The notes beneath the pieces were generated by a model. The model had not been told where the DNA came from, did no database searches, and was given only the letters and a program-made list of their open reading frames with translations. Positions 1 through 64,000 of a DNA stretch of 64,000 bases are shown here, piece after piece (positions within the stretch are counted from its first letter, which is position 1; each line of letters opens with the position of its first letter). The position numbers were made by a program, and so were the translations under genes. The stretch is from Oceanicola sp. (GTDB lineage Bacteria; Pseudomonadota; Alphaproteobacteria; Rhodobacterales; Rhodobacteraceae): positions 16,150 through 80,149 of the forward strand of contig JAKVBK010000009.1 in the NCBI GenBank assembly GCA_022447275.1, read 5' to 3'.

Positions 1-3000
1 CCGGCCAAGTCGATGAATACAACGCCGAGGGCAACAATGTGGCCGTCCATGCCTTGCGCGTTGAACCAGCCCCAAAACCCGATGTGGTCGCACAGATTAC
101 GGCTCCGGCGCGCATGGTGGCTGGTGAGTATACAGAAATCACTGTGACCCTGGTCAATCAGGGCGGGCCAATGCCTCCTGAACAAAGCAGTTGGGTCACT
201 CGGTTGCGACTGTCGCGCGATGATCTGATTACCGCGAACGACCCAATTGTTGGCCAAGTCTACGGGCTGTCGAACATGGATACGGGCGACAGTTCGGAAC
301 ATACTGTGCGCTTGCGTGTACCCCCGGGGCTTGAGCCTGGACCATGGCGCCTGATCGCCCAAGTGGATCGGCCCGATATCGGGGCGCCTGATGGGTTCGT
401 GCTGGAAGGGCCAGCAGGCGAGGCCAACAATATTACCCGTGTGGCCGTGCAGATTGACGCGCCGCCTCCTGCGAACTTGGTGCCTGTCGGTGTCACATTG
501 CCAGCGGGACTTATTGCCGGTGATGAAATTGATATCGCGTGGGAAATTTTCAATGCAGGGGATAATGCAACGGGCCCGGCCTGGTCTGATGCCATTTATC
601 TCAGCCGTGACGGCGCCTATGACGCGGATGATATACTTCTGGTGCGCGCTGAAAACGAAGGGGCCTTGGGCGCGGGCCAAAATCTGCAGCGCAGCACCAA
701 GGTCCGTGTGCCAATGCTGGCGGAGGGCGAATGGCGTGTGATCCTGCGCACTGATTTGCTGGGTGAGATCGACGAAGGCGCCGGTGAGGCTGGCAACACC
801 GTCGTCACCACGCGGGTTGTCACGGTAACCGTACCACGTATTGGACTGAACGAGCCAATTGCGTTTGATCTCGCGCCAGGGGTGGAGCGGCTGATCAAGG
901 TGGAAGTGCCGTTTGGCCAGACTTTGCAGGCCATGGTGGCGGGGCTTGACGGCCCTCTTGGAGGGCCTGTGGCAGATTTAATGGTGGGCTATCAGGGCCC
1001 GCCGGACCGATCTGACCCGCTGGCAGCAGATCTGTCGCGCGGTGCCGAACGCGCTACGGCTGTGGTAGCCGGTACGAGCCCGGGCGATCATTATATCTTG
1101 GTGCGTGGGGTTGCTGGTGGCGCCAGCACAGTGCAACTCGAGGCGCGACTGCTGCCGCTCTCGATCGACACTGTCACAGTAGACCGCCTTGGCGCCGGGG
1201 CATGGGTCACGACAGAAATCAATGGGGCGCAGTTCGCTCAAGGCGCGACGGTGCGCCTCTCCCGTCCGGGCTTTGAGGCCTATGAACCGCAGGCTTGGTC
1301 TGTCGTCGACAGCTCTCGCATAATCGCCAGCTTCGATCTGACCGGTGCAACCCGTGGGCTTTATGATGTATCGGTGACCAACCCAGATGGGACGATTGCC
1401 GTCCTGCCCTATCGCGTAATGGTCGACCCCCCGAGAGCGGCGGAAGTTGAGGTGGCTCTGGATGCAGAGCGGGTGATGCCGTTCTGGGACAGTGTGCATC
1501 CGATCGGAGTTGCCCTGCGCAACGCGTCAAACCTGGATGCGGAATATGTGTTCTTCCGCACGTTCATCCCTGAAATGGGGCAGAACGTTCTCGTGCTTGA
1601 TGATGTTCGGAACAGCTTCGCCCGTTACGGGGATGCAATCATGGCGCAGGGCGCAGCGCTGTCCGGTGATGGCCCGTTTGAGGTGCTGAACCCGAGCAGC
1701 GAAATCCGCGGCCGCCATGTGTCGAGTGGCTATGCCTTCGGGCTGGCGCCAGGGCAGCAGGCACGTGCGGATATGGCCTTGCATGTTTATCCGGGCGTAG
1801 AGGACCCAACCTTTGAAGAGGTTCTGGCCATGCCGTTTGACACGGTTGTGGCTGTTGCGGCCACACCTATGACGCGTGCTGAGTTCGAAGCCCAGCAGCG
1901 GGCCTTGGCTGAGGCCCTGCGGCAGGCCCTTCTGGCAGACCCAGCCGCATCACCAGAGCTTTTTGCGGTCGCCGCCGATGGCGAGCTTTGGAGTGATCTC
2001 TACATAGGCGCATTGGAAGATGCCGGTGTGTTGCGGCTGCAGGATGGGGTGCCGCCGGTGCGCGAACAGCCCCTCGTTGCAAGCATGCTCTCGACCTTGG
2101 CCCAAGGCGCATTGGCTGGCCCACTGGGTGGACAGGCCACGGGTGCCGGCGGTGCGCGTGGGCTGTTTGAGGCGCTAACCGCCCTGTACGCAGGCGATGC
2201 GGGGGTGCAGGCAGCGCTGTTGGGTCAGGGGCCCATCCAGCTTGATGTCCACGACGGCACCCCCTTCGTAGCTGTCCAAGATGCCGAGGCCTTCGACATG
2301 GGGCTCGAAGGCGCAACAGCTTCGCGACAGACGCGCTTGTTTATGGTGCCCTCTGGCGATCTGCAGCCTCAGGATATCTCAGTGGGCGCGGAGCCCGAGG
2401 AAATTATCAGCGCGCTGGGCCCGGATGCCATTGGCGGCCAAGGGCAGATGGCACTGGACCTGCGCCAATACCTGATTGATCAGGGCCGGTCCACGGGTGG
2501 GGCTACGCTGGTGGGGCCCGACACTTCTGACACTGACGGCTGGCTCCCCCATGATACCGATCTGCCTTTCACCTTGGGGGCTGTCGCTGACGAAAGTGCC
2601 GGCGCGGTCCGCTCCTTGCGGGCAAGCGTCCCGCTGGATCCGGACCTTGATCCCGAAAGCTTTACGCTGGCGGACATGCGGCTGGGTTCGATTGGAATCG
2701 ACGTGCCTCAGGGCAAGCGCCTGTTTCAAACCGAGATTGACCTGCGCACCTCACGTGGCTTCATCTTGCGGGTGTCTGCAGGGATAGACCTGCTGTCCTC
2801 CACCCCCACAGCGACTTGGCTGATTGAGGCGATCGACCCACTGAGCGGTGTGACGCTGCCGGCGGGCGAACAGGGCTTGTTGCTTCCAGGGCAGACGGCT
2901 GAATTGGGCTGGTTCGCCCGTTCTGCGACGGGGTTGGTGTCAGGCAATGGCGTGAGCGCCGAAGCCGTGGTGTTGATGGATGACCGCGCCCCAGAAAGAG

Positions 3001-6000
3001 CCGCAAATGCACCCGCGCGGCTGGATTTGCGTGCCCCGACAACGCGTTTGCAGCAGCAGGATCTGGGCGGAGGCCGGATTGCACTTGATTGGGCCGCCGC
3101 AGACGATGTCGGGGTGCAACATGTGACCCTCTATGCTCAGGAGCCGGACGGGCCATGGCGCATTCTTGTGCGCCGGGCCGAGGGAGCTGCAAGCGGCTAT
3201 GTTGCTGAAAACGTTGTTCCGGGAACGCGCTTCTTGGCACTTGCCACTGATATTGCAGGCAATATTGAACGCCCTGCTCTGGCCGAGGCACTGCCTGCGG
3301 ACGGGCCGCGCGTTGATCTGGGCGCCCCGCCCGAGACGGCCCGCACGCCGGCCGATCCCCCCTTGGCGCAGCCTGGGCCTGCGCCTACGAACCCGCTCTT
3401 CCTGGCAGCACAGATCGACCAGCTTACGCCATATGTGGCGGATGTTGCGCCGGCCAGCTTCTCCGCATTGAACACCCCCTTCGCTGGCGAGGCCTTCGCA
3501 GCATCCATTCCCACCTCTGAGGGCAGTATCGGCGCGCTCGATGTGTTGGAGCTATCTGATGGCCGTGTCTGGGTCACGGGCGGGGTGGCCCGCGCCAGTA
3601 TCTGGGAGTTGGATCTGGAGAATGACGGAGCGCCCGTCGGCGAACCGATCCAGACCGCGGATTTGCCGCTCTATGATCTGGCCGAGGGGCTGGACGGCCG
3701 TGTCTGGGCCGCCACGGGCGGCGGCCCGCTGCTTGAACTTGATCGGTTGACTGGTGAGGTCATTGCGCGCCACGGCGACAGCGTTGGCACGGCTGTCGCT
3801 GTGTCACCTCTGGATGGAACTCTTGTCGTCGCCGGTGTCGCCGGTGCAGCCGTATTCGACCCGGTAACCGAGGCGTTTACGCCGCTGGGGCGCGATCTGG
3901 ATTTGCGTTTGGGCGCGCTGGCGTTTGACGACAGCGGCACGCTTTGGGGTGTTTCTTGGCCGGGTCGTGATCGCGTGGTGCGGATGACTGAGACGGGTCG
4001 TGTCGAAACGGTACATATCTCCCCCCATCCGATTGACAGCTTGGCATTCGGTCAAACCGGCACCGCGCTGCAAAACCTGCTGTTCGTCACCTCAGTCGCA
4101 GCAGAGGATACCCCCTCGGGTACGAGCGCTGGCACGGGCGGTGTGCTGACATTGATTGACCCCAGTTCCCTGCAGGCGGTCGAAATCGCCGATGGAGGTT
4201 TGCGAGGCGAAGGCGTGACGACAACCTCAGATGGGCGCGTGCTGGTCGCCCAGGGCAGTGTTGTGGACGCCATCCTTCCGGTTTTTGCACCCGAAGTTGA
4301 GGCTAGTAATCCGGCGCCTGGCGATCTGCGCGTGGCGCCGCTGCCGTTGCTTGAGATCACCTTTGATCAACGGATGCTCGATGCAGAACCCGGCGTTCCA
4401 GGCTCTGTCCGAGACCCGGCCAACTATGCGTTGCGCGGCTCGGATGGCACGATTGAGACACCTGAATTTGTGGCTTACTCTGAAAGCACCCGTACCGCGC
4501 ATTTGGGCTTTGGCGCGTTGCCCGGTGACACATGGACCATGGTGGTGGACGGCGCCGCCAATATCTATGGCGTGCCACTCAACGATCCCTATGAGGTGCC
4601 CTTTACGCTGATTACAAACCTGAGCGATGTGATCGAATTGGATCTCTCGGCCACGCGGTTTGATCGCAGCACCGGCGATGTCAGCTTTGACGTGGCGCTG
4701 ACGAACACATTGGATAGGCCAGTTCGGCTGCCGCTGCTGTTGACACTTGATACGGATGGCGGTCTGGGCGTGCCTCCAGAGGATGCACAGGCGATTGGTG
4801 AAGGTGCCTGGACCCTGGATCTCTCGGCGCTGCTGCCGGATGACGGTGTATTGCAGCCGGGTGAAACGACGACCGGTCGAACGGTGCAGCTGGATGCTTC
4901 TGGTCGTTCGCGCCCAGACGTCCTGTTTGGCAGCGCTGGCAATACAGGGCCCAATGCTGCGCCTGAGTTTGGTGATCTTCCAAACCTGCCGGAGCTTGAG
5001 ATTGGGACCCCCTGGACCTTTGACCTCACGGCGACGGACCCTGACGGGGATCCGGTGCTGTTCGGGTTGCTGGACGGGCCACAGGGTATGGCGCTGGATG
5101 CGGTGACCGGGACGCTTTCCTGGACGCCAAATGCAGACGTTCTCGAGCGCTCTACCGTCACCGTGCAGGCTTTTGACACTTTGGGCGCTGCGCGGATCGT
5201 GCGGTTTGATTTGGATGTGATTGGCGGCAATAGCGCGCCACGCTTTGTCAATATGCCCTCAGAGCTTGTGGGGGAAGCAGGCCAGACCTTGCAATTGCGG
5301 GTGAATGTCTCTGACCCCGATGGCGATCCGCTGGCCGTCTTTGCCGATGGTTTGCCGCCGGGCGCTCGGTTCGATCCGATAACCCGCACCCTGACATGGA
5401 TGCCAGAAACTGGTCAGGAGGGTCTGTGGCCTGATTTGCGCTTGATCGCCGATGATGGCACCTCGCAATCGGTGGCATTCGTGCCAATCCTTATAGATGC
5501 AGGCGCCGATCCGCTGGTGTTGCGCGGACCATCCGAGGCGAGCGTCGCCGAAGGGGGGCGCATTGTGATCCGCTTTGAAGGAGAAGGCGGTGGCGCAGGG
5601 CGCGCGCTGCGCTTTGAGGCGGACCGTTCAAGCCTGCCGCCAGGCGCGGTTCTGAACCCTGAAACCGGTGCTTTGTCTTGGACACCAGGCTACGATCAGG
5701 CCGGGGAATGGGACGCAACAATCGCGTTGACTGACGGCGAAGCCCGCATCGAACGGTCGGTGCAGATTACTGTGGCACCAGCCAATGCTGCGCCTGTGTT
5801 CTTTGGCATGGATGCTTGGCAGGTTTACGAGGGCCGCGAGTTAACGCTTTCGCTTTTCCCCTACGATCCCGACTCCCCCTATGCGCGCCCACCTGTCCGT
5901 TTGCCCGATGGCTCACTGGACTTCGCAGACGTTCCATTGAGCACTACCACACGGGTTGTCTCCGGGTTGCCGGCAGGGGCCAGCTTTGATCCGGACACGA

Positions 6001-9000
6001 CGGAGTTCACTTGGACGCCAGGCCCAGATGATGCGGGTGTCTATGAGATCGTGCTCGAAACTACCGATGACGGCGGCGGTGTACCCGATGGCGTGCCGAT
6101 CACCGTGCGCGATACGTTGAGCCTGCGGGTGCTACCTGCCAACATCCTGCCTGAGATTGATTTTATCGACCCTGTAACCGTGGCCTCTGGGGAAACGCGC
6201 GTGCTGACATTGCGCGCAACGGATGGCGATGGTGATATCCCACGCTTGCAACTGGAAACGGATGCACCGCAGACCGCGCTGCCAGGCTTTGTGCAGTTTA
6301 TCGACAATGGCGATGGCTCGGGCACGGTCACGATTGCGCCCGGGGCCGGGGATCGCGGTCTTTACAGTCTGCGTGTTACGGCCACTGATGGCGATGGCGC
6401 TGACACCACATTTGGCTTCACGCTTGAGGCCACCTCATCGAATGAGGCGCCGGTATTGGGCCCGCTGTATGATGCGGTTGCCGTTGCCGGGGAAGCGCAA
6501 ACTCTGCTTCTGCCGCTCTCTGATCTGGATGGCGAAACGCTGGATGTGCAAGTGTCAGGCTTGCCAGGGCTGATCGACATGATGCCATCGGATACCACAG
6601 GTCTCTGGGCGCTGAGCTTTAACCCTGATCCGGGTGCGCTTGGCACCCATCAAGTGCAGATTTCCGTGACAGATCAAGGGGGCGCAGATGGTGCGCCCGT
6701 CACCGTGTCCGATGCCTTCACCTTGACGGTGCGCACGGCAAACACGGCGCCGCGTCTTGATGCGGTGGGCGATCGAACCGTGCCGCCCGGTGGCCAGTTG
6801 CTTGTGCAACTTGTCGGCCGCGATCTCGATGGCGACTCTCTGCATTACAGCGCACGTGGCCTGCCTGCAGGGGCAACGCTGGACCCCCAGACAGGCGTTC
6901 TGGAATGGACGCCAAGGCCCGGTCAACTTGGGCGTGAGGGCATTGTTCTAAGTGTGACCGACGGTCATGAGACGGCAACCGAAACCATTGCGCTGCGTGT
7001 TGACTTGCCAGAGCGGCCGCCGGTCTTTGATCCTGTTGCGCCGCAACTGGTGCGGGAGGGAGATGAACTGATCATAGCGGTTGGTGCGCGCGACCCTGAA
7101 CAGGGCGATGTGTTCCTCAGCCTTGCGCAGGGCCCGGCTGACATGGTGTTTGATCCGGTGCTCGGTGTTGCGCGTTGGCGCCCCTCCTACGGGGATGCGG
7201 GCAACTACCAGATCAGCATTCTGGCGCTTGATGGAGCAGGGCAAAGCGCCGAGCAAACGATCGAGATTAACGTTGTCAATGTGAACCGCGCCCCAGAACT
7301 GACCTTGGCTGATGCCGGGTTTGCAGTGGGCGTGCCAAAGCAGGTTCAGGCAAACGCTAGCGATGCAGATGGCGATCACCTTACTTACCGCCTGATCAAT
7401 GCCCCTGAGGGTGTAACCGTGGATGATGAAGGTAGACTCAGCTGGACACCGCAGCCCGGACAGTCTGGTGATCACCTGATCGTTCTGGAGGCGACTGATG
7501 GCGTCGACCCAAGACGTGTCGTGGCGCTTTGGTCCGTGCGGGATCTGCCCGTGGCCCCCAGCATTCGTGTCGAGACAACGCCTGATTTCCCGGCAGTGCC
7601 CGGTCAGCCGGTGCTGATCCGTCCGGTCATCGATGCCGCAGCCCCTGTTGTGCGGCTGGCTGTCACCGCCGACGGGCAGGATTTACCGCGTGATCAGGCC
7701 GGCCGCTTCATTCTGGTGCCGGACATGCCGGGCCGGGTGACAATCGAGGTGACGGTCGAGGATGCTGATGGCGCTACGGCCACGCAGACACATACGCTGA
7801 AAGTACGTGACCCCGATGACGTGGACGCGCCGCTTCTCGATCTGCTGGAGCTTCCCAATGGCCCTCTCGATAGCCCCGTGGATATTGCAGGAGCCGTTTC
7901 AGACAGCAATCTGGACACTTGGAGTGTGGCGCTCATCGACCGCAGCGGCGTGCGCCCGGCGCTGACCCTCGCAGAGGGCGACGCGGGGATCACCGGTGTG
8001 CTGGCGCAGCTTGATCCAGCCAAAATGCCGGATGGCTGGTATGTGCTGCGCGTGGTTGCGGCTGATATGGGCGGACGCCGCACTGTGCGTGACACCCTCA
8101 TTGAGATTGCGCAGCCCAACAAGACAGCGCGCTTGCTGCATGACACAACGGATGCATCCTTGTCGTTGGGCGGCGTGGCACTGGATCTTGTCCGCCGATT
8201 TGACAGTTTTGCCGCCGGTGCTGTGCCGCGGGGCCACTTAGCAGAGGGTTGGCATTTTGCCACGCTCGACATGCGTGTCGAGAGCGAGCGCGGCCTGAGC
8301 GATGTGTCTGGTCTGGGCCTTGAAACCGCCCTGCGCAGCGGTGAGCGCGCATTGGTTTCTCTGCCAGATGGGACGAAAGCGGGCTTCACTTTCGCGCCTG
8401 TATCCGTTCAGGAAAATGGCCGCAGCTTTGCCCGCCCTGCCTGGGTTCCCGATGATCCAGATGCAGGCTGGCAGCTTGAGACGGGACAGGCGGAACTGAT
8501 CCGTGTGGGCGGACGGTGGTATACCGTTTCCGCCGCAGCCCCCTACAATCCTGGCGCTTCGGGCGGTGTCGGCGATGATTACCGGGTAACGGGTCCGGAC
8601 GGCCGTGTCTACGCGCTGGATGCCGAACGGGGTCTGACACGGATCACCACCGCCGATGGTGGCCTGGTGCATGTCTCCGATGCCGGATTGATCGGTCGCG
8701 ATGGGAACGCATTGCGCTTTGAACGCGATAGTGCCGGCCGCGTCACACGCATCGTGGGCGAGGGGATCGACATGTCCTATCGCACCGATGACGAAGGGCG
8801 CTTGCAACTCGTGCGCAACCTTCTGACCGGCGCTGCGGAACGCATGGGCCATACAAGCTCAGGCGAGTTGCGGCTGGCTACGAATGATGCAGGGGGCAGC
8901 GCCTGGGCGGGCGATACGGAAATGTCCTTTGGCGCGGACCTTGCAACATTGACAAGCTGGGGGGACGCCTCCGACAGCATTAACTTTGGCCCGGATGGGC

Positions 9001-12000
9001 ACGTGGTGCATTCCTTGGTTGTTCGGGCTTCTGAGCTGGCTTCAACCGCCTCTGGGCGGGTGCATATCCAAGTCACTCTCGCTGGCGGCGCCACCGGGGC
9101 AACCCTAGACGGCGTTGATCCGATAGGTGTTTCTGACGATGGCTCGGTGTTGGTTTTCGCTGTTGACCGTCCGGGCCTGCTTGCCCTGGAGGTGACGGGC
9201 ACGGGGGCCCACCAAGTGCGCTTGCAGGCGGTGGGTGATCTCGATCTTGATGGTGATGTGGATGCTGATGACACCAGCGCCTTTGGCGCGGGCACGGACG
9301 TCGATGGTGATGGCGATGTGGATACCGCCGATCGGGCGCTTTTCAATGCCAACTTTGGCTTGCAACCAAACCGGCCACCGCAGCCCGTGGGCGAAATCCC
9401 ACCTTTCCTGACCCATGTGGACGTTCCGATTGAGATTGATCTGGCGTCGCTGCTTGCCGATGCAGAAGGGGATGACGCTCGATATGTGGTGCTCGGAGCT
9501 GTCAATGGCACCGGCTGGATTCGGGGTGAGACGGGTGTATTCCTGCCGCAGACTGGTGTGTCAGGTGATGCCGAGCTGATCATACAGGCAGATGATGGCT
9601 GGACTCTGTCCGACCCGATCCACATTCCCATCACAATATCTGACGCACCCCTTCTGGCATTGGATTTTGTGGGCCGTGCTCAGGTTATGGCGACAGCCGG
9701 CATCGATGTGCCTTTGCAATTGATTGCTGACTTTGCAGACGCCGAGGATGTGGACGTTCCGCTTTGGTGGGCTGGGGTTCAAAGCTCTGATCCGGATGTT
9801 ATCCAGATTTCCCCGGATGGCAGCCTGATTGGCTTGGCGCGTGGACATGTCGTGATCTCAGCCGGTCGAGGCGATATCGCAGCGGCGACCATCGCAGGGG
9901 TGGCCAAGGCCGACACGCTGGACGAGGCGTTGACCCTTGCTGGTGGTATCGACGCCTACCCCGATGCCGTCACTGTTTTGCAGGCGTCTCAGTCCCGCCA
10001 GATTGTGACGAGTTTGGGCAGCCTTGGCGAACATTTCCGAGGCCAAGCGGCACAGGGCACCCGTTATGTGGTGGCTGATGCGCGCATCGTGTCTGTAACC
10101 GAGGATGGGCTGATCACCGCCTTGCAGCCTGGCGAGACCACAGTCACCGTCCTGCATGGCTTTGGCGAGGAGACGATCACCGTCAAGGTGCTGGGGGCGG
10201 TTGGTGGCGCAAGCGCCGAAGTCGGTGCCGAGGGTGCCATTTTGCAGTCCGCCTCGGGAACGCGCCTGTCTGTAGCGCCGGGCTCACTGCCTGACGGCAC
10301 GGCTGTTTCGCTCGTTGATATTGCCTTTGAGGATCTGGATGCCAAGCTCGAAGGGTTGGGTCTGGGTGGGGATGCCAACTGGGGATTTCTTGGCGCTGTC
10401 GATGTGCAGATGAGCGTGCCAAGCACTGAAACGGATACCCCGATGCAACTTGCGGTGCCCACGAATGGCGCGGCCCAGCCTGGCGAAACGGTCGCGTTTT
10501 TCCAGCGTATTGAAATGCCGACAGGGCCTGACGATGCAATGGAATGGCACTGGGCCCTATTTGACACGGGCACCGTGGGCGATGATGGGCTGGCACGGAC
10601 AGCCTCGCCACCCTTCCCGGGCCTGACAGACCGGGGACAGGTGCTGGCAGCCCGTGTGGGCTTCCCGTCAAAAGTCGTCAAAGTGGACTATGTCTCAGAT
10701 GCGTTGATCCAAGCGGCCCTTTACGCCGGCGCGCTGATTTCTGATCTTACAGGCGGCTTGGTCGACCTGTCCGCCTATATGGCGTCGATGGCTGTTACCG
10801 TCAGCGGGGCCATTTCTTTGAATTACATCGTCCCGGATGGGGACTATAGGCAGGCCCGCTTGGAGGCATTCAAGAAAACCGCGGATGGTACCGTTGAGCG
10901 GCTCGAATATGAGCTTGAACTAGATCCTGAACTGACTTTCGAAGATATCGATCTTGTGCCGACAGGGGAGGCACCGCCTCCCTCAATCCAGCCGGGCAGT
11001 GTTTCGGCTGCCTTTGCCGGTGTTGTGGACCGCCCCGTCATAACCCAAAGCGAGATCGTGGAGGTGTTTGAGGATGCCACGCAGGTCAAACTCAGTGGGT
11101 TCCTCTTCATGGACGACGCGCTGAGCTATGACCTCTACGAGGAACTCGATGCCGAGGACATCCGCAATTCGCGTATTCGTCTGAATTTCAACGGACAAAA
11201 TTTCTACATTCACGGCAATGAATTCGTGGACATTGCGCTCAGGTCCTCCGGCACCACAGGTGAATATGTGCAAGACATCATATTCGACGTGCCGCAATAC
11301 GTCTTGCTCGGCGCGACGGAGATCTTTGTCGAACGCCCAATTGTACCCCGCTACACGGGTCCCGAGCCCTGGGATGAAGACGCAGAATTCGTCACCTCGC
11401 AGCCGATCCGCTTCAACAATGAACAGCAATTGCTCTACGTGACCTCGCGTACTTTCGGTGATCCCACTGGCTTACCGGATCGTGGTTATCTGGAAGTGAT
11501 ACGCCCTGCTCCATTGGGTTCAAATGCGGCTGATGAGTTGATCCGTCGGGTGCCCTTGCCCCGGGATTACCTCGATGTGGGCGTGGAAATGGTGGCCAGC
11601 CCTAACGGTGCGGCGATCTTCGTGGCGACTTTGGGGGCCGTGGAGGTCTTCGACACGATTTCGCAACGGTTTGTCGATTTTTCAGCTGCGGATCCGGCCA
11701 ACCTTTTTGTAGCAAAAGAACTGAGGGGCATACCAATCCCCGAAGGCCCCATTACTGATATGGCCATGTCCGAGGATGGTCTCAGACTATTTGTCTCGGC
11801 GAAGGCTTCAATCTACGAGATTGATCTGAGCCAGGGTGCTGAAGACTTTATGACTGCGCGCAAGCTACTGACGCTTGACGTGGAAGTTTGGGACCAGACC
11901 GGCGCAATTGATCGCGCGGGTGAAAACTCGGCGCATAACATCATCCATGCGATTGAACTGTCCAAAGATGGGCGACGCCTCTATGCACTGACGCCATACG

Positions 12001-15000
12001 GCGAGCGCAACATGAATATGCTGCGTAAATCTCACATAAAATTTAGAGAATCCAGTCAGTTCTGGCGATCAGAGATGCATGTGATCGACGTTGACCCGGC
12101 ACTCAAGGGCGTGCGGGGCGAACGCGCGCTTTGGGAACTGGAACTGGATGATGACGGCAACCAGATCTACGAGCCCGACGGCGCAAAAAGCAAGAAGCGT
12201 ACAACACAAACGGTTGAACTCTACGGTGCCAAGCTTGGGCCTGCGCAAGATCGGGCCGGCGATCGTTTTAACGGCGCGATGCCGATGTTTGCCTCGAATG
12301 GGCGCTGGATCGTGAAAAATGATGCGCGTGATTTATCCCGGACAAATCGGGATGGGGTCATGACGGTGACCCGGCGCGGCGCCTTTGGCAACGGCGTGGC
12401 TATTTTGTTCACAACCTCTGACGATCCTGACACGTTCAGCCTGAACATGGAGACTATGAAAGCCACGGTAGCGCAGTGGCGCGGCTTCCCGGATGACATG
12501 GCGGATGCACTTGGCATGACGCGCAATGCCTATAATGCTTGGGGCTATAATCTTGGCGAAACCGACTGGATACCTGGCAAAGGCGGACGGCAATACCCTT
12601 TCTTGCAGCGCCAGATTGGCACGTCTTTCCAGCGTTACGACCTTGATATTCAGACGGCGGGCGAGATCCTCATGAGCCCCGACGGGCTCTATGCCTTCGT
12701 GGTCGACACAGGCCATCGAAGCTCTCCGGACAGAAGCACCCTCGCGAAGATCGAAAACCAGACCACGATTGGAACAAAGATCGGTGTGGTGTTGGATCCG
12801 CTGGGAAGCGAACCGCGTTTCTTAGGCTCGGTCGGCGTGTTCCCAAACCAGGAAATCAAGGACATTGCTCTCGATCCATCCGGTCAGAGGCTTGTTGCAA
12901 CCCTTTGGCATTCGGACACGGTGCTGGCCTATGACACCTCTGCTCTGATCGCGCGGGCGACAGAGATGATCACCAGTACAGGCAAGGACGTCAATGATCC
13001 CAGCATTGAGCCGTTGGATCTGAATGACACGCAAGGGGTCAACAAGCCGGGCATTGATATTTCACGCCCATCTGCGATCGCATTCTCCACGGCATCCGAA
13101 ATATTCGTTACCCCTGTGACTGAACCGATCGTGAATTGGGGCGAGAACCGCGATGAATTGCGCCTGACCTTTGGCTGGGACCCTGAAAAGGTACCGAATT
13201 CCGATGAAGGGGTACAACTGTATCTATCCACCCGCGCTCCGGGCTTGGGTCTCTTCCCGTCTGATCCGCCACTGCATGATGCCGGCGGCGATAAGGCACT
13301 GAAACCTTTCGCGAACGACTATAACCCGGGCCGTGTTTGGTCGACGCCGCAAGGATTTGCTTTCAAGATTGGACGTGCCTATGAGATTGGCGCGGATCGT
13401 ATCGTACAAGATCTTGGCGAGGCGTCGCAGAACGGGACCGTCGAAGTCACTTTCTCTGAGGATTTCATGGAGATTGTGACAGCGGGAACGACACTCTACT
13501 GGGGTGTGCAGTTCGGCGCGGCTGGCATTCGCGCGGCCTCCTCAGTTGAGGTTGCGGCACGCGCGGCGGGCGCTGATGAAATCGCGCATGTCACTCTTCT
13601 GACCCATGGCTTCCAGCCCTTCATGTCGGTGTTGGATGGGGCGTGGTCCGTTGGCTACGGTCAGCCGGAAACCATGCTGAAACTCGCGCGCGAAATTTCC
13701 GATGCCAGCGGTGGCGCTGCGGTTTTGCTCTATGACAAGCGGACCGGTCAGTGGGTGAATCCTGAGAACGGTCTGACGGGGGCCGCAGGCATAACCTTGG
13801 GCAGAGGCGTTGTTCTCGTGTCGGATTGGGTGACCGAGAGCGACATTACTGATGAAGGATTTTCGGAGGCTGCCGCAGACGCACTTTTTGCCTCGTTAAT
13901 GGCGCTCGACCAGGAAACCGAACATCGGCTGCTTGACGCCCCGCTACACATGATCGGGCACAATCGCGGCGCTTCGGTGAACTCGGAAATCGCACAGCGT
14001 CTGGCCGCGCACCTGCCTGAAATCAATGACGTTCATGTCACCACTTTGGACCCCTTTGACCAAAGCCAAGAGACGCTGGAACTCCCTGTTGAGGATATGT
14101 TGCTGATGATCCGCTGGACCAATCGTCTCGCGGCAGTGGTCAATGTGGCCAAATCCGTGGCAGCCGCGGTCACAACGGGCGGCGCCTCTCTGGCCGTAGA
14201 CGCTGTGCCAACCGCGTCAAGCTTGGCGACTCAGGGTTTGCTCGAAAAGGCCATCACAACGGTCTTTGAAGTGGCTGGAAAGCTTGGCATCAAGATCGGA
14301 GTTGTCAGTTGGGATGATTTCAAAGATCCCGATGTCAAACGCTGGGACAACATCGCATTCCACGACAACTATTTCCAAACTGCCGCGAAGGGAAAGAAGG
14401 ACGGTTCCGATGTAACCAACACAATCACCGATTTCTTCGCAAACTCGCCCGTGACGGCGAGCGAAGCGGAAAAAGCGATGCAGGCCTTCTTACAGTCGCC
14501 CGATCGTTGGACAGTCGCGCGCCGGGCACAATGGGAATGGCTGAAGCTAAAATTCGATGTTGGTCTCGACTTGCCGGGTCCCTTTACGTTCAGTGCAAAT
14601 GGACGCTCTCTCAAGGGTATTGCCGACTATGAAATCGACCTCAGTACAACTGCGACTGGCTTCGACAGGGATGACTTCCAGATCGATGCGGTTGGGTTCC
14701 GCTTTGGTTTGAACAACCCCACAGAACGCGTACTTGCTTGGTATGCTGGCACAATCGACCCCAAGTTGGAGCTCTTCTTAGATGTTCCGATCTGGCGCCG
14801 TGCCGGGGATATCGCACAAGATATCCGCCCGTATTCTATGGCGACGGAAAACAAGTTTGATGAACGGGGATGGTATGGTGCGAGCAGCCTTGCGTTGGTC
14901 CTGAGCGACAATATGCAGAGCTACATCCCCTCTCGATATAAAAGCAATCCGCCAGGTCTGATCCGTGAGGGCGTTGGCCAGGGCTGGTTCTGGTCCGCAG

Positions 15001-18000
15001 GCGGCGGCGGAGATATCTATCAGCCCGTCAAAAGCACTCTGACAGCAACGCCATACACAGAGGATAATTCGGAACAGGGGGCTTGGAAGAGTGAAGGCGC
15101 CGTGCCGGAGATTTTCAATGGTAACTTCGAGCATGGGACGCGCCAAAGTCTTGTGAACATGATTGCGTCAATGATCGATGTGGGGGCCTACATCGAAAAC
15201 TTCACGGCGCAGCCCGAAAACGCGACCGTGGCGAAGAAATCGTCCAAAGAGAGGCTGTTTGGCAAAGATGCCCTCAAATCGCTGTTCTCGGGTCAGGTGA
15301 CGAGTTTTGGCCGTTTCCCGTTCAGCTATGAACTTCCGGGTTGGTCATTCCATGGCGGCGAAGGATTTTCGGCTGGGCTGGATGCGTTCCGCGCCGATAT
15401 CGCGGGTCTCTTTGTGATGAACACAAATCCGACGGGTCTGTTTGTTGATGTCTTTGACGCGCTTTTTGACGTTTATGCGGGCAAGATCACCGATGCGGCT
15501 ACCAAGTATTTGACGGCCAAGGTTCTGAAGAACAACGAAACAATCAACAACAACCAAGGATACGCCAACTACAAAGAGAAGGTCGACGCCATTGAGGGCT
15601 ACACACCGGCCAAGGCGTCTGCCGCAATCAAGCTGCGCGATCAGCAACAAGAGAAATACAAACTGGCCGAGCAGGAGTTCCGAATCTATGAACTGTTGAA
15701 CCCCGTCGACCCAGTTGGTCTGGCAGAGCTGGCCCGCCTTCGACAAGTACGCGATGATGCCAAAAGGCTGCTCGACAGCTACGAAAATCGCGTGAAATTG
15801 AATGGCGAGGTTGAAGGGTTGCATAAGCAAGTCAGTTGGCTTTCCAGCGCGATCCTGAACGATGACACCTGGAACCATATCAAAGCTGTGCGTCCAGCGA
15901 TCTTTGGCATTGGCCCAAACAATGACAAAGAGGGCAAACTGCAGACGCTGGAAAGCTGGCTGAAGGTCGAGACTGACGGTGTCATCGACATTTCTAAAAA
16001 GAAAGACCTCACAGAATTTATCAAAGAAGCACTGAAATTCACATTCTTTGGCAAGAACCCAGCGCAGCAGGACAATGCTATCTTAATGGGTGGCAGCGAG
16101 GCGCTGAAACAATTGCTCGAAGGTGCGTTTTCGATCTTTGGCGGCGGATCCGAAATGGGGGAATTTGTTTCGTCTGTTGTCGATGAACTGACTGAGTTTG
16201 ACACGCTTGTGCACAACCGTTTCTGGCTACCTGAAACCGGGACAAACTACCTGACCTTTGACACTATGGCGCCGATGACCGTTGGGGGCGGTGCTGCGGT
16301 GGAGGTGATGTTCTTAAAAGGAGAGACCACCGAAGGCGCTAAAGTGAGCAGCGACAGCCCTAATGTGCTCTATCGGGCCTTGGTTCCGCTGCCGGAAGGT
16401 TTCTTTGAAAAAACCACGCACAGTATTGAGGTGCCTGAGTCGTTGAAAGGCCAGATGGTCAAGCTGGTGATCCGCAATGTCGGGATGGAAACCGTTGCCA
16501 ATGATGTCGACATAACAGCGCCAGAGGTTGAGGATAGCACAGGTGAAATCGAACAGTTTTTCCTGAATGCCTCGACGAGCCTTAGCCCAGGGGTCTTTGG
16601 GCTCAGCCAAGTCTATCTCATTGACAATATAGCTTTGTCCGCCGTGCCGCCCTCGACAGGGCAGGCGCAAGAAGCAACGCGTGTCGCGCAAAACGTGTCA
16701 GCGACAGTGCCACTGGCCGCAGATCAAGTCGATGCTGTCGCCGACGCTGCGCGCGCTCTGTGGCAAGCCACTGGTGTGCTGACGCCGGAGCAGGACGCGC
16801 GTCTTGCCACGCTTGATTTCGAGGTGCGCGATCTGGGCGGCACGATCCTTGCCCTGTTTGATGGCGAGCAGGTTCTGCTCGATGACGATGCGGCTGGAAA
16901 CGGCTGGAGTGCAGCAGGTGTTGATGGCTGGCAGGTCCACAATGCGGCGTTGCGCAGCGTCGATTTGCTGACGGTGATTGCCCATGAAATGGGCCACGCG
17001 CTTGGTCTGCCGGACCTGCCGGGCAGCGGTACGGAAGAGGATTTGATGGTTGGCGCGCTGGCCACTGGTGTGCGGCGGGTGCCGGACGCTGACGATCTTG
17101 TTCCGAGCGATGTGGCTGCACCTGCTACCCCGCTGACACTCTCGGATGTTCTGGGCACCGCGCCGCGCACAAGGCTGGCTGCAACCACGGGTAGCACCAA
17201 CGCAATTGTGGGTGCTGCGGCGACCACACCGCCAGTGAATACGACGATTGAGAATGGCAATTTCGATGTAGATGACCCTGCTGGGTTGGGCTGGACGCTG
17301 GTCGGAGATGCGCAGGTTGTGGATGGTCGGGCGTTGATCTCAGAGTCAGCATCGGTTTTTTCTGGGATCACGCAGGCCTTCTTGCATGATGGATCGGCAA
17401 CGGCGCTAGAACTGACATTGTCTGAAATATCATTGACGGCAGAGCCGCGCCGCGTGCCGGATGCCATCGAGATCGCCTTGCGTGATGAGGCCACCGGGGC
17501 GCCGCTTGTGGCGGTGTCGGGCCTGTCGGGGACGGATGCATTGATTTCGATACAAGCGGATGGCGCCTTACGCGTGGCCTCTGGTGTCAGTGTTGAGGGC
17601 ACGCGCTTACCAGATGGCCGGTTGGACCTTTCGCAGGCACTACGGGTTCTCATCCCGCTGACGAATGCAGTTGTGGATGCGGGCTATCGGGTATCTGTCG
17701 ATCTGTTGGGGTTTGGCGGTGATGATGCGCAGTTTGCAGTTGATGATGTGCGGCTGCTTACAGGGGCTAACGGCAATCTGCGCCCTGTTTCGGAACCTGA
17801 TACCGCCGGAACGACCGCAGGCACGCCTGTGCGCATTGATGTGCTTGCCAATGATACAGATGCAGAAAGCGATGCGCTGGATATTGTCATCACAATGCCC
17901 CCCGCCCATGGCACTGCGGTGATCCAGAATGGCGCAGTGCTCTACACGCCCGAAGTTGGGTTCGCGGGCGCAGACACCTTCTTTTATGTCGCGCGCGATG

Positions 18001-20579
18001 CCGGGGGCGACAGTCTGCCGGCGCAGGTGACGGTCACTGTGGCGCCGCCTGCAGCCTTGCCGGTCATTGTTGATCCCGGCCCTCAGTTTGTCTCGGAGGG
18101 CGCAACGCTGTCGCTTAGCCTCACTGGGATTGATGCCGCAGCAACAGGTGGACTGACATGGGCGCTGCTGTCCGGCCCCGTTGGTGCGGCGCTGGATGCA
18201 ACATCAGGTCAGTTGACCTGGCAGTCCGCAGACGGTGCCAGTTCTGAAAACTTTCTTGTGGAACTAAGGGATGCAGATGGCGGCACACGCCAAGCCAGCT
18301 TTGATGTGACGGTCGCCGATGTGGCCCCTCAGATCACCTTAACCGGTGCCGCCTCTGTTGCTGCTGGCCAGACCTACACCGTGGCGTTTGACGTCGCAGA
18401 TGTTGTGGCAGATGCACCCACTGAGATTGTCGTGACATGGGGCAATGGCACCTCTTCGATCCTGCCGGGAACTGCGCGCGAGGCGAGCACCACCTATGCT
18501 GCGGCGGGAGATTTCAGTGTCGGCATTACAGTCACCAACAAGGATGGCATTTTTGCCGGGCCAGATCTGGCTGTTGAGGTGCGCGATGTCGTTGTTAATC
18601 CGCCCGCGCCTGTCGTCGAAAGTTTCACCGCCACGCGATCTGTGCTCACCGTGGTCACGGATCGTGCAATGATCGAACCAGCGCCGGGTCTCTTTGTGTT
18701 GGAAGAGGCAAATGGCAGGGTGATTTCCACATCTGTTTCTCTTTCCGGCACTGGCCGGACTGTGACAGTCACCCCGGATACAGAGCTCAACCGTGGCGAC
18801 TACGTGTTGCGGATCGCCGACGGGTGGACTGCTCGCCCCGCAGAGGGCGGCGCGGCGCTGGACGGAGATGGGGACACGATAGCAGGCGGTGCGGCGGAAC
18901 TGACCTTCCGTATCCTGGCCGGGGTGTCACCTCCGATTGCCGTGGCCGATACTGCAACGACCGCTTTTGAAAGCGCGGTAACACTGGATGTGCTGGCAAA
19001 TGACATCGCCGGATCAGCAGGTGCTCCGGTGATCGCCTCCTTCGGCCCAGCCCAGAATGGCCAGGTGTCACAGCTTGGAGATGGGCGCTTGGTCTATACG
19101 CCCAATGCGGGGTTCTCTGGCGTAGACAGCTTCACCTACTCGGTGAGCGATGGCGTCAATCTGTCTGAGCCGGTTACAGTGACATTGACTGTCTCTGGCA
19201 GCGTTTTGGTCTCTGATCCAAGCGATGGCGGCGGGGCGAGTAGCGATGGGGGCGGCTCCGTTGGAGGGGCGCCTGTTGCACCAGTAGCGCATTCGGGCCC
19301 CGCAAGGCTTCCGGGATTCCGGGGTATTGCCGTTGTGCCGTCCGGTGAAAGCCGTGCCCAACCGCCCTCGCGCCTGCAGTCGACACTGATCCGATCCTCT
19401 GTGCAAACAACGCAGGCAGATAGTGATGGTGCGTCCGCCTCTGGTGTCTGCCGGGCGGCCAGCGTCGCGATGATCGGGGGGCAGATCGTAACGTTGCCCA
19501 CCCTTGTGGCGCCGGGCGATAGCGTTGCGCTCAGCCTGCCAAACGGTGCGCCAGAAGGAATGCGGATAAACTGGGGAACGGAAGGAAGCGTGCGCGTTCC
19601 AGTGGGCGCGACAACCGTCTCGCGACGCTTTGACAGCGAAGGAATCCGCGCCGTAACGATCACCCATGGTTCTGGCGATACGGCCACGCAAGAGACCCTC
19701 TATGTGTCGGTTGGACGGCCCGACCCAGTACGCATCGTGGAGGCGGTGATGCGCGGTGGTCGGTTGGTGCTCACCTTCTCGCGTGCGGTATCGCCGGACG
19801 TTCTGGAAGATGGCAGGGTCTGGCTGGCTGATCGTGCGGGAAGAACGGTCGATATGGGGGCGGTTCTGTCGCGAGATGGCACAGTTCTGACGATCACGCC
19901 CTTGGGGCTTGACCTTGTGCCCGGCACTTTAACACTGCGTCTGCAAAGTGGTCCGTTGGGTGTGCTGGATATGCTGGGCTGCCAGATCGATGGCGACGGC
20001 GATGGGCGCGCTGGTGGGCACTATATTGCGGAGTTTGACATGGGGCTCGACCAGGCTGCATTGAACTTACCCGATATCGTCTATGAAGGCGCGATCGTGG
20101 CCGGTGGTCCCGCTTTCGTGCGCGGTCAATCGATTGGTATTCCGCTGCTAGGGTCCGGAGCTGCGGCAGAGCTCTCTGTGCGCGGCATGGGCGCTGATCT
20201 CGCACCGGAAGCGGTCACCGGGGATGTTCAAAATGGCCCATCGGGCCCTGTTTTGGGAGATGGCGCCGCCGCAGTGGTGTGGCTGGATTCTGCGCCGCAC
20301 ATCGAAACGCTGACGGTTGCAGGCCGGTCGACGGAAACGATGGAGCGGGAGATTGCAAAATCGCAGTCGGCCTCGTCTGAATTGGCAGCACCGGTTGTTC
20401 TGGCGGGTATACTCGGCCTTGCGCGGCCTGCGCAAACTGCGGGACAGCGCTCTAAGGCGCGCCGTGCGGCTAAGGCGCCAGCGGTGGCGCCGCCTGACGG
20501 GCACGGCATTTCAGGCGCTGCTGCGCTGTTGCGTGTTCCGCTGGGTGCAGAGTCTGAAAGGCCAGACAAGCTGTCATGA
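1..20579 (+). CDS. Giant multidomain surface/secreted protein, 5' partial (at least 6,859 residues)
   Basis: The reading frame is open from base 3, and the residues before the first GTG (position 39) already resemble the end of a CARDB domain, so the real start lies outside the window. Numbering from position 39, approximate parts are: two CARDB-like domains (14-265), a prepeptidase-C-like and an IPT/TIG-like segment (270-465), a propeller-like region (1155-1418), an SbsA-type Ig domain (1420-1530), nine Ig/cadherin-like repeats (1637-2502), an RHS/YD-like region (2690-2950), a dockerin-like Ca2+ segment (3066-3106), Big-2-like domains (3200-3390), a second YVTN-like propeller (3785-4355), an alpha/beta-hydrolase-like segment (4515-4675), a coiled coil (5176-5275), a zincin motif (H5649, E5650, H5653, D5659), and Big-9/PKD-like domains (5920-6385). 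No RTX nonapeptide repeats were found. It overlaps the next gene by 4 bp. Its role is inferred as a giant adhesin or matrix protein exported by the three genes that follow. Confidence 0.9.
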   Translation, partial: GQVDEYNAEGNNVAVHALRVEPAPKPDVVAQITAPARMVAGEYTEITVTLVNQGGPMPPEQSSWVTRLRLSRDDLITANDPIVGQVYGLSNMDTGDSSEHTVRLRVPPGLEPGPWRLIAQVDRPDIGAPDGFVLEGPAGEANNITRVAVQIDAPPPANLVPVGVTLPAGLIAGDEIDIAWEIFNAGDNATGPAWSDAIYLSRDGAYDADDILLVRAENEGALGAGQNLQRSTKVRVPMLAEGEWRVILRTDLLGEIDEGAGEAGNTVVTTRVVTVTVPRIGLNEPIAFDLAPGVERLIKVEVPFGQTLQAMVAGLDGPLGGPVADLMVGYQGPPDRSDPLAADLSRGAERATAVVAGTSPGDHYILVRGVAGGASTVQLEARLLPLSIDTVTVDRLGAGAWVTTEINGAQFAQGATVRLSRPGFEAYEPQAWSVVDSSRIIASFDLTGATRGLYDVSVTNPDGTIAVLPYRVMVDPPRAAEVEVALDAERVMPFWDSVHPIGVALRNASNLDAEYVFFRTFIPEMGQNVLVLDDVRNSFARYGDAIMAQGAALSGDGPFEVLNPSSEIRGRHVSSGYAFGLAPGQQARADMALHVYPGVEDPTFEEVLAMPFDTVVAVAATPMTRAEFEAQQRALAEALRQALLADPAASPELFAVAADGELWSDLYIGALEDAGVLRLQDGVPPVREQPLVASMLSTLAQGALAGPLGGQATGAGGARGLFEALTALYAGDAGVQAALLGQGPIQLDVHDGTPFVAVQDAEAFDMGLEGATASRQTRLFMVPSGDLQPQDISVGAEPEEIISALGPDAIGGQGQMALDLRQYLIDQGRSTGGATLVGPDTSDTDGWLPHDTDLPFTLGAVADESAGAVRSLRASVPLDPDLDPESFTLADMRLGSIGIDVPQGKRLFQTEIDLRTSRGFILRVSAGIDLLSSTPTATWLIEAIDPLSGVTLPAGEQGLLLPGQTAELGWFARSATGLVSGNGVSAEAVVLMDDRAPERAANAPARLDLRAPTTRLQQQDLGGGRIALDWAAADDVGVQHVTLYAQEPDGPWRILVRRAEGAASGYVAENVVPGTRFLALATDIAGNIERPALAEALPADGPRVDLGAPPETARTPADPPLAQPGPAPTNPLFLAAQIDQLTPYVADVAPASFSALNTPFAGEAFAASIPTSEGSIGALDVLELSDGRVWVTGGVARASIWELDLENDGAPVGEPIQTADLPLYDLAEGLDGRVWAATGGGPLLELDRLTGEVIARHGDSVGTAVAVSPLDGTLVVAGVAGAAVFDPVTEAFTPLGRDLDLRLGALAFDDSGTLWGVSWPGRDRVVRMTETGRVETVHISPHPIDSLAFGQTGTALQNLLFVTSVAAEDTPSGTSAGTGGVLTLIDPSSLQAVEIADGGLRGEGVTTTSDGRVLVAQGSVVDAILPVFAPEVEASNPAPGDLRVAPLPLLEITFDQRMLDAEPGVPGSVRDPANYALRGSDGTIETPEFVAYSESTRTAHLGFGALPGDTWTMVVDGAANIYGVPLNDPYEVPFTLITNLSDVIELDLSATRFDRSTGDVSFDVALTNTLDRPVRLPLLLTLDTDGGLGVPPEDAQAIGEGAWTLDLSALLPDDGVLQPGETTTGRTVQLDASGRSRPDVLFGSAGNTGPNAAPEFGDLPNLPELEIGTPWTFDLTATDPDGDPVLFGLLDGPQGMALDAVTGTLSWTPNADVLERSTVTVQAFDTLGAARIVRFDLDVIGGNSAPRFVNMPSELVGEAGQTLQLRVNVSDPDGDPLAVFADGLPPGARFDPITRTLTWMPETGQEGLWPDLRLIADDGTSQSVAFVPILIDAGADPLVLRGPSEASVAEGGRIVIRFEGEGGGAGRALRFEADRSSLPPGAVLNPETGALSWTPGYDQAGEWDATIALTDGEARIERSVQITVAPANAAPVFFGMDAWQVYEGRELTLSLFPYDPDSPYARPPVRLPDGSLDFADVPLSTTTRVVSGLPAGASFDPDTTEFTWTPGPDDAGVYEIVLETTDDGGGVPDGVPITVRDTLSLRVLPANILPEIDFIDPVTVASGETRVLTLRATDGDGDIPRLQLETDAPQTALPGFVQFIDNGDGSGTVTIAPGAGDRGLYSLRVTATDGDGADTTFGFTLEATSSNEAPVLGPLYDAVAVAGEAQTLLLPLSDLDGETLDVQVSGLPGLIDMMPSDTTGLWALSFNPDPGALGTHQVQISVTDQGGADGAPVTVSDAFTLTVRTANTAPRLDAVGDRTVPPGGQLLVQLVGRDLDGDSLHYSARGLPAGATLDPQTGVLEWTPRPGQLGREGIVLSVTDGHETATETIALRVDLPERPPVFDPVAPQLVREGDELIIAVGARDPEQGDVFLSLAQGPADMVFDPVLGVARWRPSYGDAGNYQISILALDGAGQSAEQTIEINVVNVNRAPELTLADAGFAVGVPKQVQANASDADGDHLTYRLINAPEGVTVDDEGRLSWTPQPGQSGDHLIVLEATDGVDPRRVVALWSVRDLPVAPSIRVETTPDFPAVPGQPVLIRPVIDAAAPVVRLAVTADGQDLPRDQAGRFILVPDMPGRVTIEVTVEDADGATATQTHTLKVRDPDDVDAPLLDLLELPNGPLDSPVDIAGAVSDSNLDTWSVALIDRSGVRPALTLAEGDAGITGVLAQLDPAKMPDGWYVLRVVAADMGGRRTVRDTLIEIAQPNKTARLLHDTTDASLSLGGVALDLVRRFDSFAAGAVPRGHLAEGWHFATLDMRVESERGLSDVSGLGLETALRSGERALVSLPDGTKAGFTFAPVSVQENGRSFARPAWVPDDPDAGWQLETGQAELIRVGGRWYTVSAAAPYNPGASGGVGDDYRVTGPDGRVYALDAERGLTRITTADGGLVHVSDAGLIGRDGNALRFERDSAGRVTRIVGEGIDMSYRTDDEGRLQLVRNLLTGAAERMGHTSSGELRLATNDAGGSAWAGDTEMSFGADLATLTSWGDASDSINFGPDGHVVHSLVVRASELASTASGRVHIQVTLAGGATGATLDGVDPIGVSDDGSVLVFAVDRPGLLALEVTGTGAHQVRLQAVGDLDLDGDVDADDTSAFGAGTDVDGDGDVDTADRALFNANFGLQPNRPPQPVGEIPPFLTHVDVPIEIDLASLLADAEGDDARYVVLGAVNGTGWIRGETGVFLPQTGVSGDAELIIQADDGWTLSDPIHIPITISDAPLLALDFVGRAQVMATAGIDVPLQLIADFADAEDVDVPLWWAGVQSSDPDVIQISPDGSLIGLARGHVVISAGRGDIAAATIAGVAKADTLDEALTLAGGIDAYPDAVTVLQASQSRQIVTSLGSLGEHFRGQAAQGTRYVVADARIVSVTEDGLITALQPGETTVTVLHGFGEETITVKVLGAVGGASAEVGAEGAILQSASGTRLSVAPGSLPDGTAVSLVDIAFEDLDAKLEGLGLGGDANWGFLGAVDVQMSVPSTETDTPMQLAVPTNGAAQPGETVAFFQRIEMPTGPDDAMEWHWALFDTGTVGDDGLARTASPPFPGLTDRGQVLAARVGFPSKVVKVDYVSDALIQAALYAGALISDLTGGLVDLSAYMASMAVTVSGAISLNYIVPDGDYRQARLEAFKKTADGTVERLEYELELDPELTFEDIDLVPTGEAPPPSIQPGSVSAAFAGVVDRPVITQSEIVEVFEDATQVKLSGFLFMDDALSYDLYEELDAEDIRNSRIRLNFNGQNFYIHGNEFVDIALRSSGTTGEYVQDIIFDVPQYVLLGATEIFVERPIVPRYTGPEPWDEDAEFVTSQPIRFNNEQQLLYVTSRTFGDPTGLPDRGYLEVIRPAPLGSNAADELIRRVPLPRDYLDVGVEMVASPNGAAIFVATLGAVEVFDTISQRFVDFSAADPANLFVAKELRGIPIPEGPITDMAMSEDGLRLFVSAKASIYEIDLSQGAEDFMTARKLLTLDVEVWDQTGAIDRAGENSAHNIIHAIELSKDGRRLYALTPYGERNMNMLRKSHIKFRESSQFWRSEMHVIDVDPALKGVRGERALWELELDDDGNQIYEPDGAKSKKRTTQTVELYGAKLGPAQDRAGDRFNGAMPMFASNGRWIVKNDARDLSRTNRDGVMTVTRRGAFGNGVAILFTTSDDPDTFSLNMETMKATVAQWRGFPDDMADALGMTRNAYNAWGYNLGETDWIPGKGGRQYPFLQRQIGTSFQRYDLDIQTAGEILMSPDGLYAFVVDTGHRSSPDRSTLAKIENQTTIGTKIGVVLDPLGSEPRFLGSVGVFPNQEIKDIALDPSGQRLVATLWHSDTVLAYDTSALIARATEMITSTGKDVNDPSIEPLDLNDTQGVNKPGIDISRPSAIAFSTASEIFVTPVTEPIVNWGENRDELRLTFGWDPEKVPNSDEGVQLYLSTRAPGLGLFPSDPPLHDAGGDKALKPFANDYNPGRVWSTPQGFAFKIGRAYEIGADRIVQDLGEASQNGTVEVTFSEDFMEIVTAGTTLYWGVQFGAAGIRAASSVEVAARAAGADEIAHVTLLTHGFQPFMSVLDGAWSVGYGQPETMLKLAREISDASGGAAVLLYDKRTGQWVNPENGLTGAAGITLGRGVVLVSDWVTESDITDEGFSEAAADALFASLMALDQETEHRLLDAPLHMIGHNRGASVNSEIAQRLAAHLPEINDVHVTTLDPFDQSQETLELPVEDMLLMIRWTNRLAAVVNVAKSVAAAVTTGGASLAVDAVPTASSLATQGLLEKAITTVFEVAGKLGIKIGVVSWDDFKDPDVKRWDNIAFHDNYFQTAAKGKKDGSDVTNTITDFFANSPVTASEAEKAMQAFLQSPDRWTVARRAQWEWLKLKFDVGLDLPGPFTFSANGRSLKGIADYEIDLSTTATGFDRDDFQIDAVGFRFGLNNPTERVLAWYAGTIDPKLELFLDVPIWRRAGDIAQDIRPYSMATENKFDERGWYGASSLALVLSDNMQSYIPSRYKSNPPGLIREGVGQGWFWSAGGGGDIYQPVKSTLTATPYTEDNSEQGAWKSEGAVPEIFNGNFEHGTRQSLVNMIASMIDVGAYIENFTAQPENATVAKKSSKERLFGKDALKSLFSGQVTSFGRFPFSYELPGWSFHGGEGFSAGLDAFRADIAGLFVMNTNPTGLFVDVFDALFDVYAGKITDAATKYLTAKVLKNNETINNNQGYANYKEKVDAIEGYTPAKASAAIKLRDQQQEKYKLAEQEFRIYELLNPVDPVGLAELARLRQVRDDAKRLLDSYENRVKLNGEVEGLHKQVSWLSSAILNDDTWNHIKAVRPAIFGIGPNNDKEGKLQTLESWLKVETDGVIDISKKKDLTEFIKEALKFTFFGKNPAQQDNAILMGGSEALKQLLEGAFSIFGGGSEMGEFVSSVVDELTEFDTLVHNRFWLPETGTNYLTFDTMAPMTVGGGAAVEVMFLKGETTEGAKVSSDSPNVLYRALVPLPEGFFEKTTHSIEVPESLKGQMVKLVIRNVGMETVANDVDITAPEVEDSTGEIEQFFLNASTSLSPGVFGLSQVYLIDNIALSAVPPSTGQAQEATRVAQNVSATVPLAADQVDAVADAARALWQATGVLTPEQDARLATLDFEVRDLGGTILALFDGEQVLLDDDAAGNGWSAAGVDGWQVHNAALRSVDLLTVIAHEMGHALGLPDLPGSGTEEDLMVGALATGVRRVPDADDLVPSDVAAPATPLTLSDVLGTAPRTRLAATTGSTNAIVGAAATTPPVNTTIENGNFDVDDPAGLGWTLVGDAQVVDGRALISESASVFSGITQAFLHDGSATALELTLSEISLTAEPRRVPDAIEIALRDEATGAPLVAVSGLSGTDALISIQADGALRVASGVSVEGTRLPDGRLDLSQALRVLIPLTNAVVDAGYRVSVDLLGFGGDDAQFAVDDVRLLTGANGNLRPVSEPDTAGTTAGTPVRIDVLANDTDAESDALDIVITMPPAHGTAVIQNGAVLYTPEVGFAGADTFFYVARDAGGDSLPAQVTVTVAPPAALPVIVDPGPQFVSEGATLSLSLTGIDAAATGGLTWALLSGPVGAALDATSGQLTWQSADGASSENFLVELRDADGGTRQASFDVTVADVAPQITLTGAASVAAGQTYTVAFDVADVVADAPTEIVVTWGNGTSSILPGTAREASTTYAAAGDFSVGITVTNKDGIFAGPDLAVEVRDVVVNPPAPVVESFTATRSVLTVVTDRAMIEPAPGLFVLEEANGRVISTSVSLSGTGRTVTVTPDTELNRGDYVLRIADGWTARPAEGGAALDGDGDTIAGGAAELTFRILAGVSPPIAVADTATTAFESAVTLDVLANDIAGSAGAPVIASFGPAQNGQVSQLGDGRLVYTPNAGFSGVDSFTYSVSDGVNLSEPVTVTLTVSGSVLVSDPSDGGGASSDGGGSVGGAPVAPVAHSGPARLPGFRGIAVVPSGESRAQPPSRLQSTLIRSSVQTTQADSDGASASGVCRAASVAMIGGQIVTLPTLVAPGDSVALSLPNGAPEGMRINWGTEGSVRVPVGATTVSRRFDSEGIRAVTITHGSGDTATQETLYVSVGRPDPVRIVEAVMRGGRLVLTFSRAVSPDVLEDGRVWLADRAGRTVDMGAVLSRDGTVLTITPLGLDLVPGTLTLRLQSGPLGVLDMLGCQIDGDGDGRAGGHYIAEFDMGLDQAALNLPDIVYEGAIVAGGPAFVRGQSIGIPLLGSGAAAELSVRGMGADLAPEAVTGDVQNGPSGPVLGDGAAAVVWLDSAPHIETLTVAGRSTETMEREIAKSQSASSELAAPVVLAGILGLARPAQTAGQRSKARRAAKAPAVAPPDGHGISGAAALLRVPLGAESERPDKLS
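4951..7545 (+). repeat. Nine tandem Ig/cadherin-like repeats in the giant protein
   Basis: About nine units of 85-120 residues follow one another. Most begin with an N-x-A-P type motif, carry D-x-D-G-D near residue 30, and contain a G-x-L-x-W-T-P turn around residue 60. This is the usual look of the He_PIG / dystroglycan-type cadherin-like family, where Asp-rich turns often bind Ca2+. The copies are clearly divergent at DNA level, so they are old duplications and not a recent tandem array. Confidence 0.75.
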
Positions 20580-22414
20580 CGGTTGACCCGATCCAGTCTG
20601 ACGGTCTGGCCCTCGGGGTGTTGCGCCACCCCGCATCTGGCGCATGGTTTGAAGCCATCGATCAGGCTGCGTTTATTGCTGGATGGCTGGATGAGACGCG
20701 CGCCTTGGTGACGGGTGTGCAGACCTTGGCGTTGTTTGTCGTGGATGACGGTGCCGATGCGCTGCGCCCGGTTGGGCTTTGGCCTGACGGGGATTCCGCC
20801 GCCCTAGAGGCCCTTTCCGACATTGTCGCCCGCGCGGCAGCACGCCCCGGTATCGCCCGCGTGCGCGGGCCAGATGGTGTTTTGCGACAGGCGCTTGCGA
20901 TCCGCGACAACGAGACCGTGGTCGCCGTGGCAGCGATAGCCGCCCTTGGACCCGAGGCGGAGACAGCGCGCGCCTTGCGCTTGAGCACCGGTTGGGTGGC
21001 GGCGCGGCTGTGGCAGCGCCGCGGCGCGCAAGATCGAGCGCGGTTCGACCGTGGCTTTGGTGCGTTGGACCTCATGGCGACCGCCGCAGAGCAGCGCGGT
21101 TTGAAACCTGCCGCAATGGCGTTGGTCGAAGAGTTGGCGCGATGGTTACCCGCCCGTCGCGCGGCAATCGGGCTTTTGCGCAGAACCGGGTCGACACCAA
21201 AGCTGCTGGCGATTTCTGGAAATGCTTGGTTCCGGCGCAATGCCCCGCTGGCGCGGGCCGTCGAAGATGCGATGGGTGAGGCTGTTGATCAGAATGAAAC
21301 CACAGCTTTTCCCCGGCCAGAGGCGCGCTTCGCCGCTATAGATACGGCGCATCAAGCGCTGTGTACCCGCACCGGCAGCCGCGCTGTCGTCAGCACGCCT
21401 CTGCGCGATGCGGAAGGGTGTGTTGGGGCCTTACTGGCCGAGTTTGAAACAGAACCCAGTGAAGAAGACCTTTTGCGCCTAGAGGCGATAGCAGCATTGG
21501 CTGGCCCTCTTCTGGCCCTCAAGGCGCGCGAGGCGCGCTGGATTTCAGGTCGGATGCCGCATCTGATCGGGCGTGGTTTGGGGGCACTTGGTGCGCCGCA
21601 TCGCCCCTCTTACAGGTTGGCAACCTTAGCCATTCTGGTCGCGCTCGCCCTACCTTTCTTCCTAAAAGGGGCTTTGCGTCTTGGGGCTGATGCAACGCTT
21701 TTGGGCACCGAACAGCGCGCTGCTGTTGCTCCTGTTGCGGGCTTCATCGAACAGGCCGATATCCGGCCCGGCGACAGGGTGGCGGAGGGCGATCTTTTAG
21801 TGGCGCTGGATGATCGTGATCTACAGCTGGAGACGGAACGACTTTCGGGCGAGATCCGGCGCTTGCGCCAAGAAGCGCGACTTGCCCTATCTGAAGATGA
21901 CGCGTCGGGTCGGGCCTTGACGGCCTCTCGATTAGAAGCGGCCGAAGCTGAGTTTGCATTGGCGATCGCGCAACTGGAGCGCATGCGCATTCGTGCGCCG
22001 GTGTCCGGCACAGTGCTGTCGGGTGATCACAGGCGTCGACTTGGGGCTCCGGTGGAGGCTGGTGAGTTACTGCATGAGATCGCCGCTGGGGACGGGCTGC
22101 AGGTTGAATTGGGTATTGATGAACGCGACCTGGCTTTGGTCAGACCCGGCATGCGTGGCACGCTTGCACTGGCTTCGGAGCCCAACCTGCGACTGCCGCT
22201 GACTGTGACGGCGATCACGCCCGTTGCTGGAGAGGTGGAAGGACGCCGCCTGTTCACGGCTGAAGCGGAGCTTTCTGGTTCCGTACCTGACGGCTTGGTG
22301 CCAGGGCTTGAGGGGTTTGCGCGCCTTGAGGCGGGCGAGCAGCGACTTTGGACGATTTGGACTCGTCGCCTGCGTGGCTGGCTGATCTTGCAAACTTGGC
22401 GTTGGCGGCCCTGA
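20576..22414 (+). CDS. GAF-domain / HlyD-like membrane-fusion protein (612 aa)
   Basis: The start codon overlaps the giant gene's stop (ATGA), so the two are probably translationally coupled. Residues about 165-320 look like a GAF domain. A single membrane helix lies at about 344-365. Then come the two halves of a biotinyl-lipoyl-like domain around a helical hairpin (about 412-475), with an R-A-P-V-S-G-T-V motif, and a beta-barrel domain, as in HlyD/RND periplasmic adaptors. The topology implied is a cytoplasmic GAF part and a periplasmic adaptor part. A membrane-fusion protein would bridge the periplasm for export of the upstream giant protein. The GAF ligand cannot be told from sequence. 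The C-terminus is short and has no outer-membrane component fused to it. Confidence 0.8.
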   Translation: MTVDPIQSDGLALGVLRHPASGAWFEAIDQAAFIAGWLDETRALVTGVQTLALFVVDDGADALRPVGLWPDGDSAALEALSDIVARAAARPGIARVRGPDGVLRQALAIRDNETVVAVAAIAALGPEAETARALRLSTGWVAARLWQRRGAQDRARFDRGFGALDLMATAAEQRGLKPAAMALVEELARWLPARRAAIGLLRRTGSTPKLLAISGNAWFRRNAPLARAVEDAMGEAVDQNETTAFPRPEARFAAIDTAHQALCTRTGSRAVVSTPLRDAEGCVGALLAEFETEPSEEDLLRLEAIAALAGPLLALKAREARWISGRMPHLIGRGLGALGAPHRPSYRLATLAILVALALPFFLKGALRLGADATLLGTEQRAAVAPVAGFIEQADIRPGDRVAEGDLLVALDDRDLQLETERLSGEIRRLRQEARLALSEDDASGRALTASRLEAAEAEFALAIAQLERMRIRAPVSGTVLSGDHRRRLGAPVEAGELLHEIAAGDGLQVELGIDERDLALVRPGMRGTLALASEPNLRLPLTVTAITPVAGEVEGRRLFTAEAELSGSVPDGLVPGLEGFARLEAGEQRLWTIWTRRLRGWLILQTWRWRP

Positions 22415-22417
22415 ACG

Positions 22418-24571
22418 ATGTCAGTTGCAGAACGCCCCTTCTTGTCTGACCAGTGGTATCGCGTCGCGGATTTGACGCCGAAGCTCGCGCCCCAGGTGCG
22501 CCTGGAGCGGCGCCGGGGCCCGGGAGGGGCACATTATCTGCTTTTCGATGCGCTGACAGGACGATCGCACCGCCTGACCATTGGTGCGGCCCGCCTTGTG
22601 GCCACCTTCGATGGCGACACGCCATTTGGCATGGCCTGGGAAGACTTGATCAATCGCATGGGTGAGACGGCTCCGACACAGTCCGAGGCCGTGCAGGTGC
22701 TCAGTCAGTTGCACGGGCAGGATCTTGTGATCGCCGATATTGCACCGGATGTTTTGGAGCGGGAAGAGCGGCGTGGAAAGCAAGACCGCAAGCTGCTTAA
22801 GCAAAATCTGATGGGTCCATTATCAACGCGGATACCGCTTTTCGACCCCAGCGCCTTACTGGCAGTGACCGAACCCCTTGTGCGCCCGCTTACCGGCTGG
22901 TTTGGTTTCGTGCTCTGGCTGGCATTTGTTATTTATTCTGGCGGGCTGGCCCTTGCCGATCGCACGGCCATTGCGAACGCCTTTACCGATCAGGTCTGGA
23001 CGGCGGGCAGCATCGCCACCATCGCAGGCACCTATGTGGTGATCAAAATTCTGCACGAATTTGGCCATGGCTGGGTGGCCCGACGCCACCGTGTGCATGT
23101 GCCAGAGTTTGGTATCATGCTGCTGGTTTTTATGCCTGTTCCCTATGTGGATGCGACCGAAGCAGCAAAGCTTGAAAGCCGCTGGGCGCGGGCAGGCATT
23201 TCCAGCGCCGGAATCGTGGTTGAAACAGCGCTTGCCGGGCTGGCTTTTCTGCTTTGGCGTGAAGCAGATCCGGGCCCTTGGCGCGCAGTGTTGTTCAACG
23301 TGATGCTGGTTGGTGGCGTCTCAACCGTTCTGGTAAATGGCAACCCACTTCTCAAGTTTGATGGGTATTTTGTTATGACAGACCTGTTTGGCCTGCCCAA
23401 TTTGGCGCAGCGCGCAAACAAGGCATGGGGAGATTGGGCCGACCGGGTGCTATTCGCCGCCCGGGACGTGCCGCGGCGCCCTTACTCTGCCTTTGAAAAG
23501 GCAGCTTACACGTTCTATGCGCCTGCCGCGTTTGTGTATCGAGTGTTCCTGTCATTGACGATTGGGCTCTACGTGGCATCCAGCTTCTTTGTGCTGGGCG
23601 TTATCCTTGCGATCTGGTCCCTTGTTCTGTCCGTGGGCAAGCCGCTGGCAAAGGGGCTCTGGCACATCGCAACGTCCCCCCGGCTGCAACGCACCCGCAC
23701 CCGCGCCTATGCCTTGACCGCGGCAGGCTGTGCGGTGGTTCTCGGTTTCCTGTTCGCGGTTCCACTTCCCAATGCGACCTGGACACAAGGGGTTGTCCGC
23801 GCGCCCCAAGGAGCAGAGGTGATCGCGCTTGCGGAGGGACAGATCGAGACGGTGCCTGGCATAGCAGGTGCGAATGTGGCACCGGGCACGACCTTGGTGC
23901 GCTTGGCAAACCCCCTGTCAGAGATGCGCCTTAAAGCCTTGCGCGCGCGTTTGAAAGAGGCCCGTGTGGGGCTTCGGATCGCGCAGCTTGAGGGACCTGC
24001 TGAAGCGCGTCTGGCCGAAATTGGTGTGGAGGATGCAGCCGCACAATTGCGCCGCGAAGAGGCCCGGGCGGCAGATCGGGTGATGATCGCGGGCATCGAC
24101 GGTGTCTTTCAGCCGATTGCCGCGCCCGGAAACCTGGTCGGGCGTCATGTCAGGCGCTCAGAACGGGTGGGCCATGTAATCCCAGGCACGTCAGACCGGG
24201 TGCGTTTCGTGGCGCTGCAAAGAGACGTGGCTGCGATTGAAGAGGGCGTACTTCGGGTGGAGTTTCAACTGCCGCATGAAGCCATCACCAGACAGGCGAT
24301 GCTTGAGGGCAGGGTTTCGACAGGGGCCTTCGACCTGCCGTCTCCGATTTTGGCGCGCAGCGCGGGCGGACCGGTGCCTGCCCTGCCATCAGAGGGGGGC
24401 ACGCAACGCGCGACAGAGCGTATTTTCACCTATGACGCCATCCTTCCCGAGGGCCTAGACGCGCCGATTGGGGGGCGTGTCTACATCAAGTTGGTGCACC
24501 CTTGGCAGCCGCTTGGGCCGCGGATGGTTGAAGCAATGCGCCGCAATATCGCAGGTCTGATAGAACTATGA
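22418..24571 (+). CDS. PqqD-like / M50 site-2-type metalloprotease / HlyD-like fusion (717 aa)
   Basis: The start is 3 nt after the preceding stop. The first ~110 residues resemble a PqqD-type winged helix, which in other systems binds substrate peptides. The membrane part (about 150-450) has several helices and both M50 signatures: HEFGH at 213-217, and N309-P310 followed by D315-G316, the third metal ligand motif. After the last helix (about 430-450) the protein continues as an HlyD-like biotinyl-lipoyl, coiled-coil and barrel region. This architecture matches proteins named 'putative peptide zinc metalloprotease' (YydH-like). It is expected in the inner membrane, cleaving or holding a substrate during export. 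All metal-binding residues are present, so it should be active. Its stop overlaps the next gene by 4 bp. Confidence 0.85.
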   Translation: MSVAERPFLSDQWYRVADLTPKLAPQVRLERRRGPGGAHYLLFDALTGRSHRLTIGAARLVATFDGDTPFGMAWEDLINRMGETAPTQSEAVQVLSQLHGQDLVIADIAPDVLEREERRGKQDRKLLKQNLMGPLSTRIPLFDPSALLAVTEPLVRPLTGWFGFVLWLAFVIYSGGLALADRTAIANAFTDQVWTAGSIATIAGTYVVIKILHEFGHGWVARRHRVHVPEFGIMLLVFMPVPYVDATEAAKLESRWARAGISSAGIVVETALAGLAFLLWREADPGPWRAVLFNVMLVGGVSTVLVNGNPLLKFDGYFVMTDLFGLPNLAQRANKAWGDWADRVLFAARDVPRRPYSAFEKAAYTFYAPAAFVYRVFLSLTIGLYVASSFFVLGVILAIWSLVLSVGKPLAKGLWHIATSPRLQRTRTRAYALTAAGCAVVLGFLFAVPLPNATWTQGVVRAPQGAEVIALAEGQIETVPGIAGANVAPGTTLVRLANPLSEMRLKALRARLKEARVGLRIAQLEGPAEARLAEIGVEDAAAQLRREEARAADRVMIAGIDGVFQPIAAPGNLVGRHVRRSERVGHVIPGTSDRVRFVALQRDVAAIEEGVLRVEFQLPHEAITRQAMLEGRVSTGAFDLPSPILARSAGGPVPALPSEGGTQRATERIFTYDAILPEGLDAPIGGRVYIKLVHPWQPLGPRMVEAMRRNIAGLIEL

Positions 24572-26583
24572 TCGCGCGGCTCTTCCCTCCACGCCGCCTA
24601 TTGCCGGCCTCTCAGCAGGTATATCGGCCCTATGTGCAGCGTCGGGTACCCCCGATGAACTGGGTCGATAGAACCTGGCGGGCGTTGAAAGGCGGGTTGA
24701 CCGCCATCGGGCCAAGGCGCTTGCGAGGCCGTCAGCGCATCGCTTCCGTGCTGCGAGGGCTAGAGCAAAATCAGGACTGTCCCGCATCAGAACTGGGCGC
24801 ACGCGTGGAAGATCTACGCGCAGAGTTTCGGGAGTATGGCCTTCGGCCAGACCTGCTGGAGCGCGCAGTGGCGCTTGTCGCCGTAGCGGCCTTCCAGGAA
24901 CGCGGCATGCGGCCCAGGCCCGTGCAGGTTTCCGGCGCGCTCTTGCTGCTAGACGGCGCAATGCTCGAGATGGCAACAGGCGAAGGCAAAACCTTCACGG
25001 CAATATTGGCGGCTGGGGCAGCCGCTATTGCTGGCATGCGGCCACAGGTCATTACGGTCAATGATTATCTGACAGAGCGAGACGCTGAAAACGGTCAGCC
25101 GATTTTTGCACGTTTGGGCCTATCGCTTGGGGTCGTCACCTCGAATACAGACAAGGGGGACCGCCCGGCCGCCTATGCTCAGGACATCGTCTATGTGAAC
25201 AATACCGAGGTCGCCTTTGATTATCTCAAGGACATCGTGGCGCTTGGTCCCGCACGTAGTCCTGCGCGGCGACTGCTGCGTGCGGCCATCGGTGCGCCAG
25301 GCCAACCGAAACCGCAACCCACCATCCTGCCGGGCCTCCATTTTGCGATTGTCGACGAAGCGGATGGCATTCTGGTCGACGAGGCATCCACGCCGCTGAT
25401 CATTTCCGCGAGCCAGGACATGCCCCCTGACCCGGCCCCTTATATCGATGCGTTGCGGGTTGCGCGGCAACTCACGGAAGGCGCCGACTGGTTTCAGGAG
25501 GCGCGCGCGCGCCGCATAAGGCTGACGGATGCCGGACGCGCCCGTATTGCCTCGCTGGCCTATCCGCTGGGTGGGCTGTGGCATGTGGCCGGTGCGCGGG
25601 AAGAACGGGTGCGCCAGGCGCTACAGGCGCTGCATCTCTACGTGCGGGACCGCGACTATATAATCGGAATGGATCCAGACACGTTGGAGCCTGCAATTGT
25701 CATCGTGGATGAGAGCACGGGCCGTCCGATGCCGGACCGTTCATGGGAAGGTGGCTTGCATCAATGCATCGAAGTCAAAGAAGGGCTGGTGCCAACCGCA
25801 TTGCGCCAAACAATTGCGCGGGTCACCTATCAGCGCTTTTTTCGGCAATATTTGCGTATGTCTGGCATGACGGGAACAGGCCTTGAGATCTCTGGTGAGA
25901 TGCGGAGCTTTTTCGATCTGACAACCTATGCCGTGCCGCCGCATGTCGCAAGCCAGCGGAGATTTCTTGGCTCCCAGCTTCTGCCGAATGCGCCCGCCAA
26001 GATCGCGGCCATCGTGGCGCGTTGCGCCCAGATGCATGCCCAAGGGCGGCCGGTCTTGGTGGGTACGCGCACCGTCAGCGCCTCAGAGATGGTTTCCAAT
26101 GCTCTCGAGAGCGCAGGGCTCCCCCATGTCGTGCTGAACGCCCGCCAGGATGCCGACGAGGCCGATCTGATTGCGCGCGCTGGTGCGCTTGGGGCCATTA
26201 CCGTAGCAACCAATATGGCAGGGCGGGGGACGGATATCAGCCTCAGCTCTGCTGCACGCGCTGCCGGAGGGCTGCATGTCATTCTCACAGAGCATCACGA
26301 AAGCCGCCGCGTCGACCGGCAGCTTTACGGGCGGGCAGGGCGCCAGGGGGATCCCGGCTCCTGCGAGGATATAGTCGCGCGCGATGATCCACTCTACAGC
26401 CGATTTGCGCCGCGCGTGTCACGCCTCGTCCGCCCTGTACCAGCATGGTTGGCCATTCGCCTGCTGCGCAGGCGCATGCAGAGGCTTGCGGAAGGCCAAT
26501 CCGCATACGCGCGCAGGCAACAGTTTAAAACTGAGAAGGATTTGGCAAAGCAATCAGCGATTGCGGGTGTTGAGCACGGCTAG
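24568..26583 (+). CDS. SecA-like preprotein translocase ATPase, short form (671 aa)
   Basis: All SecA motor signatures are visible: Walker A T-G-E-G-K-T with K141 and T142, V-N-D-Y-L-x-x-R-D, the I-V-D-E-A-D Walker B region followed by D-E-A-S-T-P-L-I-I-S, M-T-G-T, A-T-N-M-A-G-R-G-T-D and G-R-x-G-R-Q-G-D-P-G. The preprotein cross-linking region is also recognisable (R-D-R-D-Y-I, E-G-L-H-Q). It stops soon after motor domain 2, so the helical scaffold/wing domains and the C-terminal zinc finger of housekeeping SecA (about 900 residues) are largely missing. The start codon overlaps the M50 gene stop (ATGA). The context suggests a dedicated accessory SecA driving the giant protein, possibly through SecYEG, and not the cell's main SecA. 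Confidence 0.88.
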   Translation: MIARLFPPRRLLPASQQVYRPYVQRRVPPMNWVDRTWRALKGGLTAIGPRRLRGRQRIASVLRGLEQNQDCPASELGARVEDLRAEFREYGLRPDLLERAVALVAVAAFQERGMRPRPVQVSGALLLLDGAMLEMATGEGKTFTAILAAGAAAIAGMRPQVITVNDYLTERDAENGQPIFARLGLSLGVVTSNTDKGDRPAAYAQDIVYVNNTEVAFDYLKDIVALGPARSPARRLLRAAIGAPGQPKPQPTILPGLHFAIVDEADGILVDEASTPLIISASQDMPPDPAPYIDALRVARQLTEGADWFQEARARRIRLTDAGRARIASLAYPLGGLWHVAGAREERVRQALQALHLYVRDRDYIIGMDPDTLEPAIVIVDESTGRPMPDRSWEGGLHQCIEVKEGLVPTALRQTIARVTYQRFFRQYLRMSGMTGTGLEISGEMRSFFDLTTYAVPPHVASQRRFLGSQLLPNAPAKIAAIVARCAQMHAQGRPVLVGTRTVSASEMVSNALESAGLPHVVLNARQDADEADLIARAGALGAITVATNMAGRGTDISLSSAARAAGGLHVILTEHHESRRVDRQLYGRAGRQGDPGSCEDIVARDDPLYSRFAPRVSRLVRPVPAWLAIRLLRRRMQRLAEGQSAYARRQQFKTEKDLAKQSAIAGVEHG

Positions 26584-26817
26584 TGCTGGGAAGCCGCTGG
26601 GGTGTTTTGTGCGCCTTTCGCTCAACAAGATCGAATCTCATTGCCCGCCGTACTTGGCACGATGGCGCGGCCGACGATGCGGATGTAATGATGTTATCAA
26701 GCGCAATCTGAATTCCACGGTGCCGATCGCGCAGGAAAGTCCGTTGCGGCTGCTTCTATTCGCAAGCGAATTGATAGCACGCGTGCCAAGCGTCATTGAT
26801 CTGTCTTGGAGGTTCAG

Positions 26818-26893
26818 TGGTGAGCCGTGCAGGATTCGAACCTGCGACCCACTGATTAAAAGTCAGTTGCTCTACCAACTGAGCTAACGGCCC
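26818..26893 (-). tRNA. tRNA-Lys (anticodon UUU)
   Basis: The minus strand folds as a complete 76-nt cloverleaf including an encoded CCA. The 7-bp acceptor stem closes with one G-U pair, the T-loop reads TTCGAATC, and a 5-bp anticodon stem (ACTGA/TCAGT) holds loop CTTTTAA, giving anticodon TTT for lysine. The 3' end faces the giant-protein operon. Confidence 0.95.
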
Positions 26894-26906
26894 ACTCGAG
26901 GACTGC

Positions 26907-26935
26907 CGTTTAGGAGACCGCGCCGGAGGGGTCAA
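26907..26935 (-). promoter_or_regulatory. Promoter of tRNA-Lys
   Basis: On the minus strand a -35 element TTGACC (26930-26935) is separated by exactly 17 bp from TAAACG (26907-26912), which lies about 14 nt before the tRNA 5' end. This fits the housekeeping promoters usually seen before alphaproteobacterial tRNA genes. Confidence 0.7.
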
Positions 26936-27064
26936 CCCCCCAAACTTCAGTAAATTTCATGACCGGCAAAAATCAGGGCTTGGTGCCGGCTCAAAACACC
27001 ATGCGGCACCGTTGCCTGCAGGCAGTTCTTTGCAATTTGCGTCTTCGGGCGTATATGCGCGCAC

Positions 27065-27922
27065 ATGCAAGACGCACCGACACATATCACCCCCGCGGGG
27101 TTACCCTTTCTCAAGATGCATGGGCTGGGCAACGATTTCGTTGTTCTGGACAACCGTGCGGGTGGGGTGACGGTGTCGGCGGCACTGGCGCGCGCGCTGG
27201 GCGATCGGCATCGCGGTGTCGGCTATGATCAACTGGCCGTGCTGGAATCCGATGCCGAAGCGGATGGTGCGCTTGTTTTCTATAATGCCGACGGGTCGAT
27301 ATCGGGGGCCTGTGGCAATGCAACGCGCTGCGTGGCGCGCTTGCTCCTGGACGAGACTGGCCAGACCAGCCTGCGGCTGCGCACCGAGCGCGGGCTTTTG
27401 GAGTGCCGGGAGCGCGGGAATGGCCTGACGGAGGTCAATATGGGGGTGCCGCTCCTTGATTGGCGTGACGTGCCCTTGGCCTCGGAAATGGATACGCTGG
27501 CGTTGCCGATCGAGGGCGCGCCCACGGCAACGGGCATGGGCAACCCCCACTGCACCTTCTTTGTGGAGGATGCCGAAAGCATCGATCTCGAACGGTTTGG
27601 CCCGCAGCATGAGCATCACCCGCTCTACCCCGAGCGCACCAATGTCCAGGTGGCCCATGTCATCGGGCCGGACAGGCTGCGGATGCGGGTATGGGAGCGC
27701 GGCGTTGGGATCACGCTGGCCTCCGGCTCTTCTTCCTGTGCAACTGCGGTTGCGGCGGCACGCCGGGGTCTGACCGGGCGGGCGGTCCAGATCGAGTTGG
27801 ATGGGGGGCTGATCGAGATTGACTGGCGCCCAGACGGGGTGCGCATGACTGGCCCCACCGCGCTTGTCTTTGCGGGCGAATTGTCAGCGGCCTTTCTCAG
27901 CGGGGTGGCAGATGGATCGTAA
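27065..27922 (+). CDS. dapF: Diaminopimelate epimerase (285 aa)
   Basis: Interconverts LL- and meso-diaminopimelate for lysine and peptidoglycan synthesis in the cytoplasm. Family marks are K-M-H-G-L-G-N-D-F near the N-terminus, the first catalytic cysteine C83 in A-C-G-N, G-N-P-H and E-R-G-x-G. The position of the second catalytic cysteine, nine residues after E211, is Ser220 (A-S-G-S-S-S-C); the nearby C225 is not the usual catalytic residue. The length is normal. No good Shine-Dalgarno sequence is seen before the chosen ATG, so the start could shift slightly. The next gene overlaps its end by 11 nt. Confidence 0.93.
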
Positions 27923-29180
27923 AGCCCCCGTATTCTCTACCCATGGGTGTCGCCTGAACGCCTATGAGACAGAAGCAATGAAGGATCTGGCCAACAAGGC
28001 TGGTCTCGATGACGCTGTCATCGTGAACACCTGCGCGGTCACGTCAGAGGCTGTGCGCAAGGCGCGCCAGGATATCCGCAAGCTGCGCCGGGAGAACCCG
28101 AACGCCACGTTGATCGTGACGGGGTGTGCCGCCCAGACCGATCCCGACAGCTTTGCTGCGATGGAAGAAGTCGATCGCGTCATCGGCAATACCGAGAAGA
28201 TGCAGCCCGAAACCTGGGCCGCCATGGCGCCAGATCTGATCGGGTCGACAGAGCCCGTGCAGGTGGATGACATCATGTCCGTCACGGAGACGGCCGGGCA
28301 TCTGATCGACGGGTTCGGCACGCGCGCGCGCGCCTATGTTCAGGTGCAGAACGGCTGCGATCACCGCTGCACCTTCTGCATCATCCCTTACGGTCGGGGC
28401 AATTCGCGCTCGGTGCCGGCGGGGGTGGTTGTGGATCAGGTGAACCGGCTGGTGGAGCGCGGGTATCAGGAAATCGTGTTGACCGGGGTCGATCTGACCT
28501 CCTGGGGCGCGGATCTTCCCGGGACACCGCCGCTTGGGGATCTGGTGCGCCGCATTTTGCGGCTGACGGATGTGGCGCGTCTGAGGATCAGTTCGATCGA
28601 TTCCATTGAAGTCGATGATGCGCTCATGGACGCGATTGCAACAGAGCCGCGCTTGATGCCGCATCTTCATCTCAGCCTCCAGCATGGTGACGATCTGATC
28701 TTGAAGCGGATGAAACGTCGGCACCTGTCTGGCGATGCCATTCGGTTTTGCGAAGAGGCCCGCGCCGCACGGCCAGGTATCACTTTTGGGGCCGATATTA
28801 TCGCCGGTTTCCCGACCGAGACCGAGGCCGCTTTTGAAAACGCGCTGGCACTGGTGGACAGCTGCCATCTGACATGGCTGCACGTGTTTCCCTATTCGCC
28901 ACGCCCCGGTACGCCAGCAGCCCGGATGCCCCAAACCGATGGGCGCCTGATCAAGGAACGCGCAGCCCGTTTGCGTGCGGCAGGAGCGCGGGCGGTTGAG
29001 ACCCATCTTCAAGCACAGGTGGGCCGCGCCCATCGCGTCTTGATGGAAAGCCCGCTCATGGGGCGGACCGAACAGTTTGCCGAGGTCAATTTTGAGACGG
29101 AGCAGGCGGTGGGCAGCGTGGTGGCAACCACCATCACCGGGGTGCGCGATGGGCGCTTGTCCGGGCGTGTCGCGGAGTAA
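27912..29180 (+). CDS. mtaB: tRNA t6A37 methylthiotransferase MtaB (422 aa)
   Basis: Radical-SAM enzyme that converts t6A37 to ms2t6A37 in tRNAs reading ANN codons. The N-terminal UPF0004 domain provides cluster cysteines C13, C41 (N-T-C-A-V-T) and C72 (T-G-C-A), and the radical-SAM motif C-x3-C-x2-C is C149, C153, C156. The start is placed at the ATG at 27912, because a start further upstream would extend well into dapF and add residues the family does not have. It is probably co-transcribed with dapF. Confidence 0.92.
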
Positions 29181-29263
29181 GCCTCGATGGGGTGCGCGCG
29201 CCTCTCTCCCCTCGCGCGGCCTAGGCTAACCTGCACTGTTTCATTCATTGACGAGTAAACTCC

Positions 29264-29884
29264 ATGCATCCCAACCCAGCGTTTCGCCAGGAAGACACTG
29301 CCCGCAATCTGGCTTTTGCCCGCGAGCGGGGCTTTGGCACCCTTTGCATCAACGGCCCCCACGGTCCCCAGCTCAGCCACGTCCCCTTTTTGCTGAGCGC
29401 TGAGGGCACGCAGGCGGAGCTTCATCTCGTGCGCTCCAATCCGATTGCCCGGATGGGGGCGCCCGCGCCCGCTGTTCTGTCGGTGGCAGGGCCCGATGGC
29501 TATATCTCGCCCGACTGGTATGGCCTGCAAGATCAGGTGCCGACCTGGAACTATGTGGCCGTGCATCTGCGCGGCGTGCTCCGGCCTGCGCCGGAGGCGG
29601 ATCTGCGGGCGCATCTTGATCGGGTGTCTGCGCATTTCGAAACCATGCTGCCCGCAAAGCAGCCTTGGCACACTGCGAAGATGACGCCGCAGATGCTGGC
29701 GCGCATGATGCGGCAGATTCTGCTGTTCACGCTTGAGATCGACGACATCTCGGGCACGTGGAAGCTCGGCCAGAACAAAACACAGCCCGCCCGGCTTGGG
29801 GCTGCAGATGGGGTAGAGGCCTTTTCACCCGGCTCGGAAACGGCGGTTTTGTCTGCCCTTATGCGGGGCGTTGACGACAGTTAG
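29264..29884 (+). CDS. PaiB-type FMN-binding protein (206 aa)
   Basis: Resembles the PaiB / FMN-binding negative transcriptional regulator family: N-terminal M-H-x-N-P-A-F, then H-V-P-F-L-L, and the V-P-T-W-N-Y-V-A-V-H segment typical of this split-barrel flavin fold. Length matches the family (about 200-210 residues). PaiB of Bacillus was described as a repressor, but most homologues are uncharacterised, so a flavin- or pyridoxamine-oxidase-like role is equally possible. It stands alone, with 83 bp to mtaB. Confidence 0.85.
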   Translation: MHPNPAFRQEDTARNLAFARERGFGTLCINGPHGPQLSHVPFLLSAEGTQAELHLVRSNPIARMGAPAPAVLSVAGPDGYISPDWYGLQDQVPTWNYVAVHLRGVLRPAPEADLRAHLDRVSAHFETMLPAKQPWHTAKMTPQMLARMMRQILLFTLEIDDISGTWKLGQNKTQPARLGAADGVEAFSPGSETAVLSALMRGVDDS

Positions 29885-29990
29885 ATGCGCAGGTGCCACT
29901 TGGGGGCTGTAACTTCCCTGACGCGCGGCGCAGGATGGGCCGAACGCGGCGCGTTGAGGCCCCGCACAGCCCTATCTGGAGGACCCCTGA

Positions 29991-30593
29991 ATGAAGCTCT
30001 ACCACAACGCGGCATCGCCTTTCGTGCGTAAGGTCCATCTTCTGGTGATCGAATCGGGCCAGGAAGACAGTGTCGAACTGGTGGCATCGGGGGGAAGCCC
30101 CATGGACAGCTCAAACATGCCGGTGGCTGAAAATCCGCTCGGCAAGATTCCCGCCCTTGAGCGCACGGATGGCCCCGCGCTCTATGACAGCCGGGTGATC
30201 TGCCAGTACCTTGATGCGTTGGCAGGCGGGGGGTTCTACCCAGAGGCCCGCAAGTGGGAAGCCATGGTTCTGGAGGCGACGGCAGATGGCATCATGGATG
30301 CGGCTGTTTTGATGGTCTATGAGGGGCGCTGCCGTCCTGAAGAAATGGTCTATGACGCTTGGGTGGAGGCGCAGTGGGATAAGGTGAGCCGCGCGCTGGA
30401 CGCGATCGAGGCTCGGTGGCTGAGTCACCTGCACGGCCCCATGGACATGGGCCACCTCGCCACCGCGGCCGCGCTTGGGTATCTCGATTTCCGCCATGAA
30501 GCGCGCGATTGGCGCGCGGGGCGGCCCTCTCTGGCTGCGTGGTTTGGCACCTTCTCCGAACGTGACAGCTTCCAACGCTCTGCGCCGTCCTGA
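29991..30593 (+). CDS. Glutathione S-transferase family protein (200 aa)
   Basis: The N-terminal thioredoxin-like half has S-P-F-V-R-K-V in the glutathione-contact position, the conserved cis-Pro segment K-I-P-A-L, and D-S-R-V-I-C-Q-Y-L-D. The C-terminal half is all-helical as expected. The start has a good Shine-Dalgarno (GGAGG about 8 nt before ATG). The substrate is unknown. Many alphaproteobacterial members of this group (YibF-like) bind glutathione without known turnover. Confidence 0.88.
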   Translation: MKLYHNAASPFVRKVHLLVIESGQEDSVELVASGGSPMDSSNMPVAENPLGKIPALERTDGPALYDSRVICQYLDALAGGGFYPEARKWEAMVLEATADGIMDAAVLMVYEGRCRPEEMVYDAWVEAQWDKVSRALDAIEARWLSHLHGPMDMGHLATAAALGYLDFRHEARDWRAGRPSLAAWFGTFSERDSFQRSAPS

Positions 30594-30603
30594 GCGCGGC
30601 GCA

Positions 30604-30635
30604 TAAAAGAAGGCGCAGCCCGTGCAGGCTGCGCC
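30604..30635 (-). terminator. Rho-independent terminator of the outer-membrane protein gene
   Basis: A perfect 9-bp stem (GGCGCAGCC at 30612-30620 with GGCTGCGCC at 30627-30635) is followed on the minus strand by TTCTTTTAT. It lies 25 bp after the minus-strand gene's stop. Confidence 0.8.
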
Positions 30636-30660
30636 ATCGATACCGGGATCGAGCGTTTGC

Positions 30661-31332
30661 TCAGAAATTGTAACTGACGCCGAGATTCAACGCATTGGTG
30701 ATGATATCGGTTGAGAAGCTGCCGCCGCCTGTCAGGTCGGCCTCGTTCATGGAATAGGTGCCCTTGTACTCCGCGAACACGCCCCACGTGTCATTGATGT
30801 CATAGTTAAAGCCAGCCATCCAAGCGACGGCCGGGCCGGTCACTTGATATTCGAAGGTTTTGGGGCCGCCGTCGCGCTGCACATCCACATGGGGGATCGA
30901 CAGGCCCGCGCCGCCGCCGACATAGGGTGTCAGCCGACCAGAGGCCCACCGGCCCGGCCAACGATAGAATGCATTCACTGTAACGATGTTGATTCCGTCG
31001 GTGAGTTCGAATCTGTCGAAGTTATTGGCAGCCCGGATGTCATCTTCGAGGTAGACTTTCGCGTGATTGAGTTCGACCCCGAAGCCCACGTTTTCGGAGC
31101 GCCACCATGTGGCGCGCACGCCGTAATAGGGGGGTGTCTCGGCCGAACGGCCTTCCCAACCTGCCCGAAAGCTGAAGCTGTCGCCCGGCTCCGCGTACTT
31201 GACAGTTGAATGGGGGGACGACTGTGCGCCTAGGTAAAAAGAAAGCTGCATTTCGGCATGGGCCGCAGCGGTGCCAAGGGGCACACCCAGCACGCAGGCC
31301 ATGGCAGTGGCTCTCATCAGCTGTCCCGTCAT
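30661..31332 (-). CDS. Outer-membrane beta-barrel protein (223 aa)
   Basis: A signal peptide of about 25 residues ends in A-H-A. The rest alternates polar and hydrophobic residues, contains G-x-G-A-G-L and ends in Y-N-F, the C-terminal Phe recognised by the BAM machinery. This matches the small porin / lipid-A-modification-like barrel family of 8 strands (OmpA-barrel or Opacity type). The ATG at 31332 is chosen because GGGAG lies 8 nt upstream. Function beyond being an outer-membrane protein is unknown. It is divergent from petA. Confidence 0.8.
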   Translation of the reverse strand: MTGQLMRATAMACVLGVPLGTAAAHAEMQLSFYLGAQSSPHSTVKYAEPGDSFSFRAGWEGRSAETPPYYGVRATWWRSENVGFGVELNHAKVYLEDDIRAANNFDRFELTDGINIVTVNAFYRWPGRWASGRLTPYVGGGAGLSIPHVDVQRDGGPKTFEYQVTGPAVAWMAGFNYDINDTWGVFAEYKGTYSMNEADLTGGGSFSTDIITNALNLGVSYNF

Positions 31333-31682
31333 ATTTTGAACTCCCAAAGTCTAAAACATCTGTGTTGGCTATAACACTGACCCTCCGGAAGTAGCAAAGG
31401 GGGACGAGAAATCTACCTCTGCTGCAGCTTTTTCGGAGGATGATGAATGCGCCCAACTCAATTGCGCTTTAGATGCCCAAGCTTGGGGCATTTTGCCTCG
31501 TTTTGGGGGGATTTTACCCTTCTGTGCGTCATCCGGTCGCGGATGCGCCGCATTGTCCGATAGACGCTCTATGTCGCCGAGTCTAAACGGGCGTGAGAAA
31601 AATCTTGCGCGCTGCGAGTCAGGCGCGCCATAGACCGTTTCGAATGGCTTAAGCCGCAACGCAATCTAGAGAGGGAATACCT
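31333..31682. other. Divergent intergenic region (outer-membrane protein / petA)
   Basis: This 350-bp stretch should hold the promoters of both flanking genes. A 12-bp perfect palindrome CCCAAGCTTGGG lies at 31476-31487 inside a larger ATGCCC...GGGCAT hairpin followed by TTTT. No convincing gene was found in it. GAGAGGGA just before 31683 is the petA ribosome site. Confidence 0.5.
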
Positions 31683-32246
31683 GTGTCCCAAGCCGAAGAT
31701 CACGAAGCAACGCGCCGCGACTTCCTGTACTACGCAACTGCCGGTGCCGGAGCTGTGACTGCTGGTGCCGCTGTCTGGCCTCTGGTCAACCAGATGAACC
31801 CGTCGGCGGACGTGCTTGCGCTGGCATCGATCCGCGTGGATGTGGGGGCCGTCGAAGAAGGCACCCAGATCACTGTCCTGTGGCAGGGCAAGCCCGTGTT
31901 CATCCGCCGCCGTACCGCCGATGAGATCGCCGCAGCGCGCGACGTGGATATGTCCGATCTGCAAGATCCGATCGCGCGCAACGACAACCTCAGCGATGGC
32001 GTCGACGCTACCGATGAGAACCGCGCACTTGACGAGGCCGGCGAATGGCTGGTGCAGATGGGCGTGTGTACACACCTTGGATGCGTTCCGCTGGGCGACG
32101 GCGCGGGCGAGTTCGGGGGCTGGTTCTGCCCCTGCCACGGTTCGCACTACGATACGGCCGGCCGCATTCGCAAAGGCCCGGCGCCGCAGAACCTGCTGGT
32201 ACCGCAGGCCGAATTTGTCGACGAAACAACAATTAAGCTTGGTTAA
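31683..32246 (+). CDS. petA: Ubiquinol-cytochrome c reductase, Rieske iron-sulfur subunit (187 aa)
   Basis: Carries the 2Fe-2S cluster of the cytochrome bc1 complex. Cluster ligands are C129-T-H131 with C134, and C149-P-C151-H152; the two Cys-His ligand boxes are complete. An N-terminal twin-arginine motif (R11-R12-D-F-L) and one hydrophobic anchor (about 16-36) indicate Tat-dependent membrane insertion. Translation starts at GTG, supported by GAGAGGGA. It is the first gene of petABC, with 15 bp to petB. Confidence 0.97.
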
Positions 32247-32261
32247 GGGAGACCGCAGCTC

Positions 32262-33608
32262 ATGTCCGGAATTCCGCACGATCACTACGAACCGAAAAGC
32301 GGCTTCGAAAAGTGGCTCCACAGCCGCCTGCCGATCGTAGGCCTCGCCTATGATACATTGATGATCCCCACACCCAAAAACCTGAACTGGATGTGGATCT
32401 GGGGCATCGTCCTGACCTTTACCCTCGTGCTGCAGATCATCACTGGCATCGTGCTGGTGATGCATTACACGCCGCATGTGGATCTGGCCTTCGCCTCCGT
32501 CGAGCACATCATGCGCGACGTGAACGGTGGCCACATGATCCGCTACCTGCACATGAACGGCGCATCGCTGTTCTTCGTGGCGGTATATGCGCACATCTTC
32601 CGTGGCCTCTACTACGGCTCCTACAAGGCGCCGCGCGAAGTGACATGGATCATCGGCATGCTCATCTACCTGCTGATGATGGGCACCGCGTTCATGGGCT
32701 ACGTTCTGCCCTGGGGCCAGATGTCCTTCCACGGCACGGCTGTGATCACCGGCCTGTTCGGCGCGATCCCCTTCGTGGGCGAGGCGCTGCAGACATGGCT
32801 GCTGGGCGCATCCGCTGTTGGACAGCCCGCGCTGAACCGCTTCTTCTCGCTGCATTACCTGCTGCCCTTCGTGATTGCCGGCCTCGTGGCGGTGCACATC
32901 TGGGCCTTCCACAGCACCGGCAACAACAACCCAACCGGTGTTGAAGTGCGTCGGACATCCAAGGAAGAAGCAGAGCGCGACACCCTGCCGTTCTGGCCTT
33001 ACTTCGTGATCAAGGACCTGTTTGCACTGGCCGTGATCGGCGTTGTGTTCTTCGCCATCGTTGGCTTCATGCCCAACTACCTTGGCCACCCCGACAACTA
33101 CATCGAGGCAAACCCGCTGGCGACGCCTGCGCACATCGTGCCCGAATGGTACTTCCTGCCCTTCTACGCGATCCTGCGGGCCTTCACCGCCGATGTGTGG
33201 GTGGTGATCGCGGTTGAGTGGATCTCGTTCGGCGTGATCGACGCGAAGTTCTTCGGCGTGCTGGCCATGTTTGGTGCGATCGCTGTGATGGCGCTGGCGC
33301 CTTGGCTGGATACCTCCTCGGTGCGTTCGGGTCGGTATCGTCCGCAGTTCAAGATCTGGTTTGCACTGCTCGTAGCAGACTTCTTCTTCCTGATGTGGCT
33401 CGGCGCCATGCCGGCAGAAGAGCCCTATGCAAGCCTGTCGCTGCTCGCATCCACCTACTGGTTCGCCTACTTCCTGGTGATCCTGCCTCTGTTGGGTGTG
33501 ATCGAGAAGCCGCTGCCGACACCGTCAACCATCGAAGATGACTTCAAGGCCCACTACGGTGATGATCAAGGCGGCGCTGGTAGCTCTGCTGCGACCCCGG
33601 CCGAATAA
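32262..33608 (+). CDS. petB: Cytochrome b of the bc1 complex (448 aa)
   Basis: Membrane subunit with two haems and both quinone sites. The paired haem histidines are seen in the second and fourth helices (H-M-N-G-A-S and V-H-I-W-A-F-H-S regions), and the Qo-site motif P-E-W-Y-F-L-P is intact. Eight hydrophobic helices are present. The length fits the alphaproteobacterial form, which keeps the whole protein in one chain. The Shine-Dalgarno is AAGGGAG. It lies between petA and petC in the standard order. Confidence 0.97.
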
Positions 33609-33631
33609 AGACACGAAAAGGAACGTCTCCA

Positions 33632-34444
33632 ATGTTCAAGAAAGCCATCGTGTCCGCTGTTTTGGCGCTCTCCCTTACGGGGGGCGCCGCCCACGCCGCT
33701 GGCGGTGCGGGTTACGTGAAGGACTACGATTTCTCATTTGAAGGGCCGTTTGGCACTTTCGATCAGATGCAGCTACAGCGCGGCCTCCAAGTCTACACTG
33801 AAGTGTGCTCCAGCTGTCACGGCCTGAAATACGTGCCGTTGCGCACGCTTGCTGACGAGGGTGGCCCACAGCTGCCTGAGGATCAGGTGCGCGCTTATGC
33901 TGAGTTCTACGAAGTATGGGATCCGCTTCTGTATGATGGCGAGGGGGATTTCCGCCCTGCCATACCTTCGGACAACTTCCCTGAGGTGACATCCGCCGGC
34001 GCACCGGACCTGTCGATGATGGCCAAGGCCCGCGCGGGCTTCCACGGCCCCTACGGCACCGGCATCAGCCAGTTGATCAACGGCATGGGCGGCGCGGAGT
34101 ATATCGCGTCCTTGTTGGCGGGATATACGGGCGAAGAGAAAGAAGAGGCCGGGGCGGTGCTCTATGAGAACACGGCCTATCCCGGTGGCTGGATTTCTAT
34201 GTCGCCGCCGCTTTGGGGCGATGATGTGGAATACATCGACGGCTCGCCCACGGATGTGGAAGATCTGGCCCAAGACGTGGCCGCCTTCCTGATGTGGACA
34301 GCCGAGCCCAAGATGATGGCGCGCAAAGAGGCCGGCTTTGTCGGCGTTGTGTTCCTCTCGGTGCTTTCGGTGCTGCTGTACCTGACCAACAAGCGCCTGT
34401 GGGCGCCGGTCAAGGCACGGGCCAAGGGCATGCCAGCAGAGTGA
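33632..34444 (+). CDS. petC: Cytochrome c1 of the bc1 complex (270 aa)
   Basis: Signal peptide (about 1-21, ending A-H-A), haem c attachment motif C-S-S-C-H, a likely axial Met in S-M-S-P-P-L, and a C-terminal membrane anchor ([11 protein letters not shown]). Passes electrons from the Rieske protein to soluble cytochrome c in the periplasm. It is the last gene of petABC and is followed by a strong terminator. Confidence 0.97.
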
Positions 34445-34469
34445 TCTGCACCCTTTGAAAAACAGCTTG

Positions 34470-34501
34470 GAACGCGGTCCCTCGGGGCCGCGTTCTTTTT
34501 T
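34470..34501 (+). terminator. Rho-independent terminator of petABC
   Basis: GAACGCGG (34470-34477) pairs with CCGCGTTC (34488-34495), extended inward by CCC/GGG, and is followed by six T. It lies 26 bp after the petC stop. Confidence 0.9.
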
Positions 34502-34609
34502 GTGCGGTGCCGTTCTGAACCCTTCCCCTACGGTTCGGATATCGTTGAATTCGGCCGTATTTTTTGCTATGCAGAAGCATCACCAAAATTCAGGAGAAAG
34601 GAGGCGCCC

Positions 34610-34815
34610 ATGGGGGAATACGTCTAGGTATTTTGTGTTTTGAGCTGGGGTTTGTCTGGCTGATCTATTTCTGCTTCGGCCTCGCTGCCAAGTATGACAT
34701 GCCCGTCTGGTTGACCACGACCTTGATCATTGCCGTGGACAGGCTGGTGTCTTTCATAACCTCTCATGCCGATGCGCGCCGTCGCCGCCTTGCTGACAGG
34801 CAGCGTGAGGGTTAA
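34610..34815 (+). pseudogene. Small membrane protein with an apparent frameshift
   Basis: An ATG at 34610 has a very strong Shine-Dalgarno (AAAGGAGG, 6-7 nt away) but its frame stops after five codons. The frame that continues encodes one clear membrane helix (about 20 residues around L-I-Y-F-C-F-G-L), then P-V-W-L-T-T-T-L-I-I-A-V-D-R-L and a basic C-terminus. The two are joined if one G is added to the run of five G at 34612-34616, giving a 68-residue protein. Without that, the only starts in the good frame are weak TTG codons (34564 or 34633). It may be a sequencing error, a real mutation or a slippage site. The family was not recognised. Confidence 0.5.
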
Positions 34816-34842
34816 GCGTATCCCCAGAGAGGGAGTCCCGTC

Positions 34843-35946
34843 ATGAGCTTCAACACATTCGGACATCTGTTTCGCGTCACCACGTGGGGCGAAAGCCATG
34901 GTCCGGCCCTCGGGGCAACCGTGGACGGCTGCCCACCGGGTGTGCCCGTGACGGCAGAAGCAATCCAGCACTGGATGGATAAGCGCAAGCCCGGCCAAAG
35001 CAAGTACACCACCCAACGCCGAGAGCCAGACACTGTTGAAATCCTGTCTGGGGTGTTTGACGGGGTGAGCACAGGCACACCGATCCAGTTGATGATCCGC
35101 AACACGGATCAACGCTCCAAGGATTACGGGGATATCGCCGAGAAATTTCGGCCAGGACATGCGGATATCACCTACTGGCAAAAATACGGTATTCGTGACT
35201 ACCGCGGGGGCGGGCGCTCTTCGGCGCGCGAAACGGCTGCGCGTGTCGCTGCAGGGGGGATCGCCCGCGCTGCTTTGGAGCTACTGGCGCCGCAGGTGCG
35301 GGTTACAGGCTACATGGTGCAGATGGGGACCCAGAGCATTGATCGGGCCCGGTTCGACTGGGACGAGATCGCCCGCAATCCATTTTGGGTTCCCGATGCC
35401 AAAGCGGCTGCGGAATGGGCAGGCTATCTCGATGGTTTACGCAAGTCTGGCGACAGCGTTGGCGCGGTTATCGAGGTGACAGCCAGCGGCGTGCCCGAGG
35501 GCCTGGGGGCGCCGATCTATGGCAAGCTGGACACCGATCTTGCCGCCGCAATGATGTCTATCAACGCGGTCAAAGGGGTTGAGATTGGCGACGGCATGGC
35601 TGCAGCGGCCCTCACGGGTGTTCAGAACGCCGATGAGATCTCCATGGGGGAGGATGGACGGCCCGTCTATGGCAGCAACCACGCAGGCGGCATCTTAGGC
35701 GGTATCTCGACTGGCCAAGACATCGTGGTCCGCTTCTCGGTAAAGCCCACAAGTTCCATTCTGGCGACACGCAAGACGATCACAAAAGCTGGCTCCGAGA
35801 CGGAGATCATTACCAAAGGGCGGCACGATCCATGTGTCGGAATCCGAGCTGTCCCTGTTGCCGAAGCTATGGCGGCCTGTGTTATCCTGGACCATCTTTT
35901 GCTTGATCGTGGGCAAACGGGCGGCATACGCGGCGCGATTGGCTGA
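34843..35946 (+). CDS. aroC: Chorismate synthase (367 aa)
   Basis: Last step of the shikimate pathway: removes phosphate from 5-enolpyruvylshikimate-3-phosphate using reduced FMN. Family signatures are visible: T-W-G-E-S-H-G near the start, [16 protein letters not shown] in the middle, and the region around R-H-D-P-C at the end. The length is typical. The Shine-Dalgarno GAGAGGGAG precedes the ATG. The short membrane-protein gene lies just upstream and could share its transcript. Confidence 0.97.
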
Positions 35947-35978
35947 CGCGGGAGCGCCGCGTGCCGGGGCGCCCGCGG

Positions 35979-36104
35979 CGCGGGGGGGCTTTGCCCCCGT
36001 CCTTGCGGACTCCCCCAGAGTTTCGGAAGACAAAGACAGCTATTAGTCTTTGTCTTTGAAATACTCCGGGGGTAGGCCGAAGGCCAGGGGGGCTGGCCCC
36101 CCTT
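35979..36104. repeat. Dispersed intergenic repeat A with bidirectional hairpin
   Basis: Between the converging aroC and winged-helix genes. GGGGGC/GCCCCC hairpins flank a perfect 11-bp inverted repeat, AAGACAAAGAC (36027-36037) with GTCTTTGTCTT (36046-36056), and the core AATACTCCGGGGG follows at 36060-36072. The core recurs at 39715, 41869 and 46369. The position and stems fit a bidirectional terminator. Confidence 0.65.
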
Positions 36105-36110
36105 GAGCGT

Positions 36111-36758
36111 TCAGATCATGCGAATTGCGGCCGGGTCTACAGAGAGTACATAGCCCCGGCGGGCAATAGTTCTGACCAGCATTTCGGCGACCATCTGGTT
36201 GCCAAGGCTGTCGCGGAGGCGTTTGACTCGGGTCGCGCCAGCGGCTTCTTCGCAGTCAGACTCGTCTCTGCCTTGTATCATGGCTTCAAGGGCAGCGCCG
36301 GTCATCACATCGCCATCCATACGTGCCTCAGCCAAGACGGCAAGTGTTTCAATCGCCGCTTCCGTGAGTTTGAACTCCATGTCGTTGAGATAGACGGAGC
36401 GTTCGGCACGGCTGACGATCAGAGAGGTCACCTGCAAGCCGGCACGTTCGATCTCGCCCACGCGTCGGTTCAGCATCACCAAGGTGACGAGCAGCCCGAG
36501 AGCGGCCACCAGCAGCGCTGCTGAAAAGACCAGCAAGACAAAGATCACCACCCTGTAGCTGGCCAGCACATCCGAGAACGCTGTGCCTGACTGCGCGAGA
36601 ATCTCGAGCAGTTTGATCTCAGCGGCTGATGTCAGATCGTCGTTCTCGACAAATAGCCTCTCAACCCGCGCGTTGAACGCATTTGCATCGGGCAGATTGA
36701 AAAACAGCAAAAGCGCTGCGATGCCAAGGATCGCAATGATGCCGATCAGCCCGAACAT
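36111..36758 (-). CDS. Membrane-anchored protein with C-terminal winged helix (about 215 aa)
   Basis: Two hydrophobic helices (first just after the chosen start, second about 75 residues later) flank a periplasmic-size segment. The C-terminal ~90 residues resemble an OmpR/PhoB-type winged helix: R-V-K-R-L-R-D-S-L-G followed by L-V-R-T-I-A-R-R-G-Y-V-L. This would be a membrane-bound DNA-binding protein with its DNA-binding domain at the C-terminus, the reverse of ToxR. The frame is open back to an ATG at 36863, but that start would overlap the upstream gene by 77 bp and no start has a clear Shine-Dalgarno, so the N-terminus is uncertain. Its target is unknown. Confidence 0.7.
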   Translation of the reverse strand: MFGLIGIIAILGIAALLLFFNLPDANAFNARVERLFVENDDLTSAAEIKLLEILAQSGTAFSDVLASYRVVIFVLLVFSAALLVAALGLLVTLVMLNRRVGEIERAGLQVTSLIVSRAERSVYLNDMEFKLTEAAIETLAVLAEARMDGDVMTGAALEAMIQGRDESDCEEAAGATRVKRLRDSLGNQMVAEMLVRTIARRGYVLSVDPAAIRMI

Positions 36759-36786
36759 AACGATACGGGCGCCAGATCGGCGAGCG

Positions 36787-37077
36787 TCAGTAACGGAGGA
36801 AGAAGGTGCCTGCACTTTTTTGTCTCTGATCCAATCCTGCTTCGTCAAAAACGGATACCACATTCAGAAGTTGCCAGCCATCGCGTGCCACGCGGGGTGC
36901 GATTTCGCGGGCTGCAGACTTGGGGGTGCAAGGCCCCTCAATCTGTGCCACGCCGTAATGCAGCTTCAGGGGATTGTCGCGCTTGGCCTTGTAATCAGCA
37001 AAACAGGCGGCCCCTGCAGGGGCGGCTGTTGCCATGCCAAGGCCAGCGATCAGCAGAAGTGTTTCGAGACGTTTCAT
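36787..37077 (-). CDS. Small secreted protein (96 aa)
   Basis: A signal peptide (M-K-R-L then a hydrophobic run, ending about residue 23 at P-A-G-A) precedes a short soluble domain with two cysteines, C25 and C50, that could form a disulfide in the periplasm. The end reads F-F-L-R-Y. I believe similar short proteins occur in other Rhodobacteraceae, but no function is known to me. It ends 28 bp before the preferred start of the winged-helix gene and could be in one transcript with it. Confidence 0.7.
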   Translation of the reverse strand: MKRLETLLLIAGLGMATAAPAGAACFADYKAKRDNPLKLHYGVAQIEGPCTPKSAAREIAPRVARDGWQLLNVVSVFDEAGLDQRQKSAGTFFLRY

Positions 37078-37249
37078 GCCTTCCACTGTGCTGTGGCGCG
37101 ACTTGATATTCAATAACACACCCTCTGCAGGCCCAGTGATATGCGATTTCAATGGCCTGAAATTGCCTGACAGGCAGCGCTGGCCCCACCTTCCCCCCAT
37201 CGCATCACAGCCGGGTGCAGCCCGGCCCCAGATTTCAGGGAGATCCCCC

Positions 37250-37654
37250 ATGATCAAGACAGTCGCTGCCACAATCCTTGCTGCCACCCTTGCAGTGAGC
37301 AGCCTTGCCCCCACGCGGGCCCACGCCGCCGACGCAGATGAAGTTGCGCGTTTTCTGTTCGGAGCGGCGGCCCTGGCGATTATCGTCAATGGCCTCAAGG
37401 ATAAGAAAAAGCCCGCGGTCCGCCCGCACCCCGATACTGGACGACGCGCTGTGCCTGCGTCCTGCCGCCGAACGGTTGAGACAAACCGCGGGCGTCGGGC
37501 GGTGTTTGGCGTGCCGTGCCTGCGCAGGGAAGGTGTTGCGCTTGCGCGTCTGCCGTCTCGTTGCCTGCGGACGGTCGACCTGCCCCGTCGCACCATTGAT
37601 GCCTATGGCCAGCGCTGCCTGCTCAACAACAACGTGCAGATTGCCCGCAGATGA
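37250..37654 (+). CDS. Secreted Arg-rich protein of unknown function (134 aa)
   Basis: Signal peptide of about 26 residues ending A-H-A, a second hydrophobic stretch (about 35-48), a basic K-D-K-K-K linker, then an arginine-rich domain with four cysteines (two early, two late), which suggests two disulfides. GGGAG lies 7 nt before the ATG. Divergent from the previous gene and closed by a strong terminator, so it is its own transcription unit. No family recognised. Confidence 0.7.
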
Positions 37655-37706
37655 GCGTATCTGTCGAGGGGCACCAACGTCCCGTCTGGTGCCGGACCGG
37701 CAGGGA

Positions 37707-37736
37707 GGGCGGAGCGCATGGGCTCCGCCCTTTTTT
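37707..37736 (+). terminator. Rho-independent terminator
   Basis: Perfect 9-bp stem GGGCGGAGC (37707-37715) with GCTCCGCCC (37722-37730) and six T. It lies 52 bp after the secreted-protein stop and before rnhB, which rules out rnhB starts upstream of it. Confidence 0.9.
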
Positions 37737-37776
37737 GGTTGGTTGCAAATCCATGCCTTCGGTTTCAGACAGGGGC

Positions 37777-38419
37777 ATGGCCAAAACACACGCAACGCCC
37801 GATTTCCAGTTTGAAGCCCAGCTCTATGAGGGGGCGGAAGGCCCCGTTGCCGGAGTGGACGAGGTCGGGCGCGGCCCCTTGGCGGGCCCGGTGACCGCGG
37901 CTGCGGTTATCCTCGACCCAAAGGCCATCCCCGATGGGTTGAATGACAGCAAAAAGCTCACGGCCCGCAAGCGCGCAGAACTGGCCGAAGCGCTTGCCGA
38001 TGTGGCGCAGGTCTCGATCGTGCATGTGAGCGTGGAAGAAATTGATGCGCTCAATATCCTGCAGGCCTCCATGGTGGCGATGCGCCGGGCCATAGCAGGG
38101 CTTGCTGACCAGCCCGGTCATGCGCTTGTGGATGGCAACAGGGTGCCTGAGGGGCTGCTTTGCCCGGCCACTGCGCTTGTGAAGGGCGATGCGCGCAGCC
38201 TGTCAATCGCGGCGGCATCCATTGTGGCGAAACAGGCGCGCGATGCGCTTATGGCCGAACTGGACCTGTCTTTTCCCGGTTATGGCTGGGCTCAGAACGC
38301 AGGCTATCCAACAAAAGCGCATCTAAATGCGCTGCAAGATTTGGGGGTGACCCCACATCATAGGCGTTCCTTTGCACCCATACGCAATATGTTGTGTGGC
38401 CAATCTGCCATAAAGCCTT

Positions 38420-38421
<2 letters not shown>
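37777..38421 (+). CDS. rnhB: Ribonuclease HII (214 aa)
   Basis: Cuts RNA in RNA-DNA hybrids and removes single ribonucleotides from DNA. The metal-site motif [16 protein letters not shown] is intact, as is the later D-G-N-R segment and the H-R-R-S-F C-terminal motif. Starts at 37753 (222 aa) and 37777 are both possible; neither has a good Shine-Dalgarno. rnhB immediately before ccrM is a common alphaproteobacterial order. Confidence 0.95.
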
Positions 38422-39649
<1,228 letters not shown>

Positions 39650-39668
39650 GTTTTGGCATGACGCGGGC

Positions 39669-39697
39669 GCTGGAACCGGGGCGTTCCAGCGCTTTTT
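39669..39697 (+). terminator. Rho-independent terminator of ccrM
   Basis: GCTGGAAC (39669-39676) pairs with GTTCCAGC (39683-39690), followed by GCTTTTT. It is 20 bp after the ccrM stop. Confidence 0.85.
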
Positions 39698-39728
39698 CGG
39701 GGCTCTGCCCCGGACCCCGGAGTATTTT
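39698..39728 (-). repeat. Dispersed intergenic repeat B
   Basis: A CGGGGC-TCT-GCCCCG hairpin (39698-39712) followed by CCCCGGAGTATTTT (39715-39728), which is the reverse complement of the repeat core seen in copies A, C and D. Confidence 0.6.
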
Positions 39729-39766
39729 CGCCAAGGCGAATGGCTGATTGTCAGGGGCTGACGTAG

Positions 39767-41854
<2,088 letters not shown>

Positions 41855-41868
41855 TGTTCTGCTAGACT

Positions 41869-41926
41869 GTCTTTGTCTTGTGAAACTCCGGGGGAGGCAG
41901 CGTAGCTGCCGGGGGCAGAGCCCCCT
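41869..41926 (+). repeat. Dispersed intergenic repeat C
   Basis: GTCTTTGTCTTGTGAAACTCCGGGGG begins at 41869 (the first 20 bases match copy A closely) and is followed by short GGCAG/CTGCC and GGGGGC/GCCCCC hairpins up to about 41925. It lies between fadH and the amtB terminator. Confidence 0.6.
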
Positions 41927-41983
41927 TGCCGAAGTGTATGCGTTCGCAGGTCATCCTGCCGACTTCTATGAAACACTGAAAAC

Positions 41984-42015
41984 AAAAAGCCCCGGGCGAT
42001 GCGCTCGCCCGGGGC
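41984..42015 (-). terminator. Rho-independent terminator of amtB
   Basis: An 11-bp perfect stem, GCCCCGGGCGA (41989-41999) with TCGCCCGGGGC (42005-42015), is followed on the minus strand by TTTTTGTTTT. It lies 24 bp after the amtB stop. Confidence 0.9.
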
Positions 42016-42039
42016 CAGTTTGGACTGACAGGAAGGGTA

Positions 42040-43350
42040 TCAGCCCTTGGAGAAGTCCGGATAGGCTTCCATGCCCAGTTCGGCCATATCGAGCCCTGCA
42101 AGCTCCGCGTCTTCGCTCACCCGGATGCCCATCACCATCTTCAGGATGATCCACACCACCAGCGAGGCAGCGAAGGTGAACACGCCGTAGGCAACGATGC
42201 CGGTCAGCTGCGCCATGAGGTTGGCCTCGGTGTTGTAGAAGATCACGGCGATCGTGCCCCAGATACCTGCGAAGAGGTGTACCGGGATCGCGCCGACCAC
42301 GTCATCGATCTTCATCTTGTCGAGCATCGGCACGGTCAGCACGACGATCACACCACCTACGGCGCCGATCCACAGGGACCCAAACAGCGTCGGGGCAAGC
42401 GGTTCTGCGGTGATCGACACCAGACCAGCCAGTGCGCCGTTCAGCACCATGGTCAGGTCAGGCTTCTTGTACATCACCTGGGTCAGGATCAGTGAGGTAA
42501 CAGCACCGGCCGCGGCGGCCATGTTCGTGTTGGCGAAGATACGCGACACATCAGAGACGTCGCCCACGGTGCCCATGGCCAGCTGCGAGCCGCCATTGAA
42601 ACCAAACCAGCCGAGCCACAGGATGAACGTACCGAGCGTTGCAAGCGCCAAGTTGGAGCCGGGCATCGGGTTGATACGGCCGTCCTTGTACTTACCCAAG
42701 CGCGGGCCAAGGATGATGGCACCTGCCAGAGCGGCCCAGCCACCCACGGAGTGCACAACGGTAGATCCTGCAAAGTCAGAGAAACCGCGTGCGTCCAGCC
42801 AGCCGCCACCCCACTTCCACGAGCCAGAAATCGGATACATGAAGCCGGTCAGAACGATGACGAAGATCAGGAAAGGCCACAGCTTGATCCGCTCTGCCAG
42901 AGCACCGGACACGATGGACGCAGTGGCAGCAACAAACACCAACTGGAAGAAGAAGTCAGAGCCAACAGAGGCGTAGTCAAGGGCTGCGTCAGCGGCAGCA
43001 ACACCAACCGGATCGAGCACTGTCTGGCCGCCGATGGCGAAGTAGCCGTTGAAGTCACCGGGGTACATCGTGTTGAAGCCCACCATCCAGTACATGATGG
43101 CTGCAATTGAGAAGAGTGCGATGTTCTTCGTCATCTGCATGGTGACGTTTTTCGAACGCACCAATCCGCCTTCAAGCATGGCAAAGCCTGCGGCCATGAA
43201 GAAGACAAGGAAACCCGCCATGCAGAACAGCAGGGTTGTCATGATGTAGGGGCCAATCTCGTCGAATGACGGGGCCGCGTCTTGTGCAAAGCCCATGGTG
43301 GGCAGCGCAACCGCGACAGCCGCCAGGGGAAGAAGCTTGGTAAGTTTCAT
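42040..43350 (-). CDS. amtB: Ammonium transporter AmtB (436 aa)
   Basis: Inner-membrane ammonium channel. A cleavable signal peptide (about 1-22) and about 11 hydrophobic helices are seen, with the family segments A-M-L-E-G-G-L-V-R-S-K-N and the conserved D-F-A-G-S-T-V-V-H-S-V-G-G pore motif with its His. The second pore His lies in P-V-H-L-F-A-G-I-W-G. It follows glnK by 35 bp on the same strand, the standard regulatory pair in which GlnK blocks AmtB when nitrogen is plentiful. Confidence 0.96.
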   Translation of the reverse strand: MKLTKLLPLAAVAVALPTMGFAQDAAPSFDEIGPYIMTTLLFCMAGFLVFFMAAGFAMLEGGLVRSKNVTMQMTKNIALFSIAAIMYWMVGFNTMYPGDFNGYFAIGGQTVLDPVGVAAADAALDYASVGSDFFFQLVFVAATASIVSGALAERIKLWPFLIFVIVLTGFMYPISGSWKWGGGWLDARGFSDFAGSTVVHSVGGWAALAGAIILGPRLGKYKDGRINPMPGSNLALATLGTFILWLGWFGFNGGSQLAMGTVGDVSDVSRIFANTNMAAAAGAVTSLILTQVMYKKPDLTMVLNGALAGLVSITAEPLAPTLFGSLWIGAVGGVIVVLTVPMLDKMKIDDVVGAIPVHLFAGIWGTIAVIFYNTEANLMAQLTGIVAYGVFTFAASLVVWIILKMVMGIRVSEDAELAGLDMAELGMEAYPDFSKG

Positions 43351-43385
43351 TGTTCAGTTACCCTTTGGAAGTTGACGTGGGCGCC

Positions 43386-43724
43386 TTACAGCGCGTCGTC
43401 ATTTGTCTCGCCGGTGCGCACACGAACGGCCTGATCTACGTCGAGGACGAAGATCTTGCCGTCACCGATCTTGTCGGTCTTGGCGGTTTTCTGGACAGTC
43501 TCGACCACTTGGTCCGCCATGGATGCGGCGACCACGATCTCCAACTTTACTTTTGGCACAAAGTTCACGGCGTACTCTGCACCGCGATAGATTTCGGTAT
43601 GTCCGGACTGTGAGCCAAAGCCTTTGATCTCGGTGACCATCATTCCGCGTACGCCAATGGCGGTGAGCGCCTCGCGCACCTCCTCCAGCTTGAACGGCTT
43701 GATCGCTGCAATGATCAGTTTCAC
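43386..43724 (-). CDS. glnK: Nitrogen regulatory protein P-II (112 aa)
   Basis: Trimeric signal protein that senses 2-oxoglutarate and ATP/ADP. The GTG at 43724 is chosen because GGAGGGA sits 8 nt upstream and it gives the standard 112-residue length with K-L-I-I-A-A-I-K-P-F at the N-terminus. Uridylylation Tyr51 is present in the T-loop (G-A-E-Y), and the C-terminal region I-G-D-G-K-I-F-V is intact. Named GlnK because it is paired with amtB; no glutamine synthetase gene is adjacent. Confidence 0.95.
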   Translation of the reverse strand: MKLIIAAIKPFKLEEVREALTAIGVRGMMVTEIKGFGSQSGHTEIYRGAEYAVNFVPKVKLEIVVAASMADQVVETVQKTAKTDKIGDGKIFVLDVDQAVRVRTGETNDDAL

Positions 43725-43855
43725 GTTTCTTTCCCTCCGTTGCGGCCGCGCGATAGGACAGGCGGCGAGCAGTTCACACGCCATCTGTCTCACCAGCCCG
43801 CGCAGCGTCTCGCAAGAAAAGGGAGGGGTTACCTAGGTGCTGAAACAGCGCAATC

Positions 43856-43873
43856 TGCACAATTTTTGCACAA
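43856..43873. promoter_or_regulatory. TGCACAA direct repeat in the glnK / penicillin-binding protein divergent region
   Basis: TGCACAA occurs at 43856-43862 and again at 43867-43873, spaced by 11 bp, about one helical turn, in an A/T-rich stretch 130-150 bp before glnK and on the other side of the penicillin-binding protein. It could be an operator. A clear sigma-54 (GG-N10-GC) promoter was not found. Confidence 0.35.
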
Positions 43874-44000
43874 ATAATGTGTCATGACTAAAAATTAGGC
43901 GGCCAAAGAAGGAAGATGACGCTGCGCAGAGCCTCCACATTCGCTTATGAATGGTTACATAAGGGCGCAAAATCGCGTGCATTCGAGATCGGGCAGGAAA

Positions 44001-46208
44001 ATGAGCGGTGGTAGCGGGAATCAACCTGTCTTACGGGCAGAAAAGCGTGGCAAAGGTCGAAAAACCGGCCCAACCGGCAAATCGCCGAGCGCTGGACGCC
44101 GTGCATCGTCCGGCGGCGGTTCGGGTGCAAAGCCTCCCAAACAGCGCCCTTCCGCCCGCAAACCAGCCCGCAAGCAGGCGCGGGGGCCTTTGGCTTGGTT
44201 GGGGCGCGTTATCGCTTGGTTCGCCTGGCTGATCTGGGCCTTTGTCTGGCGCTCTGCGCTGATCGTTGGCCTGATGGTGCTGGCTGCCGTGACATACACC
44301 GCGGTTCAAATGCCGCCTGTTTCTTCGCTCGTCGACGGCAGGGTGGCCGGGTCCGTGACATTGCTGGACCGGGAGGGGGAGGTCTTTGCCTGGCGGGGTG
44401 AGCAGTTCGATGTCATCACCTCGCTCGACCAGGTGTCGCCCCATCTTGTAAATGCGCTGGTCGCCACCGAAGACCGGCGGTTTTTTCGCCATTTTGGCGT
44501 GAGCCCCCGGGGCGTTGCCTCCGCTGTGCGCATCAACTTGTCGGAAGGGCGCGGCCCACTTTCGGGGCATGGCGGATCGACGCTGACCCAGCAGACCGCG
44601 AAACTGCTTTGCACCGGACGGCCGTTCGACCCTGAAATCTGGGAAGACGAAGCGGCCTATGAGACAGAATGCCGGGATGCATCGGTATGGCGCAAGGTCA
44701 CAGAGGCTGTCTATGCCCTTGCCATGGAGGCACGCTACTCCAAGGAAGACATCCTGACGATCTATCTCAATCGGGCCTATCTCGGTGCGTCTGCGCGTGG
44801 CTTTGAAGCGGCGTCACAGCGCTATTTTGGCATACCGGCACGGGCGCTCAATCCGGCCCAATCCGCGATGCTTGCAGGTTTGCTCGTCGCACCCTCACGC
44901 TATGCGCCAACCGCCAATCTGGCGCGTTCGCAGGAACGGGCGGCAACGGTAATCAAGCTGATGTATGATCAGGGCTACATTACCGAAGCGCAGCGGGATG
45001 AAGCCTGGGCCAACCCGGCCACGCTGTCGGAAACTGCACAACAACCGGTAGGGGGCGCGTTTGCCGATTGGGTGATGCTCTCGGGCCCCTCATTCCTGAC
45101 CCGTGACACAACAGAAGACGTGATCCTGCGCACGACCTTGGACCAGAAGCTCCAGCGTGCGGCTGAAGAAGCGATGGAACAGGTCTTCCGTGAGAAAGTG
45201 CGTGAGGGCTCCGAGGCGCAGGCGGCGATCATTGTCATGAGTGCCGATGGGGCCGTGCGCGCGATGGTGGGGGGGCGCGACCCCTCGATCAGTGGCGGTT
45301 TCAACCGGGCCGTTCAGGCCAACCGACAGACGGGCTCAGCCTTCAAGCCGTTCGTCTACGCGGCCGCCCTCGATATGGGCTACAGCCCGCTGGCGACAGT
45401 TGTGGATGAACCGATCACACTCCAAGTGCCCGGTTCGGGCCCTTGGGAGCCGAAGAACTATGACCGGAAGTTTCGTGGCCCGGTAACATTTGTGGAAGCC
45501 TTGAAAGACAGCCTCAACGTGCCCGCCGTCCGGATCTCCGAAGAGGTGGGGCGAGAGGCCGTGCGCCAAGTGGCCTCCGATTTTGGCGTCGAAAGTGATC
45601 TCGCAGATGGGCCGGCGCTGGCGCTTGGCGTGTCTGAAAGTACGTTGCTTGAAATGTCGGGTGCCTATGCGGGGATCCTGAACGGCGGCCGCTCGGTGAC
45701 GCCCTACGGACTGACGGAACTGCGCTTGCAAGGCGACAGCCTGCCGTTGATGGGCCAAGAGGGTGGCTTTGGGGAGCGGGTGATCTCCGAGAATGCCGCC
45801 CGCGAACTGGTCTGGATGATGAACGCGGTCATCGCAGACGGGACCGGGCGCAGGGCGCAATTGCCCGATGCACGCCCGGCAGCTGCCAAAACGGGCACAA
45901 CCCAAGCTGCTCGGGATGCCTGGTTTATCGGGTTTACAGCGGATTACGTGGCGGGCGTCTGGATGGGATATGATGACAATACACCCCTGACGGGCGTGAC
46001 CGGCGGCGGCCTGCCGGCGGATATCTGGCGCGAGACCATGCGCCGTGTGCACGCGGATCTGCCCATCCGTGCACTTCCCATGACCGCGCCGACCCCGGAG
46101 GAAGTCGATGCTTTGGGAGCGAATGCCCAGGGATCTAACCAGACTGAAACAGGCGACCGAAATCCGTTCCTGCTCAACGTGTTGCGCGATATCCTTGGCG
46201 GCCAATAA
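44001..46208 (+). CDS. Class A penicillin-binding protein, transglycosylase/transpeptidase (735 aa)
   Basis: Polymerises and cross-links peptidoglycan at the inner membrane. A basic, Ser/Lys/Arg-rich cytoplasmic tail (1-60) leads to a membrane helix (about 75-100). The GT51 domain has catalytic E157 in A-T-E-D-R-R-F-F and G-G-S-T-L-T-Q-Q. The transpeptidase has S446-A-F-K449, S-L-N and K630-T-G-T. The start is set at ATG 44001 with GGGCAGGAA upstream; an in-frame codon at 43947 adds 18 residues without a good site. It resembles the PBP1A group but lacks a clear OB domain, so no symbol is given. Confidence 0.92.
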   Translation: MSGGSGNQPVLRAEKRGKGRKTGPTGKSPSAGRRASSGGGSGAKPPKQRPSARKPARKQARGPLAWLGRVIAWFAWLIWAFVWRSALIVGLMVLAAVTYTAVQMPPVSSLVDGRVAGSVTLLDREGEVFAWRGEQFDVITSLDQVSPHLVNALVATEDRRFFRHFGVSPRGVASAVRINLSEGRGPLSGHGGSTLTQQTAKLLCTGRPFDPEIWEDEAAYETECRDASVWRKVTEAVYALAMEARYSKEDILTIYLNRAYLGASARGFEAASQRYFGIPARALNPAQSAMLAGLLVAPSRYAPTANLARSQERAATVIKLMYDQGYITEAQRDEAWANPATLSETAQQPVGGAFADWVMLSGPSFLTRDTTEDVILRTTLDQKLQRAAEEAMEQVFREKVREGSEAQAAIIVMSADGAVRAMVGGRDPSISGGFNRAVQANRQTGSAFKPFVYAAALDMGYSPLATVVDEPITLQVPGSGPWEPKNYDRKFRGPVTFVEALKDSLNVPAVRISEEVGREAVRQVASDFGVESDLADGPALALGVSESTLLEMSGAYAGILNGGRSVTPYGLTELRLQGDSLPLMGQEGGFGERVISENAARELVWMMNAVIADGTGRRAQLPDARPAAAKTGTTQAARDAWFIGFTADYVAGVWMGYDDNTPLTGVTGGGLPADIWRETMRRVHADLPIRALPMTAPTPEEVDALGANAQGSNQTETGDRNPFLLNVLRDILGGQ

Positions 46209-46368
46209 GCGCTTTGAAACCCTCCCGCGCGGCCTTGTCGATCAAAGATCGACATCGGCCACTTGGGCAAGGCGCGCGGGCAAAGGGCGCGCTATCCCCA
46301 AAGAGCCGCTCCGCGCGCGCCGAAAAGGGTGGCGCTGACCCACACGATCTGGGGCGCGCTAAAGGCCC

Positions 46369-46390
46369 GTCTTTGTCTTGAAAATACTCA
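46369..46390 (+). repeat. Dispersed intergenic repeat D (partial)
   Basis: GTCTTTGTCTTGAAAATACTC matches the first part of copies A and C, then diverges, lacking the CCGGGGG end. It lies between the converging penicillin-binding protein and HlyD genes. Confidence 0.5.
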
Positions 46391-46460
46391 AAATGCACCG
46401 CTGGCAAACCGCACTTCTGCATCAGCATTTATAGTCTGACTAAGTTCGACCCTGAGCGGT

Positions 46461-47744
46461 CTACCCTTCGCGGAAAGCGCGGTTGAAGTAGTCCGTCAGC
46501 GGCTTGACCAAATACGCCATCGGTGTGCGCTCTTCTGTCCGGATATACGTTTCAACCGGCATCCCCGGCAGGACTTCTTGGCCTGCAAGCTTGTCAAATT
46601 CCCCTTCCAGCAATTCCACCTCCGCACGGTAATAGCTGGACTGAGTGCGTTCATCGGTGAAAGCATCCGGTGAAATCTGCACAATCCGCCCAAAAAGCTC
46701 TGGCGTGGTGCGTTGGTCAAAGGTGGAAAAGCGCAGGGTCGTGTCCTGTCCGACATAGACTTGATCCACATGGATGGGCTCTACCCGTGCCGTGATGACA
46801 AGCGGTCGGTCCTGCGGGATCAGGTAAAGCACGGGTTGCGCCGCTTGGATCACCGCGCGCTCGGTCGTGACTTGGAGATCATAGACAATTCCAGCCAGAG
46901 GGGCACGGATGTCGAGCCGGGACAAGCGTTCCAGCAAAAGCCGCCGGCGCTCTTTCAATTCGAGCAGATTGTACTGCAGGTCACGCAGTCGGGTGATGGC
47001 ATCTTCCCGGCGTCGTGTCTCAAGCTTCAGGATTTCGATCTCGATCTCGGTCACACGGCCTTCAGCCTCTGCACGGTTTGCGGCCAGCTCACCAATAGAC
47101 CCCCGAAGCCGCGCCTCTTCCCGCTGGAGCGAGAGCACACGACTTGCCTGTGCCAGACCCCGGTCAAGCAGGTCCTGCTGGCTGGCCAACTCCTCGGCGA
47201 TAAGCGCAAGTTGAATTTCAAGCGCCTCCTTCTGAGCATCGACCCCGGCAATCTGGCTTTCGGTCTGCGCGGCGCGCCGGTTGAGCTGCTCGATCTCCTT
47301 GTCGACACTTTGGCGCCGCGCTTCAAAGAGCGAGGTTTGGCCCTGCACCAACTCGGCCATGTCCGGGCTTTGCGCGGCAACATCAAGAAGTTCTGATTCA
47401 AAGGTAATTGCATCAGCGCCATCGCGCTCAGCCTGCAAGCGCCCGGAGCGGGCCATCAGTTCATAGAGCTGGCCCTCAACGATCGCCAATTCCCCTGACA
47501 GATCCTTGCTGTCGAGGCGCAACAAAACCTGGCCTGCATCTACGGGCTTGCCTTCATCAACGAGCACCTCAGCCACAATCCCACCATCCAGATGCTGGAT
47601 GACCTGTCGGTTTTGATCCACCTCCACCTGTCCCATGGCGATTACAGCGCCCGAGATATTGGCGAGCATGGACCATGCACCAAAACCACCCACAAGGATC
47701 AGAAGGGCGATGAACCCGATGATCAGATGTCCGCGCGCCTTCAT
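46461..47744 (-). CDS. HlyD-family type I secretion adaptor (427 aa)
   Basis: Membrane-fusion protein of a type I secretion system. One N-terminal membrane helix (about 7-30), a split biotinyl-lipoyl domain around a long coiled coil (about 95-290, heptad-rich in Glu/Arg/Leu), and the C-terminal barrel with P-G-M-P-V-E-T-Y-I, the standard PrtE/LapC-type ending. Its start overlaps the ABC gene's stop by 4 bp, so the two are one operon. No TolC gene and no obvious RTX substrate is nearby. Confidence 0.92.
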
Positions 47745-49483
47745 GATACGCCTCCGCTCTGGCCCGTGGAATTGGTGATCTCGCTGTGGTTTTTGACCAT
47801 CTCACGCAGCACTTCATCGCGTGGACCAAAGGCTTTGCGCATGCCGCCATCGAGCACAAGCAGCATGTCACATTCCTGTATTGCGGCGGGGCGATGTGCC
47901 ATGATCAGCACTGACTTGTCCTCGGCCTTCATGGTGCGAATAGCCTTGTTCAAAGCTTCGGAGCCCTCATTGTCGAGATTTGAATTCGGCTCATCTAGCA
48001 CGAGCAAAACCGGATCTCCATAAAGCGCGCGCGCCAAGCCAATTCTTTGAATCTGTCCGCCTGACAGGCGCCCACCCGCAGCGGATACCTGCGTGTCATA
48101 GCCGTTGGGCAACCGGACGATCATTTGGTGTGCATCGGCCTTCTTGGCTGCGGCCACGATTTGTTCGGGGTCCGGATCTGGTGCCAGGCGGCTGATATTC
48201 TCGGCGATCGTGCCATCCAAGAGGCTGACACGTTGCGGCAGATATCCCACCAGCAGGCCAAGAACGTCTGGATCATACTGATCCAGCGCAGCCCCATCGA
48301 GGCGAATCTTGCCCCCTGCCGTGCGCCAAACGCCGGTCAAGGCGCGGGCCAGGGTGGATTTTCCTGCGCCAGAGGGGCCGATCACCCCCAGCGCTTTGCC
48401 TGGCTCAAGCTTGAAACTGATCATGCGCAGGGTGGCCTGCGTTTCGCCCGGAGGCACGATGGTCGCTTGTTGTACGTCGAGGATGGCTCTTGGCCTCGGC
48501 AGTGGTGTGCGCTGCACCTCATCGGGTACTTCGGCGAGCAACTTGCCAAGATTTTTCCAACCCTTGGAGGCGCGTTGGATGAATTCCCACTGGCCAACGG
48601 CCAGTTCTACCGGGGCCAGCGCCCGGCCCATCAGGATAGAGCCTGCGATCATCGCGCCCGCGGTGAGTTCATTCTGCAGCACCAGATATGCGCCAAGCGC
48701 AAGCATGGCTGATTGCAGAAACAAGCGCATTGTTTTTGTTGTTGTGGTGAAGCCGCCCGCACGATCTGCTGCCGTAACTTGTTTGCTCAGGGCGGTGCCG
48801 CGGGCCTGCATCCATCGCTGGAAGGTGGCGCCGCGCATGCCGAGCGATTGCACCATTTCGGCCTCATTCCGCATTTGTTCGGCCATCAGGTTTGCTTTGT
48901 GGCCAAGGCCTGCCGCCTCCATGGAGGGCTGGCGGGTGAGCCACTGGTTCAGGATGGCAATGCAGATCAGCAGGCACCCCCCTGCGAGAGCCAGAAAGCC
49001 CATTAACGGATGAAAAATGAAGATCGCCGCCAAAAACAGGGGCGTGAATGGCATGTCATAAAAGGCCAGCAGAACGGGTGATCCCATAAACTTCTGCACA
49101 GTTTCGAGATCCTGCAAGGAGGCGGCTGCCGCCTGATTGCCAGGCTTTACGGCCTCTGCGCGCAGCACGGCCGAGAACACGCGCCGGTCCATCAGCGCTT
49201 GGAATTGGGCGGCCGCCCGCGCGACGACCCGGCCGCGCACGAAATCAAGAATGCCCATCATCAGATAGAGGAAGGCAACCAGAACAAAGAGCGCAACCAG
49301 CGTTGCCTCCGAACGCGAGCTCAACACCCTGTCATAGGTTTGCAGCATGAAAAGAGGGCCGGTGAGCATTAGAAGGTTCACGAAGATCGAAAACACAAAA
49401 GACGAAACAAACAGGCCACGCCCCTTTGCGCGCGCATCGCGAAGTTCGGCAATACCGGCCTCTATATCGGGCGCTGCGGCCAT
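47741..49483 (-). CDS. Type I secretion ABC transporter, permease/ATPase (580 aa)
   Basis: Energises export through a TolC-type channel. Six membrane helices occupy about 25-290. The nucleotide-binding domain has Walker A G-P-S-G-A-G-K375-S-T, signature L-S-G-G-Q and Walker B V-L-L-V-L-D-E-P. There is no N-terminal C39 peptidase or C39-like domain, which places it in the PrtD/AprD group that exports RTX proteases, lipases or surface proteins. The substrate is not in this window, unless the giant protein at 1-20579 uses it, which is not supported by distance. Confidence 0.93.
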
Positions 49484-49703
49484 ATGTTGGTCCTTTCTCA
49501 GGCGGGCGGTAATTCGCCATTTGCCTTCTACGTGTGTTGCGGCCCCGAAAAGAGCCCTGTCTGGCGCTGCATTCCCTAAAGGCAGCTCTCTTCCTTGTGG
49601 GGAACCCTACCTTGTTCTGGACGCGGCGGAGCGCTAGTTTAAACATCCAAGCTGGTCCGCGTCCTTGAACAATAGGCATACGCGCAATTCGTAAGGATTT
49701 CTA

Positions 49704-50462
49704 TTGTTTGTTCCCTTAATAAAGTTTTGTCGCAACGGGTTTGCAATGATAATTCTGGTGGTGCTGGCTGGATGCACCGCGGTACCGGATGGCGCTGAAT
49801 TCAGCGATCCCTATGAACAGGCCAATCGTAAAGTGCACAGTTTCAACACAGGTGTGGACCGTGTGTTGCTGCGCCCGTCATCGCAGGCCTATGGCACTGT
49901 TATCCCAGAACCGGTGAAGCAAGGGGTGACCAACTTCGCGTCCAACCTCAATCAGCCGGGCTACGTGGTGAACGACGTACTGCAAGGCAATGTCGAGGAT
50001 GCCAGCCACAACTTTTTCCGCTTTCTCGTGAACACGGTTTTTGGCTTTGGCGGGCTGCTCAACCCGGCGGACAGTTTCGGGCTGGAAGAGCGCAGCAGTG
50101 ATTTCGGCGAAACGCTCCATGTGTGGGGAGCAGAAGAGGGCAATTATCTGGAGCTTCCGCTTCTGGGCCCCTCCACGGGTCGGGATGCTGTGGGCACGGT
50201 TGTTGACATCGCGATGAACCCTTTGAATTTCGTCTTGCCCAGCGAACAGGCGGCAGCGGCGGCAATCGCCTCGGGCGCGTCTTTGGTTGGGGATCGTTAT
50301 CAATATTCCGATTTTATCGACTCAATCCTGTATGAAAGCGCAGACAGTTATGCGCAGGCGCGCTTGCAATATCTGCAAAACCGTCGTTTCACTTTGGCGG
50401 ATGGCAGCGTTGAGGAGGAGGATTACTTTGATCCTTTCGAAGATGAAGACTTCCTGCAGTAA
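49704..50462 (+). CDS. mlaA: MlaA-family lipoprotein (252 aa)
   Basis: Outer-membrane lipoprotein that removes misplaced phospholipid from the outer leaflet. Lipobox L-A-G-C24; then Y-E-x-A-N-R and the family's D-P-Y-E-Q and G-N-Y-L-E-L-P-L-L-G-P segments. The TTG start at 49704 has AAGGA 7 nt upstream and gives a complete signal peptide; the first ATG downstream would leave too short a signal. The acidic C-terminus overlaps mlaC by 20 bp. Confidence 0.92.
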   Translation: MFVPLIKFCRNGFAMIILVVLAGCTAVPDGAEFSDPYEQANRKVHSFNTGVDRVLLRPSSQAYGTVIPEPVKQGVTNFASNLNQPGYVVNDVLQGNVEDASHNFFRFLVNTVFGFGGLLNPADSFGLEERSSDFGETLHVWGAEEGNYLELPLLGPSTGRDAVGTVVDIAMNPLNFVLPSEQAAAAAIASGASLVGDRYQYSDFIDSILYESADSYAQARLQYLQNRRFTLADGSVEEEDYFDPFEDEDFLQ

Positions 50463-51081
50463 TTTTTCCAACGAGAGCGATGCGCAAGATGTCTCGCGCC
50501 GCGCCCTGCTGGCGGGCGGGGCTGCCTCTTTGGGCTGGCTGTGTCTGTCCGGGCCGGCAATCGCGCTGACCGAGCAACAGGCCCGGAAGATGGTTGAGGC
50601 GCTCGTTGATGAGGTCAATGCGATCATCGTTTCCAAGGACAGTGAAGCCAATAAGATCCGCCGGTTTGAGCAACTGTTCATAAAGTATGCCGATACTGAC
50701 TTCATGGCCCGCTACGCCTTGGGAGCTGACGGACGCAGCGCGTCAGCGGCGGATATCAAAGCCTTCACCAAGGCCTTCCAGGGCTATGTTGCACGCAAGT
50801 ACGGCGGCCGGTTCCGTGAATTCATCGGGGGCCGTCTTGAAGTAATGTCGGCTGCAAAACGCAAGTCGATCATCGAGGTCAAAACAAAGGCATTCTTGCA
50901 AGGCACTGCGCCCTTTGAGGTGACGTTCCAACTGTCTGACAGGTCCGGGTCCGATCGGTTCGTGAACATGTTCATCGAAGGTGTGAACCTGCTTTTGACC
51001 GAGCGCACTGAAATTGGCGCCCTGTTGGACCGCAGAGGGGGCTCGATCCGCAAGCTGGCCGAAGATCTGAAAACCCTCTGA
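50443..51081 (+). CDS. mlaC: MlaC-family phospholipid-binding protein (212 aa)
   Basis: Periplasmic carrier moving phospholipid between MlaA and the inner membrane. A twin-arginine-like signal (S-R-R-A-L-L-A-G-G, then a hydrophobic stretch to A-I-A-L) is followed by the MlaC/Ttg2D fold with family segments F-M-A-R-Y-A-L and F-x-E-F-I-G-G. The ATG at 50443 is used. A TTG at 50428 with GAGGAGGAG upstream is a real alternative that adds five residues. The rest of the Mla system (mlaFEDB) is not here. Confidence 0.9.
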   Translation: MKTSCSNFSNESDAQDVSRRALLAGGAASLGWLCLSGPAIALTEQQARKMVEALVDEVNAIIVSKDSEANKIRRFEQLFIKYADTDFMARYALGADGRSASAADIKAFTKAFQGYVARKYGGRFREFIGGRLEVMSAAKRKSIIEVKTKAFLQGTAPFEVTFQLSDRSGSDRFVNMFIEGVNLLLTERTEIGALLDRRGGSIRKLAEDLKTL

Positions 51082-51180
51082 GGTGGCCACAGCTTTCGTC
51101 GCGTGGTCTGCGTTGCGGCCCCTTCCATCTGCTCCGCTGGCGGCATAACGTGCCTTCAAATCACTTTGGAGTTACGTGAC

Positions 51181-51648
51181 ATGAGCGGTCATATCGAAGA
51201 ACGGCTTGCGAATATGGGAATTGAACTGCCCGAGGCACCCGCCCCTGCGGCAAACTATGTCCCCTATGTGCAATCCGGCTATCAGATCTTTGTTTCCGGG
51301 CAGATCTCAATCGACGCCGATGGGCAGTTGATCAAGGGAAAGCTGGGGGATGGCATGTCTGTCGAAGCAGGCGCAGAGGCCGCAAAGCGCTGTGGCGTTG
51401 CGCTGCTCGCGCAGGTCAAGGCGGCCTGTGGTGGCGATCTGGATCAGCTCAAGCGCGTGGTGAAGCTCACCGGCTTTGTAAACTCCACTGCCGATTTCAC
51501 AGATCAGCCCAAGGTCATCAACGGGTGCTCTGACTTTCTCGTCGACGTTCTGGGAGATGCAGGCCATCATTCCCGCTCGGCAGTTTCCGCCGCGGCGCTG
51601 CCGTTGGGTGTGGCTGTTGAGATCGAAGGTATTTTCGAGTTGGTCTGA
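51181..51648 (+). CDS. RidA/YjgF-family protein (155 aa)
   Basis: The RidA fold is seen in V-P-Y-V-Q-S-G, V-S-G-Q-I and V-K-L-T-G-F-V-N-S, and it ends in V-A-V-E-I-E-G-I-F. This longer (about 155-residue) subgroup of RidA proteins does not always act as an enamine/imine deaminase. Start ATG 51181, with GGAG 9 nt before it; the region in front (to 51103) is open but not supported. Confidence 0.88.
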   Translation: MSGHIEERLANMGIELPEAPAPAANYVPYVQSGYQIFVSGQISIDADGQLIKGKLGDGMSVEAGAEAAKRCGVALLAQVKAACGGDLDQLKRVVKLTGFVNSTADFTDQPKVINGCSDFLVDVLGDAGHHSRSAVSAAALPLGVAVEIEGIFELV

Positions 51649-51680
51649 TTTCAATGAACTGCTCCGGGAACGAAACCGAT

Positions 51681-52436
51681 ATGCTGCCCAAAGCGCTTTT
51701 AAACCGGCCCATCGCCCATCGCGGTCTGCATGACCGTGCAAGCGGCGTCATCGAGAACAGTCGTGGTGCCTGTCTTGCTGCCATTGAGGCCGGGTATGGG
51801 ATTGAGATTGATCTCCAATTGTCGCGTGATCGTGTCGCGATGGTGTTTCATGACGAGCACCTCAATCGTCTGACGCCCTCTAAGGGGCCCACCGCGTCGC
51901 GCCTGTGTTCTGAATTGGCAGAGATCCCGCTGAAGGGGGCTGATCCCGCTGAAACCATTCCAACCCTGGCGGAAGTGCTGGAATTGGTGAATGGGCAGGT
52001 GCCGCTTCTGATCGAGATCAAGGATCAGGACGGGGCGCTTGGGCCCAATATTGGCCCCTTGGAAGATGCGGCTCTCGCCGCGCTGGAAGGATATGAGGGG
52101 GATGTCGCGCTGATGTCCTTCAATCCCCATTCCGTGGCTTATCTTGCTGACGCGGCCCCCAACCTTCCGCGCGGGATCGTGACCGACAGTTTTGACCCGG
52201 TATTCTGGCCGGATCTGCCGCCTGAAACGGGGCGTCAACTGGCAGGCATCCCCGATCTGGAACGCACCGGTGCGCATTTTGTCAGCCATGCCGCCCGAGA
52301 TCTGCGAAACCCCGCCTTGGCCCGTGTGAAGGAGCGTGGCCTTCCGATCCTGACATGGACAATTCGCAGCCCAATCGCCGAGGAAGCTGCGCGCCGCATC
52401 GTCGATAATGTCACCTTCGAGGGGTATCGCCCTTAG
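51681..52436 (+). CDS. Glycerophosphodiester phosphodiesterase (251 aa)
   Basis: Splits glycerophosphodiesters into glycerol-3-phosphate and an alcohol. The TIM-barrel signature is complete: I-A-H-R-G at the N-terminus, E-N-S, E-I-D and H-D-E-H-L-N-R, which carry the two catalytic His and the Ca2+ ligands. No signal peptide, so cytoplasmic (UgpQ-like). ATG at 51654 and 51681 are both possible; the later one fits family length better. Only 32 bp separate it from the RidA-family gene. Confidence 0.9.
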   Translation: MLPKALLNRPIAHRGLHDRASGVIENSRGACLAAIEAGYGIEIDLQLSRDRVAMVFHDEHLNRLTPSKGPTASRLCSELAEIPLKGADPAETIPTLAEVLELVNGQVPLLIEIKDQDGALGPNIGPLEDAALAALEGYEGDVALMSFNPHSVAYLADAAPNLPRGIVTDSFDPVFWPDLPPETGRQLAGIPDLERTGAHFVSHAARDLRNPALARVKERGLPILTWTIRSPIAEEAARRIVDNVTFEGYRP

Positions 52437-52549
52437 CGCTGACCCGCGCCTGAGGGACACATGAAAACCTGTCCTGGCATCGCGCCATCACCTTGACCTG
52501 CCTGCCGAAGACGCCACATCGATGGGTGGTTCCAGCAAGGATGCGCTCG

Positions 52550-53782
52550 ATGCCACCCAACCCGATGCATGAGATCGATACCGACGCCGATCACCCCGTC
52601 ACCCAGGTGGAGATCGAGGTGGTCGAGACCGTGGCCGCCGTTGATGCGGCGCAATGGGATGCATGCGCGGCGCCAGAGGCTGCAGACGGGGGGCGCCCGT
52701 ACGATCCCTTCACAACTCATCGCTTTCTGAAGGCTCTGGAAGACAGCCGCTCCGTGGGCGTTGGGACGGGATGGCAGCCTGCCTATCTACTGGCGCGCAG
52801 CGGTGGCCTGCTGATTGGCGTGGCGCCGATGTATGCCAAATCTCACAGCCAGGGCGAATATATCTTCGATCATTCCTGGAGCCACGCCTACGAACGCGCG
52901 GGCGGGCGATACTACCCTAAATTGCAGATCGCCGTGCCATTCACACCCGCGACCGGACGCCGGTTTCTGACCCGCCCGGGGCACGAGGCGGCGGCCATTC
53001 AGGCGCTGACGCAGGGCGCCGTACAGGTGGCGGCCAACAATGGCATGTCCTCGGTGCACGTTACCTTCTGCACCGAAGAGGAGGCCATCGCAGGCGCTGC
53101 CATGGGGTTGATGCATCGCAAGACGCAGCAATTTCACTGGCGCAATGACGACTACGCCTGCTTTGACACTTTCCTGTCGGCGCTGTCTTCGCGCAAGCGC
53201 AAGACGATCCGCAAGGAACGCCGTGTGGCACAGGGGTTTGGGGGCGAGATCCTTGCCCTGACAGGCGCTGACATCCAGCCCGAACACTGGGACGCGTTCT
53301 GGCATTTTTACCAGGACACGGGCGCGCGCAAATGGGGCACGCCCTACCTGACGCGGGCCTTCTTTGACCGCGCGCAGGACAGTCTGCGGGATGATATTCT
53401 GTTGATCCTTGCGCGCCGTGATGGCCGCTATGTGGCGGGCGCGCTGAACTTTATCGGCCGCGATGTTCTTTTTGGCCGCTATTGGGGGGCGATCGAACAT
53501 CACGACTGCCTGCATTTCGAGGCCTGCTACTATCAGGCCATCGATTTTGCGATTGCCAATGGGCTGTCCCGTGTCGAGGCTGGCGCCCAAGGCGAGCACA
53601 AGCTGGCGCGGGGCTACATGCCTGTCACGACCCATTCCCTGCATTGGATCGCCGACAAGGGCTTTGCCAATGCCGTGGCAGAGTATCTTGATCATGAAGC
53701 ACGCGCCGTGGGCGAGGAGATCGAGATTCTGACAAGCTATGGTCCGTTCAAACGCACGGGCACCGAAGACACCCCGGAATGA
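52550..53782 (+). CDS. FemAB-like N-acyltransferase family protein (410 aa)
   Basis: Matches the DUF482/PF04339 group of FemAB-like GNAT proteins by its middle and end: [26 protein letters not shown], and [14 protein letters not shown]. Members are often annotated 'peptidoglycan biosynthesis' or GNAT but most have no measured activity. The start is set at ATG 52550, with AAGGA 8 nt before it. Confidence 0.85.
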
Positions 53783-53798
53783 AAATGGAAGGGCCGCA

Positions 53799-54080
53799 AT
53801 GGCTGAGAAACTGACCGACCGATCATCGCTTGAGCCCTTGTTTGCCTCGGGTTGGCAGCTTCTCGAGGAACGAGATGCGATTTCCAAGACGTTCAAGTTT
53901 CGCGATTTCACCGAGGCCTTTGGCTGGATGGCGCAAGTGGCTCTGGCGGCGGAAAAACACGATCACCATCCAGAATGGTTCAATGTCTACAACCGTGTGG
54001 ACGTGACGCTGACAACCCATGACGCAGGCGGCCTGTCAGAGTTGGACGTCGCGCTGGCCCATCTCATGGACGGCATCTGA
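53799..54080 (+). CDS. phhB: 4a-hydroxytetrahydrobiopterin dehydratase (93 aa)
   Basis: Pterin-4a-carbinolamine dehydratase, recycling the pterin used by aromatic hydroxylases. The active-site motif E-K-H-D-H-H-P-E-W is complete and length is normal. The start is the ATG after GGAAGGG; upstream codons lie inside the previous gene. It is 16 bp after the acyltransferase gene. Without a hydroxylase next to it, a role in other pterin chemistry is possible. Confidence 0.93.
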
Positions 54081-54108
54081 GCCGGGCCTGCCCGCCGGCA
54101 CCCCCAAT

Positions 54109-54137
54109 AAAAAAGCCCGCCGGGTGCGGCGGGCTTT
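54109..54137. terminator. Bidirectional terminator (phhB / peroxiredoxin)
   Basis: 8-bp stem GCCCGCCG (54115-54122) with CGGCGGGC (54127-54134). A-run before and T-run after it serve both converging genes; the minus-strand T-tract (TTTTTT) is the stronger. Confidence 0.88.
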
Positions 54138-54160
54138 GACATGGTCGCGTTGCGCAGGCC

Positions 54161-54649
54161 TCAGGCCATTTCCGCCAGCAGCGTTTCCCCTGCGCTGATG
54201 GAGCACTCGCCCGGGCTGTCTTCCAGGTTGAACTGGGTGACTTTGTTGTCTTCTACCACCATGGCATAGCGCTTGGAGCGGCCATAAAGGCCAACGGGCG
54301 GAGCGTCAAAATCCAGGCCAAAGGCCTTCGTCAGGCTGCCGTCGCCATCGGCAACCATAGACATTCCGGCGGCTTTTGCACCGGTCGATTCTGACCAGGC
54401 ATCCACGACAAACACATCATTGACGGTGACGCAGACCACCTCGGCCACTTCCTTCTCGGCCAGCTTGTCCATGACGCGGATGAAGCTGGGCACATGGGCG
54501 GTGGTGCAGGTGCCGGTAAATGCGCCCGGAAGGCCGAACAACACGATCTTGCGCCCATTGGTAAGGCTGGACAGGGAAACGGTCTCTGGTCCGTTTTCGC
54601 CCATGCGCAGCAGGTTTGCTTCTGGTAGCTCAGAGCCGACTTCGATCAT
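54161..54649 (-). CDS. Peroxiredoxin, Prx5 type (162 aa)
   Basis: Reduces peroxides with thiol or glutathione. The peroxidatic Cys lies in P-G-A-F-T-G-T-C, and a second Cys in P-G-E-C-S near the C-terminus may resolve the sulfenic acid. The usual third residue before Cys is Pro; here it is Gly (T-G-T-C for T-P-T-C). Length matches the 160-residue group if the ATG at 54649 is used, with GAGGGG upstream; an ATG at 54667 is also possible. Confidence 0.92.
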   Translation of the reverse strand: MIEVGSELPEANLLRMGENGPETVSLSSLTNGRKIVLFGLPGAFTGTCTTAHVPSFIRVMDKLAEKEVAEVVCVTVNDVFVVDAWSESTGAKAAGMSMVADGDGSLTKAFGLDFDAPPVGLYGRSKRYAMVVEDNKVTQFNLEDSPGECSISAGETLLAEMA

Positions 54650-54756
54650 CTGAATGGTTCCCCTCATATTTGAACCTCTGATGCCATGGGTATAGCGTGC
54701 CCGTCAGGCGAGACCAGCAAAACTGGCCCCTGCCACAGCTACAAAGGAAGAATTCA

Positions 54757-56001
54757 ATGGCTCAATCGGGCGTTGAGGCGGCAAATACCGGACTCGTGAT
54801 CGTTGGCGGCGGCCAGGCTGCGGCCTCTTGTGCTGCACGCTACCGTGCAAAAGGCGGCGCCGGCCCGGTAGCGATCTACTGTGCGGAGCCGGTCCCGCCC
54901 TACCAGAGGCCGCCGCTGTCAAAGGCGTATCTGTTGGGGGACATGCCCCTGAGCCGCCTGCTCTTGCGGCCAGAAAGCTGGTATGACGAGCAAGCGATTA
55001 CGCTGCATCTGGGAACGCGTATTGAGGCCATCGATACGGATGCCCGCACGATCACGACGCAGGCTGGCGATCAGGCGGGCTATGGGCATCTCGTTCTGGC
55101 CACGGGCTCGGCGCCGCGCCAGTTGCCCGCGGCGATTGGGGGTGATCTCGCCGGGGTCCATGTCGTGCGCGATCTGGCGGATGTGGACAGGATGGCGGGC
55201 GGCCTGCGCGAAGGCGCTCGGGCGGTGATCATCGGAGGGGGCTATATTGGCCTCGAGGCTGCGGCGGTCTGCGCAAAGCTGGGCCTTGATGTCACCGTGC
55301 TGGAGGCAGCTCCGCGCATCTTGGGCCGTGTTGCTGCGGCCGAGACGGCCGATGTCATCCGCGATCTGCACGTTGGCAACGGTGTGACGGTGCGCGAAGG
55401 CTGTCAGGTGGCGCACTTGCGCGGCGCAGATGGCCATGTGACCGGTGTGACGCTGGCCTCGGGCGAAACGCTGGAGGCAGAGGTGGTGATCGTCGGCATC
55501 GGCATCGCCCCCGAGACTGCCCTTGCGGAGGCTGCAGGCATTGCCGTGGACAACGGGATTGCCACGGATACCCATGGCCGCACGTCTGCGCCCCATGTCT
55601 GGTCTGCGGGTGATTGCGCGTCTTTCCCGTTTCGCGGTGCCCAGATGCGGCTGGAAAGCGTTCAGAACGCCATCGATCAGGCGGAATGTGTGGCCGATAA
55701 TATTCTGGGTGCAGACACCCCATATGACCCCAAGCCCTGGTTCTGGTCCGATCAGTTTGACATGAAGTTGCAGATCGCGGGATTGAATGCCGGGCATGAC
55801 AGCCTTCATGTGCGGGCTGGTGAGGGGCTTACGCGATCGCACTGGTACTACAGGGATGGGCGGCTGATCTCGGTCGATGCGATCAACGATCCGCGGGCCT
55901 ACATGGTGGGCAAGCGTCTGATCGAGGGCGGCAGGACGCCTGATCCTGCGCAGGTTGTCGATCCTTCGACAGACCTCAAGGCGTTGATGAAGACGGTCTG
56001 A
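54757..56001 (+). CDS. FAD-dependent ferredoxin/rubredoxin reductase family (414 aa)
   Basis: Two Rossmann motifs, I-V-G-G-G-Q-A-A for FAD and I-I-G-G-G-Y-I-G-L-E for NAD(P)H, with P-P-Y-Q-R-P-P-L-S-K and S-A-G-D-C-A. This is the flavoprotein partner type of Rieske oxygenases and P450s (thcD/camA-like), with a C-terminal reductase domain. No oxygenase or ferredoxin is adjacent, so the partner is unknown. The start is ATG 54757 with AAAGGAAG; the frame is open to 54697 but without a site. Confidence 0.9.
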   Translation: MAQSGVEAANTGLVIVGGGQAAASCAARYRAKGGAGPVAIYCAEPVPPYQRPPLSKAYLLGDMPLSRLLLRPESWYDEQAITLHLGTRIEAIDTDARTITTQAGDQAGYGHLVLATGSAPRQLPAAIGGDLAGVHVVRDLADVDRMAGGLREGARAVIIGGGYIGLEAAAVCAKLGLDVTVLEAAPRILGRVAAAETADVIRDLHVGNGVTVREGCQVAHLRGADGHVTGVTLASGETLEAEVVIVGIGIAPETALAEAAGIAVDNGIATDTHGRTSAPHVWSAGDCASFPFRGAQMRLESVQNAIDQAECVADNILGADTPYDPKPWFWSDQFDMKLQIAGLNAGHDSLHVRAGEGLTRSHWYYRDGRLISVDAINDPRAYMVGKRLIEGGRTPDPAQVVDPSTDLKALMKTV

Positions 56002-56582
56002 TGCGGATCGTTGGAGGGCGTCTTGGTGGCCTGCGTTTGGCCGCCGTTGGCAAGGGGGATGCGGGGGCCCAGCTGCGCCCCACCGTGGACCGCGTTCGCG
56101 AAAGCCTGTTCTCGATTCTTGCCAGCAAGGGGTATCCGCAGGAGGGCCAACCCGCGCTGGATTTGTTCGCGGGAACGGGTGCGCTGGGCCTGGAGGCGCT
56201 GTCGCGCGGGGCAGGGCATGTCACCTTCATCGAGCAGGGGCGTGTGGCGCTGGGGCTCTTGCAGTCCAACATCAAGCGGGCTGATCCTGAAGGCGGAGCG
56301 ACCCGGCTGATCCGGAAAGACGCGACAAAGCTGGGTGCGCGCCCGGATAATCTTGCGGCCGCAGATCTTGTCCTGTTGGATCCTCCCTATGGTCGGGGCA
56401 TGGGGGAAAAGGCGCTGTTGGCGGCGTCCGCTGGCGGTTGGATGGCGCAAGAGGCGCTTGTGGTCTGGGAAGAGAATGCGCCACAGCTGCCACCTGAGGG
56501 CTTCACACTTGTAGATCAGCGCCGCTACGGGGACACGCATATTACCATATTGCGTTGCGGGGCAGACAAAGCGGTCATCTGA
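56001..56582 (+). CDS. rsmD: 16S rRNA (guanine966-N2)-methyltransferase (193 aa)
   Basis: Modifies G966 of 16S rRNA. The N-terminus M-R-I-V-G-G and R-P-T-x-D-R-V-R-E-S-L-F are conserved, as are the AdoMet motif D-L-F-A-G-T-G-A-L and catalytic L-D-P-P-Y. The start overlaps the upstream stop (TGATG) by one base, so translation is probably coupled to the reductase gene. Confidence 0.95.
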   Translation: MRIVGGRLGGLRLAAVGKGDAGAQLRPTVDRVRESLFSILASKGYPQEGQPALDLFAGTGALGLEALSRGAGHVTFIEQGRVALGLLQSNIKRADPEGGATRLIRKDATKLGARPDNLAAADLVLLDPPYGRGMGEKALLAASAGGWMAQEALVVWEENAPQLPPEGFTLVDQRRYGDTHITILRCGADKAVI

Positions 56583-56594
56583 CGGTATCGTGGC

Positions 56595-56828
56595 GTGAAC
56601 AGGATGCACCGTATGACAGCAGCAAGCATGATTTCCTTGCGCGGCTTGCTTGGCCCGCACTGGACGGACACCACATCTCAGGCCCCCGCGCCGCCGGACC
56701 CTTATCCCGGGCCCGTGTTTATCCATGATATCCACACATCTTGGGGCGGTAGGCCAATGATCCTCTATATGTGGGATGAGTGGGCCCGTACGCGCGACGG
56801 AGAAACGGATTCTCCCTCCGAGCCTTGA
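56595..56828 (+). CDS. Hypothetical small protein (77 aa)
   Basis: GTG start 12 bp after rsmD, open for 77 codons. Pro-rich with several aromatic residues and no signal or membrane helix. No strong Shine-Dalgarno and no family recognised; it may be a chance frame. Confidence 0.3.
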   Translation: MNRMHRMTAASMISLRGLLGPHWTDTTSQAPAPPDPYPGPVFIHDIHTSWGGRPMILYMWDEWARTRDGETDSPSEP

Positions 56829-56972
56829 GGACATTTCCGACCCGGTTTGGAATAGGCGGTTGCCCGCCGAGGCTTGAAGTTGGCCCTGAATTGCCCAATT
56901 CGAAACAAATTGTGCCAATTTTCCGCCTAATCTCCCAGCTAGCCAGACAGTGTTCGTTTCCGGAGCACCGTC

Positions 56973-59891
56973 ATGTCGCAGACTACATTCCTTGTTGCCA
57001 TCTCCTTGCCGCTGGCCGCCGTGATTGCATGGCCGGGCCCGGTTCCGATGGTCATTTCCCTGCCGGTTCTGTTCTCGGCATTGGCTACCTTGGGCGTTGC
57101 GGCGATCATGACGATCCGGGAATGCTTCAGCAGCTTGATCGGCGATGGCACCGAGCGGCTGTTGCTGCGCTTGCGTTGGGCAATTTGGCTGCGCCAGCCT
57201 GCGGATTGCGAGGCATTGGCAAAAGCGCTGGTAGAGCGCTCTGGCCTCACCTTTGAGCCTGAGAACCCCGAAGAGCGCAACGCGCTGCTGCATCTGATGG
57301 TCGCAATGCGGCGGATGATGGCCCGCCATGCCGGTGCCATGGGCACGCCCTTGTCGGGCATTGAACTGGCCCGCCAGTTGTGGGCTGTCGCGCCTGCCTC
57401 AGCCACCGATCGCAGTGGCTGGATGGCTTTGGCGATTTCCGCCAACCGTGCCGCGATTTCTGTTGGTGCTGGGGACTCGATGTCTCAAAAGTTCGTTGCT
57501 TGGCGCAACAAATTTGTCGGCGAAATTCTTTTTGGAGGCCTGCGTCGCAAGATCGCGGCGATTGCCTTTGGTCCGCTCGGAAAACTCCGTGTCGCGCGCC
57601 TGTCAGAAGCGCGGGCAACGCTGCACACAACCGATGCGCCGCGCAGTCTTATGATGTCCGGCGCGGTTGCCGACGCACTTCTCGAAAACGACGCAAAGCG
57701 CGGGCGTCGCGGGATTGAAAGCCTTCCTGTTGTGATCCAGGCACGGCTTGTTGCCCTGTTTCTCTTGCTGTTTCCCCAGCGCTTTGGGCAGATGCGCGCC
57801 TGGCTGCTAGCGTCTCGGCACCTCAACATCCTGCAAGATCTCGCTGAGGAGGCCGCACAGGCAGAGACGGCGCGCAACGCACCAGATCATGCGCGATCGT
57901 CTGCCAAGAGCAGCATCCAGACATCGCTTTCCCACGCGCTTGACCCCAATGCGGATGCCTCCGAAGACTTTCGCCTCGATCTGCCGCCGATGCCTGGCAC
58001 CCGGCAAGCACGTGTCACCGGCGCCGAGGGTTCAGGCGTAAGCGCCTGTGAAACGGTCCCTGCGCCGAAGGCATCTGCGGCACCAGTGACTGAAGATGAC
58101 TCTGCAATCCCATTCTCTGAGGTGGCTGCCTCTGAGATGCCAAATGCAAGTCAATCGCCGGCGGTTGCGCTGCCAAAGGCGCCGATGCCACAGGTAAAAC
58201 GCGCGGCGCAAAAACGTGAGATCACGCTGCGGCCCATTGCGAAACGTCGTGAAATCACGCTGCGCCCCATGAAACATGCCGCGGGAACCGGTGGCGACTC
58301 TGCGCCGACGGCAATGCCCCTGCCGGACGTGGCGTACTCTGCCAACGCCTCATCATTGGCGATGGCCACTGCCACCCAGATTGTCCCCACCAGAGGCAAC
58401 GGTATCGATGGCTGTATTATTCTGGAACGTCCGGAAGAACTGCCCAAGGTGATTGCTGCGTCCTTCGACGCATTCATGGAAACCTCCAAGGATAAAGACA
58501 AACAGACCGTTTCCGACTGTGCTGCGGAGGCGCAGGCAACAGATGCGCAGAGCCCAACGCAAGAGCCTAAGCCAACGCCCGAGGATCTGCCGCCGCTGAC
58601 GCCCGAGCTGCGCCCAGCACTCTATATTCAGCGGGCTTGGCAACCCGGCGCCCCCTTGCCGCCCAGCGGCACACAATTGGGAGGCTCTCCCCGCCTGCCA
58701 GAGGCCCGGTCTTGGCCGCGCCACCCCAGCCTGGGCTATCCGTTGCACTTTCTTGCTGCCATCGATTGCGCAGAAGCCAGCCGCGTTGGTGCTCTGCCAT
58801 CGGTGCCCCGCGATGGTCGAATCCTAGTTTTTGCTGATACAGGTGCGGCTGTCGAGGCAAGCCGTGCAAAGCCTGCTGTTTCGGTGATGTATCTGTCTGC
58901 GCGCGAAATGGCGGGGGCCACGGAAACTGCGCTGCCTGCTGATCTGCCGCCGCTGGATCATGATGGCGGTGTGCCGGAGCCGCTTTCTGCGCGCCCTGGC
59001 CAGCGCCTGTATCCGCGGTTTCCGGCTCTGCTCAAGACAATCCGGGCTGCAACGCTGTCCCGCGCACCGCAAGCGGGTGAGGGTGAATGCGAAGCAGAAG
59101 AGGCCCGGCGGCAGACACAGGCTGATATCGCCCGCCATCTGCCTGCCCCGCAAACTGTGCCCAAAGGCGATCTCTTCCGCCGACCCCGCTCTGAGGACAT
59201 GTCCGAAGATGGGAGTTCGCCGGCGTGGATTTTCGAACCGGCCCCGTTGGGCGCAGATTTTCCCTGCAGCCTGCCTTTGACCCGGGCTATCTTCGTCTCG
59301 ATCTCAGCGCATGCGGCGCGGGCACGGGCTCGCCTGCAAGCCAGTGCTGAGCTTGCCAAAACAGCGGGCCTGCCCCGCGAGCCGGAAGATGCGCAGCGCA
59401 TTGCTTGGCTGGAGGCCCTCGCCTCCTCCGCTGACATCCTGCGGGCCCGTCTGCCTGAGGCGCGTGACACGCAAAGCCTCACGCCCACAGAACGCCAGCG
59501 CTTGCGGGCCTGGCTCGCCGCCATTGCTGCCCGAAACCCGCAAGCTGGTCCGGTCATGGAGCGCGCCATTCGCGCGACCATGACAAAGATGGCGATTGAG
59601 GCAATTTCAGAGCCTGAACGGGCAAAGCTGCTAGGGGAGGCTGCCCTCGACTTTACGGCTCCTGCGTTGATCCCAACGGCGGAAAACGCCGAACATGTGA
59701 TTGGCAACGTGCCTCAGATGCGCACGCCAGAACCGAGCCCGGAAGGCTATGCCAAACTGGTCCAATTCGACAGTGATCCGGCACTTGGCCTGATGTTTGC
59801 CGACCATGGGTTGCTGGAAATCTGGGTGCCGCTCAGTGATTTGCCTGCACATCGCTACGATCGCGCGATCGGGCGCATCGCGGGCGGCTGA
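56973..59891 (+). CDS. Large membrane-anchored protein of unknown function (972 aa)
   Basis: Two hydrophobic helices lie near the N-terminus (about 5-50). The region after them is rich in Arg and Leu helices (about 60-300). A long Ala/Pro-rich, low-complexity middle follows. It contains a near-perfect tandem of R-E-I-T-L-R-P, at 415-421 and 426-432, joined by I-A-K-R. The C-terminal third (about 760-960) is again helical and Arg/Ala-rich. No enzyme motif was recognised. GGAG lies 7 nt before the ATG. It stands alone between rsmD and the hemolysin III gene. The topology suggests a small membrane anchor with a long cytoplasmic part. Confidence 0.7.
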   Translation: MSQTTFLVAISLPLAAVIAWPGPVPMVISLPVLFSALATLGVAAIMTIRECFSSLIGDGTERLLLRLRWAIWLRQPADCEALAKALVERSGLTFEPENPEERNALLHLMVAMRRMMARHAGAMGTPLSGIELARQLWAVAPASATDRSGWMALAISANRAAISVGAGDSMSQKFVAWRNKFVGEILFGGLRRKIAAIAFGPLGKLRVARLSEARATLHTTDAPRSLMMSGAVADALLENDAKRGRRGIESLPVVIQARLVALFLLLFPQRFGQMRAWLLASRHLNILQDLAEEAAQAETARNAPDHARSSAKSSIQTSLSHALDPNADASEDFRLDLPPMPGTRQARVTGAEGSGVSACETVPAPKASAAPVTEDDSAIPFSEVAASEMPNASQSPAVALPKAPMPQVKRAAQKREITLRPIAKRREITLRPMKHAAGTGGDSAPTAMPLPDVAYSANASSLAMATATQIVPTRGNGIDGCIILERPEELPKVIAASFDAFMETSKDKDKQTVSDCAAEAQATDAQSPTQEPKPTPEDLPPLTPELRPALYIQRAWQPGAPLPPSGTQLGGSPRLPEARSWPRHPSLGYPLHFLAAIDCAEASRVGALPSVPRDGRILVFADTGAAVEASRAKPAVSVMYLSAREMAGATETALPADLPPLDHDGGVPEPLSARPGQRLYPRFPALLKTIRAATLSRAPQAGEGECEAEEARRQTQADIARHLPAPQTVPKGDLFRRPRSEDMSEDGSSPAWIFEPAPLGADFPCSLPLTRAIFVSISAHAARARARLQASAELAKTAGLPREPEDAQRIAWLEALASSADILRARLPEARDTQSLTPTERQRLRAWLAAIAARNPQAGPVMERAIRATMTKMAIEAISEPERAKLLGEAALDFTAPALIPTAENAEHVIGNVPQMRTPEPSPEGYAKLVQFDSDPALGLMFADHGLLEIWVPLSDLPAHRYDRAIGRIAGG

Positions 59892-60064
59892 CGCGAGGGC
59901 TGCGCGGCAAACCGAGAAAAGAGCACCGCAGAACCCGCAATCCAAGTCGATTTGGCCCTTGGAACGTGGCTGTGATGACAGCGCAGGGTCGAAAGCGGCA
60001 AACTTGTTGGGCCTAAACCCTCAACAGAGTGATTGCGCGCCAGCCCCTTCCGGGCGGTGCGAAA

Positions 60065-60709
60065 TCACCACTGGGTGGACAGGGCGGTCCATATGCCTGC
60101 AAACATCAATGCGCCGCCGATGTTCACCCACATGTGCCAAACAGCATAGCGGTATGGCATGGTTTTGCGCGCGTAGAAGGCTGTGCCGACGACGTAGCAG
60201 GCGGAGCCTGTCAAGATGAACCACAAGGTTGCGATGGGCAGGTCTGTGAGGTCAGGCAGGGCCCCGAGCCCGATGGCGCCCAGCCCAAGATAGGAGGCTG
60301 TTGACCATCGTGATTTGACCGTTTCATTCGTGATCTTGTTCCACACGGCCACGGCTGTCAGACCCCAGGAAATCCACAGCAAGGTCATCGTCCACGTTGT
60401 CCCTGCCAGAACGAAAAGCGGTGTGAAGGAGCCTGAAATGCTCAGGTAGATCGCTGCATGATCAATCCGTCGCAACAATTTGCGCCCGGCGTGCCACGTG
60501 GAAAAGTGATAGGCGGTGGAGGCCAGATTAGAGGCCAGTATGCAGGACACATAGACAAAGACCGCAAACACCAACTTCAGTTCGAGCCCGGCCATTGATT
60601 TGGAAATGAGCCATCCGCCTGCGATCAGGATCGCGACCAGCCCGATCGCATGGACGACAATGTCCGCGCGGCGGTGCGACGGGACAGGGCTTGGATAGGT
60701 CATTTCCAT
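60065..60709 (-). CDS. Hemolysin III / PAQR family membrane protein (214 aa)
   Basis: Seven predicted helices with the three PAQR motifs: S-T-A-Y-H-F with its His, R-R-I-D-H-A-A-I-Y with Asp and His, and the last-helix H-M-W-V-N-I-G-G with its His, giving the zinc site. Bacterial YqfA/HlyIII proteins are membrane proteins of unclear function and are not proven haemolysins. GGAG precedes the ATG at 60709. Nothing else is in its operon. Confidence 0.9.
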   Translation of the reverse strand: MEMTYPSPVPSHRRADIVVHAIGLVAILIAGGWLISKSMAGLELKLVFAVFVYVSCILASNLASTAYHFSTWHAGRKLLRRIDHAAIYLSISGSFTPLFVLAGTTWTMTLLWISWGLTAVAVWNKITNETVKSRWSTASYLGLGAIGLGALPDLTDLPIATLWFILTGSACYVVGTAFYARKTMPYRYAVWHMWVNIGGALMFAGIWTALSTQW

Positions 60710-61038
60710 CGTCTTGGCTCCGGGCAGGGGTCTCTACGGCGCTACATCCCGCCTGAGGGCGTGTCCATGCTTCCGGTGCGTCAGATGACAGCGCCGTGAC
60801 AGACGCCAGCTGTTTCTGCTTGGCGGACATTGCGCGCTTCCAATAACCGTCCACGCACGAGGAACGTCATATTCAGAGCGCGTGATGCCCCGGCCGTAGC
60901 GCACGTGGATGGTATCGGTGCATTGCTTGAACGCCCCTGCTGCGCGAAACAGAAATGCCCCCAACACGGGGTTGGGGGCATTTTTGGCGTCATCGGCAGG
61001 GGCAGGGCTGCCCGTCTGCCGTTAGGTGTGGTTGGCGA
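60710..61038. other. Intergenic region with terminator of dctP (60953-60986)
   Basis: This 329-bp region is on the downstream side of the TRAP binding-protein gene and upstream of the hemolysin III gene. A 10-bp stem, TGCCCCCAAC (60956-60965) with GTTGGGGGCA (60971-60980), flanked by A- and T-runs, is a terminator usable in both directions. The rest should hold the hemolysin III promoter. No further gene was found. Confidence 0.7.
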
Positions 61039-62088
61039 TCAGTTGCCGGGGGCCGTTGCTGCCCGGGTCACCTGCACAGCGGCCTGAGCGTCTGCCACAA
61101 GCGCGGCGCCGTCGAGACCCTTTTCCGTCATCTCGGCGATCCAGTCTTGCGTGACCTCGGCGCCAAGCGCCTTGATCTCTTCGGTCACCTCTTCGGACAG
61201 GGTGGCAATCTCATTGCCGGCATCCACCATTGCCTGTCGTCCAATCGTATCCCCGGTATCGTGGGCGCGCCCGGCGAGAGCCGAGGCTGCAAAGCCTGAG
61301 TTGGCGTCGATGACGGCTTTCAGATCATCTGGCAGGCCCTCATAGACCGACTTGTTCATCGCCCAGATGAAATACAGGTTGTACAGGCTCTGATCACCGG
61401 AGACATCGGTATGGCTGTCGGTCAACTCATCGAGCTTGAGCGACGGCGACATCTCCCACGTGATCACGCCGCCATCCACCACACCGCGCGACAGCGCTTC
61501 GGGGAATTGCGGCACGGCCATGCCAACCGGCGTGGCGCCGATCTTGTCGAGCAGCAAGGTGGCCGGGCGTGACGGGCCGCGCAGTTTCAGGCCGTCAAAA
61601 TCCTCCACGGAGGCCACGGCAGGCCCTTTCTTGTGCACAAGGCCACGCCCGTGCATATGCGCGGCGATGACATGGACACCGGCGAAGTCATCCATCAGGT
61701 GCTTCTGGGTGAAGATCCATGCGGCCTTTGAGGCCTCTTCCGCCGATTTTGTTGTCATGAACGGCAGTTCCATCGCCTCGGCTTCGGGGAAGCGTCCCGG
61801 CTGGTAGCCCGGGATCACCCAGCCGCCATCCACCGCACCGTCGCGGATCAGGTCATACTGGGAGGGGGCTTTGCCGCCCAACTGCATGAAGGGATAGAGC
61901 TCGACCTTGATGCGGCCGTTGCTGTCCGCCTCAACCTTACGGGCCCAGGGCTCCATGAAATAGGTGGGGTTTGCGCTTTTGGGCGACACGAAGTGCTGAA
62001 AGCGCAGCGTGACTTCCTGAGCGGTTGCAATCGTTGTGCTGCCAGCCAACGCAAGCGCGGCAACAGCGGTTTTCAGGAACGGGGTCAT
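61039..62088 (-). CDS. TRAP transporter substrate-binding protein, DctP type (349 aa)
   Basis: Periplasmic solute receptor of a TRAP transporter. Signal peptide (about 1-23, ending A-T-A-Q) and the DctP fold with P-S-R-P-A-T as the carboxylate-contact segment, where the conserved Arg binds the substrate, and G-V-V-D-G-G later. The membrane subunits DctQ and DctM are absent on both sides, so it is a lone receptor. The ligand is not predictable beyond an organic acid. Confidence 0.9.
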   Translation of the reverse strand: MTPFLKTAVAALALAGSTTIATAQEVTLRFQHFVSPKSANPTYFMEPWARKVEADSNGRIKVELYPFMQLGGKAPSQYDLIRDGAVDGGWVIPGYQPGRFPEAEAMELPFMTTKSAEEASKAAWIFTQKHLMDDFAGVHVIAAHMHGRGLVHKKGPAVASVEDFDGLKLRGPSRPATLLLDKIGATPVGMAVPQFPEALSRGVVDGGVITWEMSPSLKLDELTDSHTDVSGDQSLYNLYFIWAMNKSVYEGLPDDLKAVIDANSGFAASALAGRAHDTGDTIGRQAMVDAGNEIATLSEEVTEEIKALGAEVTQDWIAEMTEKGLDGAALVADAQAAVQVTRAATAPGN

Positions 62089-62294
62089 GTGCGGACCTCC
62101 TTCTGATAGCCCATGATCGGGCGGTCCTCGCGAAAGGCTGTCTTAGCCTGATCGTCGGAGGGTATCTAGGTGCCAGACCGCCCAGTTGCAAATCATTCTC
62201 AAGAAATTGAAGGGCAAAATGGCGCAGTTTGCCCAATCAAGTCTCTGATCGGAAACATTTATTCTTTGGTCAAAAATGAGAGGCGCTGTTGACG

Positions 62295-63113
62295 CTACGT
62301 CTGGTTTGCCCATGTGGGGTGAAAGCGGCCTTCGGGCGAAAGGGTGAAAATTTCGCACCCGTTTTCAGTCACGCCGATAGAATGTTCGAACTGCGCGGAC
62401 AGGCTCTTGTCGCGGGTGACAGCCGTCCAGTCATCGGCGAGTACTTTGGTTTCGGGGCGGCCCAAATTCACCATGGGTTCAATCGTGAAAAACATGCCGG
62501 GTTCCAGCACGGCGCCGGTGCCGGGCCGGCCATAGTGGAGGACATTGGGCGGTGCATGGAAGACCTGTCCAAGGCCGTGGCCGCAGAAGTCTCGCACCAC
62601 GGACATCCGGTTGCGTTCCACGTAGGATTGGATGGCGTGGCCGATATCGCCAAAGGTTTTTCCCGGGCGGACGGTCTCGATCCCCAGCATGAGCGCATCA
62701 TGGGTCACCTGAATCAGCCGCTCGGCTTTTCGGGGCAGCTTTCCGGCCACATACATGCGGCTTGTATCGCCAAACCAACCGTCCACGATCACGGTGACAT
62801 CGATGTTGAGAATGTCGCCTTCCTTGAGCACTTTGGCGCCCGGAATGCCGTGGCAGACCACGTGATTGACCGAAATACACGAGGCGTGCTGATAGCCCTT
62901 GTAGCCGATGGTGGCGGATTTCGCGCCGGCTTCGTTCACGCGGCGCTCGATCTCCGCATCCAGCGCGCCCGTCGTCGTGCCGGGTTGCACCAGTGGCGCC
63001 AGAGCGTCCAGGATTTCGGCAGCAAGGCGCCCGGCGGCATGCATGCCGGCGAAATCTTCGGGCGAATAAAGCCGAATCCCATCTTTGGTCAGGCGTTCGC
63101 GGGTCTTTTGCAC
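62295..63113 (-). CDS. map: Methionine aminopeptidase, type I (272 aa)
   Basis: Removes the initiator Met. The metal site is complete: the two Asp (N-I-D-V-T and G-D-T-S), His in G-H-G-L-G, and two Glu (T-I-E-P-M and F-E-H-S). The catalytic His before the first Asp is also present (Y-Q-H-A-S). The start is GTG at 63113, with GGAGA just upstream, and length matches. It follows sfsA by 82 bp on the same strand, so they may share a transcript. Confidence 0.95.
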   Translation of the reverse strand: MQKTRERLTKDGIRLYSPEDFAGMHAAGRLAAEILDALAPLVQPGTTTGALDAEIERRVNEAGAKSATIGYKGYQHASCISVNHVVCHGIPGAKVLKEGDILNIDVTVIVDGWFGDTSRMYVAGKLPRKAERLIQVTHDALMLGIETVRPGKTFGDIGHAIQSYVERNRMSVVRDFCGHGLGQVFHAPPNVLHYGRPGTGAVLEPGMFFTIEPMVNLGRPETKVLADDWTAVTRDKSLSAQFEHSIGVTENGCEIFTLSPEGRFHPTWANQT

Positions 63114-63195
63114 TCTGGCTCTCCAGCAAGTCTATCTATGCGCAATCTAGGGGCCGGACCGGTGAAGGACCAGCCCCGGAAGGGTTTGGCGGGCT

Positions 63196-63906
63196 TCAGG
63201 CGATCTCGACAGGCAGCTCCGGACCGATGCGGACACCGTCCACATCGATTTCACAGCGGTGACAGATCGCTTCCACACCGGCCGCGCGCGCGGCGCGAAA
63301 GGCTGCGGCATAAGCCGGATCGAGGTCTTCGGCAAGACGCAAGCGATCGCAATCGGTGCGCTGCACCAGATACAGCATGACGGCCCTGTGGCCCTGCGCC
63401 ACCATGTCCGACAACTCGCGCAGGTGCTTGGCGCCACGGGTTGTGACACTGTCAGGGAATTCGGCCCATGTGCCCTCGCGGCGCAGGTGCACGTTCTTTA
63501 CCTCCACATAGGCATCGGGCAGCCCGGCGGTGCTCAACAGCAGATCGATCCGGCTGTTGACCCCGTACTTCACTTCGGGCCGGTGGCTGTCATAGGCTGC
63601 GAGCGCAGGTATGGCCCTGTCTGCGACGGCTTCGGCGGCCACGCGGTTTGGCACGCTTGTGTCGATCCCGGCCCAGTGCCCACCGGGCAATTCGCACAGC
63701 CGCCAGCCATATTTCAGTTTTTTCTTCGGATCATCATTGGGCTCCACCCACACGGGCAGCCCGGGCTCCTTCAGGCCCAGCATGGCCCCGGGGTTGGGGC
63801 AATGCGCCGTTACCTCCTCGCCGGTGCCCTCAAGGCGGATATCGGAAAGAAAGCGATTGTAGCGGCGGATCAGGCTGCCGCGGATGAGAGGTGTTTTCCA
63901 GCGCAT
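63196..63906 (-). CDS. sfsA: SfsA family protein (236 aa)
   Basis: Matches the sugar-fermentation-stimulation family: R-Y-N-R-F at the start, C-P-N-P-G in the first third, and the nuclease-like core P-D-A-Y-V-E-V-K-N-V followed by F-P-D-S-V-T-T-R-G-A-K-H-L. The E-V-K motif is the restriction-nuclease-type core, and the E. coli protein binds DNA. The start is ATG 63906; a longer frame to 63978 has no support and overlaps the divergent gene. Confidence 0.95.
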   Translation of the reverse strand: MRWKTPLIRGSLIRRYNRFLSDIRLEGTGEEVTAHCPNPGAMLGLKEPGLPVWVEPNDDPKKKLKYGWRLCELPGGHWAGIDTSVPNRVAAEAVADRAIPALAAYDSHRPEVKYGVNSRIDLLLSTAGLPDAYVEVKNVHLRREGTWAEFPDSVTTRGAKHLRELSDMVAQGHRAVMLYLVQRTDCDRLRLAEDLDPAYAAAFRAARAAGVEAICHRCEIDVDGVRIGPELPVEIA

Positions 63907-63956
63907 GTGGCGGGGGTATAGGGGGATTGCACACGAAACAAGAGGGGCTTGTGGCC

Positions 63957-64000
63957 ATGGCACAACCGAGCGCGGCAATGTTGGTGATCGGAGATGAGAT
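63957..64000 (+). CDS. CinA/MoaB-like molybdopterin-binding protein, 3' partial
   Basis: The last 44 bases encode a start ATG (63957) with AGAGGGG upstream, then A-A-M-L-V-I-G-D-E-I, the typical N-terminus of the CinA N-domain / MoaB-like family found in many alphaproteobacteria. GTG at 63951 is an alternative start. The gene continues outside the window. It diverges from sfsA. Confidence 0.6.
   Translation, partial: MAQPSAAMLVIGDE

Follow-up and report, generated by a model that had tools for sequence, protein, structure and literature searches.

An operon resembling a dedicated export machine for giant LEPR-XLL proteins in Oceanicola sp. and related loci

Analysis of a 64,000-nucleotide stretch of an Oceanicola sp. 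contig (the window) identified four genes in one row: one for a giant repeat protein, followed by those for a GAF-HlyD protein, an M50-HlyD protein and a SecA-like ATPase (Table 1). Their junctions are, in order, a 4-bp overlap, a 3-bp gap and a 4-bp overlap. This layout is exactly that given in an earlier note on this DNA, and the note's view of the four genes as one unit is supported; a scan for promoters and terminators gave signal no higher than chance. The note's reading as a whole, in which SecA drives the giant across the membrane, the M50 protease cleaves it and HlyD-like parts form a conduit, was upheld in part. The LEPR-XLL leader upstream of the window, the leader-binding (RRE) fold of the M50 protein, the second locus in this genome and the further partner genes in relatives, all described below, are additions to that note.

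Table 1. Genes of the operon and domains of their products (window positions; aa, residues of the respective protein).
Feature	Position	Residues	Strand	Basis and remarks
Giant protein, C-terminal part	3..20579	6,858 aa	+	open at 5' end
GAF-HlyD protein	20576..22414	612 aa	+	Pfam GAF, HlyD_3, HlyD_D23
GAF domain of GAF-HlyD protein		aa 181-310	+	Pfam
Predicted membrane segment of GAF-HlyD protein		aa about 347-367	+	sequence reading
HlyD barrel-sandwich of GAF-HlyD protein		aa about 372-590	+	Pfam HlyD_3, HlyD_D23
RRE-M50-HlyD protein	22418..24571	717 aa	+	Pfam M50, AlphaFold model, Foldseek
RRE/PqqD-like fold	22418..22732	aa 1-105	+	model pLDDT 87, Foldseek
M50 membrane core	22850..23758	aa 145-447	+	HEFGH 213-217, NPLLKFDGY 309-317
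Periplasmic adaptor domain (AcrA/MexA-like)	23762..24511	aa 449-698	+	Foldseek best E 4.6e-12
SecA-like ATPase	24568..26583	671 aa	+	SecA_DEAD, SecA_PP_bind, SecA P-loop (Pfam)

The giant had been described as a repeat protein of more than 6,800 residues, which holds, except that the window edge is not its start. A 10-N assembly gap (C89:16140-16149) lies directly before the window, and upstream of it a frame of 4,218 residues, with an LEPR-XLL motif and CARDB repeats, starts at C89:3485, 12.7 kb upstream of the window, and is open into the gap. The two halves were joined because repeats continue on both sides, and the full giant would have at least 11,076 residues, provided that both are one gene. 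The C-terminal part of the giant contains CARDB, putative-Ig and cadherin-like repeats and a matrixin-like zinc motif (HEMGHALGL). On closed plasmids, LEPR proteins of 8,847 and 12,737 residues are each encoded by a single gene.

Residues 54-70 of the window giant, near its N-terminus, matched NCBIfam NF012209 (LEPR-XLL) with 21.7 bits against a cut-off of 17 (a further score to this family was 27.2 bits). The giant belongs to this family, which itself names the N-terminal motif only. A signal peptide was not found at its N-terminus, and a hydrophobic signal peptide was absent from 12 of the 12 leaders examined. LEPR leaders often have a basic stretch followed by the pattern F-x-LE-x-LEPRxLLSAD.

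The AlphaFold model of the RRE-M50-HlyD protein (pLDDT 85) and Foldseek searches showed that it begins with the three-strand, three-helix winged fold of RRE domains, which bind the leaders of RiPPs. The structural matches of this domain were TruD, TbiB1 with leader, lasso B1 with leader and other heterocyclases, with TM-scores of 0.64-0.67 to the lasso B1 proteins when normalised by target. The central region scored 36.7 bits against the Pfam M50 cut-off of 27.2 and has HExxH and a membrane-embedded second motif, like the HExxH and NPxxxxDG motifs within membrane helices of site-2 proteases; the active-site residues H213, E214, H217 and D315 show conservation of at least 97% across 77 relatives. 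The C-terminal region matched AcrA, MexA and MacA at E-values of about 1e-11 to 1e-10. HlyD-family adaptor domains, with a barrel-sandwich and helical hairpin, were found in both the M50 protein (by Foldseek) and the GAF-HlyD protein (by Pfam). In contrast to typical site-2 proteases, the M50 core is fused here to RRE and adaptor domains and tied to a giant-protein operon. The N-terminal fold and a substrate with a short N-terminal leader are shared with RRE-containing RiPP enzymes (PqqD, TbiB1, TruD, LynD), whereas here the RRE domain is part of a fusion with an intramembrane protease and adaptor, and a giant protein takes the place of the peptide substrate.

The SecA-like protein comprises the canonical SecA core (NBD1, PPXD and NBD2) and only the beginning of the scaffold helix. 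Walker and motif VI residues are conserved across 66 SecA-like sequences, and the few copies that have lost ATPase motifs (L036, L039 and L075) are each from a genome with an intact copy at another site. The wing domain (HWD), two-helix finger and C-terminal linker (CTL) are absent from the SecA-like family, which has zero occupancy in the alignment past canonical position about 730-750 of 980; the alignment of the window protein with B. subtilis SecA covers 47-555 only. Its scores were below all the curated SecA2 cut-offs (391.7 versus 930, 400.3 versus 1085 and 376.3 versus 725). As the two-helix finger is missing, the SecA-like protein should not drive chains through SecY in the manner of SecA. 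The earlier proposal of SecA-powered crossing via SecYEG is not borne out by proteins that end at the helical scaffold.

The co-occurrence of LEPR giants with the GAF-HlyD, M50-HlyD and SecA-like genes (the trio) was determined in phylum-level and selected genomes, since sampling at class level yielded too little (1 trio genome among 289). Among 329 Pseudomonadota genomes, 31 had both LEPR-XLL and the trio, nine LEPR-XLL only, five the trio only and 284 neither. The odds ratio for LEPR-XLL and the trio-type M50 in these genomes was 196; the Fisher p-values take no account of shared ancestry. When every M50 of the broader family was counted, the corresponding figures were 39 with both, one with LEPR-XLL only, 46 with M50 only and 243 with neither. 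That the trio tracks giants, as the earlier note had expected, is supported by the presence of an LEPR-XLL frame in 36 of 40 trio genomes and by 56 of 82 M50 genes having such a frame no more than 6 kb away; the opposite pattern, a trio found mostly without a giant, had been named beforehand as counting against the proposal and did not occur. Two LEPR-negative trio genomes with a readable giant start had a sub-threshold motif (LEPRLLFSATLD and LEPLEGRILLAAD). Linked LEPR frames and M50 genes were on one strand in 53 of 60 cases. The LEPR frames near M50 genes had a median length of 9,292 residues and a maximum of 19,427. Frames of fewer than 500 residues also occur, most of them on cut contigs.

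Among related loci with enough flanking sequence, the SecA-like gene was present in 76 of 76 and the GAF-HlyD gene in 79 of 79 (79 of all 80, the lone exception being a truncated locus). The layout is beyond chance because the trio recurs at all 80 related loci where the sequence reaches. The Oceanicola sp. genome itself has a second full locus, with two trios and two LEPR frames in all. Some relatives' clusters add TolC, a small adaptor and DUF3467; on a closed plasmid of Methylosinus the order is giant, DUF3467, GAF-HlyD, RRE-M50, SecA-like, adaptor and TolC. A viral origin was considered and rejected, as no relative was present in IMG/VR or phage records.

Weaker M50 matches (150-250 bits) were considered as noise, an explanation that was dropped when inspection revealed that they belong to another type of locus next to LEPR giants. 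In these type B loci the LEPR giants are shorter; adaptors and M50 accompany them, TolC in some cases, and no SecA-like gene is present. As type B does without it, the SecA-like protein cannot be a motor that every LEPR giant requires, and its absence there also speaks against the earlier idea of SecA-driven crossing through SecYEG. The comparison of the two types suggests that the RRE-M50-adaptor core is constant and that a SecA-like motor is added with the longest substrates.

We consider it likely that the operon is a dedicated exporter for giants in which an N-terminal LEPR-XLL leader replaces the Sec signal peptide. The leader, from its motif, N-terminal position and linkage to the trio, would be an address tag, and the M50 protein's RRE domain, which lies in the cytoplasm and has the fold of domains that bind RiPP leaders, may bind it in like manner. 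The SecA-like ATPase, on the evidence of its motifs and truncation, could hold the unfolded chain and feed it to an M50/HlyD membrane complex, not to SecYEG. The M50 core would anchor this complex and, given its conserved active site, probably removes the leader. The M50 and GAF-HlyD proteins may contribute their adaptor domains to a conduit through the periplasm and outer membrane that a small secreted adaptor and a TolC-type channel would complete, as the folds and, in some loci, the linkage of these parts suggest. The channel and small adaptor are in the cluster in some relatives and would elsewhere presumably come from other loci; both are absent from the window locus. Type B would serve shorter LEPR giants with the RRE-M50-adaptor core common to both types. 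We see the balance as even on whether this is a secretion system of its own kind, with an LEPR leader read by a RiPP-type RRE domain, an M50-adaptor fusion as gate in the inner membrane, a SecY-free motor derived from SecA and no ABC protein, that takes single chains as long as about 19,000 residues through both membranes.

The SecA homology, with NBD1, PPXD and NBD2 intact, could alternatively reflect an accessory-Sec variant, in which the SecA-like protein would act with the housekeeping SecYEG, M50 would cut the leader after insertion and the HlyD parts would only aid in crossing the periplasm. Streptococci have dedicated SecA2 proteins for giant adhesins (e.g., the serine-rich-repeat adhesins), and a second SecA-type ATPase for a very large surface protein is common to the SecA2/SecY2/Asp system and the LEPR loci. 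We regard this alternative as rather unlikely based on the family-wide loss of HWD, finger and CTL, scores far under the SecA2 cut-offs, leaders without a signal peptide and the absence of the SecA-like gene in type B. In addition, no SecY2 or Asp-like neighbours recurred among the 80 loci, and the LEPR loci differ from accessory Sec in being Gram-negative, in having adaptor proteins and in having no glycosyltransferases.

The earlier statement that there is no ABC transporter is correct for the operon and does not extend to the window, which has a complete pair of a PrtD-type ABC protein and HlyD partner at 46461-49483 on the minus strand, 20 kb from the operon. An ordinary type I system such as this might export the giant, with the trio maturing or regulating it, and RTX repeats in some LEPR giants (26 nonapeptides in the C25 giant) are compatible with that. 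The pair was set aside as the exporter of the window giant, which has no RTX nonapeptides over 11,076 residues; between this giant and that of C25, RTX presence is mixed across substrates. No dedicated ABC exporter is a recurrent neighbour of the trio across the 80 loci, and the adaptor domains and the TolC linked in relatives suggest that the trio itself transports, making this explanation very unlikely. The anatomy agrees with a conduit of adaptor type that has no ABC partner, as the earlier note had proposed. Like type I secretion (LapBCE/LapA, HlyBD-TolC), the LEPR system has HlyD-like adaptors, TolC in the clusters of some relatives though not in the window locus, and very large repeat substrates without a Sec signal peptide; it differs in the N-terminal position of the leader, as opposed to a C-terminal signal, and in adding the RRE-M50 membrane protein and SecA-like ATPase. 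We find it scarcely probable that RRE and M50 form a RiPP-like or regulated-proteolysis system that processes the giant's N-terminus for signalling or modification with no conduit, a role for which the RRE fold, conserved M50 active site, GAF domain and a faint resemblance (120.9 bits, cut-off 300) to a daptide protease would be suited. Such a system does not account for the TolC and two to three adaptor-type proteins that some clusters encode, or for substrates thousands of residues long, and we know of no role for a SecA-type ATPase in RiPP maturation.

An apparently undescribed membrane gene set almost always accompanies LEPR giants (commonly near 9,000 residues and reaching 19,000), usually adjoins them, and looks like a dedicated export machine. 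If the exporter reading is correct, the SecA fold has been put to use as a motor away from SecYEG, and protein secretion has its own counterpart of RiPP-type leader recognition. The reading offers a testable explanation for the export of some of the longest proteins that bacteria make, and LEPR-XLL, a domain merely named until now, gains a proposed role as an export tag. Because one locus type has the SecA-like gene and the other lacks it, what the motor contributes can be compared cleanly. In the open-access literature searched, passing mentions and no description of the gene set or of the role or partners of LEPR-XLL were found, and an earlier account elsewhere is possible. Current annotations assign these genes as efflux adaptors, PqqD chaperones, "translocase" and even "prepilin peptidase", as if they were unrelated.

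The four gene positions proposed in the earlier note for the window's operon were correct, with a 4-bp overlap, a 3-bp gap and a 4-bp overlap at the junctions of the giant repeat protein gene and the trio of GAF-HlyD, M50 (RRE-M50-HlyD) and SecA-like genes. The window (C89:16150-80149, within a 3.36-Mb draft genome) is immediately preceded by a gap of ten Ns (C89:16140-16149), which a 4,218-aa open frame enters from the upstream side and across which CARDB repeats carry on into the window part of the giant. If both parts belong to a single gene, its product is 11,076 residues long or longer. The Ns represent a scaffold gap inside the giant gene, whose real length may differ from the nominal 10 bases, at which the two halves are out of frame. 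The N-terminus of the giant (MSTDTTSAAL...VELETLEDRILLSADFAP) scored over the curated cut-off for the LEPR-XLL motif (NCBIfam NF012209), and no signal peptide was found there. A matrixin-like HEMGHALGL motif was observed at residues about 5,640-5,670 of the window part (window 3-20579), and a GHNRGAS stretch further upstream is a possible alpha/beta-hydrolase segment. Judged from these two stretches, there may be enzymatic domains among the repeats.

Analyses of 329 Pseudomonadota genomes indicated that the trio and the LEPR-XLL motif occur together. Both LEPR-XLL and a trio-type M50 (at least 340 bits; next matches below 250) were identified in 31 genomes, LEPR-XLL only in 9, the trio only in 5 and neither in 284 (odds ratio 196; the p-value of 3e-30 is too small because the genomes share ancestry). 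LEPR-XLL was present in 36 of 40 trio genomes, and two LEPR-negative trio genomes with a readable giant start (one of the 40, one from the phylum sample) had a weaker LEPR motif. For 56 of 82 M50 genes a LEPR frame was no more than 6 kb away. LEPR frames longer than 500 aa numbered 78, with a median of 9,292 aa and a maximum of 19,427 aa. Based on this co-occurrence, linkage and frame length, the trio tracks giants, and the refuting condition named in the earlier note, accessory genes mostly lacking a giant, did not hold. The two longest frames (G380:C115:112865, 19,427 codons, and G311:C1:75030, 19,202, both in other genomes) are very long for bacteria.

Both M50 proteins of this genome served as queries in a scan that gathered at least 484 relatives, among the nearest that of Palleronia salina (67% identity to the window M50). 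Judged by such nearest relatives, the genome is that of an alphaproteobacterium of the Roseobacter group. The best 80 loci, which were analysed, span Alpha-, Beta-, Gamma- and Deltaproteobacteria and Nitrospira. GAF-HlyD was found in 79/79 and SecA-like in 76/76 of these loci with a long enough contig; in the four loci lacking SecA-like and the one lacking GAF-HlyD, the contig stops a few hundred bases from the M50 gene. Recurrent extra neighbours in the 80 loci were a small secreted adaptor (36), SapC (13), DUF3467 (9) and TolC-type channels (about 7). The SapC-family gene, S-layer associated by name, sometimes sits between M50 and SecA-like, and the DUF3467 protein is perhaps a substrate chaperone. 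Plasmids also carry the M50 gene: it was present on thirteen, of which five are conjugative. In Methylosinus, the closed plasmid pMSC49a has in one row an 8,847-aa LEPR giant, DUF3467, GAF-HlyD, RRE-M50, SecA-like (annotated "prepilin peptidase"), adaptor and TolC; the giant of pDSM107133_a has 12,737 aa.

A second full locus, with giant, GAF-HlyD, M50, SecA-like, a small adaptor and two more genes, lies on contig C25 of the same genome. Its proteins have 33-42% identity to the window copies. The C25 giant is cut off at the contig end. Exactly two LEPR-XLL frames were identified in the genome, the window's and one running off contig C15, which is likely the N-terminus of the C25 giant.

Residues 1-105 of the M50 protein have a fold predicted with high confidence that matches the RRE domains found in RiPP enzymes; among the matches are lasso-peptide B1 proteins whose structures contain their leader peptides. 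The HExxH and distal aspartate of its membrane core were kept across 77 sequences, and the C-terminal 270 residues resemble AcrA, MexA and MacA.

The SecA-like family, which is monophyletic relative to canonical SecA (support 0.867), retains the Walker A, DEAD-type and motif VI residues and is closed by a conserved AFSG tail at the scaffold helix start. No SecA-like protein aligned past position about 750 of canonical SecA (980 residues; alignments ended at a median of residue 729), indicating that the family lacks the wing domain, two-helix finger and C-terminal linker. SecA uses the two-helix finger to drive chains into SecY, and the loss of this finger argues for a partner other than SecY, most plausibly the M50/adaptor complex. 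Degenerate paralogues also occur; the three that were checked retain the family C-terminus, and all three genomes concerned also have an intact copy.

A weaker M50 relative was found in 8 of the 9 LEPR genomes without the trio, and in those inspected it usually adjoins or lies near the LEPR giant. The usual order at these type B loci is giant, TolC (some), small adaptor (some), HlyD protein and RRE-M50-HlyD. No SecA-like gene was identified at the type B loci inspected, and canonical SecA was the only SecA in four type B genomes; the RRE-M50-adaptor core is therefore the constant element. Type B leaders read LALEPRxLxDxAA or similar, as opposed to LEPRxLLSAD, and the type B frames are shorter (maximum 4,504, versus a median of 8,960 in trio genomes), a comparison confounded by contig ends and ancestry.

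The simplest account of these genes, their motif, linkage, folds and truncation is that the trio makes up a dedicated export machinery to which the LEPR leader directs the giant. In such a system the giant would be exported, its leader would be bound and cleaved, the SecA-like protein would act as the motor, and assembly would occur with TolC. The closest likenesses are type I secretion and accessory Sec, from both of which the proposed system differs in the tag that addresses the substrate, the fold of the receptor, the membrane component and the motor, and because all four differ we consider it new in kind. If the conduit instead combines housekeeping Sec with a conventional adaptor-TolC route, the system would be closer to known kinds. 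LEPR-XLL has been mentioned in passing for an 8,000-aa Vibrio protein (PMC10868602); in the open-access literature that was searched we found passing mentions only, and no description of the gene set or mechanism.

Coordinates of features in the window, on contig C25 and at loci of relatives (L numbers)
Feature	Location	Strand	Remark
tRNA-Lys (TTT)	window 26818-26893	-	directly downstream of operon, before dapF
Type I secretion pair, complete	window 46461-49483	-	PrtD-type ABC protein and HlyD adaptor
Gene after small adaptor, second locus	C25:15534-16265		no Pfam match
Gene after small adaptor, second locus	C25:14647-15537		no Pfam match
SapC-family gene beside trio	L025:12173-13024 and 12 other loci; also C25:9000-9737		
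DUF3467 small protein	L044:7630-8049 and 8 other loci; also L233, L234, L235		between giant and GAF-HlyD
Degenerate SecA-like paralogues	L036:12130-13851, L039:12139-13860, L075:2103-4088		Walker A and other ATPase motifs lost
SecA-like	L235:17204-19120 and L233:22132-24114		labelled "prepilin peptidase" and "translocase" in plasmid gene tables

No RTX frame was found in the window alongside the type I secretion pair, whose PrtD-type ABC protein scored 661 bits (cut-off 510) and whose HlyD adaptor scored 374 bits (cut-off 209). The tRNA-Lys gene is a possible integration site.

Follow-up and report, generated by a model that had tools for sequence, protein, structure and literature searches.

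A short secondary SecA as a candidate ATPase of an M50/HlyD export module for LEPR-XLL giant proteins

A short secondary SecA is encoded in the window, the whole 64-kb stretch of DNA analysed here. Its gene is the third downstream of that for a giant surface protein, as had been predicted from the sequence, and we assign a probability of roughly 60% to the reading that this SecA serves a conserved export module as its cytoplasmic ATPase, with the upstream LEPR-XLL giant as the cargo. LEPR-XLL giants rank with the largest proteins of bacteria, and the open-access literature searched gave no description of their export route. The association of LEPR-XLL with the module names a compact candidate machine together with a candidate signal, so that the export question becomes testable by a few deletions. 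It also suggests what the second SecA of Gram-negative bacteria, so far unexplained, might do.

Motor domains and common end point of the short SecA

The short SecA (secondary SecA_DEAD protein) at 24568..26583 (+) was assigned from Pfam profiles, solved SecA structures, a tree, and an AlphaFold model. The ORF begins with an ATG at 24568 and its stop codon ends at 26583; this position agreed exactly with the original prediction, and the length is 671 aa. The Pfam search returned SecA_DEAD (257 bits), P-loop_SecA (160 bits), and SecA_PP_bind (72 bits), and no match to the wing/scaffold or SEC-C profiles. Walker A is TGEGKT (residues 137–142, 24976..24993, +) and Walker B is DEAD (residues 263–266, 25354..25365, +), of which TGEGK and D263, E264, and D266 were invariant in 28 short SecAs. 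Most short SecAs carry an insert of approximately 17–20 residues directly upstream of Walker B relative to SecA1. The motifs TNMAGRGTDI and GRAGRQGDPG were also present, the core residues of the catalytic motifs were invariant among the 28 relatives, and the catalytic set was complete. The preprotein cross-linking domain was located at residues 292–402 (25441..25773, +; SecA_PP_bind 72.2 bits). The Pfam matches and the complete catalytic motifs thus confirmed that the DEAD-motor motifs and the preprotein cross-linking region are in place.

The protein is approximately 240 residues shorter than SecA and lacks the wing, the two-helix finger, and the C-tail (zinc tail). Solved SecA structures matched it from residue 50 or 82 to approximately residue 618. 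An AlphaFold model built on the 28 relatives (pLDDT 86.7, pTM 0.86) terminated in a single long helix, which aligned with the initial part of the scaffold helix of SecA; this retained part, defined by the AlphaFold helix and the family end point, covers residues 627–665 (26446..26562, +). Hence, the expected loss of the scaffold, wing, and zinc finger was borne out for the wing and the zinc tail, but the scaffold helix is partly kept. The end of the chain lies 74 residues past RQGDPG rather than the approximately 60 first proposed. The best TM-score matches of the model were SecY-engaged SecA structures (6itc_A, 0.81; 5eul_A, 0.80).

A genome scan yielded 28 short relatives and one ordinary SecA (L019), and further short SecAs were taken from the same genomes. 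Members were found in Alpha-, Beta-, and Gammaproteobacteria and in Fibrobacter. Of the 28 aligned rows, 26 ended at the equivalent of residue 665 in E. coli SecA, the remaining two being alignment artefacts at the last residue, and in 38 extracted sequences the family match reached the end of the ORF or stopped at most one residue short of it. Q638 and R649 of the last helix were invariant in the 28 relatives. A remnant of the wing, finger, or C-tail was sought elsewhere in the window and none was found. A frameshift or an assembly truncation was therefore ruled out, since the relatives share the end point and the window holds no remnant, and because all 28 relatives stop near residue 665 of E. 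coli SecA, the truncation is a family trait and not decay. A transmembrane C-terminus was also considered and rejected, as the aligned relatives showed no consistent hydrophobic segment.

Place among SecA proteins

Three SecA proteins are encoded in the source genome: a full-length SecA ending in CPCGSGKKFKHCH, the short SecA of the window, and a second short SecA on contig C25. A full-length SecA was likewise present in all 24 other short-SecA genomes searched. In a tree of 61 sequences, whose coverage leaves aside actinobacterial SecA2 and the sequences of PMC4452313, the 30 short SecAs were monophyletic with a support of 100/100. Their clade stood apart from proteobacterial and Bacilli SecA1 and from five of the six Bacilli SecA2 rows; its nearest non-member was one long-branch SecA2 row (L154), a placement that may be an artefact. 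The phylogeny thus returned a separate SecA paralogue outside SecA1 and most of the tested SecA2 rows. Placement within housekeeping SecA in a genome with no other secA, the outcome named beforehand as contrary to the prediction, was not obtained; a separate full-length SecA is present, which rules out the window gene as the housekeeping SecA of this genome. The profile scores were also below the equivalog cut-offs, both for housekeeping SecA (TIGR00963, 460 against 800 bits) and for SecA2 (TIGR03714, 392 against 930; TIGR04221, 376 against 725; TIGR04397, 400 against 1085 bits).

The two short SecAs of the source genome are approximately 42% identical and fall in different subclades. A recent duplication was ruled out on these grounds, and the different subclades indicate that the copies were separately acquired or diverged long ago.

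Gram-positive accessory SecA2 is likewise a second SecA-type ATPase next to a housekeeping SecA. It differs from the short SecA in that it keeps most of the C-domain; moreover, the short-SecA clade differs from the bulk of the tested Bacilli SecA2, and the module contains no SecY2. The domains of the short SecA are nearly equal to those of E. coli SecA N68 (PDB 5k9t; Foldseek E 3.6e-43), which is a laboratory truncation. Presumably, the N68 construct stops before the scaffold helix that the short-SecA family keeps.

The main text of Kamneva, Poudel and Ward (2015; PMC4452313) describes 'secondary SecA_DEAD proteins' encoded beside GAF-HlyD, M50-HlyD, and HlyD genes, and sometimes an OEP gene, and proposes a role in secretion that rests on the ATPase motor and on a module without an ABC transporter. 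As described there, these proteins share with the window short SecA the SecA_DEAD and cross-linking domains, a SecA_SW domain that is absent or reduced to a fragment, a canonical SecA alongside, a clade apart from SecA1, and GAF-HlyD and M50-HlyD neighbours. The window short SecA is a member of this known, unstudied family. The main text of that paper gives no cargo (giant, RTX, and hemolysin are absent from it) and no link to LEPR-XLL, and a LEPR-XLL paper (PMC10868602) does not mention SecA. As far as the open-access literature searched shows, the link between LEPR-XLL and the short SecA is apparently new, as are the PqqD domain and DUF3467.

The M50/HlyD module and its LEPR-XLL giant

The genes recur in the order giant, (DUF3467), GAF-HlyD, PqqD/M50-HlyD, short SecA, HlyD. 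All 38 short-SecA loci examined contain an M50 gene. GAF-HlyD is missing from three of them, of which two are truncated at a contig end, and a large ORF usually adjoins the locus. A DUF3467 gene occurs in 24 joined loci, one of them that of the second copy of the source genome, and is absent from the window. A SecB-like chaperone function of DUF3467 was considered and found unsupported (hhalign probability 0.5%, no SecB in the PDB profile search). In the window, the GAF-HlyD adaptor-like protein (612 aa, 20576..22414, +) was recognized by HlyD_3, HlyD_D23, and GAF matches, and a candidate for the third HlyD lies upstream of the giant on the opposite strand (C89:1892-2971).

The module order was also found on closed plasmids of Pseudosulfitobacter, Mesorhizobium, and Methylosinus. 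The Methylosinus plasmid carries giant, DUF3467, GAF-HlyD, PqqD/M50, short SecA, HlyD, and TolC consecutively, and the Mesorhizobium variant has two adaptor genes ahead of the M50 gene and none behind the short SecA. The plasmid annotations name the short SecA 'translocase', 'DEAD/DEAH box helicase', or 'prepilin peptidase'. A burkholderial subgroup (L032, L033) has the giant downstream of the module, and in two genomes (G521, G724) the short SecA is located away from it. OEP genes occur at other places in the source genome; the Methylosinus plasmid is the one relative with TolC beside the module. No ABC transporter was seen among the module genes of the loci and closed plasmids inspected. The module resembles type I secretion (HlyB/HlyD/TolC) in its HlyD-type adaptors, the adjacent TolC in one closed plasmid, and RTX-like repeats, which we observed in many cargo giants, but differs from it in that no ABC transporter was found and the conserved part of the cargo is an N-terminal motif, not a C-terminal signal.

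The second membrane protein of the module (717 aa, 22418..24571, +) combines a PqqD-like domain, an M50 zinc protease, and an HlyD-like part, as judged from the Pfam M50 match, the conserved zinc site, and the fold. HExxH (H213/E214/H217) and the distal D315 were invariant in 28 of 28 rows, and because this zinc site is kept throughout, the protein is probably an active intramembrane protease. The N-terminal PqqD/RRE-like domain (residues 27–100, 22496..22717, +) has a predicted secondary structure of beta-beta-beta-alpha-alpha-alpha, and PF05402 (PqqD) scored above the cut-off at the equivalent place in three relatives. The C-terminal HlyD part matched AcrA/MexA-type adaptors. Domains like PqqD serve to bind leader peptides in pathways of peptide modification. 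Taken together, the intact zinc site, the PqqD-like domain, and the cargo motif suggest that the M50 protein may bind and cleave the leader of the giant at the membrane.

The C-terminal part of the giant occupies 1..20579 (+) and contains CARDB, He_PIG, Big_9, and cadherin-like domains. The N-terminus is located upstream of the window: it starts at C89:3485 with ..PPVELETLEDRILLSADFAP.., and its LEPR-XLL motif (NF012209), at C89:3644-3697, scored 25.0 bits (cut-off 17). Between this N-terminus and the window ORF lie the Ns of an assembly gap, and we therefore infer a single giant of approximately 11,000 residues. Several LEPR-XLL giants measure 7,000 to 12,700 residues. The window giant resembles other LEPR-XLL domain proteins in scoring above the cut-off; the name of the NCBIfam entry gives no export route, and the present analysis links the motif to the M50/HlyD/short-SecA module.

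LEPR-XLL was present in all 21 N-termini recovered for giants beside short-SecA modules, and five of these scored 25.6–34.2 bits (cut-off 17). The set comprises eight first cases, among them the second copy of the source genome, to which an N-terminus on contig C15 was putatively joined, three cases on plasmids, and ten collected after the motif had been predicted. The prediction was upheld in 10 of these 10; one further giant is open at its far end.

The search for LEPR-XLL and for the M50 protein covered 387 alphaproteobacterial and 370 gammaproteobacterial genomes, a high-scoring M50 being defined as one of at least 430 bits. LEPR-XLL occurred in 31 of the 370 gammaproteobacterial genomes. 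A high-scoring M50 occurred in at least 33, at least 27 of them shared with LEPR-XLL (Fisher p about 4e-31), and any M50 match in at least 57, at least 29 of them shared (Fisher p 5e-25); the M50 counts are lower bounds, as few candidates were scored per genome at first, and the p-values overstate independence because the sampled genomes are related, and serve as a guide only. Some of the sampled genomes (G010, G024) supplied rows of the M50 alignment. Of the 387 alphaproteobacterial genomes, 3 had LEPR-XLL, and each of these also gave an M50 match (p = 0.004 with the window's genome left out). In G065, one of the three, the M50 is of the lower-scoring type only, and a short SecA is absent. 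Lower-scoring M50-HlyD genes (about 290–390 bits) were set aside as a related system, since they mostly occur without a short SecA and each genome checked had one SecA.

A short SecA was found in 19 of the 31 LEPR-XLL gammaproteobacterial genomes and in none of the other 12. Two of these 12 are uninformative, one having its module at a contig end and one yielding no SecA of any kind, which leaves about ten. Modules without the short SecA retain GAF-HlyD, M50, HlyD, and the LEPR giant. The genomes tested that have no high-scoring M50 carry a single SecA each, except G517, which has none. The short SecA thus seems to belong to the M50/HlyD module, though the module can exist without it. With about one third of the LEPR-XLL genomes lacking it, it is not an obligatory motor; it is either replaceable or helpful in only some systems. 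Of the originally proposed substrate-dedicated motor, the dedicated role fits the conserved linkage to the giant, GAF-HlyD, and M50 genes, but the motor is not obligatory.

Candidate export route and alternatives

In the route that we favour, the basic N-terminus of the giant and its LEPR-XLL motif would form a targeting leader, which would be bound by the PqqD-like domain of the M50 membrane protein and removed by its zinc site, possibly near ..LLSAD. The short SecA, acting with a putative partner at the inner membrane, would drive the long unfolded giant across it. From there, GAF-HlyD, the third HlyD, and the HlyD-like end of the M50 protein may guide the giant to a TolC-type outer-membrane channel. 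The originally suggested docking of the short SecA on the M50 or GAF-HlyD protein, in place of SecYEG, is conjectural. A more specific version, in which the short SecA works directly on the M50-HlyD protein and not on SecYEG, giving giant proteins a route without an ABC transporter with the LEPR-XLL leader read by the PqqD-like domain and cut by the same protein, is speculative and in our judgement rather doubtful. The missing two-helix finger, which housekeeping SecA uses at SecY, counts against the route that we favour.

The strongest competitor, which we hold to be plausible though it falls short of an even chance, is that the short SecA is an accessory motor acting through ordinary SecYEG, as Gram-positive SecA2 does, with M50 and HlyD acting later on the periplasmic side. 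The retained preprotein cross-linking domain and both nucleotide-binding domains, and a model closest to SecY-bound SecA, speak for such a role, and modules without the short SecA are expected if the housekeeping SecA and SecYEG can substitute. On the other hand, every member has lost the two-helix finger, wing, and C-tail, and the SecA and SecA2 equivalog scores (460 and 392 bits) stay below the respective cut-offs (800 and 930).

SecA DEAD motors without the C-domain hydrolyse ATP without control. This property would suit a cytosolic unfoldase or holding factor for the long chain, or a regulator read by GAF-HlyD, with the housekeeping SecA providing the force, and so would the optional presence of the short SecA in the module and a second small cytosolic-looking protein, DUF3467, in many loci. 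In nearly all loci, however, the short SecA gene is tightly linked, in a regular order, to the genes of two HlyD-type membrane proteins. This suggests that the protein acts at the membrane, and we regard the cytosolic or regulatory function as unlikely. Finally, although the protein is approximately 240 residues shorter than SecA, its reading as a functionless degenerate copy of housekeeping secA has a negligible probability and is refuted by the conservation observed: all catalytic residues are kept, the end is the same across phyla, the clade is supported at 100/100, and the operon order is conserved.

The giant gene and its N-terminal motif

In the window's own genome, the giant gene was found to be split by a run of Ns just upstream of the window (G000:C89, near 16113-16165). 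The open reading frames on either side of this run, of 4226 and 6871 residues, probably belong to a single giant gene. When the N-termini of the giants at loci L027 and L016 were compared with the Pfam family Planc_extracel (PF07595), the LEPR-XLL region gave weak, sub-threshold scores of 14.9 and 13.3 bits, respectively (cut-off 25.5). LEPR-XLL and this motif of planctomycetes may be one and the same signal.

Further genes in and beside the module

A small DUF3467 protein (PF11950) is encoded between the giant and GAF-HlyD genes in many modules (L004:15177-15545, minus strand, and likewise at 23 other loci); the window's copy has no DUF3467 gene. Modules of Rhodobacterales have, directly after them, a pair of conserved genes of unknown function together with one for a radical SAM protein (L004:5672-8266, minus strand), which suggests peptide modification.

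Occurrence and annotation of the short SecA

Loci L206 and L208-L214 encode GAF-HlyD, M50 and HlyD proteins and usually a LEPR-XLL giant with no short SecA nearby, and in some of these genomes it was absent from the whole genome. Genome G640 encodes a LEPR-XLL giant of approximately 7,400 residues (G640:C57:21725-21784) and yielded neither an M50 match nor a second SecA. On Methylosinus plasmid pMSC49a, the short SecA (L223:14204-16120) carries the annotation 'prepilin peptidase', which is probably wrong.
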